64,000 nt of DNA from Tardiphaga sp. GTDB taxonomy: Bacteria; Pseudomonadota; Alphaproteobacteria; Rhizobiales; Xanthobacteraceae. The notes beneath the pieces are model-generated. The model searched no databases. It had not been told where the DNA came from and saw nothing but the letters and a program-made list of their open reading frames with translations. The translations under genes were made by a program, and so were the position numbers. The DNA lies in the NCBI GenBank assembly GCA_030147505.1, contig JASBVG010000078.1:1-64000 (forward strand), given 5' to 3'. Shown one piece after another: positions 1 through 64,000 of this stretch; positions within the stretch are counted from its first letter, which is position 1; each line of letters starts with the position of its first letter.

Positions 1-1
1 T

Positions 2-3000
2 GCGCCGACGCAGAGCGTCGACGGCAATGGACAGACGCAGGTCAATATCCGTCAGCAGGCCCAGCAGGCAATCCTCAACTGGCAGTCGTTCAATGTCGGT
101 GCGCGCACCACGCTGACCTTCGATCAGGGCGGCAACGCCAATTGGGTCGCGCTCAATCGCGTCACCAATGCCACGACGCCGAGCCAGATCCTCGGCAATA
201 TCAAGGCTGACGGTCATGTCTATGTGATCAATCAGAGCGGCATCATCTTTGGTGGCAACAGCCAGGTCAATGTCGGATCGCTGATCGCTTCTACCGCCGG
301 CATCACCGACGCTCAATTCACGGCCAATGGAATCTACAGCACGGGCAGCGGCAGCAACTATGCGCCGAGCTTCGAAGCGGCGGGCGGCAAGGTCGTGGTC
401 GAGGCTGGTGCGTTGATTGCGACACGCACGCCGACCTCGGTGACGTCGGGCGGCGGCTATGTGCTGATGATCGGCTCGCAGGTGGTGAATGCCGGCACGA
501 TCTCAACACCGAAGGGGCAGGCGCTGCTCGCAGCCGGAGACGATTTCATCATCCGCCGCGGGCTTGGCACCGATGCGAACATCAGTTCTACGACGCGGGG
601 CAATGAAATCTCGCCGGTGATCGCCGCGAACAGCACGAACGGTCTGGTCCGCAACAACGGCCTGATCCTCGCGCAGCAGGGCGACATCACGCTGGCGGGC
701 CGCGAACTGGTGCAGGGCGGGGCGCTGATCTCGACCACCTCGGTGAACACCCGCGGCACCATTCATCTGCTCAACAGGGCGTCCGACAGCGCCGGAAGCA
801 TCTTGCTGGCGGATGGCAGCGTCACGGCGGTGCTGCCTGAACTTGGCAGCAAGGAGACCGCGCTGGACAGCCAACGTCAGACGCTGATTGCGGCCTCGGA
901 TGCGGCCAACCTGGTTCGTGCCAGCAGTGCGGCAGGGACGTTCGACAATCTCTCGCTGCTTGCCGATCGCCAGGACCAGTCGCGCATCGAGATCGTCAGC
1001 GGCGGCAGTGTCGTGTTCAGAGGCGGGTCCTACACCGCCGCGCAGGGCGGCCAGATCGCCATCTCCGCAACCAGGCGCATCACCACCGAGAGCGGCGCGA
1101 CGCTCGATGTGTCGGGCGTGCGCAATGTCGCGCTGTCGGTCGCGTCGAACAACATCAAGGTCAACGTGCAGGGCAACGAACTGCGCGACTCCCCGCAGAA
1201 CCGGGATTCGGATGTTCTCAAGAGCAACGATGTCTGGATCGACGTTCGCAATCTGACCTTCGTGCCGGCCGGCACCGGCGGCTATGCTTCGGATCGGTAC
1301 TACACACCGGGCGGCCTGCTGGAGGTCGGCGGCTATCTTGGCACCACCGCGCACCGGATCGGCGAATGGGCGGCGGTCGGCGGCAGCATCACGCTGGCTG
1401 CGCCGGAAGTGGTCGCACAGAAAGGCGCCACATTCGATCTGTCCGGCGGCTCGCTGGATTATGCTGCGGGCTGGATCCGTTCCACCAACCTCGTCGGCAG
1501 CGACGGCCGCCGCTACAGCGTCGACAACGCACCGGCCTGGCTCGACTTCGTCAATTTTGCCGGCGGCTTTGCGCGCATGCACAACATCCAGGGCAAGCAG
1601 GACGACCGCCTGACCGAAATCTGGACCACGGTGTTCGACCGCGGCCGCACCTCGCTGCGCTGGGAGGATGCCTATACGGTCGGCCGCGACGCCGGACGCC
1701 TGGTGCTGTCGGCGCCGACGGTGCTGATGGATGCCGACATTATCGCGGACGTGATCAATGGCCGTGGCCAGAACAAGTCGCGGCCGACCACGGTGACCGA
1801 CGGCTACAAGCTCGGCCAGCGGCAGGTCGCGCTCGAGGGCGCGCTGATCCTCGGTAACTACAATGCAGGCGGGTTTGTCGGCGGGGTCGCCAGCGACGTC
1901 CGGATCACGCGCAGCGGACCGTCATCCGTTGGCGCGACCGATCCGATCGCGCAGAATCGCATCAATACCGCCTGGTTAGATGGCGAATATCTGTCCCGCC
2001 TCGGGCTCGGCCGCATCGAACTCGCCACCAGCAAGACTGCGGCGGTCGATGCCGATGTCAGCCTCGCCGATGGCGGCAGGTTCAGCATCATTGCGCCGAA
2101 CACGGTGATATCCGCAAAGATCACGGCGCATGGCGGTGACATCACGGTCACCAATATTTACGCGACACAGAGCGGCATGCCGACCGGCGGCATGGGAACA
2201 GTGACGCTCAAGGACGGCGCCGTTCTCGACGTCAGCGGCGTCTGGACCAACAATCTGATCGATCGCGAGGACCTCACCGGTCAGGCTTTCGTCAATGGTG
2301 GCTCCGTGCGTCTCGAGGCGACCGGCGATGTGCGGTTCGAGCGCGGCAGTCTCATCGAAGCGTCATCAGGTGCTGTACTGTCGCTAAGCGGCGCACTGTC
2401 GGGTGGCCGCGGCGGCGATGTCAGCCTGATCGCGGACAGCACGCAGCTCGGAACCATGTCCGGCGGTGCGCTCACGCTTGATGGCGACATCCGGGCTTAT
2501 GGTGTCACCGGCGGCGGCACGTTGAAGGTCGGGACCGGCCCGGCCATTGCCATCGGCGGCAGCCTCCTGGGCCAGAATGGCATGCTGCGGGCCGGAGAGC
2601 GGGCGCCGGTCAATCTGACGACGACCGAGGCATTCACGGTCGCGGCGGGCCAGGCCATGCCGTTCGACTATCGATTCACGAAGACAGTGGCTGCGCCGGG
2701 TGAGGCACTTACCGGTGCGCCGAATTTCTCAGCGAGCAATCCGGTTACGCTCGCCGCAGATTGGACGCCGCCGCTGGCAACCAATTTCGCGAGCTATACG
2801 TTGCTCGTCGACAATGTTCCGGTGCAGGTGGCGTTCAATTCGCAGCCGACGATCCGCGCAGGGGCCACGATCACCGTGATCGGAAACGGTGGAAACTTCC
2901 CGTCAGGCTATATCGTTCCGGGCAACGTCTTTCCCGGTGGTTTGCCGATCGCGCCGGTGACCATCATACTCGCGGCTGGGCAACTCGCGCCGTCCGCGAT

Positions 3001-6000
3001 TACATTTGCTGCCGGCACCTTGCTGCCTGCAGGCGCACAGCTACCCTCTGCGATCGCAGTCAAACCGCTGTTGTCACTGGATGCCGGTTTCTTCAGTCGC
3101 GGGTTTTCGAACTATCAGATCAACGGACATCAGGGCGTGGTGGTCGCGCCGGATGCGACGATCGATGCGGTTACGCCGGTCTATCGCATGACTGCGGACA
3201 GCGTCGCTTCTGCCAGCGGCGCCCGGATTTCGGACGTCCTCGAACTCTGGACGCCGCCGCTTCAGCTTGAAAACGCCGCAAAAGCCGTTCTGACCCAACG
3301 TGCTGGTGCAAGCATCACGCTCGCTTCGGGCGACATGTCCGCGGCGAGAGGCCAAGGATATATCGAAATCGGTCGCGGCGCGACGTTGCGGGTGGATCCA
3401 TCGCAGTCGATCCGACTCGAAACGCCTGGCCAGATCACTGTCGATGGCGCATTGATCGCGCCCGGCGGGCGGATCGATATCATCCAGCAGAACAATCTCG
3501 GTCCTGCCAATCTGACGGCCGAAGCAAATCCCGGCGCGCGTTCGATCTGGATCGGCGAGCATGCGCTGCTCGACGTATCGGGCCGCAGCTATCTTGCGCG
3601 CGATCGTGGCGGTCGCGTCTATGGTACCGTCCTCGATGGCGGAACGATCACCATCGGTGCTGCAACCAGCCAGTTGCTGAGCGAAAGCGAATTTGCCAAG
3701 GCTGCCGAATCCTTCGTGGTCGTTCGTGCCGGGGCCGTCCTGAACGCTTCGGGCACCAGTGGAGCCATCGACGTCCTGCAGTCGGACGGCACGATGCGAT
3801 TGACCGACGTTGCGAGCAACGGCGGAACGATCGCCATCAGCTCCTATAACGGGCTTTATCTTGACGGCACGCTCAAGGCCGCGGCCGGTGGGGCAGGAGC
3901 GGCCGGCGGCGTGCTGGCACTCACCTTGGAGACGCCCGCTTATCTGCAAACCGACAATCCATCGCAGTCGGTGCGCAACATTCGTGAACTCGTCGTCACG
4001 CAGGACACGCAGCCGAGCCTGCTGCCAGCAACGCTGGGGGCCGGCGTCACGGATGCCGCGCTTGCAATCGGCAAGGGCCGGATTTCCGCCGCGCAGATCG
4101 CCGCCGGCGGCTTTGGCGACGTGCGCCTGTTCGCGCGGGAATTCTTCACCTTCGATGGCAATGTGACGCTCAGCACCGGTCAAGCGATCCGGCTCTATCA
4201 GGGATTCCTCACGAATACCGTTGCAGGAGCAAACGTCAGTTTGGCCGCGCCCTATGTGCTGCTGTCCGGGCGCACGGGCGTCGATACGAGCTTCCGTGTG
4301 GTGCCAACTCTGGGAACAAATTGGGCGTCGTCGGCCCAATCGTTGGGCGGCACCTTGCGGATCGACGCCGATCATATCGACATCGGCGCCATGGTGCGCG
4401 TCGGTGCGCGCGGCACACCGATGGACGGAAGCGCGCTGATCGACCGCCGGGGTTATGATGACGTGATTTTGTCGAGCCGCGGCGACATCCGCTTCCTCGG
4501 CAATGGCAATCTTCCCACCACGCTGATCGCCGACGGCGATCTGACGCTGATCGGTGCGCAGGTTTATCCGGACTCCGGAGCACAAGCGCTGGTCACCGCC
4601 GGCCTCAAGCCGGGCGGTCTCTATCTCGATCCGGCTCGTCGATTGACGATCGGCCGGGCGGAAGGCGTCCCAACGCCGCTGGTGCCGCTGTCGGTCGGCG
4701 GCCAACTCACGCTTTCGAGCGCGACGATCGTGCAAGGCGGCATTTTGCGTGCGCCATTGGGAGGCATCATTTTGCAGGGCGGCTGGACAGGCATCAATAC
4801 GTCCGCGATAGGCGCGGTCCGGCTGCTGGACGGTAGCCTCACCTCGGTGAGCGGAGCAGGATTGTTGCTGCCCTATGGCGGCACCATCGACGGCCTCAAA
4901 TGGATATTCAACGGCAAGGACGCCGAATTGCTGCCACTCGGCGGTATCAATGGCAATACGTTTGCGCGAGGCATCCAGTTCCAGGGCCGGTCACTCGCTC
5001 TGGATCAGGGCGCGGTGCTCGACCTGTCCGGCGGTGGTGAACTGATCGGCGCCGGCTTTGTCAGTGGCCGCGGCGGTTCGGTCGATATCCGCACGACGGC
5101 ATTGGCCAATGCCAATCCGGGCAACCGCTACAGTTCGTCCAGCAATGCGGTCTTTGCTATCGTACCGTCGCGGTCTGGCGGCTATGCACCGTCGAAGACG
5201 TCGGACAGTGGCACGGCGCCGAAGATCGGTCAGCAGATCACCATTCCGGCGGGAGTGCCCGGCCTTGCGGCAGGCACTTACACGTTGATGCCGTCCGAAT
5301 ATGCGCTGTTGCCCGGCGCCTTCCGCGTTGAGATCGGCGCCAAGCAGACCAATCTCTCTGGCGTTACCGCATTGCCGGACGGATCGTTCATCGTTTCCGG
5401 GCGCTACGGGACGACGGGAACCGATATCCGCGATGCACTGGCCAACAGGATGATCGTCACGCCGGCGTCGGTCACCAGAACCTTGAGTCTGTATAACGAA
5501 ACCAGCTTCCGCGATTACGTTCTCGCCGAAGCGAGCCGCACCGGCAATGTTCGCGCGATGTTGCCGGCCGATGCCGGTACGCTGCAAATGGTTTTCAACG
5601 GCCCGTCGCTCGACGTGCCGGCATTGCGGATCGACGGCACAGTGTCGTTCGCTCCGGATGCCGGCGGCTTGGGTGGAACGGCGTCCGCGACCGGCACGAC
5701 GATGGAAGTCACTGCCGGCGGGCGCACCTCAGGTTTCACCGGCGTTTCGATCGATGCAGCCGCGTTGACGGCGCTCGGAGCGGCACGCCTGGGGATCGGT
5801 GCCATGCCGTCCACGACGAAATTCTCGCGCAACGTTGTCTTGTTAGGACCGAGCGCCGACAGCGTGATCATACGCGACGGTGCCGTTCTGCGGGCCTCCG
5901 AGATCATCGTAGGCAGCGCACGCTCCACAGGCAGCATTGTCATTGAGGGTGGAGCTGTTCTCAGCACCATCGGCATGGGCAACGCGGGCTACGACGCGGC

Positions 6001-9000
6001 CTTGGGCTTCGTTCATCGGATTGGCGTTTCTAGTGTCCTTATCGTCTCCAACTCCTTGATCACGCTCCTGCCGGACAATACGGCCGTCAGCAATGGCGGC
6101 GGCAGGATCGAGATCGGTCTCACTGGCACGCGGCCGGCTGAATTGTACGGCGAGGGCACGATCGGCTTCGCCACTCGCAACACGGTGCGGATCGGCGACA
6201 ATGCGCGTTACGGCGCGCGCGACATCGCCTTCGCCATGGAGACTGTCAATTTCGGCGAACAGGCGGCGCTGGACGCTGCTGCGGCGGCGGGCGTGCTGCC
6301 GACAGGCTTGAACTTCAACCAGGCCGCATTGACGCGATTGCTCGCCGGTAACCAGGGCGCTGGCATTCCGGCGATCCGGACATTGACGCTTTCGGCGCTC
6401 AAATCGATGAACTTCTTCGGCACCCTCGCGCTCGATGCGCGCGGCGGTGACGGCAAAGCCGGCCTCGAAGGGCTGATCCTCAATACGCCAGCCATCTATG
6501 GTCTCGGCAGCGCGTCCGAGACGGCGTCCATCAAGGTCGGGACGCTGTACTGGAATGGCATTCTCAACGAGGCCGCAATTTCCAATCCTGTCAGCCAGAC
6601 GCCGGGCGCCGTCCTCGCGGGTGGTGCCGGCACCGGCCATGGGCGGCTGTCGATCGAGGCGGATACATTGATGTTCGGCCCCGGCCCCTATGCGCAGCCG
6701 CGTCCGCAATTTGCGCTCGACAAACTCGTGCTTGGCTTCGGCAGCGTCGATTTCAAGGCAACCCAGCGTATCACCAGCAATGGTAACGGCACGCTCACCA
6801 TCTATGAGCAGGCCGGAACCGGAGGCGCGTCCGGCACGGGCGGCGCGCTCTCGCTGACCGCACCGGTGCTGACGGGCGAGGCCGGATCGATCAACAAGAT
6901 CACCGCCGGCGGCGCCATCGTCGTGGCTGCCGCGACGACTGCTGCGGATACTGCTGGCGGTCTCGGTGCGGAGATCGGTCTCAAGGGCGCGAGCATTCTG
7001 GTCGCGGGTAACGTTCTGCTGCCGTCGGGCAAGCTGACGCTGGAGGCGGCGGGCGATGTCCGTATCGCCTCAGGTGCGACGCTCGATCTGTCGGGCCGTG
7101 TCGTGCAGATGTACGACCAGCTCCGCGCCACACCGGGCGGGCATGTCGTCATCGAAAGCGCGCATGGCAATGTGACGCAGGAGGCCGGCTCGATCATCGA
7201 CGTGTCGGCGACCTACAATCAGGCCGGCTCGCTCTCGGCCACCGCGCTCGATGCGGCGGCCGGGCAGGTGGCCCTGATGGGCACAATACGCGGCAGCGCC
7301 AGCGGCTATTACGATGCCGGCGGCACCTATGTGCCATGGCTCTCGGCCAGCGTGATGGTACGTGCGCAGACCATCGTGGACTTCGCGGGGCTCAATGCGC
7401 GCCTTGGCGACGGCGGCGTGTTCGGTGCGCGCAGCTTCCAGATCAAGCAGGGCGATCTCGTCGTCGGTGACGAGCTCAAGGCGAACAGCATCACGCTGTC
7501 GGTCGATGGCGGCAGCCTGACGGTGACCGGCCGTGTCGATGCGAGCGGCGAGCGCGTCGGCACCATCCGGCTTGCCGCCCGCGACGGGTTGACGCTGACC
7601 TCGGGCGCCGTGCTCGATGCCCATGGCACCAAGCTCCGTGTCGATAGTTACGGACAACCGATCGATGCGGCCAACCGTCCGGTGATCGAACTCACTGCGG
7701 CACAGGGCATGCTGACGCTGTCGCCCGACGCCACCATCGATCTGCGTTCGGCGGATTCCGTCGCGCGCGGTTCGCTGGTGCTCAACGCGCCGCGCGTCGG
7801 CGCCGATGACGTGGCAATCGCAGCATCGGGCCCGCTCAACATTCTTGGCGCGCGAACCATCGCGCTCAACGCCTTCCGCAGCTACACGCCTGCCGACGGC
7901 ATCATCGATCAGGCCTATATGAACGCCATCCATGCGGACAGCACGGCCTTCATCGATGCCGCGCTGCTCAACGGCGCGCTGCGCGGCCGCATCGCCGGAC
8001 TGACCGCCTATACGAATGCGTTCCATCTGCGCCCCGGCGTCGAGATCGCCAGCACCGGCAAACTGACGATTTCCGGCGATATCGACCTGTCGGGCTATCG
8101 CTATAACAGCCTCAATCCGCTGACGCAGAAGACCGGCGTCTATGGCTCGGGCGAAGCCGCGGCGCTGACGATCCGCGCGGGCGGCGATCTCGACGTCAAG
8201 GGCAGCATCAATGACGGTTTCGCACCGCCGCCGGGAACGCCGGATGACAAGGGATGGTTGAGTTCGATCGTCACCTTCCCGGGCGGCGTGGTCACGGCGC
8301 CGTACAATCTTCCGGCAGGCGCGATCGTGCCCAAGGGCGCTACATTTGCGACGGGGACGGTGCTCGACTTCGATGCGAAGTTCGAACGGGTGGTGATGGC
8401 CGAGGCTGGCAGGCCGACGACAGTCCGGTTCAATCTCGCGGAAGCATATGCGGTAAGAACGGGCGAGCCGCTTCCGATCTACACCGAGAATTGGGACGGC
8501 TTTGTCGTCACAAGCAACTACACCGTGGGTGGCGGAGGCGACACAGTATTTGTGGGTGACCGCGAGTACTATGCAGGTGACGTAATTCCCGCAGGGACCT
8601 TTATCTATTTCGCTTTCATGGGTGCCGGTTCGATTGCGCCGGTAGATACCGTCCTGCCCAGGGGAACGGTGATTCAGCCGGGAGCAGTGTTCTCAAGATC
8701 GCTCTATGGTCCAGCACCGTCTATCCAAGCCAATGTCGCCATGCCGGCGCTCGTCAAGCTGACCAGCGACTACACGATCACCTCCAGCATGGTTGCCACC
8801 GGCACCATCGTCACGCCTACGCGTACTTATAACAGTGGCGAGACTATCGCCGCCGGTACGGTGCTGGCAGCAGGCTCCACGCTCGGGACGGGTACCATTC
8901 TGCCCTTCTCTGTTGAGGTGGAAAACGTCCTTTGGCCCAAGGGAATTCCGTTGGCGTTCACCTCATCGACGGTGACACTGGCTGCGGACTCGGTCCTGAC

Positions 9001-12000
9001 GTCTAGCGGCGTGCTCCCAGCCGGCACGACGGGAATTCCCTCGCTCTCGCTTCGTCAAGGCAAGCTCTGGGCGGTTGCACCGATGCTGGCCTCCGGATCG
9101 GAGTCATGGTCTCTGCGGCTGGCCGCAGGGTCCGATATCGCAGCCGCGGATAGCCGGGCGCTATCGTCAGCGAGCAGCCTCGCAGGCGCGGGTAGCCTCA
9201 CGCTCGACGACCTGCACTACATCAATCTCGACAATACGGCGCTGCCACGGTCCGAGGCGCTCAGCGTGCTGCGCACGGGCACAGGCGATCTCGATCTGCT
9301 TGCTGGCCGGAATTTCGTCCAGAAGAGTCTGTTCGGCGTCTATACGGCAGGAACCCAATCGGCGCCGCTTCTGGCCGCCGATGGCAGCAATCCCTACGAT
9401 CTCGCGCGGGGCGTCACCAATGGCAGCGTGCTGGGGCCGGAATCCGGCGGACGCGAGCGGCTCGTCGATGGCGGTGCCAACAGCATCTATCAGGCTTGGT
9501 ATCCCGAACTCGGCGGCAATGTGCTCGTCGCGGCGCAGGGTGATGTCTATGGCTACGCACTCGGTAATGCCGTCAATTCCGTTGACAATGCCGCGTCCAG
9601 CGGCCGTATCGGCAACTGGCTGTGGCGCCAGGGCGGAGCGGTGGCGGGCCAGCAGGCGGCATGGTGGATCAATTTCGGCACCTATGTGCGCGATACGTCC
9701 GGAGCGATCGCAGGCGACGCTGTTCAATTGACGGGCTTCTCCGGCATCGGTGCGCTGGGCGGTGGCAACGTCACGGTGCGGGCGGGCGGCAATGCCGGTG
9801 TTACCCAGGGGATGGGATCGACCAACTATCCTGTCACCCAGGCGCTCAATCTGGCGATCGGCGGCACCGGCCGCGTGACGACCGATGGCCGGCTGATCCT
9901 TACCGGCGGCGGCGACCTCACGCTCGATGTCGGCGGCAAGCTCAATGGCCTGCCGCCCAGGATCAATCCAAGCATGATGTCCGACAGGTCGGTCAGTGAA
10001 TATGACGGCACGCTCACCAATCTGCGTGGGGCGATCATGGTGAATGCCGGTTCGATCGGCATGGTGCAGCTCAGCTATGGCTCGACCGCGCTCGATCCGC
10101 GCGCGGCGCAACTGTTCACGGCGAATGCGGGAATCGGAGCCGGCGGCATGATCGTCGCGCCGGGCGACGCGACGGTGCAGATGTCGGCGCGTGGCGATCT
10201 CGTGCTTGGCGGCGCCGCAGATCCCGGCCGCGTGGATATCCAGAACACCACGCCCTATTCGTTCGCGCAGAACGGAACGGTGACCGACTATGCCGGCGGC
10301 GGACGCACCGGCTTCAGCCTTTGGACTGGGCGAACCGCGATCGACCTGTTGGCGACGGGCGGCAATCTCACGCCGGTCGCGCCATCTTCCACGCGCAGCA
10401 GCGCCAAGTATATGGACAATCCGACCGGCGACAATCGCGATCTGTATCCGTCGATCCTGCGTGCCGTCGCTGCCGAAGGCAGCATCTATTACGGCCCGTC
10501 GGACAGAAGGAACAATCTGGTTCTCGCGCCGTCCGCCAATGGACAGCTCGAACTGCTGGCTGGGGGATCGATCTATGCCGGCGGCTATGCCATCAGCATG
10601 TCCGGTGCCGATGCTTCGACCCTCGCGACGCCGTTCCGCCCGGCCTTCCTGGGCGGCGTGAACGCGCATACCAATGTCAGCGCCAATGCGCTGATACTCT
10701 CGCCCTACGCGCTGTTCGCCTTCGGTGCCGACACGATCACGACCAACCTGCATGCCGGCGATACAAATCCGGCACGCATTTACGCCGTCGACGGCGACAT
10801 CGTCGGCTTCAATACGGGCACGACCTATGAATTCAACGCGCTCACCCCGCGCAATCCGATGACGTGGCGCGTGGCGGCCAAGCCGATGTGGATCATAGCA
10901 GGCCGCGATATCGTCTCGCTGGGAACAACGCGCGGTGGCTTTGCTCCGGATTTGGGAGTGACAATTGCAACAGTGACGGCCGGATTGGTCGCGCACAGCA
11001 ATCCCGACGACGTGTCGATCCTCTCGGCGGGCCGCGACATCGTCTATGCCAATCTGCAGGTTGCGGGGCCGGGCACGCTCGAAGTCTCGGCAGGCCGCAA
11101 CATCCTGCAGGAGGATCGTGGCTCCTTCACCTCGATCGGTCCGGTCGCTACCGGCGACAGCCGGCCGGGTGCGTCCATCGCACTGATGGCCGGCATGGCG
11201 AACGGCGCCGACTGGAATGCAATCCGCGCGGCCTATCTCGATCCCGCGCGACAGGCCGATGCCGACATTCCATTGGCTGAGCAAACGGGCAAGGTCGCAA
11301 AGGTCTATACGAAGGAATTGGCCGTCTGGCTGCTGGGCCGCTACGGCTTCAAGGGCAGCGATGCGGATGCGCTCGCCTATTTCGACGCTTTGGCGCCGGA
11401 GCAGCAGCGCATCTTCCTGCGGCAGGTCTATTTCGACGAACTGCGGGAAGGTGGCCGCGAATACAACAACACGGCCAGTAAACGCTTCGGCAGCTATCTG
11501 CGTGGACGCCAGATGATCGCGACGCTGTTCCCGGGACAGGGATCCGCCGCACGAGCGGCGAAGCTGCCCGGCGACATCGTGATGTTCGGTGGCTCGGGCG
11601 TGCATACGGATTTCGGCGGTGACATCGAGATGCTGACGCCGACCGGACAGATCGTGGTCGGCGTGCAGGGGGCGGTGCCCCCGGCCAGCGCGGGTGTCGT
11701 GACGCAAGGCGCGGGCGACATCCGACTCTTTAGTGAAGGGTCGATACTGCTCGGCCTGTCGCGCATCATGACGACCTTTGGCGGCGACATCGTCGCCTGG
11801 TCGGCGACCGGTGATATCAATGCCGGCCGCGGCGCCAAGACGACCGTGATCTACACGCCGCCGAAGCGCACCTATGACCGCTATGGCAGGGTGACGCTGG
11901 CGCCGCAGGTGCCGTCGTCTGGCGCGGGCATCGCCACGCTTAACCCGATCCCCGAAGTGCTGCCTGGCGACATCGACCTGATCGCGCCGCTCGGCACCAT

Positions 12001-12430
12001 CGATGCGGGCGAAGCGGGCATCCGCGTCTCCGGCAACGTCAATCTCGCGGCGCTGCAGGTGCTGAATGCGGCGAATATCCAGGTGCAGGGCACCAGCACG
12101 GGCATCCCGACCGTGCAGGCGCCGAGCATCGCCGCCGCGCTGTCGAGTTCTAACGCCACGGCGGCGACCCAGCAGACGACGACACCGACCCAAACGGCGA
12201 CGACGCAGCCCTCCGTGATTATCGTCGAAGTGCTGGGGTATGGCGGTGACGCCGAAAGCGAGGAAGAGCAGAAGCGCCAGCGCGACAGGCGCCAAGGCAC
12301 TCTCGTGCTGCCGGCCCGCGACGCCTATAACGAGCGCAGCGCCGTGCAGATTGCCGGCTACGGTGTACTGTCTGAGGCAGAAGCCCGAATGTTGACTGAG
12401 GAGGAGCGCGCGGCGCTGCAAAGGCAATGA
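2..12430 (+). CDS. Giant filamentous-haemagglutinin-like exoprotein (two-partner secretion), 5' end outside window
   Basis: The frame is open from the first codon of the window to the TGA at 12428-12430 (4142 residues visible), so the start and signal peptide lie upstream. The first ~100 residues look like a TPS secretion domain: an NWQSFNVG stretch near residue 27 and NQSGIIFGG near residue 77, matching the NxxG-I motif of haemagglutination-activity domains. The middle is thousands of residues of Gly/Ala/Thr-rich beta-helix-like repeats. Near residues 3906-4036 is a segment (GDINAGRGAKT) typical of the DUF3739 region found near the C-terminus of rhizobial members. The last ~60 residues are charged. 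Such proteins are exported by a TpsB/FhaC-type outer membrane partner, which is not in the window, and usually act in adhesion. Internal Pro-Ala-Gly-Thr-rich segments are noted separately. There is no toxin-like (CdiA) C-terminus that I recognise. Confidence 0.9.
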   Translation, partial: APTQSVDGNGQTQVNIRQQAQQAILNWQSFNVGARTTLTFDQGGNANWVALNRVTNATTPSQILGNIKADGHVYVINQSGIIFGGNSQVNVGSLIASTAGITDAQFTANGIYSTGSGSNYAPSFEAAGGKVVVEAGALIATRTPTSVTSGGGYVLMIGSQVVNAGTISTPKGQALLAAGDDFIIRRGLGTDANISSTTRGNEISPVIAANSTNGLVRNNGLILAQQGDITLAGRELVQGGALISTTSVNTRGTIHLLNRASDSAGSILLADGSVTAVLPELGSKETALDSQRQTLIAASDAANLVRASSAAGTFDNLSLLADRQDQSRIEIVSGGSVVFRGGSYTAAQGGQIAISATRRITTESGATLDVSGVRNVALSVASNNIKVNVQGNELRDSPQNRDSDVLKSNDVWIDVRNLTFVPAGTGGYASDRYYTPGGLLEVGGYLGTTAHRIGEWAAVGGSITLAAPEVVAQKGATFDLSGGSLDYAAGWIRSTNLVGSDGRRYSVDNAPAWLDFVNFAGGFARMHNIQGKQDDRLTEIWTTVFDRGRTSLRWEDAYTVGRDAGRLVLSAPTVLMDADIIADVINGRGQNKSRPTTVTDGYKLGQRQVALEGALILGNYNAGGFVGGVASDVRITRSGPSSVGATDPIAQNRINTAWLDGEYLSRLGLGRIELATSKTAAVDADVSLADGGRFSIIAPNTVISAKITAHGGDITVTNIYATQSGMPTGGMGTVTLKDGAVLDVSGVWTNNLIDREDLTGQAFVNGGSVRLEATGDVRFERGSLIEASSGAVLSLSGALSGGRGGDVSLIADSTQLGTMSGGALTLDGDIRAYGVTGGGTLKVGTGPAIAIGGSLLGQNGMLRAGERAPVNLTTTEAFTVAAGQAMPFDYRFTKTVAAPGEALTGAPNFSASNPVTLAADWTPPLATNFASYTLLVDNVPVQVAFNSQPTIRAGATITVIGNGGNFPSGYIVPGNVFPGGLPIAPVTIILAAGQLAPSAITFAAGTLLPAGAQLPSAIAVKPLLSLDAGFFSRGFSNYQINGHQGVVVAPDATIDAVTPVYRMTADSVASASGARISDVLELWTPPLQLENAAKAVLTQRAGASITLASGDMSAARGQGYIEIGRGATLRVDPSQSIRLETPGQITVDGALIAPGGRIDIIQQNNLGPANLTAEANPGARSIWIGEHALLDVSGRSYLARDRGGRVYGTVLDGGTITIGAATSQLLSESEFAKAAESFVVVRAGAVLNASGTSGAIDVLQSDGTMRLTDVASNGGTIAISSYNGLYLDGTLKAAAGGAGAAGGVLALTLETPAYLQTDNPSQSVRNIRELVVTQDTQPSLLPATLGAGVTDAALAIGKGRISAAQIAAGGFGDVRLFAREFFTFDGNVTLSTGQAIRLYQGFLTNTVAGANVSLAAPYVLLSGRTGVDTSFRVVPTLGTNWASSAQSLGGTLRIDADHIDIGAMVRVGARGTPMDGSALIDRRGYDDVILSSRGDIRFLGNGNLPTTLIADGDLTLIGAQVYPDSGAQALVTAGLKPGGLYLDPARRLTIGRAEGVPTPLVPLSVGGQLTLSSATIVQGGILRAPLGGIILQGGWTGINTSAIGAVRLLDGSLTSVSGAGLLLPYGGTIDGLKWIFNGKDAELLPLGGINGNTFARGIQFQGRSLALDQGAVLDLSGGGELIGAGFVSGRGGSVDIRTTALANANPGNRYSSSSNAVFAIVPSRSGGYAPSKTSDSGTAPKIGQQITIPAGVPGLAAGTYTLMPSEYALLPGAFRVEIGAKQTNLSGVTALPDGSFIVSGRYGTTGTDIRDALANRMIVTPASVTRTLSLYNETSFRDYVLAEASRTGNVRAMLPADAGTLQMVFNGPSLDVPALRIDGTVSFAPDAGGLGGTASATGTTMEVTAGGRTSGFTGVSIDAAALTALGAARLGIGAMPSTTKFSRNVVLLGPSADSVIIRDGAVLRASEIIVGSARSTGSIVIEGGAVLSTIGMGNAGYDAALGFVHRIGVSSVLIVSNSLITLLPDNTAVSNGGGRIEIGLTGTRPAELYGEGTIGFATRNTVRIGDNARYGARDIAFAMETVNFGEQAALDAAAAAGVLPTGLNFNQAALTRLLAGNQGAGIPAIRTLTLSALKSMNFFGTLALDARGGDGKAGLEGLILNTPAIYGLGSASETASIKVGTLYWNGILNEAAISNPVSQTPGAVLAGGAGTGHGRLSIEADTLMFGPGPYAQPRPQFALDKLVLGFGSVDFKATQRITSNGNGTLTIYEQAGTGGASGTGGALSLTAPVLTGEAGSINKITAGGAIVVAAATTAADTAGGLGAEIGLKGASILVAGNVLLPSGKLTLEAAGDVRIASGATLDLSGRVVQMYDQLRATPGGHVVIESAHGNVTQEAGSIIDVSATYNQAGSLSATALDAAAGQVALMGTIRGSASGYYDAGGTYVPWLSASVMVRAQTIVDFAGLNARLGDGGVFGARSFQIKQGDLVVGDELKANSITLSVDGGSLTVTGRVDASGERVGTIRLAARDGLTLTSGAVLDAHGTKLRVDSYGQPIDAANRPVIELTAAQGMLTLSPDATIDLRSADSVARGSLVLNAPRVGADDVAIAASGPLNILGARTIALNAFRSYTPADGIIDQAYMNAIHADSTAFIDAALLNGALRGRIAGLTAYTNAFHLRPGVEIASTGKLTISGDIDLSGYRYNSLNPLTQKTGVYGSGEAAALTIRAGGDLDVKGSINDGFAPPPGTPDDKGWLSSIVTFPGGVVTAPYNLPAGAIVPKGATFATGTVLDFDAKFERVVMAEAGRPTTVRFNLAEAYAVRTGEPLPIYTENWDGFVVTSNYTVGGGGDTVFVGDREYYAGDVIPAGTFIYFAFMGAGSIAPVDTVLPRGTVIQPGAVFSRSLYGPAPSIQANVAMPALVKLTSDYTITSSMVATGTIVTPTRTYNSGETIAAGTVLAAGSTLGTGTILPFSVEVENVLWPKGIPLAFTSSTVTLAADSVLTSSGVLPAGTTGIPSLSLRQGKLWAVAPMLASGSESWSLRLAAGSDIAAADSRALSSASSLAGAGSLTLDDLHYINLDNTALPRSEALSVLRTGTGDLDLLAGRNFVQKSLFGVYTAGTQSAPLLAADGSNPYDLARGVTNGSVLGPESGGRERLVDGGANSIYQAWYPELGGNVLVAAQGDVYGYALGNAVNSVDNAASSGRIGNWLWRQGGAVAGQQAAWWINFGTYVRDTSGAIAGDAVQLTGFSGIGALGGGNVTVRAGGNAGVTQGMGSTNYPVTQALNLAIGGTGRVTTDGRLILTGGGDLTLDVGGKLNGLPPRINPSMMSDRSVSEYDGTLTNLRGAIMVNAGSIGMVQLSYGSTALDPRAAQLFTANAGIGAGGMIVAPGDATVQMSARGDLVLGGAADPGRVDIQNTTPYSFAQNGTVTDYAGGGRTGFSLWTGRTAIDLLATGGNLTPVAPSSTRSSAKYMDNPTGDNRDLYPSILRAVAAEGSIYYGPSDRRNNLVLAPSANGQLELLAGGSIYAGGYAISMSGADASTLATPFRPAFLGGVNAHTNVSANALILSPYALFAFGADTITTNLHAGDTNPARIYAVDGDIVGFNTGTTYEFNALTPRNPMTWRVAAKPMWIIAGRDIVSLGTTRGGFAPDLGVTIATVTAGLVAHSNPDDVSILSAGRDIVYANLQVAGPGTLEVSAGRNILQEDRGSFTSIGPVATGDSRPGASIALMAGMANGADWNAIRAAYLDPARQADADIPLAEQTGKVAKVYTKELAVWLLGRYGFKGSDADALAYFDALAPEQQRIFLRQVYFDELREGGREYNNTASKRFGSYLRGRQMIATLFPGQGSAARAAKLPGDIVMFGGSGVHTDFGGDIEMLTPTGQIVVGVQGAVPPASAGVVTQGAGDIRLFSEGSILLGLSRIMTTFGGDIVAWSATGDINAGRGAKTTVIYTPPKRTYDRYGRVTLAPQVPSSGAGIATLNPIPEVLPGDIDLIAPLGTIDAGEAGIRVSGNVNLAALQVLNAANIQVQGTSTGIPTVQAPSIAAALSSSNATAATQQTTTPTQTATTQPSVIIVEVLGYGGDAESEEEQKRQRDRRQGTLVLPARDAYNERSAVQIAGYGVLSEAEARMLTEEERAALQRQ

Positions 12431-13305
12431 TCGGGAAGATGTGGAAGGCGCTGGAGCGTCCGCTTCAATAGTACATAGCGGACATTTCAAACGTACGGTT
12501 GGTCTTCCTTCGAGGCATTGAGAAACATTGGTTAGTGCTCGATCTAGGCTCGTCATTGAACGGTGCCAGCACTGGCGACTGCTTCTCGAGGCGCTCGCGT
12601 ATCGGAGCGGCTGGTTCCTCTACCTGAAGGGGACGCGCATACGCAAACGGCGACTCTTCCTCTTATTGTACACTTTGATTTAACAGTATGAAATCCGTAA
12701 GTGCTGCGAGTGAGATTTCGGATAGGTTCCGCCGGTGATCTGGCCGTGCGGTGTGCGAAATGCGAGCATCCAGAGAAACGAACCTGAATCTTCGCATACG
12801 CTGGGCTGGTATTATCCTCGCGCGCCTTTGCTTCTGCCGTCATGACGGCATCAGGTCAGTCGCCGCCATCTCGCGGGCGCCTCCGTCGACTGATGCAACG
12901 GGGCGAGGACTACAGTCAGGCTATCTTTGAACTTGTCTGTCAATCCTCGTGAGGTGTGCTGACGATGGGATGCTCATTGCCCCTAGATTAAGTCTGAGCG
13001 AAAAATCTAGCCTGATCAGCATGGCACCCGGACAATCATATCGGCCGCCCAAGGGGATTTCTCGCGAGCACTTCGTTGCCGCTGCTCAATCGGCGGCGGT
13101 TCGTGTTCGCAATCAAGGTTCATTCTGGAGTAATTGGCGCGCCACTCCGAACAAAGATGCGAACTCGTATGTAATTGAAGTCTCTCTGTAATTTTGCGAG
13201 CATTTTTCTTTGGCAGCGGAAGCTCGTCCGCTTTTGGCGGATTGTGTTGAAGAAGTCAGCGAATTGGCTACCGGCGCGGGGGCGGCGTGCAAGTCTCTGT
13301 CCAGT
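12431..13305. other. Intergenic stretch, no convincing gene
   Basis: This lies downstream of the haemagglutinin gene. Short open frames exist (for example 12949-13191 on the plus strand and 12553-12843 on the minus strand), but I see no recognisable protein family, no strong ribosome binding site and no partner gene. It is probably decayed DNA next to the transposase relic. Confidence 0.5.
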
Positions 13306-13698
13306 TCAGATAGACATCGGAGCCGGTGGCGGGATCAGTTTTGCCAGCTTTCTAAGGTTCTGAGCGGTGGCGGCGAGCAGGAACTCGTCGCGAGCGCCGC
13401 ACGGACCTCGCAGCCTGAGCCGATCGAGGCGCAAGATGCGCTTTAGATGCGCGAACAACATCTCGATCTTCTTGCGTTCACGTCGCGAGGTTACGTAGGC
13501 TTCCGTCCTGGCGATCCCTCGCGCTACATCGCTTGCGCTCTCGTAGATCGAGCGTGGCACCTTGCGGGCTGGTATCTTCGGGCAACACCGTGGTTTGAGT
13601 TCGCAGATGTCGCAGTCACGTTTGCTGGCGCGATAGAGAAGCGTCGCTCCGTCGTTCACCAGTGTCCCGGTTGAAGTCAGCACCTTGCTTGCGGGGCC
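13306..13698 (-). pseudogene. IS1182-type transposase, C-terminal remnant
   Basis: About 130 codons of the minus-strand frame match the end of an IS1182 (IS5-superfamily DDE) transposase as I know the family. There is a cysteine cluster DCDICELKPRCC followed by RRERKKIEMLFAHLKRIL and LRLRGPCGARDEF, then LLAATAQNLRKLAKL just before the stop. Full proteins are about 450-500 residues, so most of the catalytic domain is missing. The open frame runs on to 13836, but the residues before about 13698 no longer resemble the family. I see no inverted repeats flanking it; it is a dead insertion-sequence relic between the haemagglutinin gene and the catabolic cluster. Confidence 0.8.
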
Positions 13699-13950
13699 CC
13701 GCTTCAACGGGAGAGGTTTCAAGACAATCGGCCGTGGACACAATCGGTCGGCGCAATACTCTAGTCTTCTAGCAAAAATGGAGTGTAACCGGGGAACGCT
13801 CCGCGGATCTCTTCGCGCGATCGAAGCGACCTGCAAGTGCTCAAGTCCGCGGCTGGCGTTGTTCCGCCTAACAGGAAGCCGTCAAATTAGCGCGGAACGC
13901 GTGCATTTTCGGATGGGACCAACAAAACTCAGCGCGGCGTGCAAATTCTA

Positions 13951-13978
13951 TTGACTAAACAAATTAACCAAATAAAAT
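13951..13978 (+). promoter_or_regulatory. Predicted sigma70 promoter of the 14033 operon
   Basis: TTGACT (13951-13956) is followed after 16 bases by TAAAAT (13973-13978), in a locally AT-rich stretch that stands out from its surroundings. The operator at 13993-14012 would then sit just downstream of the transcription start, a typical position for repression. Confidence 0.55.
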
Positions 13979-13992
13979 AGAAATCACTAAAA

Positions 13993-14012
13993 CTGACTAT
14001 CACGTAAGTCAG
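13993..14012. promoter_or_regulatory. Operator A, 20-bp TetR-type palindrome
   Basis: CTGAC-N10-GTCAG, sequence CTGACTATCACGTAAGTCAG, lies 20 bases before the start codon of the first lyase gene. It shares its arms with the sites at 20665, 25551 and 36094. A TetR protein encoded in this cluster (19715 or 34659) is the likely binder; that is inference. Confidence 0.6.
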
Positions 14013-14032
14013 GTGTCTTTGGAGGGGTACGC

Positions 14033-14983
14033 ATGCGTTTTGAAGCGAAGGGTGTCATTCCCGCGGCGTTGCTGCCGTGGACGGCGGATTTAGAGTTGGA
14101 TGCGCAGGGGCTCAGGGGGCACCTCAAGGACCTCGCCGCGGTCGATGGCATCACGGCAATCTGCATCAACGGTCATGCTTCGGAAGTCACGTCCTGTACG
14201 GAAGCCGAGCAGATAGAGGTTCTCGATATTTCGCGTAAGGAAGTAGGGGGCGGATTGCCGCTGGTTTGCGGCGTCAATTCCGAAAGTAGCCTGACCGCCG
14301 CGCGGCTTGCTCGACGGTTTCAGGATGGCGGAGCTTCTGCTCTGCTGGTTTTTCCACCCTCCGTATTCGGCAAGGGTGCGCAGATGCGCCCGGAAATGGT
14401 GGTCGAACACTTTTCCCGCATCGCCGCGGCATCTGATCTGCCGCTGATCATATTCCAGTATCCGCTCGGTGGTGGGCAGGGGTATTCCCTCGACACTTTG
14501 CAGCGATTGGCCGAGGAGGTCCCGTCAATCGTCGGACTGAAGGACTATTGCGGCGATCCCGTCCTCCACGAGAATGTGGTGCGTTATCTTCAGAACGGCC
14601 CACGCAAGGTCAACGTCCTTAGCTCCCACAGTTCTTGGCTTCTGCAGTCGCTCGCGCTCGGCTGTGCCGGAATTCTATCTGGTGCCGGCAGCACGATCGC
14701 GCCGCTTCAAGTGGCGCTCTTCAAGGCAATGAGCGACGGTAACCTTTCTGCGGCGCGCGAGATCAACGAGCGGATGAATGCCGTCACGAGGGTCTTCTAT
14801 CGCCCGCCTTTCATCGACCAGCACAATCGCATGAAGGAAGCTCAGGTTCTGCTTGGCCATTTCCAAAATGCGGCGGTCAGGCCGCCTCTGATGAAGTTGA
14901 CCGACCGCGAGATTGCCTCAATCGAGCAGGGGCTTATCGGAGCGGGAATGCTGGATCGAAAATCAGCCAAGGCGGTCGCCTAA
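14033..14983 (+). CDS. DapA/NanA-superfamily lyase (dihydrodipicolinate synthase family), copy 1
   Basis: A 316-residue TIM-barrel aldolase/hydratase of the DHDPS superfamily, whose members make or break C-C bonds next to a keto acid through a Schiff base. The likely Schiff-base lysine is K170 in the GLKDYCGD motif. The residue matching DapA Tyr133 appears to be Phe (F141 of FQYP), as in the paralogue at 34759, so this is probably not a real DapA. It starts at ATG 14033 with GGAGG seven bases upstream. It is the first gene of a plus-strand operon (lyase, SDR, flavoprotein, CoA-transferase, MaoC, small barrel protein) preceded by operator A. The substrate is unknown; in a CoA-dependent catabolic setting, retro-aldol cleavage or hydration of a 2-oxo acid is plausible. 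Confidence 0.8.
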   Translation: MRFEAKGVIPAALLPWTADLELDAQGLRGHLKDLAAVDGITAICINGHASEVTSCTEAEQIEVLDISRKEVGGGLPLVCGVNSESSLTAARLARRFQDGGASALLVFPPSVFGKGAQMRPEMVVEHFSRIAAASDLPLIIFQYPLGGGQGYSLDTLQRLAEEVPSIVGLKDYCGDPVLHENVVRYLQNGPRKVNVLSSHSSWLLQSLALGCAGILSGAGSTIAPLQVALFKAMSDGNLSAAREINERMNAVTRVFYRPPFIDQHNRMKEAQVLLGHFQNAAVRPPLMKLTDREIASIEQGLIGAGMLDRKSAKAVA

Positions 14984-15018
14984 CGGCTCAGCGGACGAGC
15001 GCTTGAAAGCGGTGCCGC

Positions 15019-15034
15019 TCCCCCAGTTGGGGGA
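15019..15034. other. Perfect intergenic hairpin
   Basis: TCCCCCA-GT-TGGGGGA lies in the 127-base gap between the lyase and SDR genes. No T-run follows, so it is more likely an mRNA-processing or stability element inside the operon than a terminator. Confidence 0.4.
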
Positions 15035-15110
15035 ATTCGGTCCGCACAGTTTTCATCCGGAGACCGGCAAAGCCGTGCCGTGATCCAGTCAATGTGGAAG
15101 ACGAATCGTC

Positions 15111-15899
15111 GTGTCACTAAAAAGTAAAGTTGCGGTCGTCACCGGCGGCGCCAATGGAATCGGGCTCGCAACGGTTCGCCGTCTATTGACGGCGGGTGCG
15201 CAGGTAATCATCGCAGATCTGAATGAGGCCGCCGGCCAAGCCGCCGAGGCAAGCCTCGATCAGGCTGCCGGCGCTGTTCGCTTCGTCCGCACCGATGTCA
15301 CGCAGCTCAACAGCGTCACGCACCTGTTTGATCGTACGATCTCCACTTTCGGCGGGGTCGACATCCTCTTCAACAATGCGGGCGTGCTCGGCGGCCCACG
15401 CTTTCCCGAGGCCGGCCCTTCTTCGTGGATGAAGGCGATCGACATCAACGTGGTGGGAGTGATGAACTGCATCCATGTCGGCGTTCCGCATCTCGTGAAG
15501 CGCGGTGGCGGCGTAATCGTGAACACCGGATCGACCGCTGGGCTCAAGTCCAGCTTCCTCGATCCTGCATACGCCATGACGAAAGCTGCAGTGATCGGAT
15601 TGACTCGTTCGCTGACATTCCTCGAGGCCGAGGCGGGCATTCGGGTCAACTGTGTTTGCCCTGCACTGGTCAAGACCTCGCTGGAAGCCAACTCCGGCGG
15701 ACATTTCACTGACGCCGATCGCAAAGCGTTCCTGGATGGACGTGCTGGCAGATCCGATCAGCCGTCGCTCTCGCCCGACGACGTCGCCGAAGGGGCAATG
15801 CGGCTCATAGAAGATGCGAGTTTGAATGGCGTCGCCCTGAAATTGGCCGTTGGAGAACCACCGGAGCTGATTGCCAGCGTTGCGCCACAGAAGGTTTGA
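15111..15899 (+). CDS. Short-chain dehydrogenase/reductase (SDR), copy 1
   Basis: A 262-residue classical SDR that would oxidise or reduce an alcohol/ketone with NAD(P). The cofactor motif TGGANGIG is at residues 11-18, with an acidic residue after beta2 (AD, ~35-36) suggesting NAD. NNAG is at 88-91, Ser at ~141 and YAMTK (Y154, K158) forms the active site. The start is GTG at 15111 with GGAAG about ten bases before it; no better ATG exists. The flavoprotein gene follows after six bases, so the two are cotranscribed. The role is probably oxidation of a hydroxy intermediate of the pathway. Confidence 0.82.
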   Translation: MSLKSKVAVVTGGANGIGLATVRRLLTAGAQVIIADLNEAAGQAAEASLDQAAGAVRFVRTDVTQLNSVTHLFDRTISTFGGVDILFNNAGVLGGPRFPEAGPSSWMKAIDINVVGVMNCIHVGVPHLVKRGGGVIVNTGSTAGLKSSFLDPAYAMTKAAVIGLTRSLTFLEAEAGIRVNCVCPALVKTSLEANSGGHFTDADRKAFLDGRAGRSDQPSLSPDDVAEGAMRLIEDASLNGVALKLAVGEPPELIASVAPQKV

Positions 15900-15905
15900 A
15901 ACATT

Positions 15906-17327
15906 TTGACCAGCAAAAGCAACATGTTCGACGTCCTTGTTATCGGAGGCGGTATGTCCGGCCTCTGTGCCGCCTTGACCGCATTGGAAGAAGACGCCCG
16001 GGTTGCGGTCGTGGAAAAATCGGCCGCCCTCGGTGGGTCGATGAATCTTTCGAACGGTCTGATCTGGACCTTCGAAAACAAAGAGCAGCTTCACCTCGAG
16101 ATTCCGCAAGGTGACGAGGCTCTGCAAGACTTTGTCGTGGAAGAACTTCCAGCGGGTCTGAAGTGGCTTGTGTCGAACGGGGTCGCGTTGGCCGCGGAGC
16201 AAACCTTTCAATGGTACGGCTGGGGGCGCCGCGCCAATCCGGCTCAGATGGGACCGGCACTCGAAGACCGGATCAGAGCGCTTGGCGCGACGATCATGAC
16301 CGATACCTCGCTGGACACACTCATCGTGTCCAAAGGAAGAGTGGTCGGTGCAGTCGTCGACAGTGACAGCGGACGAAGCGAGATCCGTGCGAAGTCCGTC
16401 GTCATCGCTACGGGTGGCTTCCAAGGAAATCCGGAGCTTGTGGGCCGATATATTACCTCGAACGCGCATGATCTCTACTTGCGGTCAAATCCGTTCAGCA
16501 CGGGCGACGGTTTCCTCGCGGCGATGTCGGCGGGAGCGGCAACGAGCGAGTTGATGCATTCCTTCTACGGGCATGCGCTCGTTGCCCCGCCTGCGCGTTT
16601 CAACCAGTTCGAGTTTCAGAGCATCAGCCAAAAATACGGTGTGCTTTCCGTCGCCGTGAACTTGCGCGGGGAGCGCTTCACGGATGAAGCGCAAGGAACC
16701 GGCGAAGAAGACCTGAATTTCGCGATTGCTCATCAGCCCGAAGCGACGGCCATCTATATCGTCGATAGCAAGATCGCGGATATGGAATGGAAAGACAATG
16801 CTCCGGGGCGGGTCGCGATTTCTCGGGCCAAGACGGCTGGCGGGCCGGTTGCCGAGGCCGATACGCTCGAAGCGCTGGCACAGAAGCTCAAAGCGTGGGG
16901 CGTGCCGCCGAAGCGATTGCTGGAAACGATCGAAGAATACAATCGCACTGTCGGCAGCGATGAAGGCGCAGACCTCCATCCACCGCGGGTGAAGCATCAG
17001 ATTCCCTTGTCCGTTGGTCCGTTTACCGCGGTCAAGGTCAAAGCGGGCATTACCTACACATGCGGAGGCCTCAAGACCGATCTCGACATGGCCGTGATGC
17101 GACGATCGAGATCCATCTCGTCTTTCCGGCACCTCCGGGCCGGCGCGAGCGACATGCGTATGGATATGATTCCTGGTCTTTATGCATGTGGATGCGACGT
17201 CGGCGGAATCAGCAACTGGGGTTACATGGGCGGGTTGTCGCAAGCGCTGGTGACAGGGCGCGCGGCCGGTCGATCCGCGGCGAGTGCGGCCCTTGCGTCG
17301 GTGGAGGCTGAGGGTGCAAATGCTTGA
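15906..17327 (+). CDS. FAD-dependent oxidoreductase, fumarate reductase/succinate dehydrogenase flavoprotein-like
   Basis: A 473-residue flavoprotein with an N-terminal Rossmann FAD motif (VIGGGMSGLCAA) and, later, the ATGG and C-terminal GGISNWGYMGG segments seen in soluble fumarate-reductase and 3-ketosteroid-dehydrogenase-like enzymes. It would introduce or reduce a C=C bond next to a carbonyl. No heme-binding or iron-sulfur partner is next to it. The start is taken as TTG 15906, close behind the SDR stop; ATG 15924 is an alternative that still keeps the FAD motif. It overlaps the CoA-transferase by eight bases, indicating translational coupling. Confidence 0.78.
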   Translation: MTSKSNMFDVLVIGGGMSGLCAALTALEEDARVAVVEKSAALGGSMNLSNGLIWTFENKEQLHLEIPQGDEALQDFVVEELPAGLKWLVSNGVALAAEQTFQWYGWGRRANPAQMGPALEDRIRALGATIMTDTSLDTLIVSKGRVVGAVVDSDSGRSEIRAKSVVIATGGFQGNPELVGRYITSNAHDLYLRSNPFSTGDGFLAAMSAGAATSELMHSFYGHALVAPPARFNQFEFQSISQKYGVLSVAVNLRGERFTDEAQGTGEEDLNFAIAHQPEATAIYIVDSKIADMEWKDNAPGRVAISRAKTAGGPVAEADTLEALAQKLKAWGVPPKRLLETIEEYNRTVGSDEGADLHPPRVKHQIPLSVGPFTAVKVKAGITYTCGGLKTDLDMAVMRRSRSISSFRHLRAGASDMRMDMIPGLYACGCDVGGISNWGYMGGLSQALVTGRAAGRSAASAALASVEAEGANA

Positions 17328-18513
17328 GGGTATGAAGGTCATCAGCCTCTGCCACTATCTGCAGGGGCCCGCTGCCGTACAATATCTCGCGGACATGGGG
17401 GCGGACGTCGTCAAGGTGGAGCCGCCCGAAGGCGCACATGAGCGGCATTGGTCCGGGGCAAACGCCTATGTTTCCGGCGTCAGTGCGTTCTATCTTTCGG
17501 CGAACCGTAACAGCCGCAATATCGGTATCGATCTGAAGAGCGCCGAGGGCCGCGAGATCTTCCTCAAGATGGTCGAGACCACCGACGTGGTGGTCGAGAA
17601 CTTCAGAGCGGGCGTCATGGATCGCTTGGGCATCGGTCTGACCGAGCTCAGGAAACGCAATCCCTCAGTCATCCTTGCGTCGGCCAGCGGTTTCGGCGCG
17701 ACCGGTCCGATGTCGAGGCGTCCAGGCCAGGATCTTCTTGTACAAGCCAGAAGTGGCCTGATGTCGGTGACGGGGCACGGTCGGCCGACCGCGGCCGGGT
17801 GTGCCGCGGTGGATCAGCACGGTGCAGCGCTTCTGGCGATGGGAATCCTGGGCGCGTATGTGAAGAAGCTGCGCACAGGGGTGGGAACGCTGGTCGAAGC
17901 GTCCCTCTTCAACGCCGGTATCGATCTGCAGATGGAAGCCATGGTGAGTTACTTCACCGGCGGATTTCGAAACGAACGTCTGACGAGACAGCGCGAGCTG
18001 GCAACTTGGTTCCACCCGGCGCCTTACGGGATCTACGAGGCTGCGGACGGCTTCATCGCTATTTCCACCATCGATCCAAAGAAGCTCGCCGACGTCCTGT
18101 CGAGCGAACGTCTCCGGGAGATCGCCTCCATCGACCGATACAAGCATCGGGACGAGTATGCGCAAGCGGTTGCTGAGGCAGTGAAGAGGCATCGGCGCGA
18201 TGAATTGGCCGGGATGTTCGACAAGGCCGGGCTGTGGAACTCGATCGTGCAAGACTACGACGACCTGGCAGCGGACCCGCAGGCCATCCACAACGAGGTT
18301 TTTCGGGAGATCGATGTGAAGGGTGGCAAGGCGACGGTCATCAATCACCCGAACCGATACGACGGACAGGTGCCGGCAATTCGCCATTTTGCCTTCGATC
18401 TCGGTGAGGACACCGTCGAAATCGCAAGGTCGCTCGGCTACGGCGAGGACGAGATCGACAAGCTTTTGAGATCAGGCGCGATCATCGCCCCCACCAAATC
18501 GCACAAGGAATAA
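17320..18513 (+). CDS. Class III CoA-transferase (CaiB/BaiF family), copy 1
   Basis: A 397-residue enzyme that moves CoA between a donor acyl-CoA and a carboxylic acid. The early GADVVKVEPP motif and the PGQDLLVQA motif are clear; D138 of the latter is the expected covalent aspartate. The start is chosen at ATG 17320, overlapping the flavoprotein stop; the longer frame from 17284 adds residues that do not resemble the family. It is closely related to the product at 38212 (shared MLxGMxV start, PGQDLLVQA, VDQHGAALLAM, WFxPAPYG). It probably activates the substrate or an intermediate as its CoA thioester. Confidence 0.85.
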   Translation: MLEGMKVISLCHYLQGPAAVQYLADMGADVVKVEPPEGAHERHWSGANAYVSGVSAFYLSANRNSRNIGIDLKSAEGREIFLKMVETTDVVVENFRAGVMDRLGIGLTELRKRNPSVILASASGFGATGPMSRRPGQDLLVQARSGLMSVTGHGRPTAAGCAAVDQHGAALLAMGILGAYVKKLRTGVGTLVEASLFNAGIDLQMEAMVSYFTGGFRNERLTRQRELATWFHPAPYGIYEAADGFIAISTIDPKKLADVLSSERLREIASIDRYKHRDEYAQAVAEAVKRHRRDELAGMFDKAGLWNSIVQDYDDLAADPQAIHNEVFREIDVKGGKATVINHPNRYDGQVPAIRHFAFDLGEDTVEIARSLGYGEDEIDKLLRSGAIIAPTKSHKE

Positions 18514-18535
18514 CAAACGAACAAGGGAGAAGACT

Positions 18536-19012
18536 ATGCAACTTGCACCGGAGCAGTTGGTCCTCGGCAAATGGTTCGAGGAATTCGAAGTGGGTCAACA
18601 GCTCGTTTCGCCGGCCAGAACCGTCACCGAAAGCGATATCCTTCTGTTCGCAGGCCTTACCGGAGACAATGCTCAGGTTCATACCGATGAAGAGTATGGC
18701 AAGAAGATGCTGTTCGGCGGTCGCATTGCGCATGGGCTCTTGGGGCTTGGGTTCATGCAAGGCCTGATGGCGCGGACGAACTACACGCAGGGTACAGGAG
18801 TGGCTTCCGTCGGCTGGGACAAGATCACCTTCGACGCTCCGATCATGATCGGAGACACAATCCGTGCGTTCTGGACGATCAAAGAGGCACGTCCATCCCG
18901 CTCCAGGCCCGAGGTGGGGATCATCGTGGAAGCCATCGAGCTTAAAAACCAGAACGGAAAGATCGTTCAGCGAGCCGAACATGCCATCATGATGCGTCGC
19001 CGACCGAAATGA
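18536..19012 (+). CDS. MaoC-like (R)-hydratase, copy 1
   Basis: A 158-residue single hot-dog-fold protein of the MaoC dehydratase family, which adds water to enoyl-CoA. The hydratase signature is visible: LFAGLTGDNAQVHTD around residues 37-51 supplies the Asp/His pair, followed by GGRIAHGLLGLG. The start is ATG 18536 with AGGGAG eight bases before. It lies 22 bases after the CoA-transferase in the same operon. A second MaoC is encoded at 25604, so the cluster may hydrate two different enoyl-CoA intermediates. Confidence 0.8.
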   Translation: MQLAPEQLVLGKWFEEFEVGQQLVSPARTVTESDILLFAGLTGDNAQVHTDEEYGKKMLFGGRIAHGLLGLGFMQGLMARTNYTQGTGVASVGWDKITFDAPIMIGDTIRAFWTIKEARPSRSRPEVGIIVEAIELKNQNGKIVQRAEHAIMMRRRPK

Positions 19013-19022
19013 GGATGGGAAC

Positions 19023-19631
19023 GTGTCGATAGGTGAAGGCTTCTATCTGGTCATCACGACGCCTCATGCGGAAATGGCCGAGGAATACCACGCATGGTAT
19101 GAAAACGAACACATACCCGACATCATGAATATCCCTTTCGTGGCATATGCGCGGCGGCTTCGTATCGAACATCTCGCTGAGAGCGGCAGTGAGAAGACAT
19201 CCTTCGCCGCATTCTACGGCTTCCGAGACATCGAAGCGGCGGTCAACGAACTCGCGGCGCGGCGCGGAACGGAACGACTGCGATCGTCCAAGGCAGTCGA
19301 CGCTGGGGCAACTCGGTCGTGCGTTTTCGATGGCTTTCTAGACGATGTCGGCGCCTGCTGTGAGGCCGGACATTTCGGCTTCGCGCTTGCGGATCATTTG
19401 CTTCTGGACGAGAGCGTCCGTTTTGGTTCGTCTGGCGCGGGAGCTGGGACATTCTTTGCGCGGGCCAGTTCATTGCAGGCGAGGCCGGGGCCGGCTCCAT
19501 TTTCCGGCATCCAAATCGCAAAACAGGCTGCACAGATCATGCATCCAGCAGCGACGAGACAGGCCGATCCCATATCCGCAGTGGCCCTCGCTGCCGCGGC
19601 GGTTGCGATCGGCGCAATGTTCAGAAGTTGA
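19023..19631 (+). CDS. Dimeric alpha-beta barrel (EthD-like) protein with abnormal C-terminal extension
   Basis: A 202-residue reading frame starting at GTG 19023, ten bases after MaoC, with an AGGATGGGA ribosome binding site. Residues 1-~108 look like a ferredoxin-fold EthD-like small protein (FYLVITTPHAEM, EYHAWYENEHIPDI), a fold used in monooxygenase-like or binding roles in catabolic operons. Such proteins normally stop shortly after the point where this one reads CVFDGF (near 19340). Here the frame continues for ~95 residues of Ala/Arg-rich sequence with no recognisable domain. A stop (TAG) lies in the +1 frame at that exact place, so a one-base indel may have removed the natural end. 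The function in this pathway is unknown. Confidence 0.6.
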   Translation: MSIGEGFYLVITTPHAEMAEEYHAWYENEHIPDIMNIPFVAYARRLRIEHLAESGSEKTSFAAFYGFRDIEAAVNELAARRGTERLRSSKAVDAGATRSCVFDGFLDDVGACCEAGHFGFALADHLLLDESVRFGSSGAGAGTFFARASSLQARPGPAPFSGIQIAKQAAQIMHPAATRQADPISAVALAAAAVAIGAMFRS

Positions 19632-19714
19632 TACGGCGAAGGGTGGCTGCGTCTAAGTTCACTACTCCGCCCGCTCGATGATATCGTAGGGCATGCCTCA
19701 AACCGGCGAATACG

Positions 19715-20323
19715 ATGCGAAATGAAATCAAATCCCTGGCAACGCGCTTGTTTACCCTGGTCGGGTACCGAGGCGTAAGTTTCGCCGATCTAACGGAAGA
19801 GCTCGGCACGACACGGGCGAATGTCCACTATCATTTCGGCAGCAAAGCCGGTCTTGCCGAAGAAGTACTCAAGTCCGCCGCTGAAGAAGTCTTGAGGACC
19901 TACCGAGGGATCTGGGCAAACCCGCAAACGACGTTGCGCGAAAAATTCGACCGATCCTACGCGTTCAACCTTGAGCGATATCAGCTCTATAACGGCGAGG
20001 ACGAAGGCCGCATCTGGAGCCTGATAACTCGTTTCAGAATGGATATGGATGTCATAACACCCACGATGGTCGTCACGCTCCGCGATGTGACCACAGGGAA
20101 CGAAGAGTGGATAGAGCGAGGTGTTCAAATCGCAGTGGATTCCGGAGAACTTGAAGCAGACGCGCCCGTAGCGGCGATAGCCGCGCTGATCGCAGGCGTC
20201 GTCCATTTTGCTTCACTCATCAGTCAGGCGCCACACGATATCCACCGCCTCCAACAGACCTATCAAGCGCTTTGCGATCTCATCTACCGGGCGCATGCAT
20301 GTCCGTCGGCGCAGCGCAGTTAG
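19715..20323 (+). CDS. TetR-family transcriptional regulator, copy 1
   Basis: A 202-residue TetR repressor. The N-terminal helix-turn-helix is clear (GYRGVSFADLTEELGTTRANVHYHFGSKAGLAEEVL, in short pieces at residues ~17-50). The C-terminal half would bind a ligand, typically a CoA thioester or acid of the pathway. It is paralogous to the regulator at 34659 (shared VGYRG.SF, LGTTRAN.HYHFGSK and a similar helical C-domain). It lies 83 bases after the first operon. It probably recognises one or both classes of YTKAC...GTMAG operators in this cluster. Confidence 0.85.
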   Translation: MRNEIKSLATRLFTLVGYRGVSFADLTEELGTTRANVHYHFGSKAGLAEEVLKSAAEEVLRTYRGIWANPQTTLREKFDRSYAFNLERYQLYNGEDEGRIWSLITRFRMDMDVITPTMVVTLRDVTTGNEEWIERGVQIAVDSGELEADAPVAAIAALIAGVVHFASLISQAPHDIHRLQQTYQALCDLIYRAHACPSAQRS

Positions 20324-20865
20324 GCTGATGGAGAAGATGACTTGGATCGATTTTCAGAATCGGAAACCGCAGGGCGGACCGAGGAGTTCTCGTGAGCGGA
20401 GAAGTATGTTCATGCGGCTGCCGGGCGTACGCCTAAGCATCTTGACTATTAAACCGCTTCGCGACCTGGCGCAGCCGGCGACGAACGTCCGGCGGCCAAC
20501 ACGTGCTGCTGCATCAGCTCGAGACATAGTTGTCACGTGCATCACGTGGCGATTTGAGCACAAACCTTTCGCGGTGACGTGATGTCGCATCGCACGAGAT
20601 AGGAGGCAAAAGCGGTTGGTAAGATTGACGAAAGACAACAAGAAATTTAGAACCTTCAAATAAGCTGACGTGCAGGTCAGTAAGTGTGAAGGGGACCCCA
20701 GGGAGGAGAGCCGCGCAGACCAAAGGTCTCGGCGCTGCTGTCCTTTGTGCAAATCGGAAAATGTGTCAGGCGCGTGCCCAGCGGTGCGCCCAGGGATCAA
20801 CTGTGTCTGCAGCAGAGCCGAGTGACAAGGCCGAAGGCCTCAACCGAGAAGAGTGGAGTGCGATG
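20324..20865. other. Long leader region of the binding-protein gene
   Basis: There is no convincing gene. It holds a weak promoter (TTGACG 20625-20630, 17-base spacer, TAGAAC 20648-20653), operator B at 20665-20680, and then ~185 bases of leader before the chosen start of the binding protein. An in-frame extension back to ATG 20686 is open but lacks signal-peptide character. Confidence 0.45.
20665..20680. promoter_or_regulatory. Operator B, 16-bp TetR-type palindrome
   Basis: CTGACGTGCAGGTCAG has arms CTGAC/GTCAG around a TGCA centre. It lies just downstream of a predicted -10 and upstream of the Bug/TctC-type receptor gene. It has the same architecture as the sites at 27727 and 36094. Confidence 0.6.
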
Positions 20866-21870
20866 ATGGACCGGTACAAACTCAGCAAACGTGCAGCGTT
20901 GCGACTAATGGCCGGCGCGGCGTTGCTTCCTGCGTTGCCCACAGGTTTGCGCGCGCAGACGAAGGACGACTACCCCAATCGGCTTGTCGAACTTGTGGTT
21001 GGCTTCGCGGCAGGCGGCCAAAGCGATATCCTCGGTCGCAAACTCGCACTTCAGCTGTCGAAGGAGCTGAACGGAAACTTCGTTGTCCTGAACAAGGAAG
21101 GTGCGTCGTCGACGATCGCCGCAAGGTATGTCACGACTTCGAAGCCCGATGGCTACACCATACTCCTCGGGGGTGGCAGTGGCATGATCATGGCGCCGCT
21201 CGTCATGAAGGTGCCATTCGATCCGGTCAAGGACTTCAGATCGATCTCGCTGTTGACCACCGCAGCTCTCTGCATTTCGGTGCATCCGTCAGTTCCGGCC
21301 AAGGATCTGAACGAGCTGGTGGCGTTGATCAAAAATAATCCCGACAAATACTCTTATGCGACGAGTGGGGCAGGCGGAAGCGATCATCTGACCGGTGAGT
21401 TGTTCAAGCAGGCGGCTGGCGATCTGCCGTTGCTGCACGTGCCGTATCGCGGTGCAGCGCCGGCGGCGACCAGCGTCATGGGCGGGGAGGTACCCATTCT
21501 CGTATCGACATTGAGTTCGATTTACCCCTATCACGCGGCCGGTCAGCTGCGGATGCTCGTCATGACGGGGGAGAAGCGCAACGCGAGTGCGCCGGAAATC
21601 GCGACCGCTGTCGAGCAGGGCTTCAAAGATCTCGTCGCGGAGACATCGAATTTCCTGACGGTCAATGCGGCGACGCCGAAGGAAATCGTAGCGAAGCTCT
21701 TCAATGCGACATCGAAAATCATGTCTCGGCCGGCATTCCTGGATGAGTTGCGGGCCGCACAGTTTGATCCCGTGACCGGATCGTCACCAGAGGCAACGGA
21801 CGCCTACATTGCGCGAGAAGTCGTCAAGTGGAGGCGCGTCGTCGAACGGGCAAAATTGAGCATCCAATGA
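20866..21870 (+). CDS. Bug/TctC-type tripartite tricarboxylate transporter substrate-binding protein
   Basis: A 334-residue periplasmic receptor of the Bug (TctC) family that captures organic acids. The N-terminus (residues 1-~30) has a basic start followed by MAGAALLPALP and an ALR-AQ cleavage-like site, consistent with a signal peptide. The mature protein opens with YPNRLVELVVGFAAGGQSDILGR, the usual Bug domain-1 loop. GGAG lies seven bases before ATG 20866; ATG 20863 is also possible. No TctA or TctB membrane subunits are adjacent, as is common for orphan Bug proteins, so it may use a transporter elsewhere or act as a sensor. Operator B upstream ties it to the regulon. Confidence 0.82.
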   Translation: MDRYKLSKRAALRLMAGAALLPALPTGLRAQTKDDYPNRLVELVVGFAAGGQSDILGRKLALQLSKELNGNFVVLNKEGASSTIAARYVTTSKPDGYTILLGGGSGMIMAPLVMKVPFDPVKDFRSISLLTTAALCISVHPSVPAKDLNELVALIKNNPDKYSYATSGAGGSDHLTGELFKQAAGDLPLLHVPYRGAAPAATSVMGGEVPILVSTLSSIYPYHAAGQLRMLVMTGEKRNASAPEIATAVEQGFKDLVAETSNFLTVNAATPKEIVAKLFNATSKIMSRPAFLDELRAAQFDPVTGSSPEATDAYIAREVVKWRRVVERAKLSIQ

Positions 21871-21943
21871 AATTGGATGCCCAATCCGCCGAAATTCAAC
21901 AAGGGGCATGTATCGCTCGGATGTCTGGTAGTGGGGGTGGCAA

Positions 21944-22084
21944 ATGATCATTCTACTTTGGACACTTCCGGTCTGGTGCGTCGTGGTGGGGGTAGAAATA
22001 GCCTGGCACCTGCTGCATGGTTCGAAGGCGCCGGCGGATCGGTGGTTCGGGGAGAATCCGGTTATCGGAGGAGCAATATTCTAG
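21944..22084 (+). CDS. Possible small one-helix membrane protein
   Basis: A 46-codon frame begins at ATG 21944 with a GGGGGTGG sequence just upstream. It encodes a hydrophobic N-terminal stretch (residues ~2-24, rich in I, L, V, W) followed by a charged tail. It lies in the gap between the binding-protein and MDR reductase genes, where TctB-like subunits might be expected, but it is far too short for TctB. It is unrecognised and could be a chance frame. Confidence 0.3.
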   Translation: MIILLWTLPVWCVVVGVEIAWHLLHGSKAPADRWFGENPVIGGAIF

Positions 22085-22193
22085 AAGAGCTTGCAGCCTC
22101 CCGCTTTCAAGTTGGAGGTCGAGAGTTGGGGCGAAGCGACGGCGCCAGAGACGCACTCACTTCCTTTCGTTTCAAGAGAGAAAATCAACTAGC

Positions 22194-23255
22194 ATGCCTA
22201 GCGTGAGAAGAGCGAAAACGACCGTCATTAGAACTCAGATAGAATTGAATCGACAATGGCAGTTGGCCCGCAGACCCGAGGCGGAGCCGGTGGTCGAAGA
22301 TTTCCGCCACGTGACGCTCGATATCCCGCAGCTTCGGGCCCCAGACGACATCCTGATCCGTAATCGGCTTCTTTCGCTCGATCCTTACATGCGGTGGCGC
22401 ATGAACGATTCGAAGTCCTATGCGAAGCCGGTCGGGATCGGCGAAGTCATGGTCGGCGCAACGGTCGGCGAAGTGGTCTGCTCAAACGATCCGCTCTTTG
22501 CTCCCGGCGATGTCGTTCTTGCGGGTGGCGGTTGGCAGGATTATGCGATCGTCAAACCCGACGGCGTCCGAAAGATCGATCCCCAGCTTACGAGTTTGTC
22601 AGCCTATCTCGGTGTGCTCGGAAGTCCGGGTTTTACGGCCTATGCCGGCCTGATGAAGATCGGCGCGCCGCAACCCGGCGAAACAGTCGTGGTGGGAGCG
22701 GCCACAGGACCGGTTGGCTCGTTGGTCATCCAATTGGCGAAGATGGCGGGGTGTCGGGCCGTAGCGATCGCCGGCGGCGTCGAAAAATGCAGGCTCGCCG
22801 TCGAACGGTTTGGGGCCGACGCAGCGGTCGACCATCGCGATCCCGACCTTGCGAACAAGCTTGCCGCTGCGTGTCCGAATGGCATCGATGTCTACTTCGA
22901 GAACATTGGCGGACGCGTGCTCGACGCCGTGATCCCACTGCTTAATTCCTTTGCGCGCATTCCGGTTTGCGGGCTGATCTCGCAGTACAACGGCCTGGAG
23001 CAGCGCGATGATGCGATCTCGCTCGCGCAGCTCATGCAAGATGCCCTGGTGAAGCGGTTGCTCGTCCGCGGTTTCATTGTGACCGACTACAATGCCTATC
23101 GCGATGAGTTCTTCGCGTCGGTGGCCCCCAAGGTCACGTCCGGTGCGATCGTGTCCCTCGAGGACATCGTAGACGGGCTTGCCAATGCTCCTTCCGCATT
23201 CATCGGACTGTTGAACGGAAAGAATATAGGCAAGCTGATCATCCGCGTCGACTGA
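22194..23255 (+). CDS. MDR-superfamily NADPH-dependent alkenal/one reductase
   Basis: A 353-residue medium-chain reductase related to leukotriene-B4 12-hydroxydehydrogenase and curcumin reductase, which reduce the C=C of enones with NADPH. An N-terminal substrate domain carries LLSLDPYMRWRM, and the Rossmann motif VVVGAATGPVGSL lies near residue 165. Zinc ligands are not apparent, as expected for this subgroup. The start ATG 22194 is chosen because the upstream open frame (from 22017) is Arg-rich and unlike the family. The 3' end overlaps the convergent shikimate-dehydrogenase-like gene by 17 bases. Confidence 0.8.
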   Translation: MPSVRRAKTTVIRTQIELNRQWQLARRPEAEPVVEDFRHVTLDIPQLRAPDDILIRNRLLSLDPYMRWRMNDSKSYAKPVGIGEVMVGATVGEVVCSNDPLFAPGDVVLAGGGWQDYAIVKPDGVRKIDPQLTSLSAYLGVLGSPGFTAYAGLMKIGAPQPGETVVVGAATGPVGSLVIQLAKMAGCRAVAIAGGVEKCRLAVERFGADAAVDHRDPDLANKLAAACPNGIDVYFENIGGRVLDAVIPLLNSFARIPVCGLISQYNGLEQRDDAISLAQLMQDALVKRLLVRGFIVTDYNAYRDEFFASVAPKVTSGAIVSLEDIVDGLANAPSAFIGLLNGKNIGKLIIRVD

Positions 23256-24132
23256 CCGACGCTTGTGCGTGATCGAAGCGAACGTCGTCCGCTACGATCA
23301 CGCGTGTGTCGAGCAGAAAGTCACAGGCTCCTGCGATCTGGGTGTCGAACATCTCCCGGCCGTAGATGGCCATGCATCCGCTTGCCTCGGCCGTGCGTAA
23401 CAGTCGCGTCGGGGCAGGGTTCGTTATCACGTCCATCACGATAAGGTGCGGCGTAAATCGGGATGCTTCGACGGGCATGCGCGTCGGATCGAGCATCCCA
23501 ACCGGTGAGGCATTGATGAGAATATCGACCCGCTCGAGCGCCGGCATTCCGGCAGCGAAGGATTGGGCGGGAAATCGTGACCTGAGCCGCGCAATTACCT
23601 TCGCGGTCTTTGCACCGTCCGGATCATGAATATGGATTTCGGCCGGAGCCTGGCGGGCAAGCTCCACAGCGATGCCTGCGCCGGCGCCGCCAATCCCAAG
23701 CAGGACGACGCGTTTGTCGTCAAAGGTCACGCCGCGGTTACGGATTGCCGCAATGCATCCCTTTCCATCGAAGAGCTCGCCGACCCATTTGTTGTCGGCC
23801 GTCCGCGCGATGACGGATGCGCTGCCGCTCATCTCGGCGAGTGGTCCGACACGCGTACACAGCTCCCGCGCCCGTATCTTGTGTGGGACAGTGATGATCA
23901 GTCCGTCGAGATTACCGATAGACAGAAGGTGGCGAAAGACCTCGTCGAAGGCATCGGGAACGACATCGAACGGGAGCAGAATTGCGTTGCGGCCGCGCCG
24001 TTGCAATTCGTGAGTGATGGCCTGCGGCGAACGGACCTGCTCGATGGGATGGCCGATGATGGCAAACACCCGGGTTCGTCCATCGACGAAATCCACGGTC
24101 GTAGCTGGTGGGTTGAGAGGCGATGTCGTCAT
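23239..24132 (-). CDS. Shikimate/quinate dehydrogenase-like (AroE-type) enzyme
   Basis: A 297-residue protein with the AroE layout. The N-terminal substrate domain begins AIIGHPIEQVRSPQ (normally GxPIxHSxSP) and includes the TVPHK motif; the NAD(P) loop is GIGGAGAG near residue 147. The canonical Ser-x-Ser of AroE is replaced by R-S-P context, suggesting a different hydroxy acid substrate. It overlaps the upstream FAD oxidase gene by four bases (ATGA), so the two are cotranscribed leftwards from the divergent promoter at 25551. It probably oxidises a cyclic or branched hydroxy acid. Confidence 0.75.
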   Translation of the reverse strand: MTTSPLNPPATTVDFVDGRTRVFAIIGHPIEQVRSPQAITHELQRRGRNAILLPFDVVPDAFDEVFRHLLSIGNLDGLIITVPHKIRARELCTRVGPLAEMSGSASVIARTADNKWVGELFDGKGCIAAIRNRGVTFDDKRVVLLGIGGAGAGIAVELARQAPAEIHIHDPDGAKTAKVIARLRSRFPAQSFAAGMPALERVDILINASPVGMLDPTRMPVEASRFTPHLIVMDVITNPAPTRLLRTAEASGCMAIYGREMFDTQIAGACDFLLDTRVIVADDVRFDHAQASVSRRG

Positions 24133-25532
24133 AGCGAGTTATCCACGAGCTTCCCGGGATTCATGAGATTGTTCGGATCGATCGCGCGCTTGATGCTACG
24201 CATCATTGCGAGCGTTTGCGGCCCGTGTTCCAGGTCGAGATATTTTCGCTTTTCCTGCCCTACGCCGTGTTCGCCCGTGCAGGTGCCGTCCATACGAATG
24301 GCGCGTTCCACCATCCGCTCGATGAAGCCCCGGACAATGTCGATCTCAGCCGGGTTGCTCATGTCGACCATCGGTTGGACGTGGAAGTTGCCGTCGCCAA
24401 CGTGACCAACAAGCGGCGCGATCAATCCCAGTTCAGTAATCTCTCTCTTGGTCTCTTCCACGCAATCGGCCAGCCGTGCGATCGGTACACACACATCCGT
24501 AGGGATCGGGCGCGCTCCCGGGCGCAGTGCAAGACACGCCCAGTAGGCGTCATGACGTGCCTGCCACAGCTTGGCTCGCTCCTCGGTCTTGTCCGACCAA
24601 GCGAAAGGGCCACCGCCAAATGCCTCAGCGATTTCGCCAAAACGCTCCGACTGTTCGGCGACACTCTGCGGTGAGCCGTGAAATTCAAGCAGTAGTAACG
24701 GCGTCTTCGCAAGGTTCAGACCCGAATAGGCCTCAACAGCGCCTGCAGTGACTTCATCCAGCAGTTCGATGCGCGCGACAGGAATTGCGCTCTGAATCGC
24801 TGCGATGACCGCATCGCAGGCCGAACGAACGGTCGGAAACGGGCAAATGCCACCAGCAACAGCTTCCGGAAGCGGCGACAAACGCAGCACCAGCTCGGTG
24901 ATGATACCGAGCGTGCCCTCGGATCCAACCAACAAACGTGTCAGATCGTAGCCGGCAGAGCTTTTGCGGGCACGCCTGGCGGTGCGGACGATACCGCCGT
25001 TCGGCAGTACCGCGGTGAGCGCCACGACATTGTCCCTCATGGTGCCGTAGCGAACGGCGTTGGTGCCAGATGCGCGGGTTGCGGCCATGCCGCCAAGCGA
25101 GGCGTCCGCCCCGGGATCAACCGGGAAGAACAAGCCGGTGTGGCGCAAATGGCTGTTCAACATCTGCCTCGTCACGCCCGGCTGGACCACGCAATCCATA
25201 TCCTCGGCATTGACCGCGATAATCCGGTTCATGCGGCTGAGGTCGATCGAGATACCGCCAGCGGGGGCGTTGACGTGGCCTTCGAAGGCCGTCCCGGTTC
25301 CGAATGCGATCATCGGCGTCGCGTGTGCCGCGCAGATCTTGACGATTTCGGCAACTTCTTCGGTGCTTTCGGCGAAAGCGACGGCGTTCGGCATCTGTGT
25401 GGGGAGCCAAGTTAGCTGGCTGGCGTGTTGTTCGCGCACGGCTGCCGAGGTCGTGATCCTTTTGCCCAGAATCTGACGAAGGGCCTCAATGGCCTGGGCG
25501 ATATCGGTCGAGGGAGATGGCCGCGAAGTCAT
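24129..25532 (-). CDS. GlcD/D-lactate dehydrogenase-type FAD-linked oxidase
   Basis: A 467-residue member of the VAO/PCMH flavoprotein family that oxidises 2-hydroxy acids to 2-oxo acids. The PCMH FAD-binding half holds GTGTAFEGHVNAPAGG near residue 78 and GGMAATRASGTNAVRYG near 147. The C-terminal cap has CTGEHGVGQEKR and the closing DPNNLMNPGK typical of GlcD/DLD. It starts at ATG 25532 with AGGA seven bases upstream. Transcription is divergent from the MaoC gene at 25604, with operator C in the shared 71-base gap. A 2-oxo acid product would suit the fused oxidoreductase at 39432. Confidence 0.85.
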   Translation of the reverse strand: MTSRPSPSTDIAQAIEALRQILGKRITTSAAVREQHASQLTWLPTQMPNAVAFAESTEEVAEIVKICAAHATPMIAFGTGTAFEGHVNAPAGGISIDLSRMNRIIAVNAEDMDCVVQPGVTRQMLNSHLRHTGLFFPVDPGADASLGGMAATRASGTNAVRYGTMRDNVVALTAVLPNGGIVRTARRARKSSAGYDLTRLLVGSEGTLGIITELVLRLSPLPEAVAGGICPFPTVRSACDAVIAAIQSAIPVARIELLDEVTAGAVEAYSGLNLAKTPLLLLEFHGSPQSVAEQSERFGEIAEAFGGGPFAWSDKTEERAKLWQARHDAYWACLALRPGARPIPTDVCVPIARLADCVEETKREITELGLIAPLVGHVGDGNFHVQPMVDMSNPAEIDIVRGFIERMVERAIRMDGTCTGEHGVGQEKRKYLDLEHGPQTLAMMRSIKRAIDPNNLMNPGKLVDNSL

Positions 25533-25550
25533 GAGCGTATCCTATAAACA

Positions 25551-25570
25551 TTGACCTGCATGTAAGTCAG
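25551..25570. promoter_or_regulatory. Operator C, 20-bp palindrome in divergent promoter
   Basis: TTGACCTGCATGTAAGTCAG lies between the divergent starts at 25532 and 25604. On the minus strand a TGACTT / 17 bases / TATAGG promoter overlaps it; on the plus strand its TTGACC could serve as a -35. A bound repressor could therefore shut both directions. Confidence 0.6.
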
Positions 25571-25603
25571 TATTATGGAGACAGAATAACAGGGAGGACA
25601 AGC

Positions 25604-26071
25604 ATGCAGGAAGCTGATTTCCACGTTGTGGTGGGTGACCAGATCACCTTTGCCAAGACTCTCACGGAGAGTGACGTCTACTTGTTCGCCGGCGTCACCG
25701 GGGATCTCGCTCCGGTTCATTGCAACGAAGAATATATGAGCAAGTCGGCATTCGGCAGCCGCATCGCCCATGGCGTTCTCGCACTCGGCCTGATGTCAAC
25801 AGCATCGACCGTAATGTTCGGACCGCACATCGATAAATATGTCGGATTGACCGCTGTATCTCAAGGATATGATCGCGTGCGCTTCATGGCGCCGATCTAT
25901 TTCGGGGATACGATCACGGTTACTTACACCGTCACCGTGCTGGAAGGGGATCGACGACGCGCGCTGTCGGATGTCGTTGCGACCAATCAGCGCGGTGAAG
26001 CCGTCGCCTCCGCGGTGCATATCATGCGCTGGGTGCCGGCTGAATCGCTGAAGAAGGTTGCGGCGCGATGA
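25604..26071 (+). CDS. MaoC-like (R)-hydratase, copy 2
   Basis: A 155-residue MaoC hot-dog protein. LFAGVTGDLAPVHCNEEY gives the hydratase Asp/His pair, followed by GSRIAHGVLALGLM. A strong ribosome binding site AGGGAGGA precedes ATG 25604. It overlaps the next SDR by four bases. It resembles the product at 18536, especially in the catalytic loop, but diverges elsewhere. It probably hydrates an enoyl-CoA whose product is then oxidised by the coupled SDR. Confidence 0.8.
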   Translation: MQEADFHVVVGDQITFAKTLTESDVYLFAGVTGDLAPVHCNEEYMSKSAFGSRIAHGVLALGLMSTASTVMFGPHIDKYVGLTAVSQGYDRVRFMAPIYFGDTITVTYTVTVLEGDRRRALSDVVATNQRGEAVASAVHIMRWVPAESLKKVAAR

Positions 26072-26850
26072 GCGACGCCAGGAAGGTTGCGCTCGTCACG
26101 GGGGGGCGCCGTGGCATCGGCCGTGCGGTCGCCTTTGCGCTAGCTGGTCATGGTTTTGATGTGGTCATCAACGATGTCGCCCGCGATCAGAGTGCGGAGG
26201 AAACGCTCGAGGGCATCGCAAGTCGCGGCGCACGCGGTGCATTCGTTCAGGGCGACATCGCTAATCTCAACAAACAGGAGCGCCTGGTCTCCGACGTGTG
26301 GGACGCGCTCGGCCCCGTATCCTGCCTGGTCAACAATGCCGGCGTACAAACCGCGTTTCGCGGCGACATGCTGAACGTGCCGCCAGAGAGCCTTGATCGC
26401 CTGCTCGATGTGAATGTCCGTGGCACGTTCTTCCTGACCCAGCACGTCGCTCGCCGCATGATTGCGGACCGGTCGGGCGATCTGACGCATCCTGACCGCT
26501 CGATTATCTTCATCTCGTCGGGCAATGCGGTGATCGCGACACCTGCACAGGCGGACTACTGCATTTCCAAAGCGGGGATTTCGATGATGAGCAGCCTCTA
26601 CGCGCTGCGTCTCGCTGAACATGGCATTGCCGTGCATGAGATAAGGCCAGGGATTATCAGGACCGACATGACCGCCGACGTGTTCGATAAATACGACGGA
26701 TGGGTGAAGTCGCGCGGCTTCCCGCAGGCGCGTTGGGGCGAGGCGGAGGATATCGGGCGCACGGTCGGCGTTCTCGCTGCCGGGCTGCTGCCTTACGTGA
26801 CTGGTGGCGCCTATCACGTCGATGGCGGCATGCACATTCGTCGAACCTGA
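26068..26850 (+). CDS. Short-chain dehydrogenase/reductase, copy 2
   Basis: A 260-residue classical SDR with TGGRRGIG at residues ~11-18, NNAG near 90 and a YCISK active-site motif near 168; the end (VTGGAYHVDGGMHI) is typical of the FabG-like subfamily. An acidic residue at the end of beta2 (INDVAR) favours NAD. Translationally coupled to MaoC by an ATGA overlap, it likely oxidises the hydroxyacyl product of that hydratase. Confidence 0.83.
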   Translation: MSDARKVALVTGGRRGIGRAVAFALAGHGFDVVINDVARDQSAEETLEGIASRGARGAFVQGDIANLNKQERLVSDVWDALGPVSCLVNNAGVQTAFRGDMLNVPPESLDRLLDVNVRGTFFLTQHVARRMIADRSGDLTHPDRSIIFISSGNAVIATPAQADYCISKAGISMMSSLYALRLAEHGIAVHEIRPGIIRTDMTADVFDKYDGWVKSRGFPQARWGEAEDIGRTVGVLAAGLLPYVTGGAYHVDGGMHIRRT

Positions 26851-26904
26851 CAAGGACGGCGCGACCGACACGCCTGGATCGCGTGATAAAACGGGAACTG
26901 AGCT

Positions 26905-27675
26905 ATGTATAACTACGCGGGCAAACAAGCCATCGTGACTGGTGCGGCGAGTGGAATCGGCAAGGCCATCGCGCTGCGTCTTTCCAAGGAAGGCTGTACC
27001 GTAGCGTTGTGGGATATGGACGCGGATCGTCTCCAGGCGACACTCAGGGAACTCGGTGAGGGTCGCGGCCATTGCGCGCATGTGGTCGATGTTTCTCATC
27101 TCGATACGGTTAAAGCGGCCTTCGCTTCGACGACAAAGGCATGGGGGAGTGCGCCAAATGTTCTGGTGAATAACGCCGGTATTGGTCGCCTCGCTTCGAT
27201 CCTGGATGTGACGCCGGATGAATTCGACCGCACGCTCGACGTGAATGTCGGAGGCACCTTTAACTGCTCCCACGTGGTCGTGCCTTGCATGCGGGAGAAT
27301 GGCGGCGGCCAGATCATCAACATGGCGTCATGGTTCGGAAAATCCGGACGCCCGAATTCACTCGCTTATTGTGCTTCAAAATTCGCGATTATCGGCATGA
27401 CCCAGTCGATGGCCATTGATCTTGCCGCGCATGGAATTCGCGTCAATGCCGTTTGCCCCGGGACGATCGACAACACCGACATGCGCAAGCAGGCAGACGT
27501 AGAGGCCGCGGCTCTCGGATCGCCGCCGGCCGCGGAACGTCAGCATCTGATCCCGCTGAAGCGCCTGGGACAGCCAGAAGATATCGCGCGCGTTGTCGCG
27601 TTTCTCATTTCAGACGAGGCAAGCTACATGACCGGGCAATCGATCAATGTCACCGGCGGACTCTGGATGAATTGA
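26905..27675 (+). CDS. Short-chain dehydrogenase/reductase, copy 3
   Basis: A 256-residue SDR with TGAASGIG at ~11-18, NNAG near 90, and YCASK near 156; it ends MTGQSINVTGGLWMN. The Asp after beta2 (LWDMDAD) indicates NAD. It lies 54 bases after the previous SDR, probably in the same operon, before the transporter genes. It could act on a second hydroxyl or on the other stereoisomer. Confidence 0.83.
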   Translation: MYNYAGKQAIVTGAASGIGKAIALRLSKEGCTVALWDMDADRLQATLRELGEGRGHCAHVVDVSHLDTVKAAFASTTKAWGSAPNVLVNNAGIGRLASILDVTPDEFDRTLDVNVGGTFNCSHVVVPCMRENGGGQIINMASWFGKSGRPNSLAYCASKFAIIGMTQSMAIDLAAHGIRVNAVCPGTIDNTDMRKQADVEAAALGSPPAAERQHLIPLKRLGQPEDIARVVAFLISDEASYMTGQSINVTGGLWMN

Positions 27676-27726
27676 TCCCTCAGGGGGGGGGGCGGTGTCC
27701 GGGTTGACACAACTGGAATAAACTTA

Positions 27727-27742
27727 CTTACTGATGAGTAAG
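27727..27742. promoter_or_regulatory. Operator E, 16-bp palindrome before the Liv-type transporter
   Basis: CTTACT-GATG-AGTAAG is a perfect 6-bp-arm palindrome, 18 bases after a TTGACA (27704-27709). It fits YTKAC-N6-GTMAG like operators B and D. It overlaps the ATG at 27734, which argues that the real livH start is further downstream. Confidence 0.6.
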
Positions 27743-27787
27743 CAAAAAGACCGCCGAGGCAGAACCGTCCGGCGCAGGGAGGAGAAG

Positions 27788-28642
27788 TTGTACGAACTCG
27801 TCGAATATTTGCTGCGGGGAGCACTGCTCGGGATTACCTATGGGCTACTCGCATTTCCTGTCAGCCTTCTGTTTTCAACCACCGGCTCCGTCGACGTTGC
27901 GCTGGGGGCCTATGCGGTCCTTGCGGTCGCCATTGCCTACACGATCGGCGGTCCTTTCGGCATTCTGTCGGCGATCCTTGCGGCCGTGTTTGCCTCATTC
28001 ATTGTCGGCATCATTTCGCTCCGCCTCAATCGCCCCGGCGCTGTAGATCATATCACCGCGGTACTCGGAACATTTGGCCTCGCCATGTTCCTCGAGTCCT
28101 TCATCCTGAGCGTGTTCGGCACCAATCCGATGATCCGCCAGCCGTTCGAGACGTTCTGGAATTTGGGCGGCATCCGCATCAGTCCGCAGACCGGCATCAA
28201 CACAGCGGTCTGTCTCGTCATTCTCACCGCACTCTTCGTGGTGCTGCGGAAGACGCCGTTCGGTCGTTCGATGCGGGCGAGCGCCGCCAATCCCGTCGGC
28301 GCGTCACTGAACGGAATTCCGGTCAGGCAGATCTGGTTCGCGACATACCTGCTCGGTGGATTATTGGCAGGCGTCGCCGGCGTTCTGATCCTCTACACGA
28401 CAGGCGCAGATTACAGTTCGGCTTTCACGTTGACGATCTGGGGTTTTGGCTCAGCGATCATCTTCGGCATGCATAGTCCGCTGCGCGGCTTTGCCGGCGG
28501 TCTGATGATTGGCATGGTGCAGGCGTTGTGCGCGGGCTACCTGCCCGGGGCGTGGGCGACAGCCATTCCGCTGGTCTTCATCTTCGTCATTCTGTCCACG
28601 GGACGCATGAACCAGATCGCGGCGACGGGAGGGCGTGTGTGA
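27788..28642 (+). CDS. livH: Branched-chain amino acid-type ABC transporter permease (LivH)
   Basis: A 284-residue integral membrane protein with about eight hydrophobic segments; LLRGALLGITYGLLAFPVSLL opens the usual LivH fold. The start is placed at TTG 27788, preceded by GGGAGGAG, because the ATG at 27734 sits inside operator E and would add a charged, Arg-rich leader. It is the first gene of a five-gene transporter operon (permease, permease, ATPase, ATPase, binding protein). In catabolic clusters such Liv-type systems often import aromatic or aliphatic acids rather than amino acids. Confidence 0.85.
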   Translation: MYELVEYLLRGALLGITYGLLAFPVSLLFSTTGSVDVALGAYAVLAVAIAYTIGGPFGILSAILAAVFASFIVGIISLRLNRPGAVDHITAVLGTFGLAMFLESFILSVFGTNPMIRQPFETFWNLGGIRISPQTGINTAVCLVILTALFVVLRKTPFGRSMRASAANPVGASLNGIPVRQIWFATYLLGGLLAGVAGVLILYTTGADYSSAFTLTIWGFGSAIIFGMHSPLRGFAGGLMIGMVQALCAGYLPGAWATAIPLVFIFVILSTGRMNQIAATGGRV

Positions 28643-29628
28643 TGCTGCAGTCATTACGCTCCCGGCTGGGTCCGGTCGTCGTCCTCGCAGTTCTCGTTCT
28701 GGCCATCACGCCGGTCATTGCAGGAAGCGCGTTCTGGCTCGACAATTCAATCATTGTCGCGGTCTTCTCGCTGCTCGCCCTGTCTGTAGGTATGGCCTAT
28801 GGCCAGGCCGGCATCCTCTCGATGGCGCCGGCCGCGTTCGGTGCGATTGGCGCGTTTGCGACCAGCATCGTCACCGCGCGCTACGGGCTCTCACCGTTCA
28901 TCGGACTGGTGCTGGCTCTGCTGCTGCCGGCGGCGCTGGCCTATCCGATGGCGCGAGCCATCACTCGTCTGTCGCCGCTGCCACTCTCCATCGCAACGCT
29001 TCTGCTGAGCCTGGTACTCGAACTCGCGATCCGCGAAGGCGGTAGCTTCACCGGCGGATATATCGGTATCTCCGGCATTCCGCCGCTGTGGTTTGCCGAG
29101 AGCATCCTGGCGATGCATGTATTGTCGTGGTGTCTCGTCGTGGTCGTCATGGTGCTCTATGCCAATCTTACGGACTCTGCGATCGGTCGGGCAGTAAAGA
29201 CCGCGCGGCATGATCCGCTGCGCGCGACCGCCGATGGCGTAAACGTGCCGGCCTTGCTGGCGTGCTATTTCGCGATCTCGGCATCGGTCGCAGGCCTCGC
29301 GGGCTGGCTCTATGCGCACCACCTTACCTATATGGGTCCGGACTCGCTCACGATGCACGTCTCGATCAAGATCGTGCTGATGGCGGTGATCGGTGGCGCT
29401 TCGACGCTGCTCGGTCCGGTCCTGGGTGCGGCTTTTCTTACCCTCCTCACGCTCTATCTCCCGGCAGCCGAAACACAGGGGATGATCTTCGGAGTCGTGC
29501 TCATCTTCGTATTGCTGGTGGCGCCGAATGGCGTGTTCGGCACTGACTGGAAGAAGCTGGTGATCAAACGCGTGGCACGAAATTCGGGTGCGGTCCGTCC
29601 TGTCGCGACCGGAGAGGGCGCAGCATGA
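28642..29628 (+). CDS. livM: Branched-chain amino acid-type ABC transporter permease (LivM)
   Basis: A 328-residue membrane protein of the LivM type with about ten hydrophobic stretches, including GMAYGQAGILSMAPAAFGAIGA and the C-terminal GGASTLLGPVLGA loop. It starts at ATG 28642, overlapping the livH stop by one base (TGATG), with GGGAGGG upstream. It overlaps livG by four bases. It forms the channel with LivH. Confidence 0.87.
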   Translation: MLQSLRSRLGPVVVLAVLVLAITPVIAGSAFWLDNSIIVAVFSLLALSVGMAYGQAGILSMAPAAFGAIGAFATSIVTARYGLSPFIGLVLALLLPAALAYPMARAITRLSPLPLSIATLLLSLVLELAIREGGSFTGGYIGISGIPPLWFAESILAMHVLSWCLVVVVMVLYANLTDSAIGRAVKTARHDPLRATADGVNVPALLACYFAISASVAGLAGWLYAHHLTYMGPDSLTMHVSIKIVLMAVIGGASTLLGPVLGAAFLTLLTLYLPAAETQGMIFGVVLIFVLLVAPNGVFGTDWKKLVIKRVARNSGAVRPVATGEGAA

Positions 29629-30386
29629 CGATTCGTGTGAACGATATCACCGTACGTTTCGGCGGCGTAACAGCCGTGAAGGACGTCTCTCTCGAATTGA
29701 AGCCGGGTCAGATCATTGCTGTCATTGGTCCGAATGGTTCGGGCAAGAGCACACTATTCAACGCCATTACGGGAATGGTGAGGCCAGCCGCGGGGACCAT
29801 TTCCGTGGATGACGCCCGGATTGATACGTTGCCCGCCTATGGTCGCATCGCGATTGGTCTTGCGCGAACATTCCAGACGCCCCGCTTCGACCCGAAAGTG
29901 ACTGTCGACGAGGCCGTGATGTGCGGATTCTATCCGGTGCACAAGACCGGGATCCTCAATGCCATGCTGAGATTGCCGCAGGCAGTTTCGGAGGAAGCCA
30001 AGTTCCGTGCGCGGTGCACTGCCATTCTCGATGATCTCCGCCTTTCGGATTTTCGATCTCTTACCATGAACGAGCTTCCCATGGGGCGGGTGAGGCTGGT
30101 TGAAGTCGCACGCGCTGTCGCGAATGGACCAAAATACATTCTGCTCGATGAACCGGCTGCCGGGCTGGAGCGGGAAGAGCAGCGGATGCTGTCAAAGGAA
30201 ATCCGTAAGCTCGCTGATCGCGGAGTCGGAGTACTTCTGGTCGAGCACAATTTCGGGCTTGTTCGCGAACTGGCCGAGAACGTCATCGTCCTGAAAGATG
30301 GAGCGAAACTTCTCGAAGGTGAGCCGGAGACAATCGCGAAAGATCGCGCCTTCATAGACGTCTATCTTGGGAGTGCTGGTCGATGA
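29625..30386 (+). CDS. livG: ABC transporter ATP-binding protein (LivG)
   Basis: A 253-residue ATPase. Walker A is GPNGSGKST (residues ~36-44) and Walker B is ILLDEPAAGL near 170. The ABC signature is unusual, reading LPMGRVRLVEVARA in place of LSGGQ, a divergence seen in some LivG relatives. It is coupled to livM and livF by ATGA overlaps. Confidence 0.87.
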   Translation: MTIRVNDITVRFGGVTAVKDVSLELKPGQIIAVIGPNGSGKSTLFNAITGMVRPAAGTISVDDARIDTLPAYGRIAIGLARTFQTPRFDPKVTVDEAVMCGFYPVHKTGILNAMLRLPQAVSEEAKFRARCTAILDDLRLSDFRSLTMNELPMGRVRLVEVARAVANGPKYILLDEPAAGLEREEQRMLSKEIRKLADRGVGVLLVEHNFGLVRELAENVIVLKDGAKLLEGEPETIAKDRAFIDVYLGSAGR

Positions 30387-31129
30387 GCGCCGAACTTGAC
30401 ACCGCTATCGGCGGATCAGTTTTGTCATGCAAGGGGCTCAGCGCGCGCTACCATCGCGTCACGGTGGTGTCTGACGTTGATCTGTCGTTGCACGCTGGCG
30501 AGATGCTGGCCGTGCTGGGCTCGAATGGTGCAGGCAAGAGCAGCATGTTGCGCGCCATCGCGGGTATTGTCAGCGGTGGTGGCGATATTGTCGTGAGTGG
30601 CCGAAATCTCGGCGGCATGAGCGCTCACAGGCGCGCTCTCCATGGTCTATCCTTGGTGCCGGAGCAACGTGGCAACATCTTTCCGACGATGTCGGTCCGA
30701 GAGAATATCGACATCGGCTTGGCTTTGTTGCCGGCAGCGGAACGCGAAGCGCAGCGTGCTTTCATCATCGATCTGTTTCCGATTCTCAGGACCCGAGAAT
30801 CCGCGATGGCCGGGATGCTTTCGGGTGGCGAACAACAGATGCTTGCGATTGGCCTGGCGCTCGGGCGCAAACCGACCGTTCTGGCGCTTGACGAGCCGAG
30901 CCAGGGACTAGCGCCGGCCGTGTTTGACATTCTCGCCTCGGCCTTCGAGCGCTTGAAGAAAAATGGTGTTGCTCTTTTGCTTGCAGAGCAGAACGTTCCC
31001 TTCGCTGCGCGGATTGCAGACCGTTATGTGGTGCTCGCCCATGGCCACATTGTCCGTAGTGGCAGTCGTGCGGATCTCGACGATCCCGAGCAGATTGCGG
31101 AAGCATTTTTGGGAACCGGTCGCGCCTGA
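30383..31129 (+). CDS. livF: ABC transporter ATP-binding protein (LivF)
   Basis: A 248-residue ATPase with Walker A GSNGAGKSS (~41-49), a canonical LSGGEQQ signature near 148 and Walker B VLALDEPSQGL. LivF normally forms the heterodimeric motor with LivG. The canonical signature here complements the degenerate one in LivG, so one of the two ATP sites may be weak. Confidence 0.87.
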   Translation: MSAELDTAIGGSVLSCKGLSARYHRVTVVSDVDLSLHAGEMLAVLGSNGAGKSSMLRAIAGIVSGGGDIVVSGRNLGGMSAHRRALHGLSLVPEQRGNIFPTMSVRENIDIGLALLPAAEREAQRAFIIDLFPILRTRESAMAGMLSGGEQQMLAIGLALGRKPTVLALDEPSQGLAPAVFDILASAFERLKKNGVALLLAEQNVPFAARIADRYVVLAHGHIVRSGSRADLDDPEQIAEAFLGTGRA

Positions 31130-31174
31130 ACGACGCGATCGCAATTATTATAATCTTATTGAGGGAGTGAAGGA

Positions 31175-32329
31175 ATGAAGACGGGTTGGTTGGGGACGCT
31201 TGCTGGTACAGCGGTTGTTGCGGTAGTTGCGATGGCTGCGGCAACGGCAGACGCGAAAGATACGATCAAGATCGGTGCGATCTATAGTTTGAGCGGGCCT
31301 GCTGCACCATTCGGTGTTCCAGAGCGTGATATCGTTGAGGCGCTCACGAAGAATCTTAATGCAAAGGGCGGCATCAACGGCAAGCAAATCGACCTCGTCA
31401 TTTGTGACGAGCAGACCAATCCGACGGAGGCGGCGCGTTGCGCAACGAAGTTGACGCGCCAGGATCGGGTCGTCGCAATTCTGGGGCCTACGCTTGGAAC
31501 GGGCGCGCTCGCGCTTGCCCCAATCGCGCTGGCCAACAAGGTGCCCCTTCTGTCGCCTGTAGGTACCATTCCGGTGACATCCAAGGATAATGCGTTCTGG
31601 CCATGGGCTTTCCGCACCGCTCCGTCGGACACTCTTATTATCAACGCATTGTTTGAACGGGCTGTGTTCAAGCCCCAACGCAAGCGCATCGGCATCCTGT
31701 ACCAGGAGGATGCTTACGGCGAAGCCGGCATGAAGCTTGCGACCAAACTCTCCAAGGAGCGGAATTTCGAAATCGTCGCAGCGGTTGGCGCGCCGTTGAC
31801 CGCAATCGACCTCACCGCAGCCGCGACCAATATCCGCAACGCAAATCCAGATGTGGTTCTCGTGAAGACGTCTGCACCGGCGCTTGGCGCAGCTTTCGTG
31901 CGTGCAGCCAAGCAGGTTGGAATTTCTGCGCCTGTTATCGGGACCGGTAGCCTCAACCAGCGACCATTTCTCGATGCCGCGGGTACAGCCGCCGAGGGAA
32001 TTCAGATCGTTTCAATTGGCAATTGGGACGACCCATCGGAGAAGCAGAAGGAACTGGGTGAGGTGATCGTCGCCGCTGGAAAAACTCCAAAGGGTTATGC
32101 CGAATTGATCGGATCAACGGGGGCTATTGCGGTGTTCGAAGCGATCCGCCGCGTCAAGGGTGAGGTCACAGGTCCTGCGATCCGCGACGCCCTGGAGACG
32201 ATTTGTGACTATAAAGACACCTATCTCGATGGCAGCCTTTGCTACTCGAAAGATCAGCATGAAGGCGTCTTTGAGGACACCCTGATCACGGTGGAAGTTC
32301 ACAACGGCAAGTTCAAGACTGTGAAGTAG
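31175..32329 (+). CDS. Liv-type ABC transporter periplasmic substrate-binding protein
   Basis: A 384-residue binding protein. A signal peptide (residues 1-~27, with TAVVAVVAMAAATADA) precedes the mature start DTIKIGAIYSLSGPAAPFG. The fold is the periplasmic leucine-binding type I family (LivK/UrtA-like). GGAG lies upstream of ATG 31175. It is the last gene of the transporter operon and ends just before a strong hairpin. Ligand specificity cannot be read from sequence; its context suggests the acid degraded by the cluster. Confidence 0.85.
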   Translation: MKTGWLGTLAGTAVVAVVAMAAATADAKDTIKIGAIYSLSGPAAPFGVPERDIVEALTKNLNAKGGINGKQIDLVICDEQTNPTEAARCATKLTRQDRVVAILGPTLGTGALALAPIALANKVPLLSPVGTIPVTSKDNAFWPWAFRTAPSDTLIINALFERAVFKPQRKRIGILYQEDAYGEAGMKLATKLSKERNFEIVAAVGAPLTAIDLTAAATNIRNANPDVVLVKTSAPALGAAFVRAAKQVGISAPVIGTGSLNQRPFLDAAGTAAEGIQIVSIGNWDDPSEKQKELGEVIVAAGKTPKGYAELIGSTGAIAVFEAIRRVKGEVTGPAIRDALETICDYKDTYLDGSLCYSKDQHEGVFEDTLITVEVHNGKFKTVK

Positions 32330-32334
32330 GCGCG

Positions 32335-32367
32335 GAGGGGAGAGGCGCGATATGCGCCTCTCCCCTC
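32335..32367 (+). terminator. Strong hairpin after the transporter operon
   Basis: A perfect 14-bp stem (GAGGGGAGAGGCGC / GCGCCTCTCCCCTC) with loop GATAT starts six bases after the binding-protein stop. No T-run follows, so it may be a terminator, or a 3' stabiliser that lets the binding-protein mRNA accumulate while the ligase gene 17 bases on is read less. Confidence 0.6.
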
Positions 32368-32383
32368 ATCTGAAGACAAGGTC

Positions 32384-34042
32384 ATGACCAGCTCCTTCCT
32401 TGACTATCCATTCGCCCAATGGGCTCTCGATAAGGTTCTCTCCAGGCGGATCGCACTGACGCCGGACCGGCCCTTTGTCCAGTTCGAGGGCGAAGCCGCG
32501 CGATCGTTCGCCGATGTCTACGCGATGGCGCTCCGATTTGCGGCCAGGCTTCGTATGGAGGGCGTGGGGCGGAACGATCGGGTCGCGCTGTTTGCCGGCA
32601 ACTCGGTCGAACACATTGCGCTGTGGTTTGCCATCAATCTTCTCGGTGCCATCGACGCCCCGATCAACCCCGCACTGCGCGGGCGCACGCTCGAACATGC
32701 GATCAACCTGGTCGAGCCCAAGCTGCTTATTGCCGAAGCTGAACTACTTCCAGTGATCGCACGAGATGGTCTGGATCTCGGGTGTCTGAACAGCGTGCTC
32801 TGGTTTGGACCGCTTAGCGATAGCTTGCCTGATCTCGCCGGCATCACTCTCGTGCGTCTGGATAAGTCGACACCGATAGACTTGCTCTCGGCGGACGACT
32901 TTCCGGCGCTGGCTTCCTCCGACACGGCATCGATCCTGTTTACATCGGGAACGACCGGCCCGTCTAAGGGGGTCATGGTCACTCACGCGCAGGCTTTCCT
33001 GACGGCTCGGCAGACGGTCGAGGGATTATGGGTCGATGCGGACGACGTCTATTACTGCGCGCATCCCCTGTTCCATATGTCGCCGCGTTTCTGTGTCGTC
33101 TACGCTGCGCTTCTGACTGGTGCCACGATCTGTTTCGATCGAAAATTCGCGGCTGAGAGATGGATCGACCGGATCCGGGAGAGCGGGGCGACGGTCACTA
33201 TCGGCCATGGGCCGCTGATTGAGATGATCCATCAGCAGCCCGAGCGTCCGGATGATGCGCAAACGAAGCTGACGCGCCTCGGGACATCGCCGTTTCCCCG
33301 ACACATCGCGCAGGATTTCGAAAGACGGTTCGGACTGAAGGGGGTCGAGACGTGGGGAATGACAGAGATAAATATCCCTTGTTGGCATCCGCCCGATGAG
33401 CCCCTTCGCGTCGGGTCGGCGGGAAAGATCCGGCAAGAATGGTATGACTTCCAGGTGATCGACAGCGAGAGCGATCTCCCGCTGCCACCGGGCGAGGTCG
33501 GTGAATTCGCTATTCGTCCGAAACTTCCCTGGATAGTGACGCCCGGCTATTTCAGAAATGCGGAGGCGACCGCAAAGGCGCAGCGGAATTTCTGGTTTCA
33601 TACCGGCGACAGCGGTTATGTCGATGCCGATGGCTGGGTGTATTTTGTCGATCGTCTCGGCGATCGGATTAGGCGGCGGGCGGAAAATATCTCATCTTAC
33701 GACATCGAGATTGCGGCGAACTCATATCCGGCAGTTTTTGAAAGCGCGGCGGTTGGCGTGCCGTCAGGCTTCTCGTCGGACGATGACGTCAAGCTTTGCG
33801 TCGTTTTGCGTCCCGGCGAGACGATCACGCCGGCCGAACTTCTATCTTATCTCGCCCGTGAATTGCCACACCACATGGTACCCCGCTATATCGAGTGTCT
33901 CGGGGAATTGCCTCGCACGCCGACACAGAAAGTCAGAAAGGCGGAGCTGCGCGCATCCGGCGTGACGTCATCGACTTGGGATCGCAAGCAGAACAACGTC
34001 GCGCTACGGGATCTTGTTTCGGGTGGCTCGGCAAAGGGCTAA
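32384..34042 (+). CDS. AMP-forming acyl-CoA ligase (class I adenylate-forming enzyme)
   Basis: A 552-residue ligase that activates a carboxylic acid with ATP and CoA. The P-loop SGTTGPSKG lies near residue 188, a WGMTE motif near 325, HTGDSGYVDADGWVYFVDR near 405, and the C-terminal lysine motif PRTPTQKVRKAEL near 510. It resembles crotonobetaine/carnitine-CoA ligases and other medium acid ligases. The 3' end overlaps the convergent TetR gene by four bases. It may provide the acyl-CoA used as donor by the two CoA-transferases. Confidence 0.85.
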   Translation: MTSSFLDYPFAQWALDKVLSRRIALTPDRPFVQFEGEAARSFADVYAMALRFAARLRMEGVGRNDRVALFAGNSVEHIALWFAINLLGAIDAPINPALRGRTLEHAINLVEPKLLIAEAELLPVIARDGLDLGCLNSVLWFGPLSDSLPDLAGITLVRLDKSTPIDLLSADDFPALASSDTASILFTSGTTGPSKGVMVTHAQAFLTARQTVEGLWVDADDVYYCAHPLFHMSPRFCVVYAALLTGATICFDRKFAAERWIDRIRESGATVTIGHGPLIEMIHQQPERPDDAQTKLTRLGTSPFPRHIAQDFERRFGLKGVETWGMTEINIPCWHPPDEPLRVGSAGKIRQEWYDFQVIDSESDLPLPPGEVGEFAIRPKLPWIVTPGYFRNAEATAKAQRNFWFHTGDSGYVDADGWVYFVDRLGDRIRRRAENISSYDIEIAANSYPAVFESAAVGVPSGFSSDDDVKLCVVLRPGETITPAELLSYLARELPHHMVPRYIECLGELPRTPTQKVRKAELRASGVTSSTWDRKQNNVALRDLVSGGSAKG

Positions 34043-34659
34043 ACCTTGGCTTTACCTGATACCTTCTTGCTCGTGTAAGCCCGTTCGATTGTCGATAGCG
34101 TCGCTTCCCAGAGATCGGCGAGACGGCCGAAATGACCGTGATCACGCGTGACCGATCCGGCGTAGTGAATAATATTCACCAGCTGAATTACCAGTTTTTC
34201 CTGCGGACTATCAGCGGCCAGTTCGCCCGATTGAATCGCGCTGCGCACGCCCGCGCGCACCAGCATCTCGAACTCGCGCGTCACCTGTTGCAGCTTCGTG
34301 CGCATCTTTGGCGTAAGCGCATCGGTGTCGTTGCGGAGGCGAATCATCAGGCTCCATGGCTCGCCATTATCGCCTGTGGGATTGTAGCGGAGATAGCGTC
34401 GATGAGCCATCTGAACCGTTGCTTCCACCTTTTGCCGCAGCGTTGTGGCCGTATCGGTCCAGATCTCTCGATAGAAGTCGAGTGTCTTGTTGGCGTAATC
34501 TTCAAGTACCTCTTCGACAAGGCCATCTTTACTACCGAAGTGATAGTGCAGATTCGCCCGCGTCGTACCGAGGATCTCCGAGATCTGGCCGAAGCTAAAG
34601 CCGCGATAGCCAACTTTGACGAGAAGCTCCTCGGCGACGACTTTAATGCGCTCACGCAT
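34039..34659 (-). CDS. TetR-family transcriptional regulator, copy 2
   Basis: A 206-residue TetR repressor, start ATG 34659. The HTH region (GYRGFSFGQISEILGTT, then RANLHYHFGSKDGLVEEVL) is nearly the same as in the regulator at 19715, while the ligand domain has diverged more. This suggests related operators but different inducers. It is convergent with the ligase gene. Confidence 0.85.
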   Translation of the reverse strand: MRERIKVVAEELLVKVGYRGFSFGQISEILGTTRANLHYHFGSKDGLVEEVLEDYANKTLDFYREIWTDTATTLRQKVEATVQMAHRRYLRYNPTGDNGEPWSLMIRLRNDTDALTPKMRTKLQQVTREFEMLVRAGVRSAIQSGELAADSPQEKLVIQLVNIIHYAGSVTRDHGHFGRLADLWEATLSTIERAYTSKKVSGKAKV

Positions 34660-34723
34660 TCTGAAACCGCAAAATCCTGTTAAGCGGAGATTTGATCCCG
34701 CTGTGACTTGACGGTTTCATTAT

Positions 34724-34738
34724 CCCAGCTTTGCTGGG
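34724..34738 (-). terminator. Hairpin downstream of the second lyase gene
   Basis: CCCAGC-TTT-GCTGGG lies 20 bases past the lyase stop (minus strand) and upstream of the TetR gene. It lacks a T-run, so termination is only a guess. Confidence 0.35.
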
Positions 34739-34758
34739 GCTGCGCAACGTTGTAAGCG

Positions 34759-35706
34759 CTACGCGACTTTCGGTAGTGCGCCTTCGCGACCGATTCCGGC
34801 GTTCTCCATGGCCTTGCGAATACGCTCGATTTCCGCGTGGTCGAGCTTCTGCAGTGGCGGCCGCACAGCGGCGGAGGGAAGCCGGCCCAGAATGACCTGT
34901 GCTTCTTTCATCCGGTTGTGCATATCGACCGCTGGCGGGCCGTAGAAGGCGAGAGTCGTCGGGTAGATGCGGTCGGCAATCGCCTTGGCCTTGGCCAGAT
35001 CGTTCGCCTTAACTGCTTCGAACAGTCCCACTTGCAGATCCGCGATTGTGCTGCCGGCACCGGAGAGAAGCCCGTTGCAGCCGGTGACCAGTGAGCTGAG
35101 CAGCCAGGCGCTGTGCGTGCTGAGTACCTGAAATTTCTCTGACTGAAAGCTGCGTACCGTGATTTCGTGTCGGACAGGATCGCCGCAGCCATCCTTCATC
35201 GCGCGGATGCTCGGCACCTCGCTGATCAGCCGTGCCAGCAGGTCATGGGAATAGTTGAGCGGCAGATTGACGGGAAACTGGAAGATGATCAGCGGAAGGT
35301 CCGTGGCATCGGCGATTCGCTTGTAGTGATCGACCACCATGTCTGGACGCCAGCCGAGCATCATCACATTCGGGGGGAAGACCAGCAGCGCAGATGCCTG
35401 CTTGCTGGCAGCCATCCGGGTGATCTTGACGGCATCCAGCGCGCTCTCGGCATAGACGCCGTTGATGATCGGAAGTTTGTCGCCAATTTCAGCAGCGGCC
35501 ACGTCGAGGAGCATTTCCTGTTCTTCGAAGGTGCAGGACGAGACTTCCGATGCGTGGCCGTTGACGGTCACGGCGGCTAGGCCGCGGACAGCGGCAAGGT
35601 CGCGCAGATGCTTGCGGTAGCTTTCTTGGTCGATCGAGAGATCGTTGTGAAGCGGCAACAGGCAGGCGGGAATAACGCCCGAGCAATCATAATCTTTCTT
35701 GGCCAT
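34759..35706 (-). CDS. DapA/NanA-superfamily lyase, copy 2
   Basis: A 315-residue DHDPS-superfamily protein paralogous to the one at 14033 (shared GVIPA.LLP, NGHASEVSSCT, ALLVFPP, CGDPV.HE, NRMKEAQV.LG, AAVRPPL). The predicted Schiff-base lysine is K171 (AMKDGCGD). The position of DapA Tyr133 is again Phe (FQFP). It starts at ATG 35706 with AAAGGA upstream; the longer frame from 35745 overlaps the preceding DUF1330 stop and is less likely. It is the second gene of a minus-strand pair reading from the divergent promoter at 36094. Confidence 0.8.
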   Translation of the reverse strand: MAKKDYDCSGVIPACLLPLHNDLSIDQESYRKHLRDLAAVRGLAAVTVNGHASEVSSCTFEEQEMLLDVAAAEIGDKLPIINGVYAESALDAVKITRMAASKQASALLVFPPNVMMLGWRPDMVVDHYKRIADATDLPLIIFQFPVNLPLNYSHDLLARLISEVPSIRAMKDGCGDPVRHEITVRSFQSEKFQVLSTHSAWLLSSLVTGCNGLLSGAGSTIADLQVGLFEAVKANDLAKAKAIADRIYPTTLAFYGPPAVDMHNRMKEAQVILGRLPSAAVRPPLQKLDHAEIERIRKAMENAGIGREGALPKVA

Positions 35707-35741
35707 CGGTTCGGTCCTTTCTTTTGATTTTGAGTTACGGA

Positions 35742-36029
35742 TCACATGCCTTCGAGCGCAATGATCTCGGCGACCGATGCATCGGCGCGCGCTTCGCGGG
35801 CGGCCCGGTATTCGGGTGAATCGTAAAACCGGCGAACGGTGTCGACCGAGTCGAATTCGACGATGACATAACGTGCTGCTACTGCTTCGCCCTCGATGCT
35901 GTGGGCTTCGGCTCCACGCACCAGATAGCGGCCGCCAAAGGCCTCGATCGCCTTTTTGGCTAGCGGTTTATAGGTCTCGTACTTGACCGGATCGGTGACG
36001 CGCACCTTCGCGACAACAATGGCTGACAA
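35742..36029 (-). CDS. DUF1330 family protein
   Basis: A 95-residue protein of the DUF1330 family, small dimeric ferredoxin-like barrels found in catabolic operons. SAIVVAKVRVTDPVKYETY opens it, and YVIVEFDSVDTVRRFYDSPEY is the family's conserved C-terminal half. The start is placed at TTG 36029 because GGGAGG lies eight bases before it; the ATG at 36104 would lie inside operator D. It is cotranscribed with lyase copy 2. The biochemical role is not established. Confidence 0.82.
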   Translation of the reverse strand: MSAIVVAKVRVTDPVKYETYKPLAKKAIEAFGGRYLVRGAEAHSIEGEAVAARYVIVEFDSVDTVRRFYDSPEYRAAREARADASVAEIIALEGM

Positions 36030-36093
36030 TGGTTTTCCTCCCGTCTGACATGTGAGCCCCCGTTTCGATGGAGCCGGCGATCTCAAAAACTTA

Positions 36094-36109
36094 TTGACGT
36101 GCAAGTCAG
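36094..36109. promoter_or_regulatory. Operator D, 16-bp palindrome in divergent promoter
   Basis: TTGACGTGCAAGTCAG lies between the minus-strand DUF1330 gene (start 36029) and the plus-strand enoyl-CoA hydratase gene (start 36141). Its arms match operators A-C, and its TTGACG could be part of a -35 element for the plus-strand operon. Confidence 0.6.
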
Positions 36110-36140
36110 TCTAAGTCAAGTTTGGTCCGGAGGAACGCCA

Positions 36141-36962
36141 ATGCCAATGAATGACAAGAAAATTCGCGTTGAGATCGAGGGCCGCGTCGCGACCCTTTTT
36201 CTGAGCAACCCGCCAATGAATGTCGTGACGTTGTCGCTTACCCGGCAAATGCACGACGCTCTCGAGAAGCTTGCAGCCGATCCCGGAATTGGCGCTCTGG
36301 TGCTGACGGGCGAAGGTGATCGCGCCTTTTGCGCCGGCTCCGACATCAAGGAATTTCCGCGCCTTGTGGCCGAACAAGGAATCGTTTCGCAGAAGCTCGG
36401 TTATGAGAACGAGACCTATGGCCTCGTCGGAAATTTCCCCAAGCCGACGGTTGCTGCGATTGAGCGGCTGGCGCTTGGTGGAGGTCTGGAACTTGCCGCG
36501 GGCTGCGACCTGATCGTCGCTTCGGAGGATGCTCAGCTCGGGCTTCCCGAAGTGAAGCTCGGTGGCTTTCCTGGTAGCGGTGGGACGGTTCGGGTGACGC
36601 GCAGGATTGGCCTTGGCCGAGCCAACGAAATGATGCTGCTGGGCGACATGCTCGACGCGCCAACCGCGCTGGCATGGGGGCTCATCAATCGCATCGCGCC
36701 GAAGGGGCAGGCTCTATCCGCGGCCCGCGCGCTTGCTGCGCGCCTCGCGATGGGGCCGTCGCAGGCGGCCTATGCCTGCAAGACAGCACTTCGATATGCG
36801 GTTGATTTGCCTGAAGGTGAGGCGATCCGGCGAACGCTCGATCTGAGCGAGGCATTATCTCGAACTCACGATTTCTCGGAAGGTGTCAATGCCTTCATCG
36901 GCAAGCGGCCGGCCAAGTTTTCGGATCCGGTGGACGTGGCGTCCTTTCCGGCCGCTGACTGA
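36141..36962 (+). CDS. Enoyl-CoA hydratase/isomerase (crotonase family)
   Basis: A 273-residue crotonase-fold protein. The oxyanion-hole segments CAGSDIKEF (~70) and LALGGGLELA (~110) are visible, and GLPEVKLGGFPGSGGT carries the expected catalytic Glu region. The start is ATG 36141 with GGAGG seven bases upstream; the frame open from 36099 runs through the operator and is not used. It begins the operon hydratase, acyl-CoA dehydrogenase, CoA-transferase, fused oxidoreductase. The family also includes isomerases and decarboxylases, so hydration is only the most likely reaction. Confidence 0.82.
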   Translation: MPMNDKKIRVEIEGRVATLFLSNPPMNVVTLSLTRQMHDALEKLAADPGIGALVLTGEGDRAFCAGSDIKEFPRLVAEQGIVSQKLGYENETYGLVGNFPKPTVAAIERLALGGGLELAAGCDLIVASEDAQLGLPEVKLGGFPGSGGTVRVTRRIGLGRANEMMLLGDMLDAPTALAWGLINRIAPKGQALSAARALAARLAMGPSQAAYACKTALRYAVDLPEGEAIRRTLDLSEALSRTHDFSEGVNAFIGKRPAKFSDPVDVASFPAAD

Positions 36963-37031
36963 CACATTCGCCGTTAATCGGAACATCTCAAAAGCCACTC
37001 GCAGCGCCATCGTGCGCGAAGGAAACGTACC

Positions 37032-38195
37032 GTGATTGATTTTTCCATTAGCTCCGAAACCCAAATGCTGCTGGAGTCTGTCCGGCGTTTCATCAAGGAG
37101 GAGCTTGCTCCCCATGAAGCCGAGGTTGAGGAGGTACAGTATGTCCGCCCCGAGCTCGCGAAAGAATTGCGCGCCAAGGCCAAGAGCCTGGGCCTGTTCG
37201 CGATGGGCATGCCTGCCGAATTCGGTGGCGGCGGTCTCAGCGCCGTTGATATGTGCCTCTGTGAGGAAGAGTTCGGCTTTACCAAGGATGCGCTTGTTCG
37301 CCGCGCCTTCGGCGCCATTCCGGGGTCCTTGGAGAATTGCGTCGGCGAGCAGCGAGAAAAGTACCTGCTGTCAGCGGTGCGGGGCGACATCAATGTCGCG
37401 CTAGGGATGACGGAGCCGAATGCCGGCTCGGACGCGGCAGGCATCAAGACCGCGGCCCGTCGCGATGGCGACGATTTCATCCTCAACGGGTCCAAGCACT
37501 TCATCAGCGATGCGGACGTCGCTGATGCGTTTATCATTACCGCGGTAACAGATCCGTCGAAGGGCGCCAAAGGCATCAGCGCGTTCCTGATCGACAAGGG
37601 GACGCCGGGCTTCACTGTCGGTCGCATCCAGTACATGATGGGACTGCGTGCGACGAACCATTCCGAGCTCGTCTTCGAGAACGTGCGGCTGTCCAAAGAC
37701 CAGATGCTCGGTCCCGAAGGCTCGGGATTATTCCAGGCACTGTCGACCATCAACCGTGTCCGTCTCGGTATGGTTGGCGGACGTTCCGTTGGCATGGCAC
37801 GCAAGCTGCTTCAGATGTCGATCGACTATGCCAATGAGCGCAAGCAGTTCGGCCAAGCAATTGGTCAGTTCCAGATGGTTCAGGCCATGCTGGCCGACAT
37901 GGCAACGGAGATCTTTGCCGCGCGCATGATGGTTTTGAACGCCGCTTGGGAGACGGATCAGGGATTCGACCCGCGCGAGAAGGTATCGATGGTCAAATAC
38001 TACGCTTCGGAAATGCTCGGCCGAGTGGCCGACAAGGCCGTGCAGATCTTCGGTGGTATGGGCTATTGCCGGGAGATGCCGCTTGAACAGCTGTATCGTG
38101 ACGCGCGCGTCTACCGGATCTTTGACGGAGCATCCGATATCCATCGCGCCGTGATTGCACGTAGCCTCCTGAAAAACGGCCGCCAGGCTCTTTGA
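37032..38195 (+). CDS. Acyl-CoA dehydrogenase
   Basis: A 387-residue FAD flavoenzyme that forms the 2,3-double bond of an acyl-CoA and passes electrons to ETF. The motifs GMTEPNAGSDAAG (~118) and GFTVGRIQYMMG are those of the family, as is QIFGGMGYCREMPLEQLYRDARVYRI near the end (read in parts). The position of the usual catalytic Glu (YEGT) reads FDGA, so the base would be Asp, as in the ACAD10/11-like subgroup. The start is GTG 37032. It lies 69 bases after the hydratase and 16 before the CoA-transferase. EtfBA, encoded at 43062-44743, is its natural electron acceptor. Confidence 0.87.
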   Translation: MIDFSISSETQMLLESVRRFIKEELAPHEAEVEEVQYVRPELAKELRAKAKSLGLFAMGMPAEFGGGGLSAVDMCLCEEEFGFTKDALVRRAFGAIPGSLENCVGEQREKYLLSAVRGDINVALGMTEPNAGSDAAGIKTAARRDGDDFILNGSKHFISDADVADAFIITAVTDPSKGAKGISAFLIDKGTPGFTVGRIQYMMGLRATNHSELVFENVRLSKDQMLGPEGSGLFQALSTINRVRLGMVGGRSVGMARKLLQMSIDYANERKQFGQAIGQFQMVQAMLADMATEIFAARMMVLNAAWETDQGFDPREKVSMVKYYASEMLGRVADKAVQIFGGMGYCREMPLEQLYRDARVYRIFDGASDIHRAVIARSLLKNGRQAL

Positions 38196-38211
38196 TCCAT
38201 TAGCGAGACGA

Positions 38212-39432
38212 GTGAAAACGATGCTCAATGGCATGCGGGTGCTAGGCTTCACCCATTTTGTGCAAGGCCCGGCCGCCTCGCAGTATCTCGCCGATCTCGG
38301 CGCAGACGTCATCAAGATCGAACCACTCACCGGCGCGTTCGAGCGTGGCTATGCAGCAGATTCCGTCTTCGTCGACGGCTTCAGCGCGACTTTCTTTTCA
38401 GTCAACCGCAACAAGCGGTCGATCGCAGTTGACTTGAAGAGCCCGCGTGGCCGTGAGGTGATCATTTCGTTGATCAAGACGGCTGATGTCATCATCGAGA
38501 ATTATCGCGGCGGCGTGCTCGATCGCCTTGGCTTTGGCTACGAGGCGGTCAAGGCGATAAAGCCCGATATCATCTACGCTTCGGCAACAGGGTGGGGATC
38601 GTCCGGGCCCATGGCTTCGGCGCCGGGACAAGACCTGCTCGTCCAGGCGCGCTGCGGACTGATCTCCGTCACCGGCAACCTCGATGCGGCTCCGACCGTG
38701 ACGGGCGTTCCCGTAGTGGACCAGCACGGTGCGGCTCTGCTCGCGATGGCCGTAAGCGCCGCTTATGCAAAGAAGCTTGCTACGGGTGAGGGGACACGGA
38801 TCGAATCGAATCTGCTCAGCGCGGGGCTCGATCTGCAGTGCGAGTCCATGGCTGCCTACTATTCCGGAGCGCGAGGGCCTGATCGGATGGTGCGCGATCA
38901 CCGGCTGGCTTCATGGTTTCTCCCGGCGCCCTATGGGGTGTTTCACCTGGCCGATTGTCATGCGGTGATCAGTCTTGGCGGCGATATCGAGAAGTTCGCG
39001 GGCGCGATCGGCACCCCTGAGCTGATGGAGCTCGCAGGAGATCGCATGGAAAATCGCGATGCCTTCATGCGCGTGCTGGGCGATGAATTGAAAGGCTGGA
39101 CATATGACCGGCTCGACAAGGCGCTGGCACCACATGGACTTTGGTACGAGCGCGTCCAGGATTACGACGCCGTGCGGCAGGACCCGCAGGTCGTTCACAA
39201 TGAGTCGTTTCAGGAATTCGCAATTGGCGACCAGACGGGGACGGTGCTTGCGCATCCCGTCCGTTATGACGGCAAGGTTCCTGAGTTCCGACGCATGCCG
39301 CGAGGGCTTGGTGCCGACACCCGCGAAGTTCTCGCGGACGCTGGCTGGAGCACTGGCGATATCGAGACGCTCGTGCGCGAAGGGGTTGTCGGTACGGGTC
39401 CTGCGGAAACACTGGTCAAGGCGCAATCCTGA
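38212..39432 (+). CDS. Class III CoA-transferase (CaiB/BaiF family), copy 2
   Basis: A 406-residue paralogue of the enzyme at 17320, with GADVIKIEP near residue 31 and PGQDLLVQA containing the expected covalent aspartate D141. The start is GTG 38212; ATG 38221 is a near alternative. The stop overlaps the next start by one base (TGATG). Its place between an acyl-CoA dehydrogenase and a 2-oxo acid oxidoreductase suggests it loads CoA onto the dehydrogenase substrate. Confidence 0.85.
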   Translation: MKTMLNGMRVLGFTHFVQGPAASQYLADLGADVIKIEPLTGAFERGYAADSVFVDGFSATFFSVNRNKRSIAVDLKSPRGREVIISLIKTADVIIENYRGGVLDRLGFGYEAVKAIKPDIIYASATGWGSSGPMASAPGQDLLVQARCGLISVTGNLDAAPTVTGVPVVDQHGAALLAMAVSAAYAKKLATGEGTRIESNLLSAGLDLQCESMAAYYSGARGPDRMVRDHRLASWFLPAPYGVFHLADCHAVISLGGDIEKFAGAIGTPELMELAGDRMENRDAFMRVLGDELKGWTYDRLDKALAPHGLWYERVQDYDAVRQDPQVVHNESFQEFAIGDQTGTVLAHPVRYDGKVPEFRRMPRGLGADTREVLADAGWSTGDIETLVREGVVGTGPAETLVKAQS

Positions 39433-42400
39433 TGAATATTCCGCTGCGGGACGTCTCCTTGCTGGACCGCTACACCCAGTCTTCCGGCGTGCTTTTTCTC
39501 AATGGAACGCAAGCGCTCGTGAGACTCCTGCTCGTACAGCGCGAGCGGGACCGCAAAGCGGGACTGAACACGGCGGGGTTCGTGTCGGGATATCGTGGTT
39601 CGCCACTTGGCGGCTTCGATATGGAGTTGTGGCGCTCTCAGAAATTCCTGAAAGAGTCAGGAATTGTATTCCAGCCAGGCGTGAATGAGGATCTGGCTGC
39701 GACGTCGGTCTGGGGTACGCAGCAGATTGACAGCCTGCCTGGCAAGACGGTCGATGGCGTGTTCGCCATGTGGTACGGCAAAGGGCCAGGGGTCGATCGC
39801 TCCGGTGATCCGTTCAAGCATGGCAACTACGCCGGCACCACGGAGCATGGTGGCGTGCTCGTCGTCTTCGGCGACGATCATCCGGGCAAGTCGTCGACGG
39901 TTGCACATCAGAGCGAACAGGCGCTGGCCGCCAATCTGATTCCCTCTTTGTATCCTTCGAACGTTCAGGAGATCATCGAGTATGGTCTTCATGGTTGGGC
40001 GATGTCGCGCCATACCGGCCTTTGGGTTGGATTGAAAACCGTCAACGAAACCGTTGAAACGACGTCGACCGTTTCGCTTACGGATGGCGAGCCGTTGATC
40101 AGCCCGCTGAATGCCCATGAGCCGAATGCTGCCATACGCCCGCAGCCAGATTACGGGCCTCAGCGCGACGAAACGGCAGTGATCAGGCATCGTCTGCCGC
40201 GGATTCATGAATATGCGCGCGTCAACAGGCTGGATAAGCGACATGTCGGCAAGGCCGGAGCCCGCCTTGGCGTCGTGACATCGGGAAAAACCTATGCCGA
40301 TCTCATCGATGCGCTGAACCTGCTGGGTATCGATCAGGCCCGCGCCGAATTTTTGGGGCTGTCGGTCTACAAGGTTGGCCTGATTTGGCCGCTGGAGCCG
40401 ACCGGACTTGTCGAGTTTGCCGAGGGGTGCGAGGAGCTGTTTTTCGTCGAGGAGAAGCGGGCATTTCTGGAAGATCAGGCGGCCAAGATCCTGTTCAACC
40501 GGTCGGTGCGCCCTCGGCTGATCGGCAAGGAAGATCTCGACGGCAACGCACTTCTGCCTTCGGATATACAGCTCAATCCAGTCATCATTGCCCAGGCATT
40601 GGTGGCGCGTCTTGTTGCGCTTGGGGTGGCAGATCCCGCGTTGCAGGACGCGCTCGCGAAGTCGAATCCCGGAAAGGCTCCGGCTTCTGCCCAAGGGCAG
40701 GCGGTGCGCGTACCTTATTTCTGCTCGGGATGCCCGCACAACACGTCGACCAAAGTGCCCGAAGGGTCGATCGCGATGTCCGGCATTGGTTGTCATTCGA
40801 TGGCGATGTGGATGAATCGCGACACCGTGAAGCCGGTGCAGATGGGGGCGGAAGGGGCGAATTGGATCGGCCTCTCGCATTTCACCACCACGAAGCATGT
40901 TTTCCAGAATTTGGGCGACGGCACCTATTCCCATTCGGGTCTGCTCGCCATTCGCGCTGCGGTGCTGTCCGGGGTCAACATCACCTACAAAATCCTGGCC
41001 AATGACGCTGTCGCGATGACGGGCGGCCAGCCGGTGGAAGGCGCTTTGGCCACCGATGCGATCGTGCGACAGGTGCTGGCTGAAGGCGTCAAGCGTGTGG
41101 TCGTGGTCACCGACGATGTCGAGCGAACATCGGTCAGTATCGCCGGTGTCGATGTGGTGGCGCGCGACCAGCTACAGCGCATTCAGACCGAACTCAGTCA
41201 AACCGCGAGCACTACGGTGCTCGTTTATGAGCAGGTTTGCGCGGCCGAAAAGCGGCGTCGCCGTAAGCGAAATCTGATGCCTGATCCACCTCAGCGCGTT
41301 TTCATCAATGAGGATGTCTGCGAAGGCTGCGGCGACTGTTCGGTTCAGTCCAACTGCGTCAGCATCGTGCCGGTGGAAACCGATCTTGGCCGTAAGCGAC
41401 GCATCGATCAATCGTCCTGCAACAAGGACTTCTCCTGTGTTGAGGGTTTTTGTCCCTCATTTGTGTCCGTCGAAGGTGGCAAGCTGCGCAAGGGGGACGG
41501 ACAGGTCGATCGCAGCCGCTTCGCAACATTGCCTGAAGTCCGCGATGTCGAGTTTGATCAGTATAGCGTTCTTATTACGGGTGTTGGTGGTACCGGCGTC
41601 GTCACGATCGGGAGCGTGCTGGCGATGGCCGCAAACCTCGCTGGCAAGGCTGCCAACGCCTACAACATGACCGGGCTTGCGCAGAAGGGCGGAGCCGTTT
41701 TCAGTCATCTCCGCATCGCGTCGTCGCCGGACCAGCTCGCGAGCGCGATGGTAGGGCCGGGCAGTGCCGATCTGCTGCTAGGGTGCGATCTTGTCGCAGC
41801 TGCGAGCGCCGATGGGCTCAGGAGTTGCGCGCCCTCGAAGACGCGCGCACTGCTGTCTGCAGATCCGATTCCGACGGCAGCGTTCCAGGCCGATGGAGAC
41901 TATCGGATCGATCAGCGCAAGCTCGTCGACCTCATCGAAGCCGTGTCCCAAGCGAGCCAGCTCACGGATGCGGATGCGATCGCGGAACAGATGCTCGGAG
42001 ATCGCATCGGCGCCAACATGTTCATGGTTGGCTATGCTTATCAGCAGGGATGGCTGCCGCTGCCGCTTCCCGCGATTCGCAAGGCGATTGAGCTGAACGG
42101 GGCTTCCGTGCAATTCAACCTGGATGCGTTTGACCTTGGCCGTCTTGCGGTCGTCGAGCCGGCTGCCGTGCAGGCGCGTCGCCGTGCGGCTCCGGTGGCC
42201 GACACCTGCGACGCTATCCTCGCACATCGCACAGGACTCTTGACGCGTTATCAGAATGCGCAGTGGGCCAATCGTTACGCCGGGTGGGTCAAGCGTGTAC
42301 GTGAAGCAGAAGAACGCGTCGTTCCGGGTTCGGAGAAGCTTTCGAAAGCGGTGGCGGTCCATCTGGCCAAGCTCATGTCGTACAAGGACGAATACGAGGT

Positions 42401-42848
42401 CGCCCGGCTGTACGCGGATGAGAGTTGGCGCTCGCGCCTTGATGAGACCTTTGTGGATTACAAGCGAATATCGGTTTGGCTATCGCCGCCGCTGCTTGCG
42501 CCCATGGATAAGGCGCGGGGACGCCCAAAGAAGGTCAAGTTCGGTTCTTGGGTATTGCCTGTCTTCAATGTTCTCGCGCGACTGAAGTGGCTTCGTGGTA
42601 CGCGCCTCGATCCGTTCGGATGGACGTCCGAGCGACGGAGCGAACGCAAGCTCATCGCGGATTATGAGGGCCAACTGGAGCTGATTATATCGGGGCTCAA
42701 TCCAGGCTCACTTGCTGTGGCATTAGAACTGGCCACGCTCCCCGACAGCATCCGTGGTTTTGGCGCGAGGAAGGAAGCTTCGATAAAGTTGGCCGAAAAT
42801 CGGGCAAACTTTCTCGTTGATCGGCTGCTGACGCCGACCTCGGGGTGA
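39432..42848 (+). CDS. Fused indolepyruvate:ferredoxin oxidoreductase (IorAB-like)
   Basis: An 1138-residue single-chain 2-oxoacid oxidoreductase that decarboxylates aryl- or branched 2-oxo acids to acyl-CoA and reduces ferredoxin. The N-terminal pyrimidine-domain part includes GFVSGYRGSPLGG. A thiamine-diphosphate domain lies near residue 450 (GIGCHSMAMW, then GAEGANWIG). Two cysteine clusters near 628-675 (CEGCGDCSVQSNC and CNKDFSCVEGFC) would hold Fe-S clusters. The gamma domain starts near 714 (ITGVGGTGVVTIG). Long fused versions occur in aerobic proteobacteria. It is translationally coupled to the CoA-transferase; a 2-oxo acid made by the GlcD-type oxidase could be its substrate. Confidence 0.88.
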   Translation: MNIPLRDVSLLDRYTQSSGVLFLNGTQALVRLLLVQRERDRKAGLNTAGFVSGYRGSPLGGFDMELWRSQKFLKESGIVFQPGVNEDLAATSVWGTQQIDSLPGKTVDGVFAMWYGKGPGVDRSGDPFKHGNYAGTTEHGGVLVVFGDDHPGKSSTVAHQSEQALAANLIPSLYPSNVQEIIEYGLHGWAMSRHTGLWVGLKTVNETVETTSTVSLTDGEPLISPLNAHEPNAAIRPQPDYGPQRDETAVIRHRLPRIHEYARVNRLDKRHVGKAGARLGVVTSGKTYADLIDALNLLGIDQARAEFLGLSVYKVGLIWPLEPTGLVEFAEGCEELFFVEEKRAFLEDQAAKILFNRSVRPRLIGKEDLDGNALLPSDIQLNPVIIAQALVARLVALGVADPALQDALAKSNPGKAPASAQGQAVRVPYFCSGCPHNTSTKVPEGSIAMSGIGCHSMAMWMNRDTVKPVQMGAEGANWIGLSHFTTTKHVFQNLGDGTYSHSGLLAIRAAVLSGVNITYKILANDAVAMTGGQPVEGALATDAIVRQVLAEGVKRVVVVTDDVERTSVSIAGVDVVARDQLQRIQTELSQTASTTVLVYEQVCAAEKRRRRKRNLMPDPPQRVFINEDVCEGCGDCSVQSNCVSIVPVETDLGRKRRIDQSSCNKDFSCVEGFCPSFVSVEGGKLRKGDGQVDRSRFATLPEVRDVEFDQYSVLITGVGGTGVVTIGSVLAMAANLAGKAANAYNMTGLAQKGGAVFSHLRIASSPDQLASAMVGPGSADLLLGCDLVAAASADGLRSCAPSKTRALLSADPIPTAAFQADGDYRIDQRKLVDLIEAVSQASQLTDADAIAEQMLGDRIGANMFMVGYAYQQGWLPLPLPAIRKAIELNGASVQFNLDAFDLGRLAVVEPAAVQARRRAAPVADTCDAILAHRTGLLTRYQNAQWANRYAGWVKRVREAEERVVPGSEKLSKAVAVHLAKLMSYKDEYEVARLYADESWRSRLDETFVDYKRISVWLSPPLLAPMDKARGRPKKVKFGSWVLPVFNVLARLKWLRGTRLDPFGWTSERRSERKLIADYEGQLELIISGLNPGSLAVALELATLPDSIRGFGARKEASIKLAENRANFLVDRLLTPTSG

Positions 42849-42865
42849 GTGTCGCTGCTGGACCC

Positions 42866-43009
42866 ATGTCTGTACCATCCGGTACCGTTCGGCCCAAGAA
42901 CGATTTAGATAGGGTTTTCGCGGACGAAATGTTCGGCACGCGGCATCCGGCGACGCTCGCAGTGGAGCTGACACGTTTCGCTCTGACGCATCGTGATATT
43001 TATAGTTAG
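42866..43009 (+). CDS. Possible small protein downstream of the oxidoreductase gene
   Basis: A 47-codon frame starts at ATG 42866, 17 bases after the oxidoreductase stop, and ends at TAG 43009. The composition (RVFADEMFGTRHPATLAVELTR) looks protein-like rather than random, but I know no family and the ribosome binding site is weak. It could be a remnant of a longer gene. Confidence 0.3.
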   Translation: MSVPSGTVRPKNDLDRVFADEMFGTRHPATLAVELTRFALTHRDIYS

Positions 43010-43061
43010 TGCGACTGTAGAAACCGCGTCATGAATGGCCGGTGTTGGAGAAAGGGTGTTG

Positions 43062-43811
43062 ATGAAGGTTCTGGTACCGGTCAAGCGGGTGGTCGATTAC
43101 AACGTCAAGGTTCGCGTCAAGGGCGACGGATCGGGCGTCGAACTCGCCAACGTGAAGATGTCGATGAATCCGTTCGACGAAATCGCCGTCGAGGAAGCCC
43201 TGCGTCTCAAGGAAGCCGGCAAGGCGACGGAAGTCGTTGTCGTCTCCATCGGGCCGCAGCAGGCCACCGAGACGCTGCGCACCGGTCTCGCCATGGGCGC
43301 CGATCGCGGCATCCTGGTGAAGGTCGACGGCACCGTTGAGCCGCTCGCTGTTGCCAAGATCCTCAAGAAGGTCGCTGACGAAGAGAAGCCGGGCCTCGTC
43401 ATTCTCGGCAAACAGGCGATCGACGACGACTCGAACCAGACCGGCCAAATGCTGGCCGCGCTGCTCGGCTGGGCCCAGGCGACTTTCGCCAACAAGCTCG
43501 TGGTCGAGGGCGACGACATCACCGTGACCCGTGAAGTCGACGGCGGCCTGCAGACCGTGAAGGTCAAGGCACCGGCGATAGTCACCACCGATCTTCGTCT
43601 CAACGAGCCGCGCTACGCGTCGCTGCCGAACATCATGAAGGCGAAGAAGAAGCCGATCGACGAAAAGACTGCCGATGCCTACGGCGTCGACGTGTCGCCG
43701 CGTCTCGAAATCGTCAAGACCTCCGAACCGGCAGGCCGCAAGGCCGGCGTCAAAGTCAAGGACGTCGCTGAACTGGTGTCGAAGCTCAAGACCGAAGCCG
43801 GGGTGCTCTAA
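43062..43811 (+). CDS. etfB: Electron transfer flavoprotein beta subunit
   Basis: A 249-residue EtfB. The N-terminal [14 protein letters not shown] and [17 protein letters not shown] motifs are diagnostic, and the AMP-binding region is intact. The start is ATG 43062 (GGAG/AAAGGG upstream); the open frame from 43035 adds nine non-homologous residues. Together with EtfA it accepts electrons from acyl-CoA dehydrogenases and passes them to ETF:quinone oxidoreductase. Codon use (strong C/G third positions) looks more like a highly expressed housekeeping gene than the preceding cluster. Confidence 0.96.
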
Positions 43812-44743
43812 TGGCTATTCTTCTTCTCGCAGACCACGACAACGCCTCGCTCAAGGACTCCACCAACAAGGTGCTGACCGCTGCCACCGAAATCGGTGGT
43901 GACGTGCATGTCCTCGTTGCCGGCCAAAACGCCAAGCCCGCTGCCGAAGCCGCCGCGAAGCTCAAGGGCGTCGCAAAAGTTCTGCTGGCTGACAACGAAG
44001 CCTATGCCCATGATCTCGCCGAGCCGCTGGCCGCGCTGATCGTCAAGCTGGCCCCGGCCTACGATGTCATCATCGCTGCCGCCACCACGCGGTCAAAGAA
44101 CACCATGCCGCGCGTCGCTGCTTTGCTCGACGTGATGCAGGTGTCGGAGATCACCAAGGTCGTCGCGCCCGACACGTTTGAGCGTCCGATCTATGCCGGC
44201 AACGCGATCCAGACCGTGAAGTCGAAAGACGCCAAGAAGGTCATCACCGTCCGCACCTCTACCTTTGCCGCAGCCGGCGAAGGCGGCAGCGCGTCGGTGG
44301 AAGACACCGCGGCAGCCGAGAATCCCGGCCTGTCCACTTTTGTCAGCGAAGACATGGCGAAGAGCGATCGTCCGGAACTGACCTCGGCGAAGATCATCGT
44401 CTCCGGTGGCCGCGCCATGCAGAGCCGCGAGAACTTCACCAAATATATCGAGCCGCTCGCCGACAAGCTCGGCGCCGGCGTCGGCGCTTCGCGCGCGGCG
44501 GTGGATGCCGGCTATGCGCCGAACGACTGGCAGGTCGGCCAGACCGGCAAGGTGGTCGCTCCGGAGCTCTATGTCGCCATCGGCATCTCGGGCGCCATCC
44601 AGCATCTCGCCGGCATGAAGGACTCCAAGGTGATCGTCGCGATCAACAAGGACGAAGACGCGCCGATCTTCCAGGTTGCCGATTACGGTCTGGTCGCCGA
44701 CCTCTACCAGGCGGTGCCGGAACTGACCTACGCGATCGGCTGA
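43811..44743 (+). CDS. etfA: Electron transfer flavoprotein alpha subunit
   Basis: A 310-residue EtfA, overlapping etfB by one base (TAATG). The C-terminal FAD domain is complete: [37 protein letters not shown] (in parts), [12 protein letters not shown] and [20 protein letters not shown]. In related genera I expect a 3-hydroxybutyryl-CoA dehydrogenase gene next; here the IS110 array begins 120 bases downstream instead. Confidence 0.96.
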
Positions 44744-44862
44744 GGGCTTGATCCGAATTTGCATCGCCCGCGTTTTCCTGACGTGGGCGGCCCGGCCCGT
44801 GTGTTCCGCGATCGAGACGTTTTCGACGTCCGATATAAATTACGTAAAGCCGACATCGCTGC

Positions 44863-45007
44863 GACCGCAACGACCAACTGCCGCAACGTCAAAAAAGTAC
44901 TTGCCATGTGGGTGTCATCCACAGTGATGGCGTGGATGGCGTCCGCTACCGGCATCTGATGTGCCAAAGTGAGTCGTTGTCAGATTCACTGAAGGGAGCC
45001 ATCCACG
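44863..45007 (+). ncRNA. Candidate bridge RNA / structured leader of IS110 unit 1
   Basis: The non-coding leader holds a 13-bp stem with G-U pairs allowed (44910-44922 with 44932-44944) and a smaller hairpin GGCATCTGATGTGCC (44951-44965) ahead of the transposase ribosome binding site. Both hairpins recur in unit 2. IS110 recombinases are known to use a bridge RNA from the element's non-coding end; that this is one is inference. Confidence 0.4.
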
Positions 45008-46032
45008 ATGCCTACTATGACAGTCGGTCTTGATCTTGCAAAACATGTTTTCCAGGTTCATGCGGTCGACGAGACCGGCAAGGCAATCATCCGGAAGAAG
45101 CTTCGTCGTTCGGAGGTGCTGGAATTCTTCCAATCATTGTCGCCCTGTCTGATCGCATGGAGGCTTGCGGAACAGCTCATCATTGGGCACGCGAGTTGAT
45201 TAAGCTCGGGCACGATATCCGGCTGATGCCGGCAGATTATGTCAAGCCGTACGTCAAGCGAGGCAAGAACGACGCCCTCGATGCGGAGGCAATCTGCGAG
45301 GCGGTCACGCGACCGACGATGCGCTTTGTGGACGTGAAAAGCGTCGGGCAGAAGTCGGGTTTGATGCTCCATCGGACGCGCTAATTGTTCGTTCGTCAGC
45401 GTACCATGCTCGTGAATTCCTTGCGTGGCCAACTCAGCGAGTTCGGGCTGATTGCGCCGAAGGGCGTCTGGAGCATTCCGGAACTCCATGCTCTCGCACA
45501 GGGCGCCAGCCGGGCTGAACTTCCCGACGCAATTCGTGGCTGTGTCGAGTTGATGATGGGGCAGATCGATGAGTTGCAGATGCGCATTCAAGCCATAGAG
45601 ATGACGATCCGCGACGAACTTCGGGTCAGCGATGTTGGTCAACGGCTAAAGACGATACCGGGCATTGGCGTGATTACAGCGTCCGCGCTCAGTGCCACCA
45701 TCGGGGACATCAAGGCGTTCAAATCGGGCCGACACCTGGCGGCCTGGATCGGGCTCGTACCACGGCAGTCGGGGTCCGGCGGCAAAGTCTACATAGGGAA
45801 GATCTCCAAGAAAGGAGATGCCTATCTGCGCAAGCTCCTCGTGCTCGGCGCGACTGCGGTGATCCGCTATTGTCGCAACAAACCTGAACTCGCGGGTTGG
45901 ATCAACGCACTGTTTCAGCGACGTCCTGCGCGGGTCGTCACCGTTGCTGTCGCCAACAAATTGGCGCGCATCGCATGGGCGATTATGAGCCGCGGCAAGA
46001 GCTTCCGTCAGGCGGCCTCCGTAATTGCTTGA
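45008..46032 (+). pseudogene. IS110-family transposase, frameshift plus nonsense
   Basis: The DEDD recombinase begins at ATG 45008 (TVGLDLAKHVFQ). One base is missing near 45153 (ATCGCATGG where ATCGGCATGG is expected), shifting the frame before MEACGTAHHW. A TAA at 45382-45384 then replaces the Asp codon of the RTRDLFVRQ motif. The rest is open to 46032, including PGIGVITASALSATIG and GLVPRQSGSGGK of the C-terminal Transposase_20 domain. Two independent lesions make this copy dead. Confidence 0.88.
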
Positions 46033-46262
46033 CGGAGAGTAGGACATAAGAACGCAGACATGAGCACGTGAAAGATCCTGCTGTGCAGTAGATTTACAGA
46101 GTTGGTGAGAGCGACGACGTAATGGCAATCGGTCGAGACCGAGGATCGGAAAAATCCGTACCTGCGCATGCGCATCCAGCGCGTCAGAGTGGCTGGAATC
46201 TGATCCGCGGACTACCATTATTGCCCGCGGACATCGATCTGCTTCAACGAGGCCGGACAGAT

Positions 46263-46411
46263 GACCGCACCCCGACCAAAAGTTGCCGAGACGTCGAAAT
46301 AGTTCTTGCCAAACGGGCGCCATCCACCGATGATTGTGTGGATGACACCCACTCCACGGCATCGGTGTGCCAGAATGTTGCTGATAGCAACTCAGAGGGG
46401 AGCCATCCACA
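46263..46411 (+). ncRNA. Candidate bridge RNA / structured leader of IS110 unit 2
   Basis: The stem at 46315-46327 with 46338-46350 (core CATCCAC/GTGGATG) and the hairpin GGCATCGGTGTGCC (46359-46372 region) match the positions of the hairpins in unit 1, although the loops differ. In bridge RNAs the loops carry target and donor guides, so loop divergence between related units is what would be expected. Confidence 0.4.
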
Positions 46412-47426
46412 ATGCATCCTATCATGATCGGTCTTGATCTCGCCAAGCACGTTTTTCAGGCGCATGGAGTGGATGCGGCAGGCGCGATCGTTCTTCGAAA
46501 AGAAGCTTCGCCGTTCGGAATTGATTGCGTTCTTTGCCAAGCTTCCTCCGTTTGTCGTTGGCATCGAAGCATGCGGAACGGCTCATTACTGGGGGCGCGA
46601 ATTGTCGGCCTTGGGCCACCAAGTCAAGCTGATGCCAGCGGCTTACGTGAAACCCTATGTTAGGCGTGGAAAGAACGACGAGGTGGACGCCGAGGCGATC
46701 TGCGAAGCCGTTGCCCGGCCGACGATGCGGTTCGTGCCGATCAAGAGTGCTGAGCAGCAATCGATCCTGATGCTACATCGCACCCGAGACCTGTTCGTGC
46801 GACAGCGCACCATGCTGGTCAATTCGCTGCGCGGACAACTTGCTGAATTTGGTCTGGTCGCACCTAAAGGAGTCTGGCGAGTTCCGGAGCTCGAAGCTCT
46901 GGCACGGGAGGGCGAACTTCCGGAGCCGGCTCGCGCTTGCGCCGAACTCATCTTGATGCAGATCGATGATCTGCAATCGAAGATCAAAGCGATCGAGCGG
47001 ACCATCCTCACTCGTCATCGCGCCAATGAACTGAGCCTGCGGCTTGCGACCATCCCCGGAGTTGGGATCATCACGGCGACCGCGCTTGTCGCGACTGTCG
47101 CGAATGCAGGCGCCTTCAAGTCGGGACGTCACTTTGCGGCCTGGATTGGATTGGTGCCGCGACAGAACGGTAGTGGTGGGAAGATGGCATTGGGCGGGAT
47201 ATCCAAAAAAGGAGAACCATATCTGCGGCGGTTGCTCGTCCTCGGTGCGACCGCAGTTGTGCGCTACGTGCGTAACAAGCCCGAACTTGCAGGATGGGTC
47301 AACGCGCTCCTATCCCGGCGGCCAGCGCGCGTCACAGTCGCTGTCGCCAACAAACTTGCCCGTATCGTCTGGGCGATCATGCAGCGCGGCGGCACATTCA
47401 GAGAGCGGCCGTTCGGCATCGCTTGA
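46412..47426 (+). pseudogene. IS110-family transposase, single frameshift in an A-run
   Basis: It starts at ATG 46412 (MIGLDLAKHVFQAHG). At 46498-46501 a run of four A replaces the three expected (CGAAAAGAAG against CGGAAGAAG in unit 1), adding one base and shifting the frame. The rest is open from there to 47426 and looks intact: RRGKNDEVDAEAICEA, RTRDLFVRQRTML, PGVGIITATAL, GLVPRQNGSGGK. The protein would be ~337 residues if the frame were restored. Because the only lesion is a slippery A4 run, occasional slippage could still make a full-length protein. Confidence 0.85.
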
Positions 47427-47655
47427 TGAAAGCTGGCTTGGCAAGAAGCGAGATTGTAACCACCACCGTGCAGAACGAATACTGAGATTGTAAGGGCAAC
47501 GATGACGTGATGGCATCCGGTCGACAAACCGAGGATCAGGACATCCCGAACCTGTGCACGGACCTCGAGTCCGTCAACGATGATTGGGACCGGATCAGCG
47601 GACAACCATCAAGGCCATGCGGTGAAGCAAGACCGCGATTAAAGGCCGGACAGAT

Positions 47656-47720
47656 GACCGCAACGACCAACTGCCGCAACGTCAAAAAAGTTCTTGCCAT
47701 GCGGGTGTCATCCACCGATG
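47656..47720 (+). mobile_element. Third, truncated IS110 left end
   Basis: The segment repeats the first ~60 bases of unit 1 almost exactly, up to the left arm of the large leader hairpin (47703-47715), then stops resembling it after CCGATG. It marks the end of the tandem array. From 47721 to 47851 there is only the leader of the next gene. Confidence 0.7.
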
Positions 47721-47851
47721 CACAGGTGTAGAGAGAACAAAAAAGAGCCTTGTGAGTCTTTGCGTAGCAACCTGTAGCAACTTCGTAATTGCTTCAATTT
47801 GCTCCCTTTTGTTTCAGGGATAGGAAGCTCGGCTCGGGTATAACGGCGGCC

Positions 47852-48337
47852 ATGCCAATCACTCCCAAATCCTGGGCCGAAACCTTCGCTGCCGAACTGA
47901 CCGTCGATGGCGAGCACATCCCGCTCGAACGGGTGATTGCGCGCCACTTGGACGCGCTGAAAGAATTCCGACGGCTCGGCATGACCTGGAGCGGGATCGC
48001 CCGGCTGTTGGTTCGTGCTGGCGCACGCCGCGCGGATGGGAAGCTGATTTCGGCGGCTCAGATCCGTGTGAGCTACACGCGTTTGAGCCTGCCCCGCTCA
48101 GAGTCCCGGCCAGCTGCCACGCGACTGCGAACAGTTCCTAAGATAGAGGCGCCGTCGCTGATTGCGCCTCCCTCCGACCCGGCCGCGGCACCTGCGGCAG
48201 CTCCTCCCCCGCCGCTCGCGCCGCCGTCGGATCGCGGCGACATCGCGGGGGGCGACACCAAAGAGGTGTCCGATTCCGAACTCCAGAGCGCTCTTATGCG
48301 CCTTGACAAGCTCAGCACAAAGGGCCCGAAGAAATGA
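47852..48337 (+). CDS. Unrecognised conjugation-island protein, possible DNA-binding N-terminus
   Basis: A 161-residue protein; start ATG 47852 (MPITPKSW). Residues ~25-75 (LDALKEFRRLGMTWSGIARLL, in parts, then GKLISAAQIRVSYTRL) resemble the small helix-turn-helix proteins often found next to mobilisation genes, with a recognition-like second helix. Residues ~105-135 are a Pro/Ala-rich linker and the end is a short helix. It overlaps the next gene by four bases. A role in regulating or nicking-complex accessory function is a guess. Confidence 0.6.
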   Translation: MPITPKSWAETFAAELTVDGEHIPLERVIARHLDALKEFRRLGMTWSGIARLLVRAGARRADGKLISAAQIRVSYTRLSLPRSESRPAATRLRTVPKIEAPSLIAPPSDPAAAPAAAPPPPLAPPSDRGDIAGGDTKEVSDSELQSALMRLDKLSTKGPKK

Positions 48338-49926
48338 AATTCAGCACATTGGCAAGAATGCATGCGGAACAACAGGCCGAGCGGCACAGGTATTTCTTGG
48401 ACTTGTACCAGCTGAATGGCCAAGTCGTTCCTGCTGACGCGTTCGAGCATATTGACGATGAAGAACTCTATCCTTCGAACCGGTATTTCCCGATCACGCT
48501 ATATTATGATCCGAAGCGTCTCCGAACGGAAGCAGCGCGCCAACGTCTGTATCGTCGGACCACGCGGCAACATCGCGGCCGCATCGTGAGAATGCGCGCC
48601 CTACTCCCTGACCGACTGAGCAGGGTAAGTGTCTCGCGCGGGCCTCGCTTTGAGAAACTGTTCCTGGCGCGCGGGTATGCGACCAACGTTGAAGGTCGCA
48701 CGACGATCGGTCGCGGAAAGCCCGGCACCTTCAAGGTTGCCGACAGGAATTTTGCAGCGTTCAGGGCCAATGCGCATCTGTGGGCCAAAATACTGTCCGA
48801 CCAGAGCCAAGCCATGTTCGGCGTATCGTCTGTCGGGGAGCAAAAGGCGCTGGCAGCACCGATGCTGGGTAAACGCCAAAAAAACGGACGGCCACTTCCG
48901 CTCGTTCGACACAAGGGCCTGTTCCTAGGCGTTCGAGGCCCCTCCGACCACGATTTTCATCTCGCTCATGCCACGACCCCGCGTGAGGCGTTCGATGAAG
49001 GTGGCAGGCTGCCGGCGCAGAAGTTTCTGTTTGGTAATCTGAGACGAGAGCCGATCGAACAACTTGAGCTCGAGATCGCCAACGCCCAACTGATTTGGGG
49101 CAGTCGGCGGCGCCTGTCGGCCGAAACACGGAGCGCAGCATCTGCGGCCATCGTGGTGTGGTACAGCCAGATCGTCGCCACGCAGCGACGTATAAGTTGG
49201 GACACGGACATTAGGCGCAAGTGGCCAGTCGAGCACTCCGAGCTTTTGAAGGAAATCAAGCGGCATGGAACTGCCATCGGCGTCGAAAGACTCCCGGCCA
49301 AGGCAAAGGCGCGACGTCTATCCCAGCAAATTGTATGGGAAGCTGACCAGATTGTCGGACGTATCGACGATGCCTGGAATGACTTTGCTCATAGAATATC
49401 GAGGACCGACCGCATCCTCGCTGCTTTGAACGGCTCGGCCGTCGACTATGCGGCGAAGGACATTGAGAAGTTGATCGAGTCGAAGGAGTATCTGGTCATT
49501 ATCGCCTCCTGGATCGGCACGCTCAAGCGTACCGGTGTGCAGGTCTTTGACGAGAGCATCGCGCGCTGGCTGCGGTTCGGATGGAAATCGATCCGGAGCA
49601 ACAGGTGCCTATTCGGACAATTTCCGGAGACAACCTGGCTAAAGCTCATCTCCCTTGCGGGCAAGTATGATTTTCAGCCCGCGCGGACAGCGGGTGCCCT
49701 CCCCCGGCTCCAACTGCGTGGGTTTTCCAAGCCCTTCACCGTCACCTACGAATGGGTGACCATAGAGACGCTGGAACAACCGACGGCGTGCAGTTGGGAA
49801 CACGACGTCCTTGCGTTGAAGGGGCCGATGCTTTGTTTCCCTGCAAACAAGCTTGCTTACTGGAAGCAAAAGGCCTCGATCGTCAAAAAGCAGAACGGCT
49901 TCTTGGCGCCCGGCAAAGGGCGTTGA
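48334..49926 (+). CDS. Large unrecognised basic protein, partner of 47852
   Basis: A 530-residue protein I do not recognise. It is rich in Arg, His and Trp, without signal peptide or membrane segments, and has a basic cluster near residues 65-95 (many R and H). No Walker, HUH, nuclease or methylase motif is evident. Coupled to the upstream gene by an ATGA overlap, it forms a two-gene operon facing the convergent coupling-protein gene and ends at a bidirectional terminator. It could be an island-specific transfer accessory or defence protein; sequence alone does not decide. Confidence 0.7.
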   Translation: MKFSTLARMHAEQQAERHRYFLDLYQLNGQVVPADAFEHIDDEELYPSNRYFPITLYYDPKRLRTEAARQRLYRRTTRQHRGRIVRMRALLPDRLSRVSVSRGPRFEKLFLARGYATNVEGRTTIGRGKPGTFKVADRNFAAFRANAHLWAKILSDQSQAMFGVSSVGEQKALAAPMLGKRQKNGRPLPLVRHKGLFLGVRGPSDHDFHLAHATTPREAFDEGGRLPAQKFLFGNLRREPIEQLELEIANAQLIWGSRRRLSAETRSAASAAIVVWYSQIVATQRRISWDTDIRRKWPVEHSELLKEIKRHGTAIGVERLPAKAKARRLSQQIVWEADQIVGRIDDAWNDFAHRISRTDRILAALNGSAVDYAAKDIEKLIESKEYLVIIASWIGTLKRTGVQVFDESIARWLRFGWKSIRSNRCLFGQFPETTWLKLISLAGKYDFQPARTAGALPRLQLRGFSKPFTVTYEWVTIETLEQPTACSWEHDVLALKGPMLCFPANKLAYWKQKASIVKKQNGFLAPGKGR

Positions 49927-49937
49927 CCGGCTGACGT

Positions 49938-49968
49938 ATGGCTGCGGCACCATCGATGCCGCAGCCAT
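49938..49968. terminator. Bidirectional terminator between convergent operons
   Basis: ATGGCTGCGGCA and TGCCGCAGCCAT form a perfect 12-bp stem with a seven-base loop, eleven bases after the plus-strand stop at 49926 and 86 bases before the convergent stop at 50054. The T-run is only three long. Confidence 0.65.
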
Positions 49969-50053
49969 CTTTGCAACCCGGTTCGGAGACAGCTCAGTCG
50001 GTGGGGCGTTGGCAGCCTCCCCGACCGTCAGCATATCAAATCAAGCCTCTCGC

Positions 50054-51754
50054 TTATTCCACGGGCGGCAAAAACTGCGTCCAGGCCGCCGGCACGAACC
50101 CCTCGCTCCGCACGACCCAGGTGGTGAGCGGCCAATCGAAACGATAGGCGTCGCCGGCGTAGTGCACGATGGCGCGCACAAAGCGCGCATTTTCCGGCCC
50201 GAACACGCCGAGCTCGCCAGCGAACTGGGTGGCGCTCACGACCGGCTTGCGGTCGGTTTGGCTGACGAACAAGCGCTTGTCGCCCTCCGCCGGATTGTTG
50301 TTGGGGGCGAGCCACCGGATGTCACGGTAGCCGATGGCCTTTTCGGCCCATTCGGCACTGCTGCCGGAGGTCAGGCGGCTGTAGATCTTGATCTGGAAAA
50401 GATCGAGCAGCAGGTCCGCCTCGTCGCCGTAAGATTTTAGCTGGCTGATGGACTGCAGCGCCACAATGCAGGTGAGGCCTTTTTCGCGCGCAACGGAAAG
50501 CGTGCGAGCAAAGCCTTCGATCTTGCCCAGCGAGAAGAACTCGTCGAGGACCAGGCTGACGCGGCGGTTGGTATCGACCGCCACCGATGCGTCCGACAAC
50601 ATCTTGCAGACCAGCCGCAAGACGCCACCGCAAACCACGTTGGACATCTCCTCGTATGCGGGCGACGTCTGCACGATCACGATCTTCCGGCCGGTGTAGC
50701 CCTTCGCCAGCCAGGCGGTGACAGAGAACCGCTTCTCCGCCGGCACGCCAGACCACGCATAGGCCATGGGGCGGAGCGTGCTCAGGGTCGCGCTGATCAA
50801 CGTCGACATGATGCTGCGCACGGTCTTGCTCTCACCGTCGTCTTCGCCACTTTCCAGCAGCGGACTTGCGCTGAGATCGAGAGCTTCGATGCGCCGGCGC
50901 AACTCATCGGGATCCGACAAAACGGCCGACAGCAGATCCCACGCGTTCCACGCTGAACCCTTCTCGTGCGCAAGCGCGCGGATGATGTCCGTCAATAACA
51001 GACGCGCAGTGTCCGACCAGAAGCTCTGCTCGGAGGCGGGCACGACGTCTGCTGCGAAGTCGATCGCCGCCGCAAGCCCTCTGATGTCGGCGGCGATATC
51101 CCAGGCCCAACTATCCCTATGAGCAGGAGAGATCAGGATGACCTCGTCGAGGTCGACCGATTGGGTGACGTCACCTTTGTTGCAATGCAGGATGACACGA
51201 TCGCCGCGCGCCATCATCTGCGTCGCATAAGCCCGCACCAGGTTCGACTTGCCGTGACCAGACGCTCCGAAAATCATCTGATATCGGCTTTCCAGATCGA
51301 ACGGCAGGTTGAGGTGGGGGGCGAGCCAGATACCTTGACGCGCGAAGCGACCGGCCTCCGTTTTGAAGCGGGATGTCAGCCGTTGGCGTGCGTCATGGTC
51401 GTAATAAACGCGAGCCTCGGTCTCGTCCGAGGTCAAGAATGGCTCGGTCAGCGGCGCCTCGTCCTGGGCGCTCAGCCGGCCGAAATAGGCTGCGGCCACG
51501 CTGATGCCAATCGCGACCACGGCGCGGGGCCAGCCTGCCGCCAGCATGGCGATTGCGTAACGGGGGTCACGCAAGGCCTGGAGATTGGCGTACCAGTCTT
51601 GCCAGGAGAACGGCGCGCTGGACGCCGGCAGCGCCAGGAGCAGGCCGAACAAGGGCACCAGCGAAAGTAGGAAGACCACGGTCGCGACGTAGACGGCTTC
51701 GTCGGTCGAGCGATAGAGTTTGAGGCCGGGCTTGAGTTTGGGAAGGGCGGGCAT
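50054..51754 (-). CDS. Type IV coupling protein (VirD4/TraD/TrwB family)
   Basis: A 566-residue inner-membrane ATPase that brings the relaxase-DNA complex to a mating channel. Two hydrophobic segments lie in the first ~100 residues (VATVVFLLSLVPLFGLLLALP at ~23-45, in parts, and one near 75-92). The Walker A GASGHGKSN is near residue 163 and Walker B-like SLVLDEFFSLGK near 405, followed by the conserved Gln of VALQSISQLKS. The start is ATG 51754 with GGAG eleven bases upstream. It is the last gene of the ParA-like, membrane protein, coupling protein operon. The TrwB-like class normally works with MobF relaxases, as encoded here at 57010. Confidence 0.88.
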   Translation of the reverse strand: MPALPKLKPGLKLYRSTDEAVYVATVVFLLSLVPLFGLLLALPASSAPFSWQDWYANLQALRDPRYAIAMLAAGWPRAVVAIGISVAAAYFGRLSAQDEAPLTEPFLTSDETEARVYYDHDARQRLTSRFKTEAGRFARQGIWLAPHLNLPFDLESRYQMIFGASGHGKSNLVRAYATQMMARGDRVILHCNKGDVTQSVDLDEVILISPAHRDSWAWDIAADIRGLAAAIDFAADVVPASEQSFWSDTARLLLTDIIRALAHEKGSAWNAWDLLSAVLSDPDELRRRIEALDLSASPLLESGEDDGESKTVRSIMSTLISATLSTLRPMAYAWSGVPAEKRFSVTAWLAKGYTGRKIVIVQTSPAYEEMSNVVCGGVLRLVCKMLSDASVAVDTNRRVSLVLDEFFSLGKIEGFARTLSVAREKGLTCIVALQSISQLKSYGDEADLLLDLFQIKIYSRLTSGSSAEWAEKAIGYRDIRWLAPNNNPAEGDKRLFVSQTDRKPVVSATQFAGELGVFGPENARFVRAIVHYAGDAYRFDWPLTTWVVRSEGFVPAAWTQFLPPVE

Positions 51755-51761
51755 CTGTGGT

Positions 51762-52280
51762 CTAGCTCCAGTTCTGAATTTGCTGTTGGACTGCGGCCAT
51801 CAGCGCGGGCCACAAGCGGATGAACATCGCGGCGCCAGCGAACAGGACGACTGCAATGAACATTCCCTGGAAGATCGCGCGTGTTCGCGTCGGCCAACGA
51901 TGGTGCTGCTGGGTAGTCCAGTCGTGCTCGGTAGTGATTGGCGGACCCTTGCGGCGCGGCGTCACGGTGCTGCCACGTTCGACGTCACCCTCAGCGTGGG
52001 GCCCAGGATCCATCGCAGCCTGAACCGGCGCAGCAACCGTCGTGGGCTGCGATTCCGCAGCCAGGCGTTGCTGCAGCACGTTAAAGAAATACTTGGCGCC
52101 GTGCGGTCCCCACTTTCTGAGCTGGGCTGGGCTTGCGAATTCTCCCCCCGTCAGGATGGTCTCGACGGCAGCACGCGCCTGGGCACCGATCTCACGGCTT
52201 CCCTCGCTGATGATGGTCTTGAACGGAGGAGGCGGAGGCGGCACCTCGGCCGGCTCTTTGGTCTCGGACCGCGTACTCAT
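51762..52280 (-). CDS. Conjugation-associated single-pass membrane protein
   Basis: A 172-residue protein with a Pro-rich N-terminus, a soluble middle and one C-terminal membrane helix (residues ~143-165, AIFQGMFIAVVLFAGAAMF). GGGAGGTGCGTG before ATG 52280 favours that start over GTG 52283; it overlaps the ParA-like stop by one base. The coupling protein gene starts seven bases after its stop. No family recognised; by position it may help assemble the coupling complex, as small membrane proteins do in other Dtr regions. Confidence 0.65.
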   Translation of the reverse strand: MSTRSETKEPAEVPPPPPPFKTIISEGSREIGAQARAAVETILTGGEFASPAQLRKWGPHGAKYFFNVLQQRLAAESQPTTVAAPVQAAMDPGPHAEGDVERGSTVTPRRKGPPITTEHDWTTQQHHRWPTRTRAIFQGMFIAVVLFAGAAMFIRLWPALMAAVQQQIQNWS

Positions 52281-53098
52281 CACGCACCTCCCTTCGGCAA
52301 GGAGATCAGCTGAGAGAGGCTGCGATGCATGTCGCGGAAGAAGATCGCGACCGCGCGGCGGGCGATCTTCACGTCGCCGACCTCCATGTTCAGCCGTTTG
52401 GCCGCCTCTTGGGGCTCCATCGCCAAGGCCTTCAGGAAGCGCAGGCCCGCATTCTCGTAGGGCTCCCAGAAGTCGGCGAGGATTGCCGGCATCTTGATGT
52501 GCTCCACGCCGACGAGTAGCGGCTTCAGTTCCTTCTCGTACTGCTGGCGCGCCGGACCGGCGTTGCGCAGCGCCTCGAGCGATCCGCGATCGAGCAGGTT
52601 CTCCACCAGCACCAGGCGCGCGCTCGGCATCGCCTCGCGAAATCGCTTGATCGTCTCGGCCGCCGAGGCAATCGCATCCGTCTCAGCCTGCACCAGGACG
52701 AACACCATCGCAGGCAGCTTCCACGTCTCGAGGTCTTCGTCGATCTCGACATCCTTGAGGAAGTTGCAGGCGTTTTCGACCTCATCGGCGCCGATGTCGA
52801 ACAGCACGCTCTGGCTGGAGGCGACCGCCTTGCTCGCGGCGGTGTAGAGTGGCGTGAACGACTTGCGGACCAGTGCGGGATCCTGCATCACGAGGTCGGG
52901 ATTGGGGCGCAGGTCGACCACCTTGGCGCCGATCAGTGCGGCGAGGCGCTTTTTGTCGTCGGCCTGGAATGCGACGAATGGGTGGGCATTGAGCGCCAGG
53001 AGATCGGCGATCGTGGCCATCAGGTGGGTCTTGCCGACACCGCCCTTCTTGGCGGCGGTGATGGCGAGGAACGGCGGCTTCAGGGGCGTCATCGTCAT
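52280..53098 (-). CDS. ParA/MinD-like P-loop ATPase
   Basis: A 272-residue ATPase with a deviant Walker A motif KKGGVGKT (residues 17-24) and an ILFDIGADE-like switch II segment (VLFDIGADEVEN near 105). Such proteins in conjugation modules position DNA or the transfer machine and may aid plasmid/ICE stability. The start is ATG 53098 with AAGGAG nine bases upstream. It leads the operon of membrane protein and coupling protein. No ParB is adjacent. Confidence 0.8.
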   Translation of the reverse strand: MTMTPLKPPFLAITAAKKGGVGKTHLMATIADLLALNAHPFVAFQADDKKRLAALIGAKVVDLRPNPDLVMQDPALVRKSFTPLYTAASKAVASSQSVLFDIGADEVENACNFLKDVEIDEDLETWKLPAMVFVLVQAETDAIASAAETIKRFREAMPSARLVLVENLLDRGSLEALRNAGPARQQYEKELKPLLVGVEHIKMPAILADFWEPYENAGLRFLKALAMEPQEAAKRLNMEVGDVKIARRAVAIFFRDMHRSLSQLISLPKGGA

Positions 53099-53461
53099 GG
53101 GAGAAAACTCCTTGCTTGAGCTGGCGGAATCGTCAGCTTCGGAAGGAGGTTAGGGCCGATTGGGCATCCCACTTTTTGAGGCCAAGATGCGAAACGCGCT
53201 TTTGATAGACGGCTGTTTTGCAAGATATTCGTCGGCAGGCTTGGTTTTGACCGACGCGATCGGCATTGGAAGACCAGACGGGCTTCGATGTAGTGGTGCC
53301 TCGAGAAGGGCGACGAATGGACAGGCATTCCGCAACTGAAGATCGGGAGCCGCTGTTGCCAACACAGAGCGCTGGCGAGAGCCCTTTTCAGTTGGGGTGC
53401 CGTGAAGGTCTCTGACGTGAACCGGAGCCAACGGCAATTTGCTACTAAAGGTTAGGGCGCG
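53099..53461. other. Non-coding promoter region of the transfer operon
   Basis: This lies upstream of the ParA-like gene. A 95-codon minus-strand frame (53150-53437) is open but resembles nothing and lacks a ribosome binding site. I see no clear operator. Confidence 0.4.
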
Positions 53462-53671
53462 CTAACGCGCGCCCTCCTCGGCCTTGGTGTCGATTTCGCG
53501 GATCACGATTTCGGCTCCGTTGAGCGGAAGGCAGTCGAGCTTATGGCTAAAGCCTTTGCCGTCGCCGTGCGGCCAGAGAGCGCCAATCGACCGCCAGATC
53601 TTCTGGTTGCCGTTCTTGGTGACGGCGTATATGCGGTGCGTCGGGCGGGGTGAAGGGATCTGGGTGGTCAT
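53462..53671 (-). CDS. Small conserved-looking transfer-region protein
   Basis: A 69-residue soluble protein (HRIYAVTKNGNQKIWRSIG, then GDGKGFSHKLDCLPLNG). CAGGAGC precedes ATG 53671 at a good distance. I recall similar short proteins near relaxase genes of rhizobial plasmids, but no function is known to me. Confidence 0.6.
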   Translation of the reverse strand: MTTQIPSPRPTHRIYAVTKNGNQKIWRSIGALWPHGDGKGFSHKLDCLPLNGAEIVIREIDTKAEEGAR

Positions 53672-54373
53672 GAAAAGCTCCTGATCGATTTTTCGAGTCC
53701 GCCCCTATGGCGACCTCGATGGCCGCGCACGTTCGAGGCGTTCAAGCGGAGGTGTCAAAGCGGACTGAAGGTCCCCCGTAAGGCGCGAGCTGCACACGCG
53801 CAGCACGGAAGCGAACGGTTTCGACGGCGCCGCGCGCCTCGACAGAAACGACCCATTCAGAGGTTCGCTTTATTGATGGGCTTAGGCTGATATCGATAAG
53901 GGACTTGACAACCACTCCCGAACGTTTCCGCGTCCGTGCTATGCGTCCCAGCCGAAAATCAGAGCAGACATGGCGTCTCTTCTTGCAACATCGGCTATAG
54001 TTTCTGTCATGCTTGATGATCAATCATTTGTGCAGACGCAGTTCCGATATCATGCCTGAGATCGAAAGGCGTTTCGGTCGCGCTCGCAACCTCGTTGGTC
54101 GCGGAAGGTTGCCGATGGCATCGCAAAGCGGCTGAGAGCGGCACTGCGGACCTCTTGTACGAGAGGCCAAGGGTAGCAGCCATGACCCTCCCTTGCCCAA
54201 AACGGCCCGTTGCGCTTCAATTCAAAGCCGACGCCGATCGTGCGGAACGGAGTCGAGCGTAGGCCGCGGGTCGCTGCTACTGTAGTGTCCCGCGGCCCTT
54301 CGTGATCGCAAGGCGCTCTCCGAAACATATTTGCGGCGGTCGCGCCCATTGTGACGAGACTGCGTTGCCCTTC
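53672..54373. other. 700-base non-coding stretch, possible oriT region
   Basis: It lies between the relaxase 3' end and the small protein. The open frames (54050-54349, 53742-54023) look random. Short inverted repeats are present, for example around TTGATGATCAA near 54012. An origin of transfer is expected near Dtr genes, but I cannot identify a nic site; the divergent gap at 57011-57241 is the other candidate. Confidence 0.3.
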
Positions 54374-57010
54374 TCATATCGAAAGCTCGTTGCGGACGCG
54401 CTCGCGCCGTCGCTGCTCGCGAAAGATTTCAGCATCCGCCGTGAGAGCCAAGGTCGAGGTCTTCAGATTGGCCCGCGATAGCTTCGCCGCGAGGAAAGTC
54501 ATCTCCGCGACATCGTCCGGCTGATACTGCCGCGCGTGCAGCTCTTGCTCGCTCTTCGCCTGGGCTGAGAGCAGCGATTTGTCATAAAAAATCTGGGTCT
54601 CGCCGCGCGCGCGAGAGAGCGCGACGTAGCTCTGGTGGCGATCGTACTCTGATCCCAGCACGACAGTAGCAGTCTCCGCGGTCAGGCCTTGGGCGCTATA
54701 GGCCGTCACGGCGAGGTCGTGGCTCAATCGGACCCGGCCACTTCCATCCTTGAGCGCCTCTGTGGAGAATTCGACCGTCTTGCCGTCCACTGTCGCTTGG
54801 ATGAGCAGATGCTCCCCGTCGAGGTCTTCGATCCTTTTGACCCGGCCTACCGTGCCATTGATGACGCCGGCGCCGATCTTGTCCTGGCGAATTCCGAACC
54901 GGATCCTGTCACCGACGGCCAGGTGTAGCTGGAAACTGGTCCCAGACGCGTCGCCGGCGACGACGACGCGGTCCGGGCCGGTGAGAATTTCGGCCGCCCG
55001 CAAGCGCGCGCGGATCTCGGTGTTGAGCGCCCGTACCGTCTTGTTGGATTTGGCGATCAGCAGATGTTTTTGTGCTGGCAGGCGAGCTTGCGCATCCATG
55101 TAGCGGTCCACGGCTGACCGGATAGTGGCTTGTGCGCCCGCGCATCCCTGCAACAGACCTCTTGCCGCATAAGCTTCGAGGCCGGCGGCAGCGTCTCCTT
55201 TCGCGAATGCGCGCGCGGCGTCTTGCGCCCAGACGTCTCGTTGCCGCACGATCTTGTCAACCCGCGTTGGCTCAGCAACGGCCGATAGAATCTTAAGAGC
55301 CGGGCCTGCACTAATAGGTTGCAATTGATCGCGATCACCTACTAAAACGAGCTTTGCGTTGGCGCCCGCAACAGCTGTCACCAGCTCGTTCATGGTTTTC
55401 GAGCCGACCTGGCCACACTCGTCAATCAAAAGCACCGTGTTGCGGTCCAGGACGTGCTGTCCCGCCTTGATCTGAGCCAGGAGGCGCTCGATTGCGGTCG
55501 CGTCGATGCCGAGCTCGGAACGCAACATTTCCGCCGTCCGATGTGCGATTGCGCCGCCACGCACCGTCTTGCCGGCGGCCACGTAGCCGTCGACCACGAC
55601 CTTGAGCGTGGTGGTCTTTCCCGACCCGGCGGCGCCCTCCACAATGGCAAGAGCCCGCTGATCCGTCGCCGCAAGCGCGGCTCGACGCTGCTCATCCGAC
55701 AATCCACGTCGGCGGCATTCGGCGTTGATCTTCTGCGTATCGATTTCGGCCCAACTGCGCTGCGCCAATGACTGCGCGGTCTTGAGCAGGCTCTTCTCGA
55801 TTGCGATCATCTCCGGCGTCGAATACAAGCCATGGCCGTGCAGGTCCTGTCCAAGCTGAACAATGCGACCGGAATTGATCAGACGTTCGACTTCCATATC
55901 GACGCGCTCAGCGCCAGCCCCCGTTCCGACCAGCCGACTGGCAACCGCAGCCATGAGATGGCGCCGTTCGAACACCGATTCCTGCTCGGTCAAGATGGAG
56001 GGGATGTCGGCCAGACGCTGCGCGATCAGGATTTCTCGATCATGATCGGGGAGAGCGCGACCGGTCAGGGCCTGCGCGATGAAGTGCTCAACGTCGATGC
56101 CCTGTTCCATGGCCTGCTCGCGCCAGATCTCGAAACGGTCACGGTCGTCTGACGACTTCGACAGACGCGTTGCCTTGACGACGGCGGAAGCAAGTTGTTG
56201 CGCTTCGCCGGTGATCAAATCGTACTCCGCGAGCCGCTCCTCCAATTTGCTCCTGCGGGCCGAGAAGTAACGCTTGGCATCGTCGCTGATGAGCGATCCC
56301 GACGGCGTGACCAACTCGAAAATTCCGTTCCTACCCGTGACTTCAACTTGAAAGCCAAGATTCTGCAAACCTGAAGCCAAGGCCAGGTGATACACGCTGC
56401 CTGCCAACATTTTGGCGTTGAACAACGGCCGTGCGTCCAGGGCTCCGAAGGTCGACCTCCGTTCGCCCTCCCGCATCGGTCTCTGGCCCAAATTGGTGAT
56501 GCATAAATGTGTATGCAAATCCATGTCCGCTGTGACCCGCCCGTCGATATGCGGCGCAGGCCGCGCCTCGCCATGTTGGAAGGCCGCTACGATGAGCGAC
56601 GTCTTCTCAATGATCACGCCGTTCCTTCCGCGTCGCGTGAAGGCGGCCTCACGGTTCAGCATCGCAATGACGGCCTTGCAGGCCTCTAGCTGGATCCGCT
56701 CGATCGCCGCACGCATGTCGGGATCTGCAAGGGCGAATGCGATGCTAACCGACTTAGGCGCGCTGAGCGTCAAATCGAAGCCTGGCATCCGCTTTTTGCC
56801 ACCGTCGTTGGTGATGAGAGAGCGTCCATCGGGGCCGATCCCCGCGTGCAGCTTTTCAAAAAGGTCTGCATCGACGACCTGGCCAACCTTGATGCCGAGC
56901 GTGACTGAAGTGCTTAGCCAAACGCCGGCCGGCTCCTTACCGTTGAGGTAATATTCGGTTCGCCTCAGATAATACTGCGCGACAGTCCCTTTGCCGATGC
57001 TCGCAACCAT
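54374..57010 (-). CDS. MobF-family relaxase-helicase (TrwC/TraI type)
   Basis: An 878-residue relaxase fused to a RecD-like helicase. Tyrosine pairs at residues 13-14 and 20-21 are the candidate nicking residues; DLHTHLCITNLG near 165 is the metal-binding histidine motif. The helicase half has Walker A EGAAGSGKTT near 457, LLIDECGQVGS as motif II near 530, and VTAYSAQGLTAETA as motif V near 800. The start at ATG 57010 is chosen for its GGAGG five bases upstream and because the relaxase domain begins there; the frame from 57073 adds an unrelated leader. It is somewhat shorter than TrwC (966 residues). It would nick oriT and pilot the strand through the coupling protein. Confidence 0.9.
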   Translation of the reverse strand: MVASIGKGTVAQYYLRRTEYYLNGKEPAGVWLSTSVTLGIKVGQVVDADLFEKLHAGIGPDGRSLITNDGGKKRMPGFDLTLSAPKSVSIAFALADPDMRAAIERIQLEACKAVIAMLNREAAFTRRGRNGVIIEKTSLIVAAFQHGEARPAPHIDGRVTADMDLHTHLCITNLGQRPMREGERRSTFGALDARPLFNAKMLAGSVYHLALASGLQNLGFQVEVTGRNGIFELVTPSGSLISDDAKRYFSARRSKLEERLAEYDLITGEAQQLASAVVKATRLSKSSDDRDRFEIWREQAMEQGIDVEHFIAQALTGRALPDHDREILIAQRLADIPSILTEQESVFERRHLMAAVASRLVGTGAGAERVDMEVERLINSGRIVQLGQDLHGHGLYSTPEMIAIEKSLLKTAQSLAQRSWAEIDTQKINAECRRRGLSDEQRRAALAATDQRALAIVEGAAGSGKTTTLKVVVDGYVAAGKTVRGGAIAHRTAEMLRSELGIDATAIERLLAQIKAGQHVLDRNTVLLIDECGQVGSKTMNELVTAVAGANAKLVLVGDRDQLQPISAGPALKILSAVAEPTRVDKIVRQRDVWAQDAARAFAKGDAAAGLEAYAARGLLQGCAGAQATIRSAVDRYMDAQARLPAQKHLLIAKSNKTVRALNTEIRARLRAAEILTGPDRVVVAGDASGTSFQLHLAVGDRIRFGIRQDKIGAGVINGTVGRVKRIEDLDGEHLLIQATVDGKTVEFSTEALKDGSGRVRLSHDLAVTAYSAQGLTAETATVVLGSEYDRHQSYVALSRARGETQIFYDKSLLSAQAKSEQELHARQYQPDDVAEMTFLAAKLSRANLKTSTLALTADAEIFREQRRRERVRNELSI

Positions 57011-57241
57011 CGTGACCTCCATGACCGGAGGTCGATTGTCTCTGAGGGTGGGACAGGCTTTTTTTGAAGCCAAAGTATCGGTGCCTGTTCGCCAACTTGG
57101 CTTGGAAAAACGGGATTCGATTTCGGCTGTTCAGTGCGGACTGGAAGACGCGATAGGTCGTTCAGGTCCCGAGGCCTGAACGTCGAGGCTCCTTCCCTAA
57201 CCTCCAGCAGCTCTCAGAGAGAGCAGAAAAGGAAGCACATC

Positions 57242-57580
57242 ATGTGCAACCCCGTCACCGACATTGTCCGTAGAGCGTGTGCCGAGCCGCTTTTCGGCCG
57301 CAACCTGATCACCTTGATCAGCGAGAAGATCCGCGACTGCTTGAAGGTGGACCCGCAGCCGACCCTCACGTTCAACCTGGCCTGCGGCGAAGCCGCGCGG
57401 CCGACGGGTTGGGTCAAGGTCCGCGTGGAGTTCTTCCGCGAGGATTGGGAGCAGCTCCGCGCAGCCCTCGAGGTCGACGACTTTGGCAACTGGGACGACG
57501 AGACCCTTCGCTACGAAGAGGATCTGTTCGAAATCAGCGCCAACGCCGTCGACCAGGAATTGCGCGTCATCTTCTGGTGA
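57242..57580 (+). CDS. Unrecognised acidic protein divergent from the relaxase gene
   Basis: A 112-residue protein with an acidic C-terminal half (DDFGNWDDETLRYEEDLFE). Start ATG 57242, with GAAAAGGAAG upstream. Divergent from the relaxase with a 231-base gap between them, which may hold both promoters and oriT. Function unknown; an anti-restriction or transfer-control role would be typical for the position but is not shown by any motif. Confidence 0.6.
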   Translation: MCNPVTDIVRRACAEPLFGRNLITLISEKIRDCLKVDPQPTLTFNLACGEAARPTGWVKVRVEFFREDWEQLRAALEVDDFGNWDDETLRYEEDLFEISANAVDQELRVIFW

Positions 57581-58623
57581 AAAAATCCCCAGCGCGGTTT
57601 CAACCGCGCAGGGGAAACTTCAGCAAATACGGCCGTCGTCGGACGCTGACATTAGACCCCAATGAAAGCCGATTCCAAAGCGCTGACGTATAGCCGAGAT
57701 AATTTTCAACTGCTCGCGCCAATTGCACGGAATGGGCCGAGGACACCGGTCGCGAACGCTTCGACGTCTTGTTTCAGAGTTGAAGCAGCTTTCAGTCAGG
57801 ACGCAGGAGAGGGCTCCAAAGGCCGGTCCATAGACAGACCCAAACACGATAGTCCCCAACACGTGGGTGCGCCTCATCTTACAAACAACCCGGATGTCCG
57901 AATCTGTGAAAGGTTTCAGATGCCGGCCGCAGCGGTGACGGCGCGGCATATTCGGTCGGCCAACGTCCGAAAGCTCCAAGGGAGGAAACCGCGCATGGTA
58001 AGCAGAACCGGTGCGGCAGGTTCTATGGGAATCTGAGTGCTGCAAACGAGCGGGCCGATTAAGTGCGAACCAGTGCAGCGAGCTGGGCGAAGGTAGAACG
58101 CCAGGTGAATGAGGGCAGTGCGGCGCGCGATCAACTGTGATCGGATTGGCGACGACCGAGATGTTTGGGCGCGTTCCGCCGTGGGCAGTCGATGAGCGGC
58201 GAGCGCGACGGGCAGCCTTGCCGAACGGCTATCACTGTACATGACCAGTCAAAACTAAGAAGTTGATGAATCTCCAAACCCTATAACCGTGCCGGCCATA
58301 GGTCAAAACCAAGTCCGATAGTGAGCTTATCTCGATTGCTTGGTGTTAATAGGTCGTCGCCCGCGATGGTCTTCCAACGCCGATGGAACGGCGGCGATGC
58401 CATCGGCGCGGGTGCCTGCCCATTTGCGCAAGGTGCGACGGAATTGATGCCAAATCACTGATTGTCTCTGCATAAATTTGGCTGAGATGGACGTTCTCAC
58501 TCGCGAGAGCATTGCCTGGCTGCTCAATGAGTTGAAAAGCTGAAAGCTCATCCAGTTGAGGATGACTTGCGGATCCGAATGGCTTGATGCAGAACGCTCA
58601 AACGTGCTCAAGCCGTTGCGCGC
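57581..58623. other. Non-coding or decayed kilobase
   Basis: Only short open frames on both strands with no recognisable protein, weak codon bias and no good ribosome binding site (for example 58327-58611 minus). No tRNA, attachment site or IS end could be recognised. Confidence 0.4.
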
Positions 58624-58830
58624 CTATTTTGTGTCCAGTAACTGTTCTTCGTTCAAACGAATGTATCCTCGAAATTCAGCCTCGCTATCCGTAGCGGCAG
58701 CACTAACCACATGCTCCAACATCGCCACAAACGTGACGCGGCTTACGCGGTCAGTCTTTAACATCCCGAGAGCGCGACTGAAGAAAGCGTCGAGCGCCGA
58801 ATAATCGTCGCCGTTCAGATTAAATGCCAT
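58624..58830 (-). CDS. Small hypothetical protein
   Basis: A 68-residue protein starting at ATG 58830 with GGAG eight bases upstream (the frame is open back to 58884). Sequence (NGDDYSALDAFFSRAL, then VTFVAMLEHVVSAA) suggests a small helical soluble protein. Not recognised. Confidence 0.5.
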   Translation of the reverse strand: MAFNLNGDDYSALDAFFSRALGMLKTDRVSRVTFVAMLEHVVSAAATDSEAEFRGYIRLNEEQLLDTK

Positions 58831-58975
58831 GAGGGGCTCCATCGCCTCGATGATCCGGCGACTAGCACAGCGTATACGATCCACATTCGTTGGGTAAGGA
58901 CTGCGGGCTATTTATTTAGCGGCCTGCCTCTTTTGCTGATCTCCTTGTCCAAAGCTGGCTCAATGGCTCAAACGC

Positions 58976-59005
58976 AAAAGGGCCGGCGCGCGTGGCCCGG
59001 CCCTT
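58976..59005 (-). terminator. Rho-independent terminator of the cold-shock gene
   Basis: On the minus strand AAGGGCCGG and CCGGCCCTT form a 9-bp stem around a ten-base loop, followed by TTTTG. It lies 57 bases after the cold-shock stop. Confidence 0.75.
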
Positions 59006-59061
59006 CCAAAATCCCGAATTCAACTCCAGTACATCCGTGGACGTGAATTTAGATCCTTGCG

Positions 59062-59271
59062 TTAGAGCGCCTGCAGATTATCCGCGGCGTTCTTTCCGCT
59101 ACGTCGATCCATCACCACTTCGAAGCTAACTTTTTGTCCCTCTGTGAGAGAATGCAGTCCGGCGCGCTCGACAGCGGAAATATGTACGAAAACATCCTGG
59201 TTCGCGCCTTCTGGGGCGATGAAACCAAAACCCTTGTTCGCGTCGAAAAATTTAACAGTACCTGTTGGCAT
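59062..59271 (-). CDS. Cold-shock protein (CspA family)
   Basis: A 69-residue OB-fold single-stranded nucleic acid binder. The RNP1-like KGFGFIAPE and RNP2-like VFVHISAVE motifs are present, with GTVKFFD at the start. ATG 59271 is chosen with AAGGA upstream; the open frame to 59301 adds ten non-family residues. It acts as an RNA chaperone. A rho-independent terminator follows. Confidence 0.93.
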
Positions 59272-59436
59272 GACGATTCCTTTCAATCGGTCATAGGGCA
59301 TCGACTTCCGAATCTGTCGAAAGCGGTTCAGATCGAAATTTGAAGAGGAAGTTCGTCAGTAGTGCCTAAAGACACTCACCGCGCAAAGCTCGAATACAAC
59401 ATCGATAAGCTTGTATGCTGTCCAAATGCGATGTTT

Positions 59437-59823
59437 CTAAGGCTCGCTTCCACGTGTCTTTCTGTTGGGCTTCCCGATGTTCTTAGTCGAGCCACTCTGC
59501 TCTCGCATCAGACGTTCAGCTCGGAGACGTTGAAGGTTGGCTTGAACAGCAGCCTCACGATTCCGGTAAGCCGCCATTCCCTCCGCAGCATCGGATAGCT
59601 TTCGCTCGACGGATATCCTAGTAAATGGCCTTGCTGAGCGTTGGTCAGACCTGCTGTCTCGAAACTCTTCTGGACCGTTCAACAAGCGCTGTTTACGACG
59701 TTCTATATCGGCCGCCGTAGCGCTCATGTCGGCCATTGTATCTAGCTGGTCCGACGCCAGTGCGTTGGCCCGATCGCGCTGAGTGATTGTTGGTCGATAT
59801 TTCCTGCGAAGAGAAACAACCAT
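59437..59823 (-). CDS. Hypothetical basic, helical protein
   Basis: A 128-residue Arg/Gln/Ala-rich protein that looks largely alpha-helical (IERRKQRLLNG, AAVQANLQRLRAERLM). Its ATG directly follows the stop of the preceding small gene (TAG-ATG), suggesting coupled translation. Not recognised. Confidence 0.45.
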   Translation of the reverse strand: MVVSLRRKYRPTITQRDRANALASDQLDTMADMSATAADIERRKQRLLNGPEEFRDSRSDQRSARPFTRISVERKLSDAAEGMAAYRNREAAVQANLQRLRAERLMREQSGSTKNIGKPNRKTRGSEP

Positions 59824-60018
59824 CTAAATCGGCCTCTGGAGCCCGGATGAATAAGCCCAGGCAGTGAGATTTGCCTCTACGTCAGCATGATCGGTCGCTC
59901 TAAGGAGGCGCTCTCGCTCGACGCCTGGCGGCATCCTCATCGCTCTCACAAAAGTATCACGTGCCATATCGGCGATGATTTCATCAGAATTTCGTTGAGA
60001 CGAGGGATTCCATGCCAT
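59824..60018 (-). CDS. Small hypothetical protein coupled to the next gene
   Basis: A 64-residue protein, start ATG 60018 with GGAG nine bases before. Contains DEIIADMARDTFVRAMRMPPG and RATDHADVEANLTAW. Not recognised; it forms a pair with the 128-residue protein that follows without a gap. Confidence 0.45.
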   Translation of the reverse strand: MAWNPSSQRNSDEIIADMARDTFVRAMRMPPGVERERLLRATDHADVEANLTAWAYSSGLQRPI

Positions 60019-60272
60019 GATGAACCGCTCCTGCAAGAGGATGGCGGGAGCATATCTGGGCTCTCATCGCTGATAAAAACCACGGGCCGTTCAGCGGTAA
60101 CACACCATGCGCCCTTTGCTGTTCAATAGCTAGGCTTTTATTTCGGCGTCGCTTGCGAGGGCTTCATTTGAACTTTTCTGAGGCTCCTTGATTGAATTGC
60201 GTCACCGCCCTGATCTCGGCCCTCCCGGTGATGAGATCGAAAATGGTCCCGGCTGATTGGCAGGAGACCCGA

Positions 60273-60425
60273 ATGTGCGAGAAATGCAGAGAAATCGATC
60301 TGAAGATTGAGCATTACCGTTCGTTTGCTTTGGGACCCGCCGACAATCTTGCGCGTCAGAGCATCAAGATTTTGATCGAAGATCTCGAGGCGGAGAAAGC
60401 TGCGCTCCACGTTGGCATCCGATAA
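60273..60425 (+). CDS. MCxxC small protein, copy 1
   Basis: A 50-residue protein starting at ATG 60273 with GGAG six bases upstream. It begins MCEKC, then REIDLKIEHYR, and ends in a helix with LIEDLEAEKAALH. The two cysteines could bind a metal; the rest would form a short helical hairpin. A relative with the same layout is encoded at 61847, and I recall such small proteins as common in Bradyrhizobium. Function unknown. Confidence 0.65.
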   Translation: MCEKCREIDLKIEHYRSFALGPADNLARQSIKILIEDLEAEKAALHVGIR

Positions 60426-60456
60426 AGTAGGAAATGCAAAATGACTGAGCTGTCCG

Positions 60457-60738
60457 GTGAGTGATCATATCAGCCTGCTTAAGGCAAAATACTGTAGCTC
60501 AATCCTGAAATGCGCCGCGCGGAGTTCGGATATCGAGGCCAGGCATCTTTGCAATGGCCTCGCAACGGAGCGCGTCACTGGCGGAACATCACAGCGTGTG
60601 ACCGACGCGGAAGAGGAAGCTCTTGAAGCGATCTACGCATTGGTCATCAGGCTCGATATGGGTAACTTTGCCTCATCACCTTCGGAGGTTTCAAAGGCCA
60701 AGCTTGCGGTTGATCGATGGGGGGCCTCTGCTGAATAA
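60457..60738 (+). CDS. Possible hypothetical protein
   Basis: A 93-codon frame from GTG 60457, 31 bases after the MCxxC gene. It contains a plausible helical region (TDAEEEALEAIYALVIRLDMG). The ribosome binding site is poor, so the start is uncertain. Confidence 0.35.
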   Translation: MSDHISLLKAKYCSSILKCAARSSDIEARHLCNGLATERVTGGTSQRVTDAEEEALEAIYALVIRLDMGNFASSPSEVSKAKLAVDRWGASAE

Positions 60739-60986
60739 GCCGTCGGTGCAGCCCTTAAAAGCGAGGCGGACGCCGGCTGGCCCACGTGACTTGCTAGGTC
60801 GCGATTGTCCTCACTCTCGGCGCAAGCGAAGTTGCCTAGTGTTATTACGGCGATCTCCCGGTCAGCTCTTCGATCTCGTGATGCTCGCTCATGGCGCACA
60901 GCGGCCGACGTGCCCCCGCTAAAACAGCGCCGATTCTAGTCGGAATTTTCCACTTATGATCCCCGGATGGAGACGAGGAGAGATCC

Positions 60987-61111
60987 ATGAAGGTATCAGA
61001 GCTTTCGGAAGGGCAGATCGCATCTGGTTTGAAGCAGGCAGAATGGCGCAGCGGTTGCGGAGGTGTGCCGAAAGGCGGGGATCAGCGAAGCAACCTTCTA
61101 CAATTTGCGTA
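60987..61111 (+). pseudogene. IS3-family orfA remnant
   Basis: About 40 codons matching the N-terminus of IS3-family (IS407-like) OrfA. In the first frame it reads SEGQIASGLKQAE, then after a +1 shift near 61050 it continues AAVAEVCRKAGISEATFYNLRK. It is frameshifted and truncated with no orfB. GAGGAG still precedes the ATG at 60987. Confidence 0.7.
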
Positions 61112-61244
61112 AGCCCTCTCTTCGGTGGTGGATTTCTGTAACTTCATTGGCGAAGCGATAGCTGGTCGGAATGAATCATCCGGCCACTCTAACCGATGGC
61201 GGGAAGGGCGTCAGGATGTTAAAGTGCCCCATGGAGGATGAGCC

Positions 61245-61391
61245 ATGGAACCTGATCCAGATCCCAACCGCAAAAACCGTGTGATCGCGCTGGCGTTTCT
61301 GGCCGAGACGCCTGAGCAGGCTATCGAGCTTGAGCAGATCGCATCCGAGATGCCAGAGGTACCGCGACAAATTGGCGATCAAGATATCTAA
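61245..61391 (+). CDS. Possible small acidic protein
   Basis: A 48-codon frame with GGAGGATGAGCC just before ATG 61245. The product is acidic and helical (AFLAETPEQAIELEQIASEM). Too short to recognise, but the ribosome binding site is good. Confidence 0.45.
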   Translation: MEPDPDPNRKNRVIALAFLAETPEQAIELEQIASEMPEVPRQIGDQDI

Positions 61392-61399
61392 CGCGGATA

Positions 61400-61642
61400 T
61401 TATTCGTCAGTGCGGAATGGCTGCTGCGATTGCCGGTTTGTCCAAGCTTCGGTGAAACTCGCTCCCGTGCCTACCATCCAACCGATGTGTGGGATTACGC
61501 CTCGCGATTCGGGAACGCTCATCGAAATTGACCATCGTCCTTGATCGCAAAGTATCGTCAGCCTAAAGTTTTGCTCATCGTGCCGCCGTACAAGGTCAAT
61601 GAGCTGTCCTTCAGCCAAATCTCTCTGCGTTTTGTTCTCCAT
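61400..61642 (-). CDS. Small hypothetical protein downstream of MCxxC copy 2
   Basis: An 80-residue protein, start ATG 61642 with GAAGGGAA upstream. Sequence includes LAEGQLIDLVRRHDEQNFRL and a central WSISMSVPES. The upstream MCxxC gene ends 40 bases before, so both may be one transcript. Not recognised. Confidence 0.5.
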   Translation of the reverse strand: MENKTQRDLAEGQLIDLVRRHDEQNFRLTILCDQGRWSISMSVPESRGVIPHIGWMVGTGASFTEAWTNRQSQQPFRTDE

Positions 61643-61682
61643 TGCGGTTCCCTTCAAAAGTCCCCAGACAGCGAACGACCCG

Positions 61683-61847
61683 CTATTGATTGGGATCAGC
61701 GTCAGAGGGATGAAGTAACGCGCGCTTATCTTCCAGGAGACGGATTTGAACGTCGAGGCCACGTAGCGTGCGCGGATCGTTCAATTGCGTTTCGAGCCAT
61801 CGATAGCGGCCGATCTGAATATCGATTGCTTCGCACTGATCGCACAT
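61683..61847 (-). CDS. MCxxC small protein, copy 2
   Basis: A 54-residue protein starting at ATG 61847 after GAGGGACATCT. It begins MCDQC, then EAIDIQIGRYR, and ends with IRLLEDKRALLHP, so it shares length, cysteine pair and helix pattern with the product at 60273. It lies on the opposite strand to copy 1. Function unknown. Confidence 0.65.
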   Translation of the reverse strand: MCDQCEAIDIQIGRYRWLETQLNDPRTLRGLDVQIRLLEDKRALLHPSDADPNQ

Positions 61848-62153
61848 AGATGTCCCTCGATCTTAGGCGGGACCAAACGCGATCTCATCACCGATAGAAG
61901 CCAAACACAGTGCGATGATAGGAGGACATTCGTCTTTATTCGCAGGAACTTCAAGCTTGGAGGCTGCGCCTGCAAACATTATTTTGGCGCCGCGAAGAAA
62001 TAGCTTTCAGTCAATTCACGTGCATCCCACCCGTGACGGCGCTTGCTAAAATGCAGCCGTGAGAAGCCAGCAGTCCAAGAGAGATAAGTGTCTTAACAAG
62101 ATTGCATATCCGCCTTCCCCGAGTGGACTGCCAGTTCGGCCTAGAAAGTAAAG
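61848..62153. other. Non-coding gap
   Basis: No convincing frame, RNA or repeat seen here; moderately AT-rich for this window, which fits a promoter region for the minus-strand MCxxC gene. Confidence 0.4.
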
Positions 62154-62357
62154 TCAAATGCGGCGATTTCGAGTCGATTCACGGGGAGCAAGATTGGTCT
62201 CGACCGATGCATTGGTTGAGGAGCTTTTATGAAGTGCTTCGCGTGCGAGTTCGGCGATTGCCAACAGGTGCTCGCGCATAAAATCTTTCGTGTCGGCGTC
62301 TGCGCCAGCTCTCGCAAGAGCGAAAATCGATCGAAGAGTGTCCAGTGAGTTTGCCAT
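62154..62357 (-). CDS. Small hypothetical helical protein
   Basis: A 67-residue frame with a helical composition (LDTLRSIFALARAGADAD, then FMREHLLAIAELAREALHK). ATG 62357 has only a weak ribosome binding site. Not recognised. Confidence 0.45.
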   Translation of the reverse strand: MANSLDTLRSIFALARAGADADTKDFMREHLLAIAELAREALHKSSSTNASVETNLAPRESTRNRRI

Positions 62358-62722
62358 ATTGCGGTCTCGGTACCTAGGCGCTTCACTTAACCGGGTTTGA
62401 GCCGCTCCATCAACTAGCGAATGATGCGGCTGATCCGTCCTATTCCATGATCGTTGAAGCGACTTCCGCGCTCGCGCGCAAAGTAGTCATAGAGGAGCGG
62501 TACATGTCGGAAAAGGATCGTGGTAAATTGGTGCCGGTTTGGGAACGTGCGCTCGCGCGCGTGTCGCTTAAGGAGTTAAAGAACACGTTCCTGGCGTCTG
62601 ATCCTGCTATTAAGTCCGAGACAAAGCCAGGGAGTAAAACCTACCATCGTATTTTTCGGCAAGGATACCCAGTTCACTGCCAAATAGGGCGTCCGCAAAT
62701 AACCTTCCAGGTCAGAAATCCC
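62358..62722. other. Gap without a convincing gene
   Basis: The 5' part of a plus-strand frame (62447 onward) is open, but its second half is the complement of the two minus-strand genes at 62723-63146, so I do not call it. Codons 20-60 of it (from ATG 62504) look somewhat protein-like. Confidence 0.3.
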
Positions 62723-62944
62723 TTAAGGTTTGCGATCAAAAGCGCCGACCGACTTGAGATTGGCGCGGACTTGGCGGACGCCGTCGAACTGCTTGCCCAA
62801 CGATCTCGCTTTCTTCTGCACCGAAGCCGTTCCGCGATTGAGGGCGGCGGCGGCACGCATCAGGGTCGCGCCTTCTTCAATCAATTGAAGCAGATGTGCA
62901 ATGTCCTCTTCGGTCCATCTGCGAGTGATCGGCTGTTTCGGCAT
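62723..62944 (-). CDS. Small HTH/SANT-like hypothetical protein
   Basis: A 73-residue protein (RRWTEEDIAHLLQLIEEGA, then AAAALNRGTASVQKKARSLG) whose pattern of a Trp-led helix and a second helix with a VQKKARSLG end resembles small Myb/SANT-type DNA-binding folds common in Bradyrhizobiaceae. The ATG lies one base after the stop of the zinc-ribbon gene, so the two are coupled. Confidence 0.65.
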   Translation of the reverse strand: MPKQPITRRWTEEDIAHLLQLIEEGATLMRAAAALNRGTASVQKKARSLGKQFDGVRQVRANLKSVGAFDRKP

Positions 62945-62945
62945 G

Positions 62946-63146
62946 CTATGTTTTCGGTGGCTTCAATTCGCTCGCAAGCCAGCCTTTGGCTTGCTCCATT
63001 GGATCCGGCTCAATTATCGTCTGGACAAAGCTGCATTGCGGGCATTCGTAAGCGTGCGCCACATAGCTGCTCTTGTCAGGGGCCGAACGTACCCACGCGG
63101 AAAGCGAGCCGCATTTTGGACAGGGCGGGGTGCGTAGGCGAGGCAT
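62946..63146 (-). CDS. Small zinc-ribbon-like hypothetical protein
   Basis: A 66-residue protein with two CxxC pairs (CPKCGS near residue 9 and CPQCSF near 35) spaced like a zinc ribbon. Upstream partner of the HTH-like gene. The ribosome binding site is weak. Function unknown. Confidence 0.65.
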   Translation of the reverse strand: MPRLRTPPCPKCGSLSAWVRSAPDKSSYVAHAYECPQCSFVQTIIEPDPMEQAKGWLASELKPPKT

Positions 63147-63155
63147 GAGGCAGCA

Positions 63156-63377
63156 CTAGGGGACTGTCGATGGCGATCCCGGTCTAGACGGGCGACATCC
63201 GAACTTTGCCGGGATAGATTGAGATGCGAGAGCGCCGAGTGCCGCTGTCTCTTCAGACAAGCGTCTCTGAATGTATGACCGTTCTAAATCCGTCAGCTCG
63301 ATTCTTAGAATGCGATTATAGCGAGCGATGTTGTTTCGATATGTACGCGTTCGGGCCAAAATTTCATCGGTCATCAT
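63156..63377 (-). CDS. Small hypothetical protein
   Basis: A 73-residue protein with a helical, Arg-rich core (RTRTYRNNIARYNRILR, then LERSYIQRRLSEETAAL). Start taken at 63377 among tandem ATG/GTG codons. I recall similar short proteins in Bradyrhizobium. It lies nine bases before the zinc-ribbon gene and may share its transcript. Confidence 0.6.
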   Translation of the reverse strand: MMTDEILARTRTYRNNIARYNRILRIELTDLERSYIQRRLSEETAALGALASQSIPAKFGCRPSRPGSPSTVP

Positions 63378-63618
63378 CGTCACCAGACGTGTCTACGGGT
63401 TGCCTTTTGAGTGGGCCATAGACGGCCGAGCAGTAATTTATAACTGGCTCAAACGCCGTCAAGATTTATAATTTGGTTTGCAGGACGACACCCACGGATC
63501 ATTTTGACGCCTGTGATGGATTCTGGAAAACGGCGTCCTGTGTGGAGGCGACGATGCACACGATCTGCCTACTTATGCAACGCGACAGCTTCTACGCCGC
63601 TGAAATCAACGCCCGAAG

Positions 63619-63855
63619 TCAGGCCGCGACTGGAAGGTCCGAAATGACGGGCGGTACAACTTCAAGAATTTCGACAAAGACGGGGATCAGAGGACTTTCC
63701 GTGTCGCATTCCCGACACTCAATTTCAGTCCTGCCTCCGTCAATCGCGAGAGGCATTAGGTAGTGACCGCGCTGCTCGGAGCAGAATGATGCTTCTTTGT
63801 CGAGCAGGTTAGAGGCAGGCTTTGCCCCGCAGAGAATCAATCTCGCCGCAACCAA
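63619..63855 (-). CDS. Small hypothetical protein
   Basis: A 78-residue frame with three cysteines and a GGRTEIECRECDTE segment, perhaps a metal site (CxxC). No ribosome binding site stands out before ATG 63855. The remaining 145 bases of the window show nothing clear. Confidence 0.5.
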   Translation of the reverse strand: MVAARLILCGAKPASNLLDKEASFCSEQRGHYLMPLAIDGGRTEIECRECDTESPLIPVFVEILEVVPPVISDLPVAA

Positions 63856-64000
63856 GGCAGTCGAGAATCTCCGGCATTAACATTCTCGTTAGGTCGGTTG
63901 TCTTGCCAGATTGAAGGCCGTTCGCTTCGGGCAATTGGAACGGAAGTTCTTTGATACTCTTCTGCCAAAGCGACGATATGTTTACGCCGCTCTGGTTCGC

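Follow-up and report, generated by a model that had tools for sequence, protein, structure and literature searches.

A probably mobile catabolic island of Tardiphaga that appears to combine two separately inherited modules under one type of operator

Overview

Positions 14033-44743 of a Tardiphaga sp. contig (GCA_030147505.1, JASBVG010000078.1; the window is the whole analysed stretch, positions 1-64,000) carry a gene cluster that is, on balance, best explained as a mobile catabolic island composed of two separately inherited modules, with one operator type and a lyase chemistry based on DapA-type proteins that lack the catalytic tyrosine. The separate inheritance of the two modules under one type of operator is highly likely, and the island is probably mobile, while the chemistry proposed for both blocks is tentative. 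As judged from its genes, the cluster is predicted to degrade carboxylic acids, with a predicted on/off switch common to both halves.

Gene content of the two blocks

All 28 listed genes and the additional DUF1330 gene have a family, assigned by domain searches or, for LivG and LivF, by resemblance to annotated ABC ATPases of locus L011.

Block A, 14033-21870
14033..14983, +, dapA1, Tyr-less DapA-type lyase (PF00701; K170, F141; model pLDDT 91.3)
15111..15899, +, SDR1 (PF00106)
15924..17327, +, FAD_binding_2 flavoprotein dehydrogenase, TcuA/fumarate-reductase like (PF00890; NF006130, 194 of 369 bits; PDB 1qo8)
~17320..18513, +, CaiB1, class III CoA-transferase (PF02515; GQDLLVQA)
18536..19012, +, MaoC1 hydratase (PF01575; GD....H)
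19023..19631, +, DUF4286-domain protein (PF14114, 27.8 bits vs 25.8)
19715..20323, +, TetR1 (PF00440; recognition helix)
~20803..21870, +, TctC-type binding protein, end of block A (PF03401; start from coding score)
Block B, 22290-42848
~22290..23255, +, medium-chain enone reductase, start of block B (NF058644, 452.8 vs 440 bits; start from coding score)
23239..24132, -, AroE-like dehydrogenase (PF08501; VPHK, DGKG)
24129..25532, -, GlcD/D-lactate-dehydrogenase-like FAD enzyme (PF02913, PF01565; PDB 8jdc, 484 bits)
25604..26071, +, MaoC2 (PF01575)
26068..26850, +, SDR2 (NF009386, 331.9 vs 250 bits)
26905..27675, +, SDR3 (passes its NCBIfam cut-off)
27734..32329, +, LivH, LivM, LivG, LivF, LivJ (LivH and LivM by Pfam, LivJ by NCBIfam, LivG and LivF by likeness)
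32384..34042, +, acyl-CoA ligase, PRK06155-like (NF004808, 441.8 of 722 bits)
34039..34659, -, TetR2 (PF00440)
34759..35745, -, dapA2, Tyr-less DapA-type lyase (PF00701; coding start ~35706)
35742..36029, -, DUF1330 protein (PF07045)
~36147..36962, +, crotonase (PF00378; both motif Glu residues present)
~37065..38195, +, acyl-CoA dehydrogenase (domain search; in alignments Asp replaces the usual Glu)
~38221..39432, +, CaiB2 (PF02515; GQDLLVQA)
39432..42848, +, fused 2-oxoacid:ferredoxin (indolepyruvate-type) oxidoreductase, end of block B (NF009589, 1511.6 bits vs cut-off 816)
Downstream of block B
43035..44743, +, EtfB-EtfA, captured copy of the genus's own ETF

The original prediction listed two copies each of a DapA-type lyase, CaiB, MaoC and TetR, together with three SDRs, an acyl-CoA dehydrogenase, a crotonase, GlcD-type and AroE-like enzymes, a ligase, a fused 2-oxoacid oxidoreductase and a Liv transporter. 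Pfam and NCBIfam assignments on open frames bear this list out; it is incomplete by seven genes, encoding the flavoprotein, the DUF4286 protein, TctC, the enone reductase, the DUF1330 protein, EtfB and EtfA. Both CaiB copies score far above the PF02515 cut-off (304.7 and 291.7 bits vs 23.3) and contain GQDLLVQA, in which the D of the GxDxxxQA motif is the active-site Asp of class III CoA-transferases. The 2-oxoacid oxidoreductase belongs by score to the fused indolepyruvate-type subfamily and is 80% identical to its counterpart in G190, another genome of the host's family, and 91% identical to that in a fragment of G015. Judged from the shorter G190 frame, the true livH start is probably ~27788. 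A consensus scan of 35700-36200 detected no sigma-70 promoter.

The solved structures nearest to LivJ are generic Leu/Ile/Val-type binding proteins and point to no particular substrate. A close relative of the acyl-CoA dehydrogenase in G131 was equally uninformative: the island there is a remnant, consisting of the C-terminal half of the ligase and the acyl-CoA dehydrogenase, adjoining an integrase and an IS21 gene.

Origin of the doubling

The paralogues share 54% (DapA), 47% (CaiB), 42% (TetR) and 41% (MaoC) identity, indicating that the pairs are old and did not arise by recent tandem duplication. Each DapA is also more similar to an orthologue of its own elsewhere (DapA1, 75%; DapA2, 85-93%) than to the other copy in the cluster, and local tandem duplication is therefore rejected. 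In a tree, DapA1 groups with Bordetella petrii/Parapusillimonas (support 95; 100 with the plasmid copies), and DapA2 with G015/G190/RHA1 (99).

Each block is found elsewhere without the other. Block A is conserved in L012 (8/8 genes, 42-79% identity), and B. petrii BT 1 9.2 contains block A without block B. G190 contains block B without block A, with all 18 genes in the same order at 74-95% identity and a DNA identity of 78.5% over 17 kb. A two-row DapA profile at E 1e-40 retrieved a single gene from each genome, DapA2 from G190 and DapA1 from B. petrii, the latter match including one TGA as counted in the profile search, although the same DNA is open in other readings. EtfB-EtfA is 94% identical at the DNA level to G000:C90 (G000 being a draft of 134 contigs with 7.64% contamination) and 95% to G010, and is absent beside block B in G190; it was thus rejected as part of the original module. 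The occurrence of each block without the other, together with an ETF that is the genus's own copy, points to two separately inherited modules. Transposase and conjugation genes surround the cluster, and no DNA relatives of the flank 44744-64000 were found among plasmids at megablast level.

A single ancestral pathway with internally doubled enzymes is not supported, since each half exists without the other. The doubling is confined to DapA, CaiB, MaoC and TetR, and the halves otherwise differ: block A has no acyl-CoA dehydrogenase, crotonase, ligase or 2-oxoacid oxidoreductase, and block B has no flavoprotein dehydrogenase of the block A type. Because of these unequal contents, the suggestion that the doubling serves two stereoisomers or two rounds fits poorly.

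A predicted common operator

The palindrome ACTKACN6GTMAGT occurs at five promoters, two in block A and three in block B:

13992..14009, exact, dapA1 promoter, kept in L012 and L013
20664..20681, 1 mismatch, before tctC
25550..25567, 1 mismatch, glcD/maoC2 divergent promoter, kept in G190
27726..27743, 1 mismatch, livH, kept in G190 with another spacer
36093..36110, 1 mismatch, DUF1330-dapA2/crotonase divergent promoter

These are the only sites in the 64-kb window, all of them intergenic and within the cluster, as compared with 0.18 expected and with none of 100 shuffles reaching five, for a pattern that was derived partly from the same sites on which it is counted. All three block B sites are kept in G190. 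The dapA1 site is kept in L012 and twice in L013, and is the sole exact match within the 6.2 Mb genome. Whole genomes were scanned for the exact form, while one-mismatch counts refer to the window and the compared loci. Nine whole genomes contain five exact matches, all at these clusters; genome-wide the exact operator is no commoner than a reversed control (5 vs 8), and therefore the case for it rests on position. In L018, L035 and L041, sites precede a flavoprotein-type gene and an SDR-SDR-DapA run, the first gene after the site in L041 being a 495-aa frame unlabelled by BLAST.

TetR1 and TetR2 combine a TetR_N domain with a palindrome at the promoters of their own cluster that is kept in relatives, and their recognition helices (TTRANxHYHFGSK) are near-identical. 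The helix of a TetR in L198 is almost identical, yet the 20 kb of L198 contain no operator site. Both regulators would repress both gene sets until a carboxylic acid or its CoA ester is bound, and with the same operator and near-identical helices, cross-regulation is predicted once the blocks are together. Co-induction of both halves is plausible, and made likelier by the operator common to their promoters. Such an operator offers a direct handle on genes that belong together in a genome, without knowledge of the substrate.

Two other readings of the halves were weighed. Two unrelated modules with different substrates could lie side by side on a mobile element, their operator merely inherited from related TetRs. 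We give this a minority chance, though a substantial one: the separate occurrence of the blocks and the mobility genes around them agree with it, and TetR1 and TetR2, at only 42% overall identity, could have different ligand domains, so the common operators may reflect mere TetR paralogy with different inducers. Against it stand the cross-regulation predicted from operator and helices, and the core of DapA, CaiB, MaoC and a small partner protein common to both blocks. The second reading, a single new two-stage pathway in which ring or chain opening by block A yields a product for block B, whose last enzymes are the 2-oxoacid oxidoreductase and the acyl-CoA dehydrogenase, is rather unlikely. 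It would explain the common operator and the complementary gene contents, and the OTU4NAUVB1 plasmid, G133 and G065 likewise have adjacent doubled sets of CoA-transferase, acyl-CoA dehydrogenase, MaoC and DapA; but both blocks are also found singly, so that each seems able to deal with its original substrate alone.

A Tyr-less DapA subfamily

DapA1 and DapA2 belong to the TIM-barrel DapA/NAL superfamily of class I aldolases (with DHDPS, N-acetylneuraminate lyase and 2-dehydro-3-deoxy-L-arabinonate dehydratase), and fall well short of the TIGR00674 equivalog cut-off (108.5 and 105.9 vs 206.15 bits), as they do of every NCBIfam cut-off they match. In an alignment of 123 rows, K170, the Schiff-base lysine that aligns with the Lys of the family, is invariant, as are N46, H48, E51 and K268. 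In contrast to the DapA/NAL aldolases, F141 replaces the catalytic Tyr of the YNxP motif in 118 rows, including both window copies. The GxxGE motif of the family reads NGHASE, and a new C-terminal motif, DMHNRMK/DQHNRMK, is present. Identity to the best 50 structures is 20-27%, and 2-dehydro-3-deoxy-L-arabinonate dehydratase is not among these listed matches. The subfamily is widespread: one scan revealed at least 563 stretches encoding relatives, SAR116, SAR324, Hyphomicrobiales and Burkholderiales records among them, and it has no function in the libraries used. CaiB lies within 8 kb of the subfamily DapA at only 6/70 loci whose flanks are long enough, although at 7/20 loci of a class sample (1.5 expected). 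As a whole the subfamily is thus not bound to CoA enzymes, which counts against the explanation preferred here. An obligatory CaiB-DapA association is thereby ruled out subfamily-wide and retained for some sub-clades only.

No thiolase was found among the 28 listed genes and the DUF1330 gene, and DapA is the likeliest lyase step in the cluster. That DapA1 and DapA2 are instead dehydratases, in which the Tyr-less Schiff base eliminates water without aldol cleavage, has a probability not far below even. 2-Dehydro-3-deoxy-L-arabinonate dehydratase has likewise lost the Tyr (Gln143), performs dehydration only and relies on a Glu at the second position after the Lys (PMC9795676). The Phe in nearly all rows is in line with this precedent, whereas the K+2 position is W, G, Y, S or N in the 123 rows and never E. 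Dehydration would, moreover, leave C-C cleavage in block B to the 2-oxoacid oxidoreductase alone, and to no enzyme in block A.

Proposed chemistry

In the tentative scheme based on a Tyr-less DapA lyase, an acid would be taken up by Liv (block B) or a TctC-type system (block A) and converted to its CoA ester by the ligase or CaiB. Alcohol, ketone and enone groups would be handled by SDR and flavoprotein in block A, or by SDR and enone reductase in block B, and water would be added by MaoC or crotonase. The Tyr-less DapA could then form a lysine Schiff base with a ketone or 2-oxo acid and perform a C-O or C-C lyase step in place of thiolase. In block B, the GlcD-like enzyme and the 2-oxoacid oxidoreductase may convert a 2-hydroxy acid to an acyl-CoA one carbon shorter, which would be oxidised by the acyl-CoA dehydrogenase with ETF. 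If true, the scheme would give this much-studied enzyme family a further reaction, catalysed by a Schiff-base lyase that lacks the Tyr and acts in CoA-linked catabolism. Equally tentatively, the window could contain two merged members of a new catabolic regulon family of alpha- and betaproteobacteria, defined by a TRANxH-type TetR, ACTKACN6GTMAGT and a Tyr-less DapA with a C-C/C-O cleavage new to the superfamily (of a ketone beside a CoA ester) that replaces thiolase.

Comparison with known pathways

In line with the original statement, no named pathway with this gene set was found in the literature covered, mostly open-access with few subscription papers or preprints, and no DapA-CaiB-MaoC route was found there by title and abstract start. 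Of 19 cluster proteins compared with NCBIfam, just four pass a curated cut-off (SDR2, SDR3, the enone reductase and the 2-oxoacid oxidoreductase), and none of these models names a pathway of such kind.

A known pathway in disguise, whether carnitine (cai), itaconate, cyclohexanecarboxylate aromatisation or the estrogen 4,5-seco route, is very improbable. The carnitine cai/fix operons encode CaiB, acyl-CoA dehydrogenase, ligase, crotonase and ETF families, which also occur in the cluster. CaiB, the acyl-CoA dehydrogenase and the ligase of the cluster resemble cai at this family level but stay below the subfamily models (CaiB, 113.1 and 87.9 of 413; CaiA, 175.1 of 540), and the cluster adds DapA, the 2-oxoacid oxidoreductase, GlcD and AroE. 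A flavoprotein with an SDR recalls chc, while scores are low for ChcC1 (93.9 of 1000) and ChcB1 (134.8 of 400). EdcC of estrogen 4,5-seco degradation is an aerobic indolepyruvate-type 2-oxoacid oxidoreductase that converts a 2-oxo acid to a CoA ester (PMC12507874). The cluster enzyme is of the same type, in a setting without steroid or meta-cleavage genes and without a ring-cleavage dioxygenase.

The cluster also has a MaoC, as in itaconate degradation, but its Ich scores (NF038241) are 74.4 and 22.3 of 340, and no citramalyl-CoA lyase is present. Itaconate degradation employs a CoA-transferase, the MaoC hydratase Ich and then citramalyl-CoA lyase. The logic of the cluster is the same, with CoA-transferase, MaoC hydratase and a lyase in the place of thiolase; its lyase, however, is of the DapA family instead of CitE, and is accompanied by extra redox enzymes.

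Two separately inherited modules

The cluster at 14033-44743 had originally been predicted to encode a single pathway with a doubled enzyme set. This reading could not be upheld, because its two parts, block A (14033-21870) and block B (22290-42848), are each found without the other elsewhere. The presence of two modules with one operator is well supported. Within the window, the paralogues share 54% (the DapA-type Schiff-base lyases DapA1 and DapA2), 47% (CaiB), 42% (TetR) and 41% (MaoC) identity.

All eight block A genes (tetR1, tctC, dapA1, sdr1, fad2, caiB1, maoC1 and ethD, encoding a DUF4286 protein) have relatives, at 42-79%, within a single Bordetella petrii BT 1 9.2 locus, and the gene order there is that of the window for the six genes dapA1-sdr1-fad2-caiB1-maoC1-ethD, tetR1 and tctC being the exceptions. 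According to PMC10531765, this strain has a tfd herbicide cluster. Parapusillimonas granuli contains relatives of tetR1, dapA1, ethD and tctC, and CaiB is absent within the 21 kb of its locus. The block A flavoprotein was detected in only one of 198 family genomes, the window's own (E 1e-70). In G190, another genome of the host's family, block B is complete and collinear: its 18 genes, enone reductase through 2-oxoacid oxidoreductase, follow the same order at 74-95%. Five of them recur at 91-98% on a 7.5 kb contig from G015, a genome of the host's own genus.

A two-row DapA profile (E 1e-40) retrieved a single DapA gene from G190 (99% complete), corresponding to DapA2, and a single one from the B. 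petrii genome, corresponding to DapA1; one TGA was counted in the latter match in the profile search, while the same DNA is open in the other two readings. In a DapA tree of 123 rows, built by a quick method with SH-aLRT supports only, DapA1 groups with B. petrii and Parapusillimonas (support 95, or 100 once plasmid copies join), and DapA2 with G015, G190 and pRHL1 of RHA1 (support 99).

Related gene sets in other bacteria

A DapA1-like gene (62%) accompanies a MaoC gene in L007, L008 and L014. L007 and L008 lie on plasmids of Delftia and of a Variovorax from linuron-contaminated soil, where IS1071/IS1600 and chlorocatechol-type genes adjoin. A Rhizobium plasmid (L010 6934-15828) carries CaiB1-like (65%) and DapA genes interspersed with short, apparently broken frames and sugar-type ABC genes. 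In four loci of other genera, L208 (10637-28676), L136, L137 and L207, one to three DapA-type genes accompany sets of CoA-transferase, acyl-CoA dehydrogenase and MaoC genes, and amino-acid-type ABC or TRAP transporters are encoded nearby. Two such sets adjoin in L208, L136 and L137; in L137, one has CaiB and the other a PF01144-type transferase. In genome G131 (L123 12658-17682), a ligase gene reduced to its C-terminal half and the gene for an acyl-CoA dehydrogenase of 79% identity lie next to an integrase beyond guaA; this remnant is a decayed relative of block B.

A predicted shared operator

Promoter comparison revealed a palindrome, formulated as ACTKACN6GTMAGT, with the following predicted operators in the window:

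13992, dapA1 promoter
20664, tctC promoter
25550, glcD/maoC2 promoter
27726, livH promoter
36093, DUF1330-dapA2/crotonase promoter

With up to one mismatch allowed, these five occurrences in 64 kb compare with 0.18 expected, and none of 100 shuffles reaches five, but the counts are partly circular because the pattern was drawn while many of the counted sites were in view (four in the window, both in Parapusillimonas and the dapA2/crotonase site of G190). Further relatives had also been seen with its first form, which adds to this circularity. Only the final pattern found the livH sites of the window and G190, the dapA1 site of B. petrii, a second site each in L018 and L041, and the dapA promoter sites in L189 and L192.

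G190 retains the three sites of block B without exception (L121 3365, 11692 and 13845); at livH, the half-sites are conserved between window and G190, while the spacer differs. The site in the dapA1 promoter is likewise kept between the window and B. petrii, although overall identity is 44%. In L018, L035 and L041, sites precede a flavoprotein-type gene and an SDR-SDR-DapA run. Across the seven loci with a TetR1/2-like gene (144,605 bases), 13 sites occur, of which one lies within a frame; L198, one of these loci, has none. Loci without such a gene contain six sites in 1,799,880 bases, and mononucleotide shuffles of all loci gave 6-11. Exact matches in nine whole genomes number five, all at these clusters, versus eight for the reversed control. 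TetR1 and TetR2 share TTRANxHYHFGSK, where other family members have [TIV]TRANIHxxxGxK. Given the operator distribution, its conservation and the common TetR helix sequence, the two separately inherited blocks are probably repressed via the same site.

Genomic setting

The host would probably be an alphaproteobacterium close to the Xanthobacteraceae. The GC content of the cluster is 58-60%, versus 64-65% upstream and 54-62% downstream. The cluster is flanked by:

224-12430, + strand, filamentous-haemagglutinin-like secreted protein (frame of >4000 residues, DUF3739, TPS domain just under the cut-off)
13306-13836, transposase remnant, with the preceding gene on one cluster flank
46434-47426, IS110-type transposase, other flank
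50054-57022, - strand, TrwB coupling protein and TrwC relaxase with helicase, after the IS110-type transposase
G000:C83:66464-68002, large serine recombinase in the same genome, beyond the window

The cluster may thus be carried on a conjugative or an integrative element. Perfect 16-nt inverted repeats at 44908 and 46337 enclose a frame (45406-46032). The livJ/ligase gap holds a perfect 11-bp stem with a 5-nt loop (32338-32364; GGGAGAGGCGC...GCGCCTCTCCC), a possible attenuator or processing site.

The DNA of the EtfB-EtfA pair matches the genome's other ETF (94%) and that of the congener G010 (95%) over 43061-44740 only, and ETF is absent beside block B in G190. These matches identify the pair as a captured copy of an ETF native to the genus. 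The 2-oxoacid oxidoreductase shows long matches of 46-50% to the rest of the genus, and 62% to a 118-residue piece in G015; by sequence, it is a separate paralogue.

Enzyme content and the lyase step

All enzymes named in the original prediction were found with open frames, and the family assignments were mostly borne out, but several genes had been overlooked: those for an FAD_binding_2 dehydrogenase, the DUF4286 protein, TctC, the enone reductase, a DUF1330 protein and EtfB-EtfA. LivG and LivF take their names from annotated ABC ATPases in L011, a compared locus, which they resemble. In the enzymes checked, catalytic motifs are present: both CaiBs have GQDLLVQA, both MaoCs GD....H and all three SDRs YxxxK; the crotonase has GG.E.A and LPE..LG, and the AroE-like protein VPHK and DGKG.

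In many such clusters, alcohol/ketone/enone enzymes (SDR, FAD_binding_2, OYE or enone reductase) are encoded beside the Schiff-base lyase; CoA enzymes are present in a minority, which includes both window blocks. Because the window cluster contains no thiolase and its Schiff-base lyases lie beside such enzymes, DapA is placed at the lyase step, where its family would suggest a dehydratase, or a retro-aldolase acting on a non-pyruvate ketone. The GlcD-like enzyme of block B is D-lactate dehydrogenase-like (PDB 8jdc) and, going by families, would form with the 2-oxoacid oxidoreductase a natural pair for converting a 2-hydroxyacid to an acyl-CoA. For aerobic use of a 2-oxoacid oxidoreductase, EdcC, which the block B enzyme resembles at the family level, provides a precedent.
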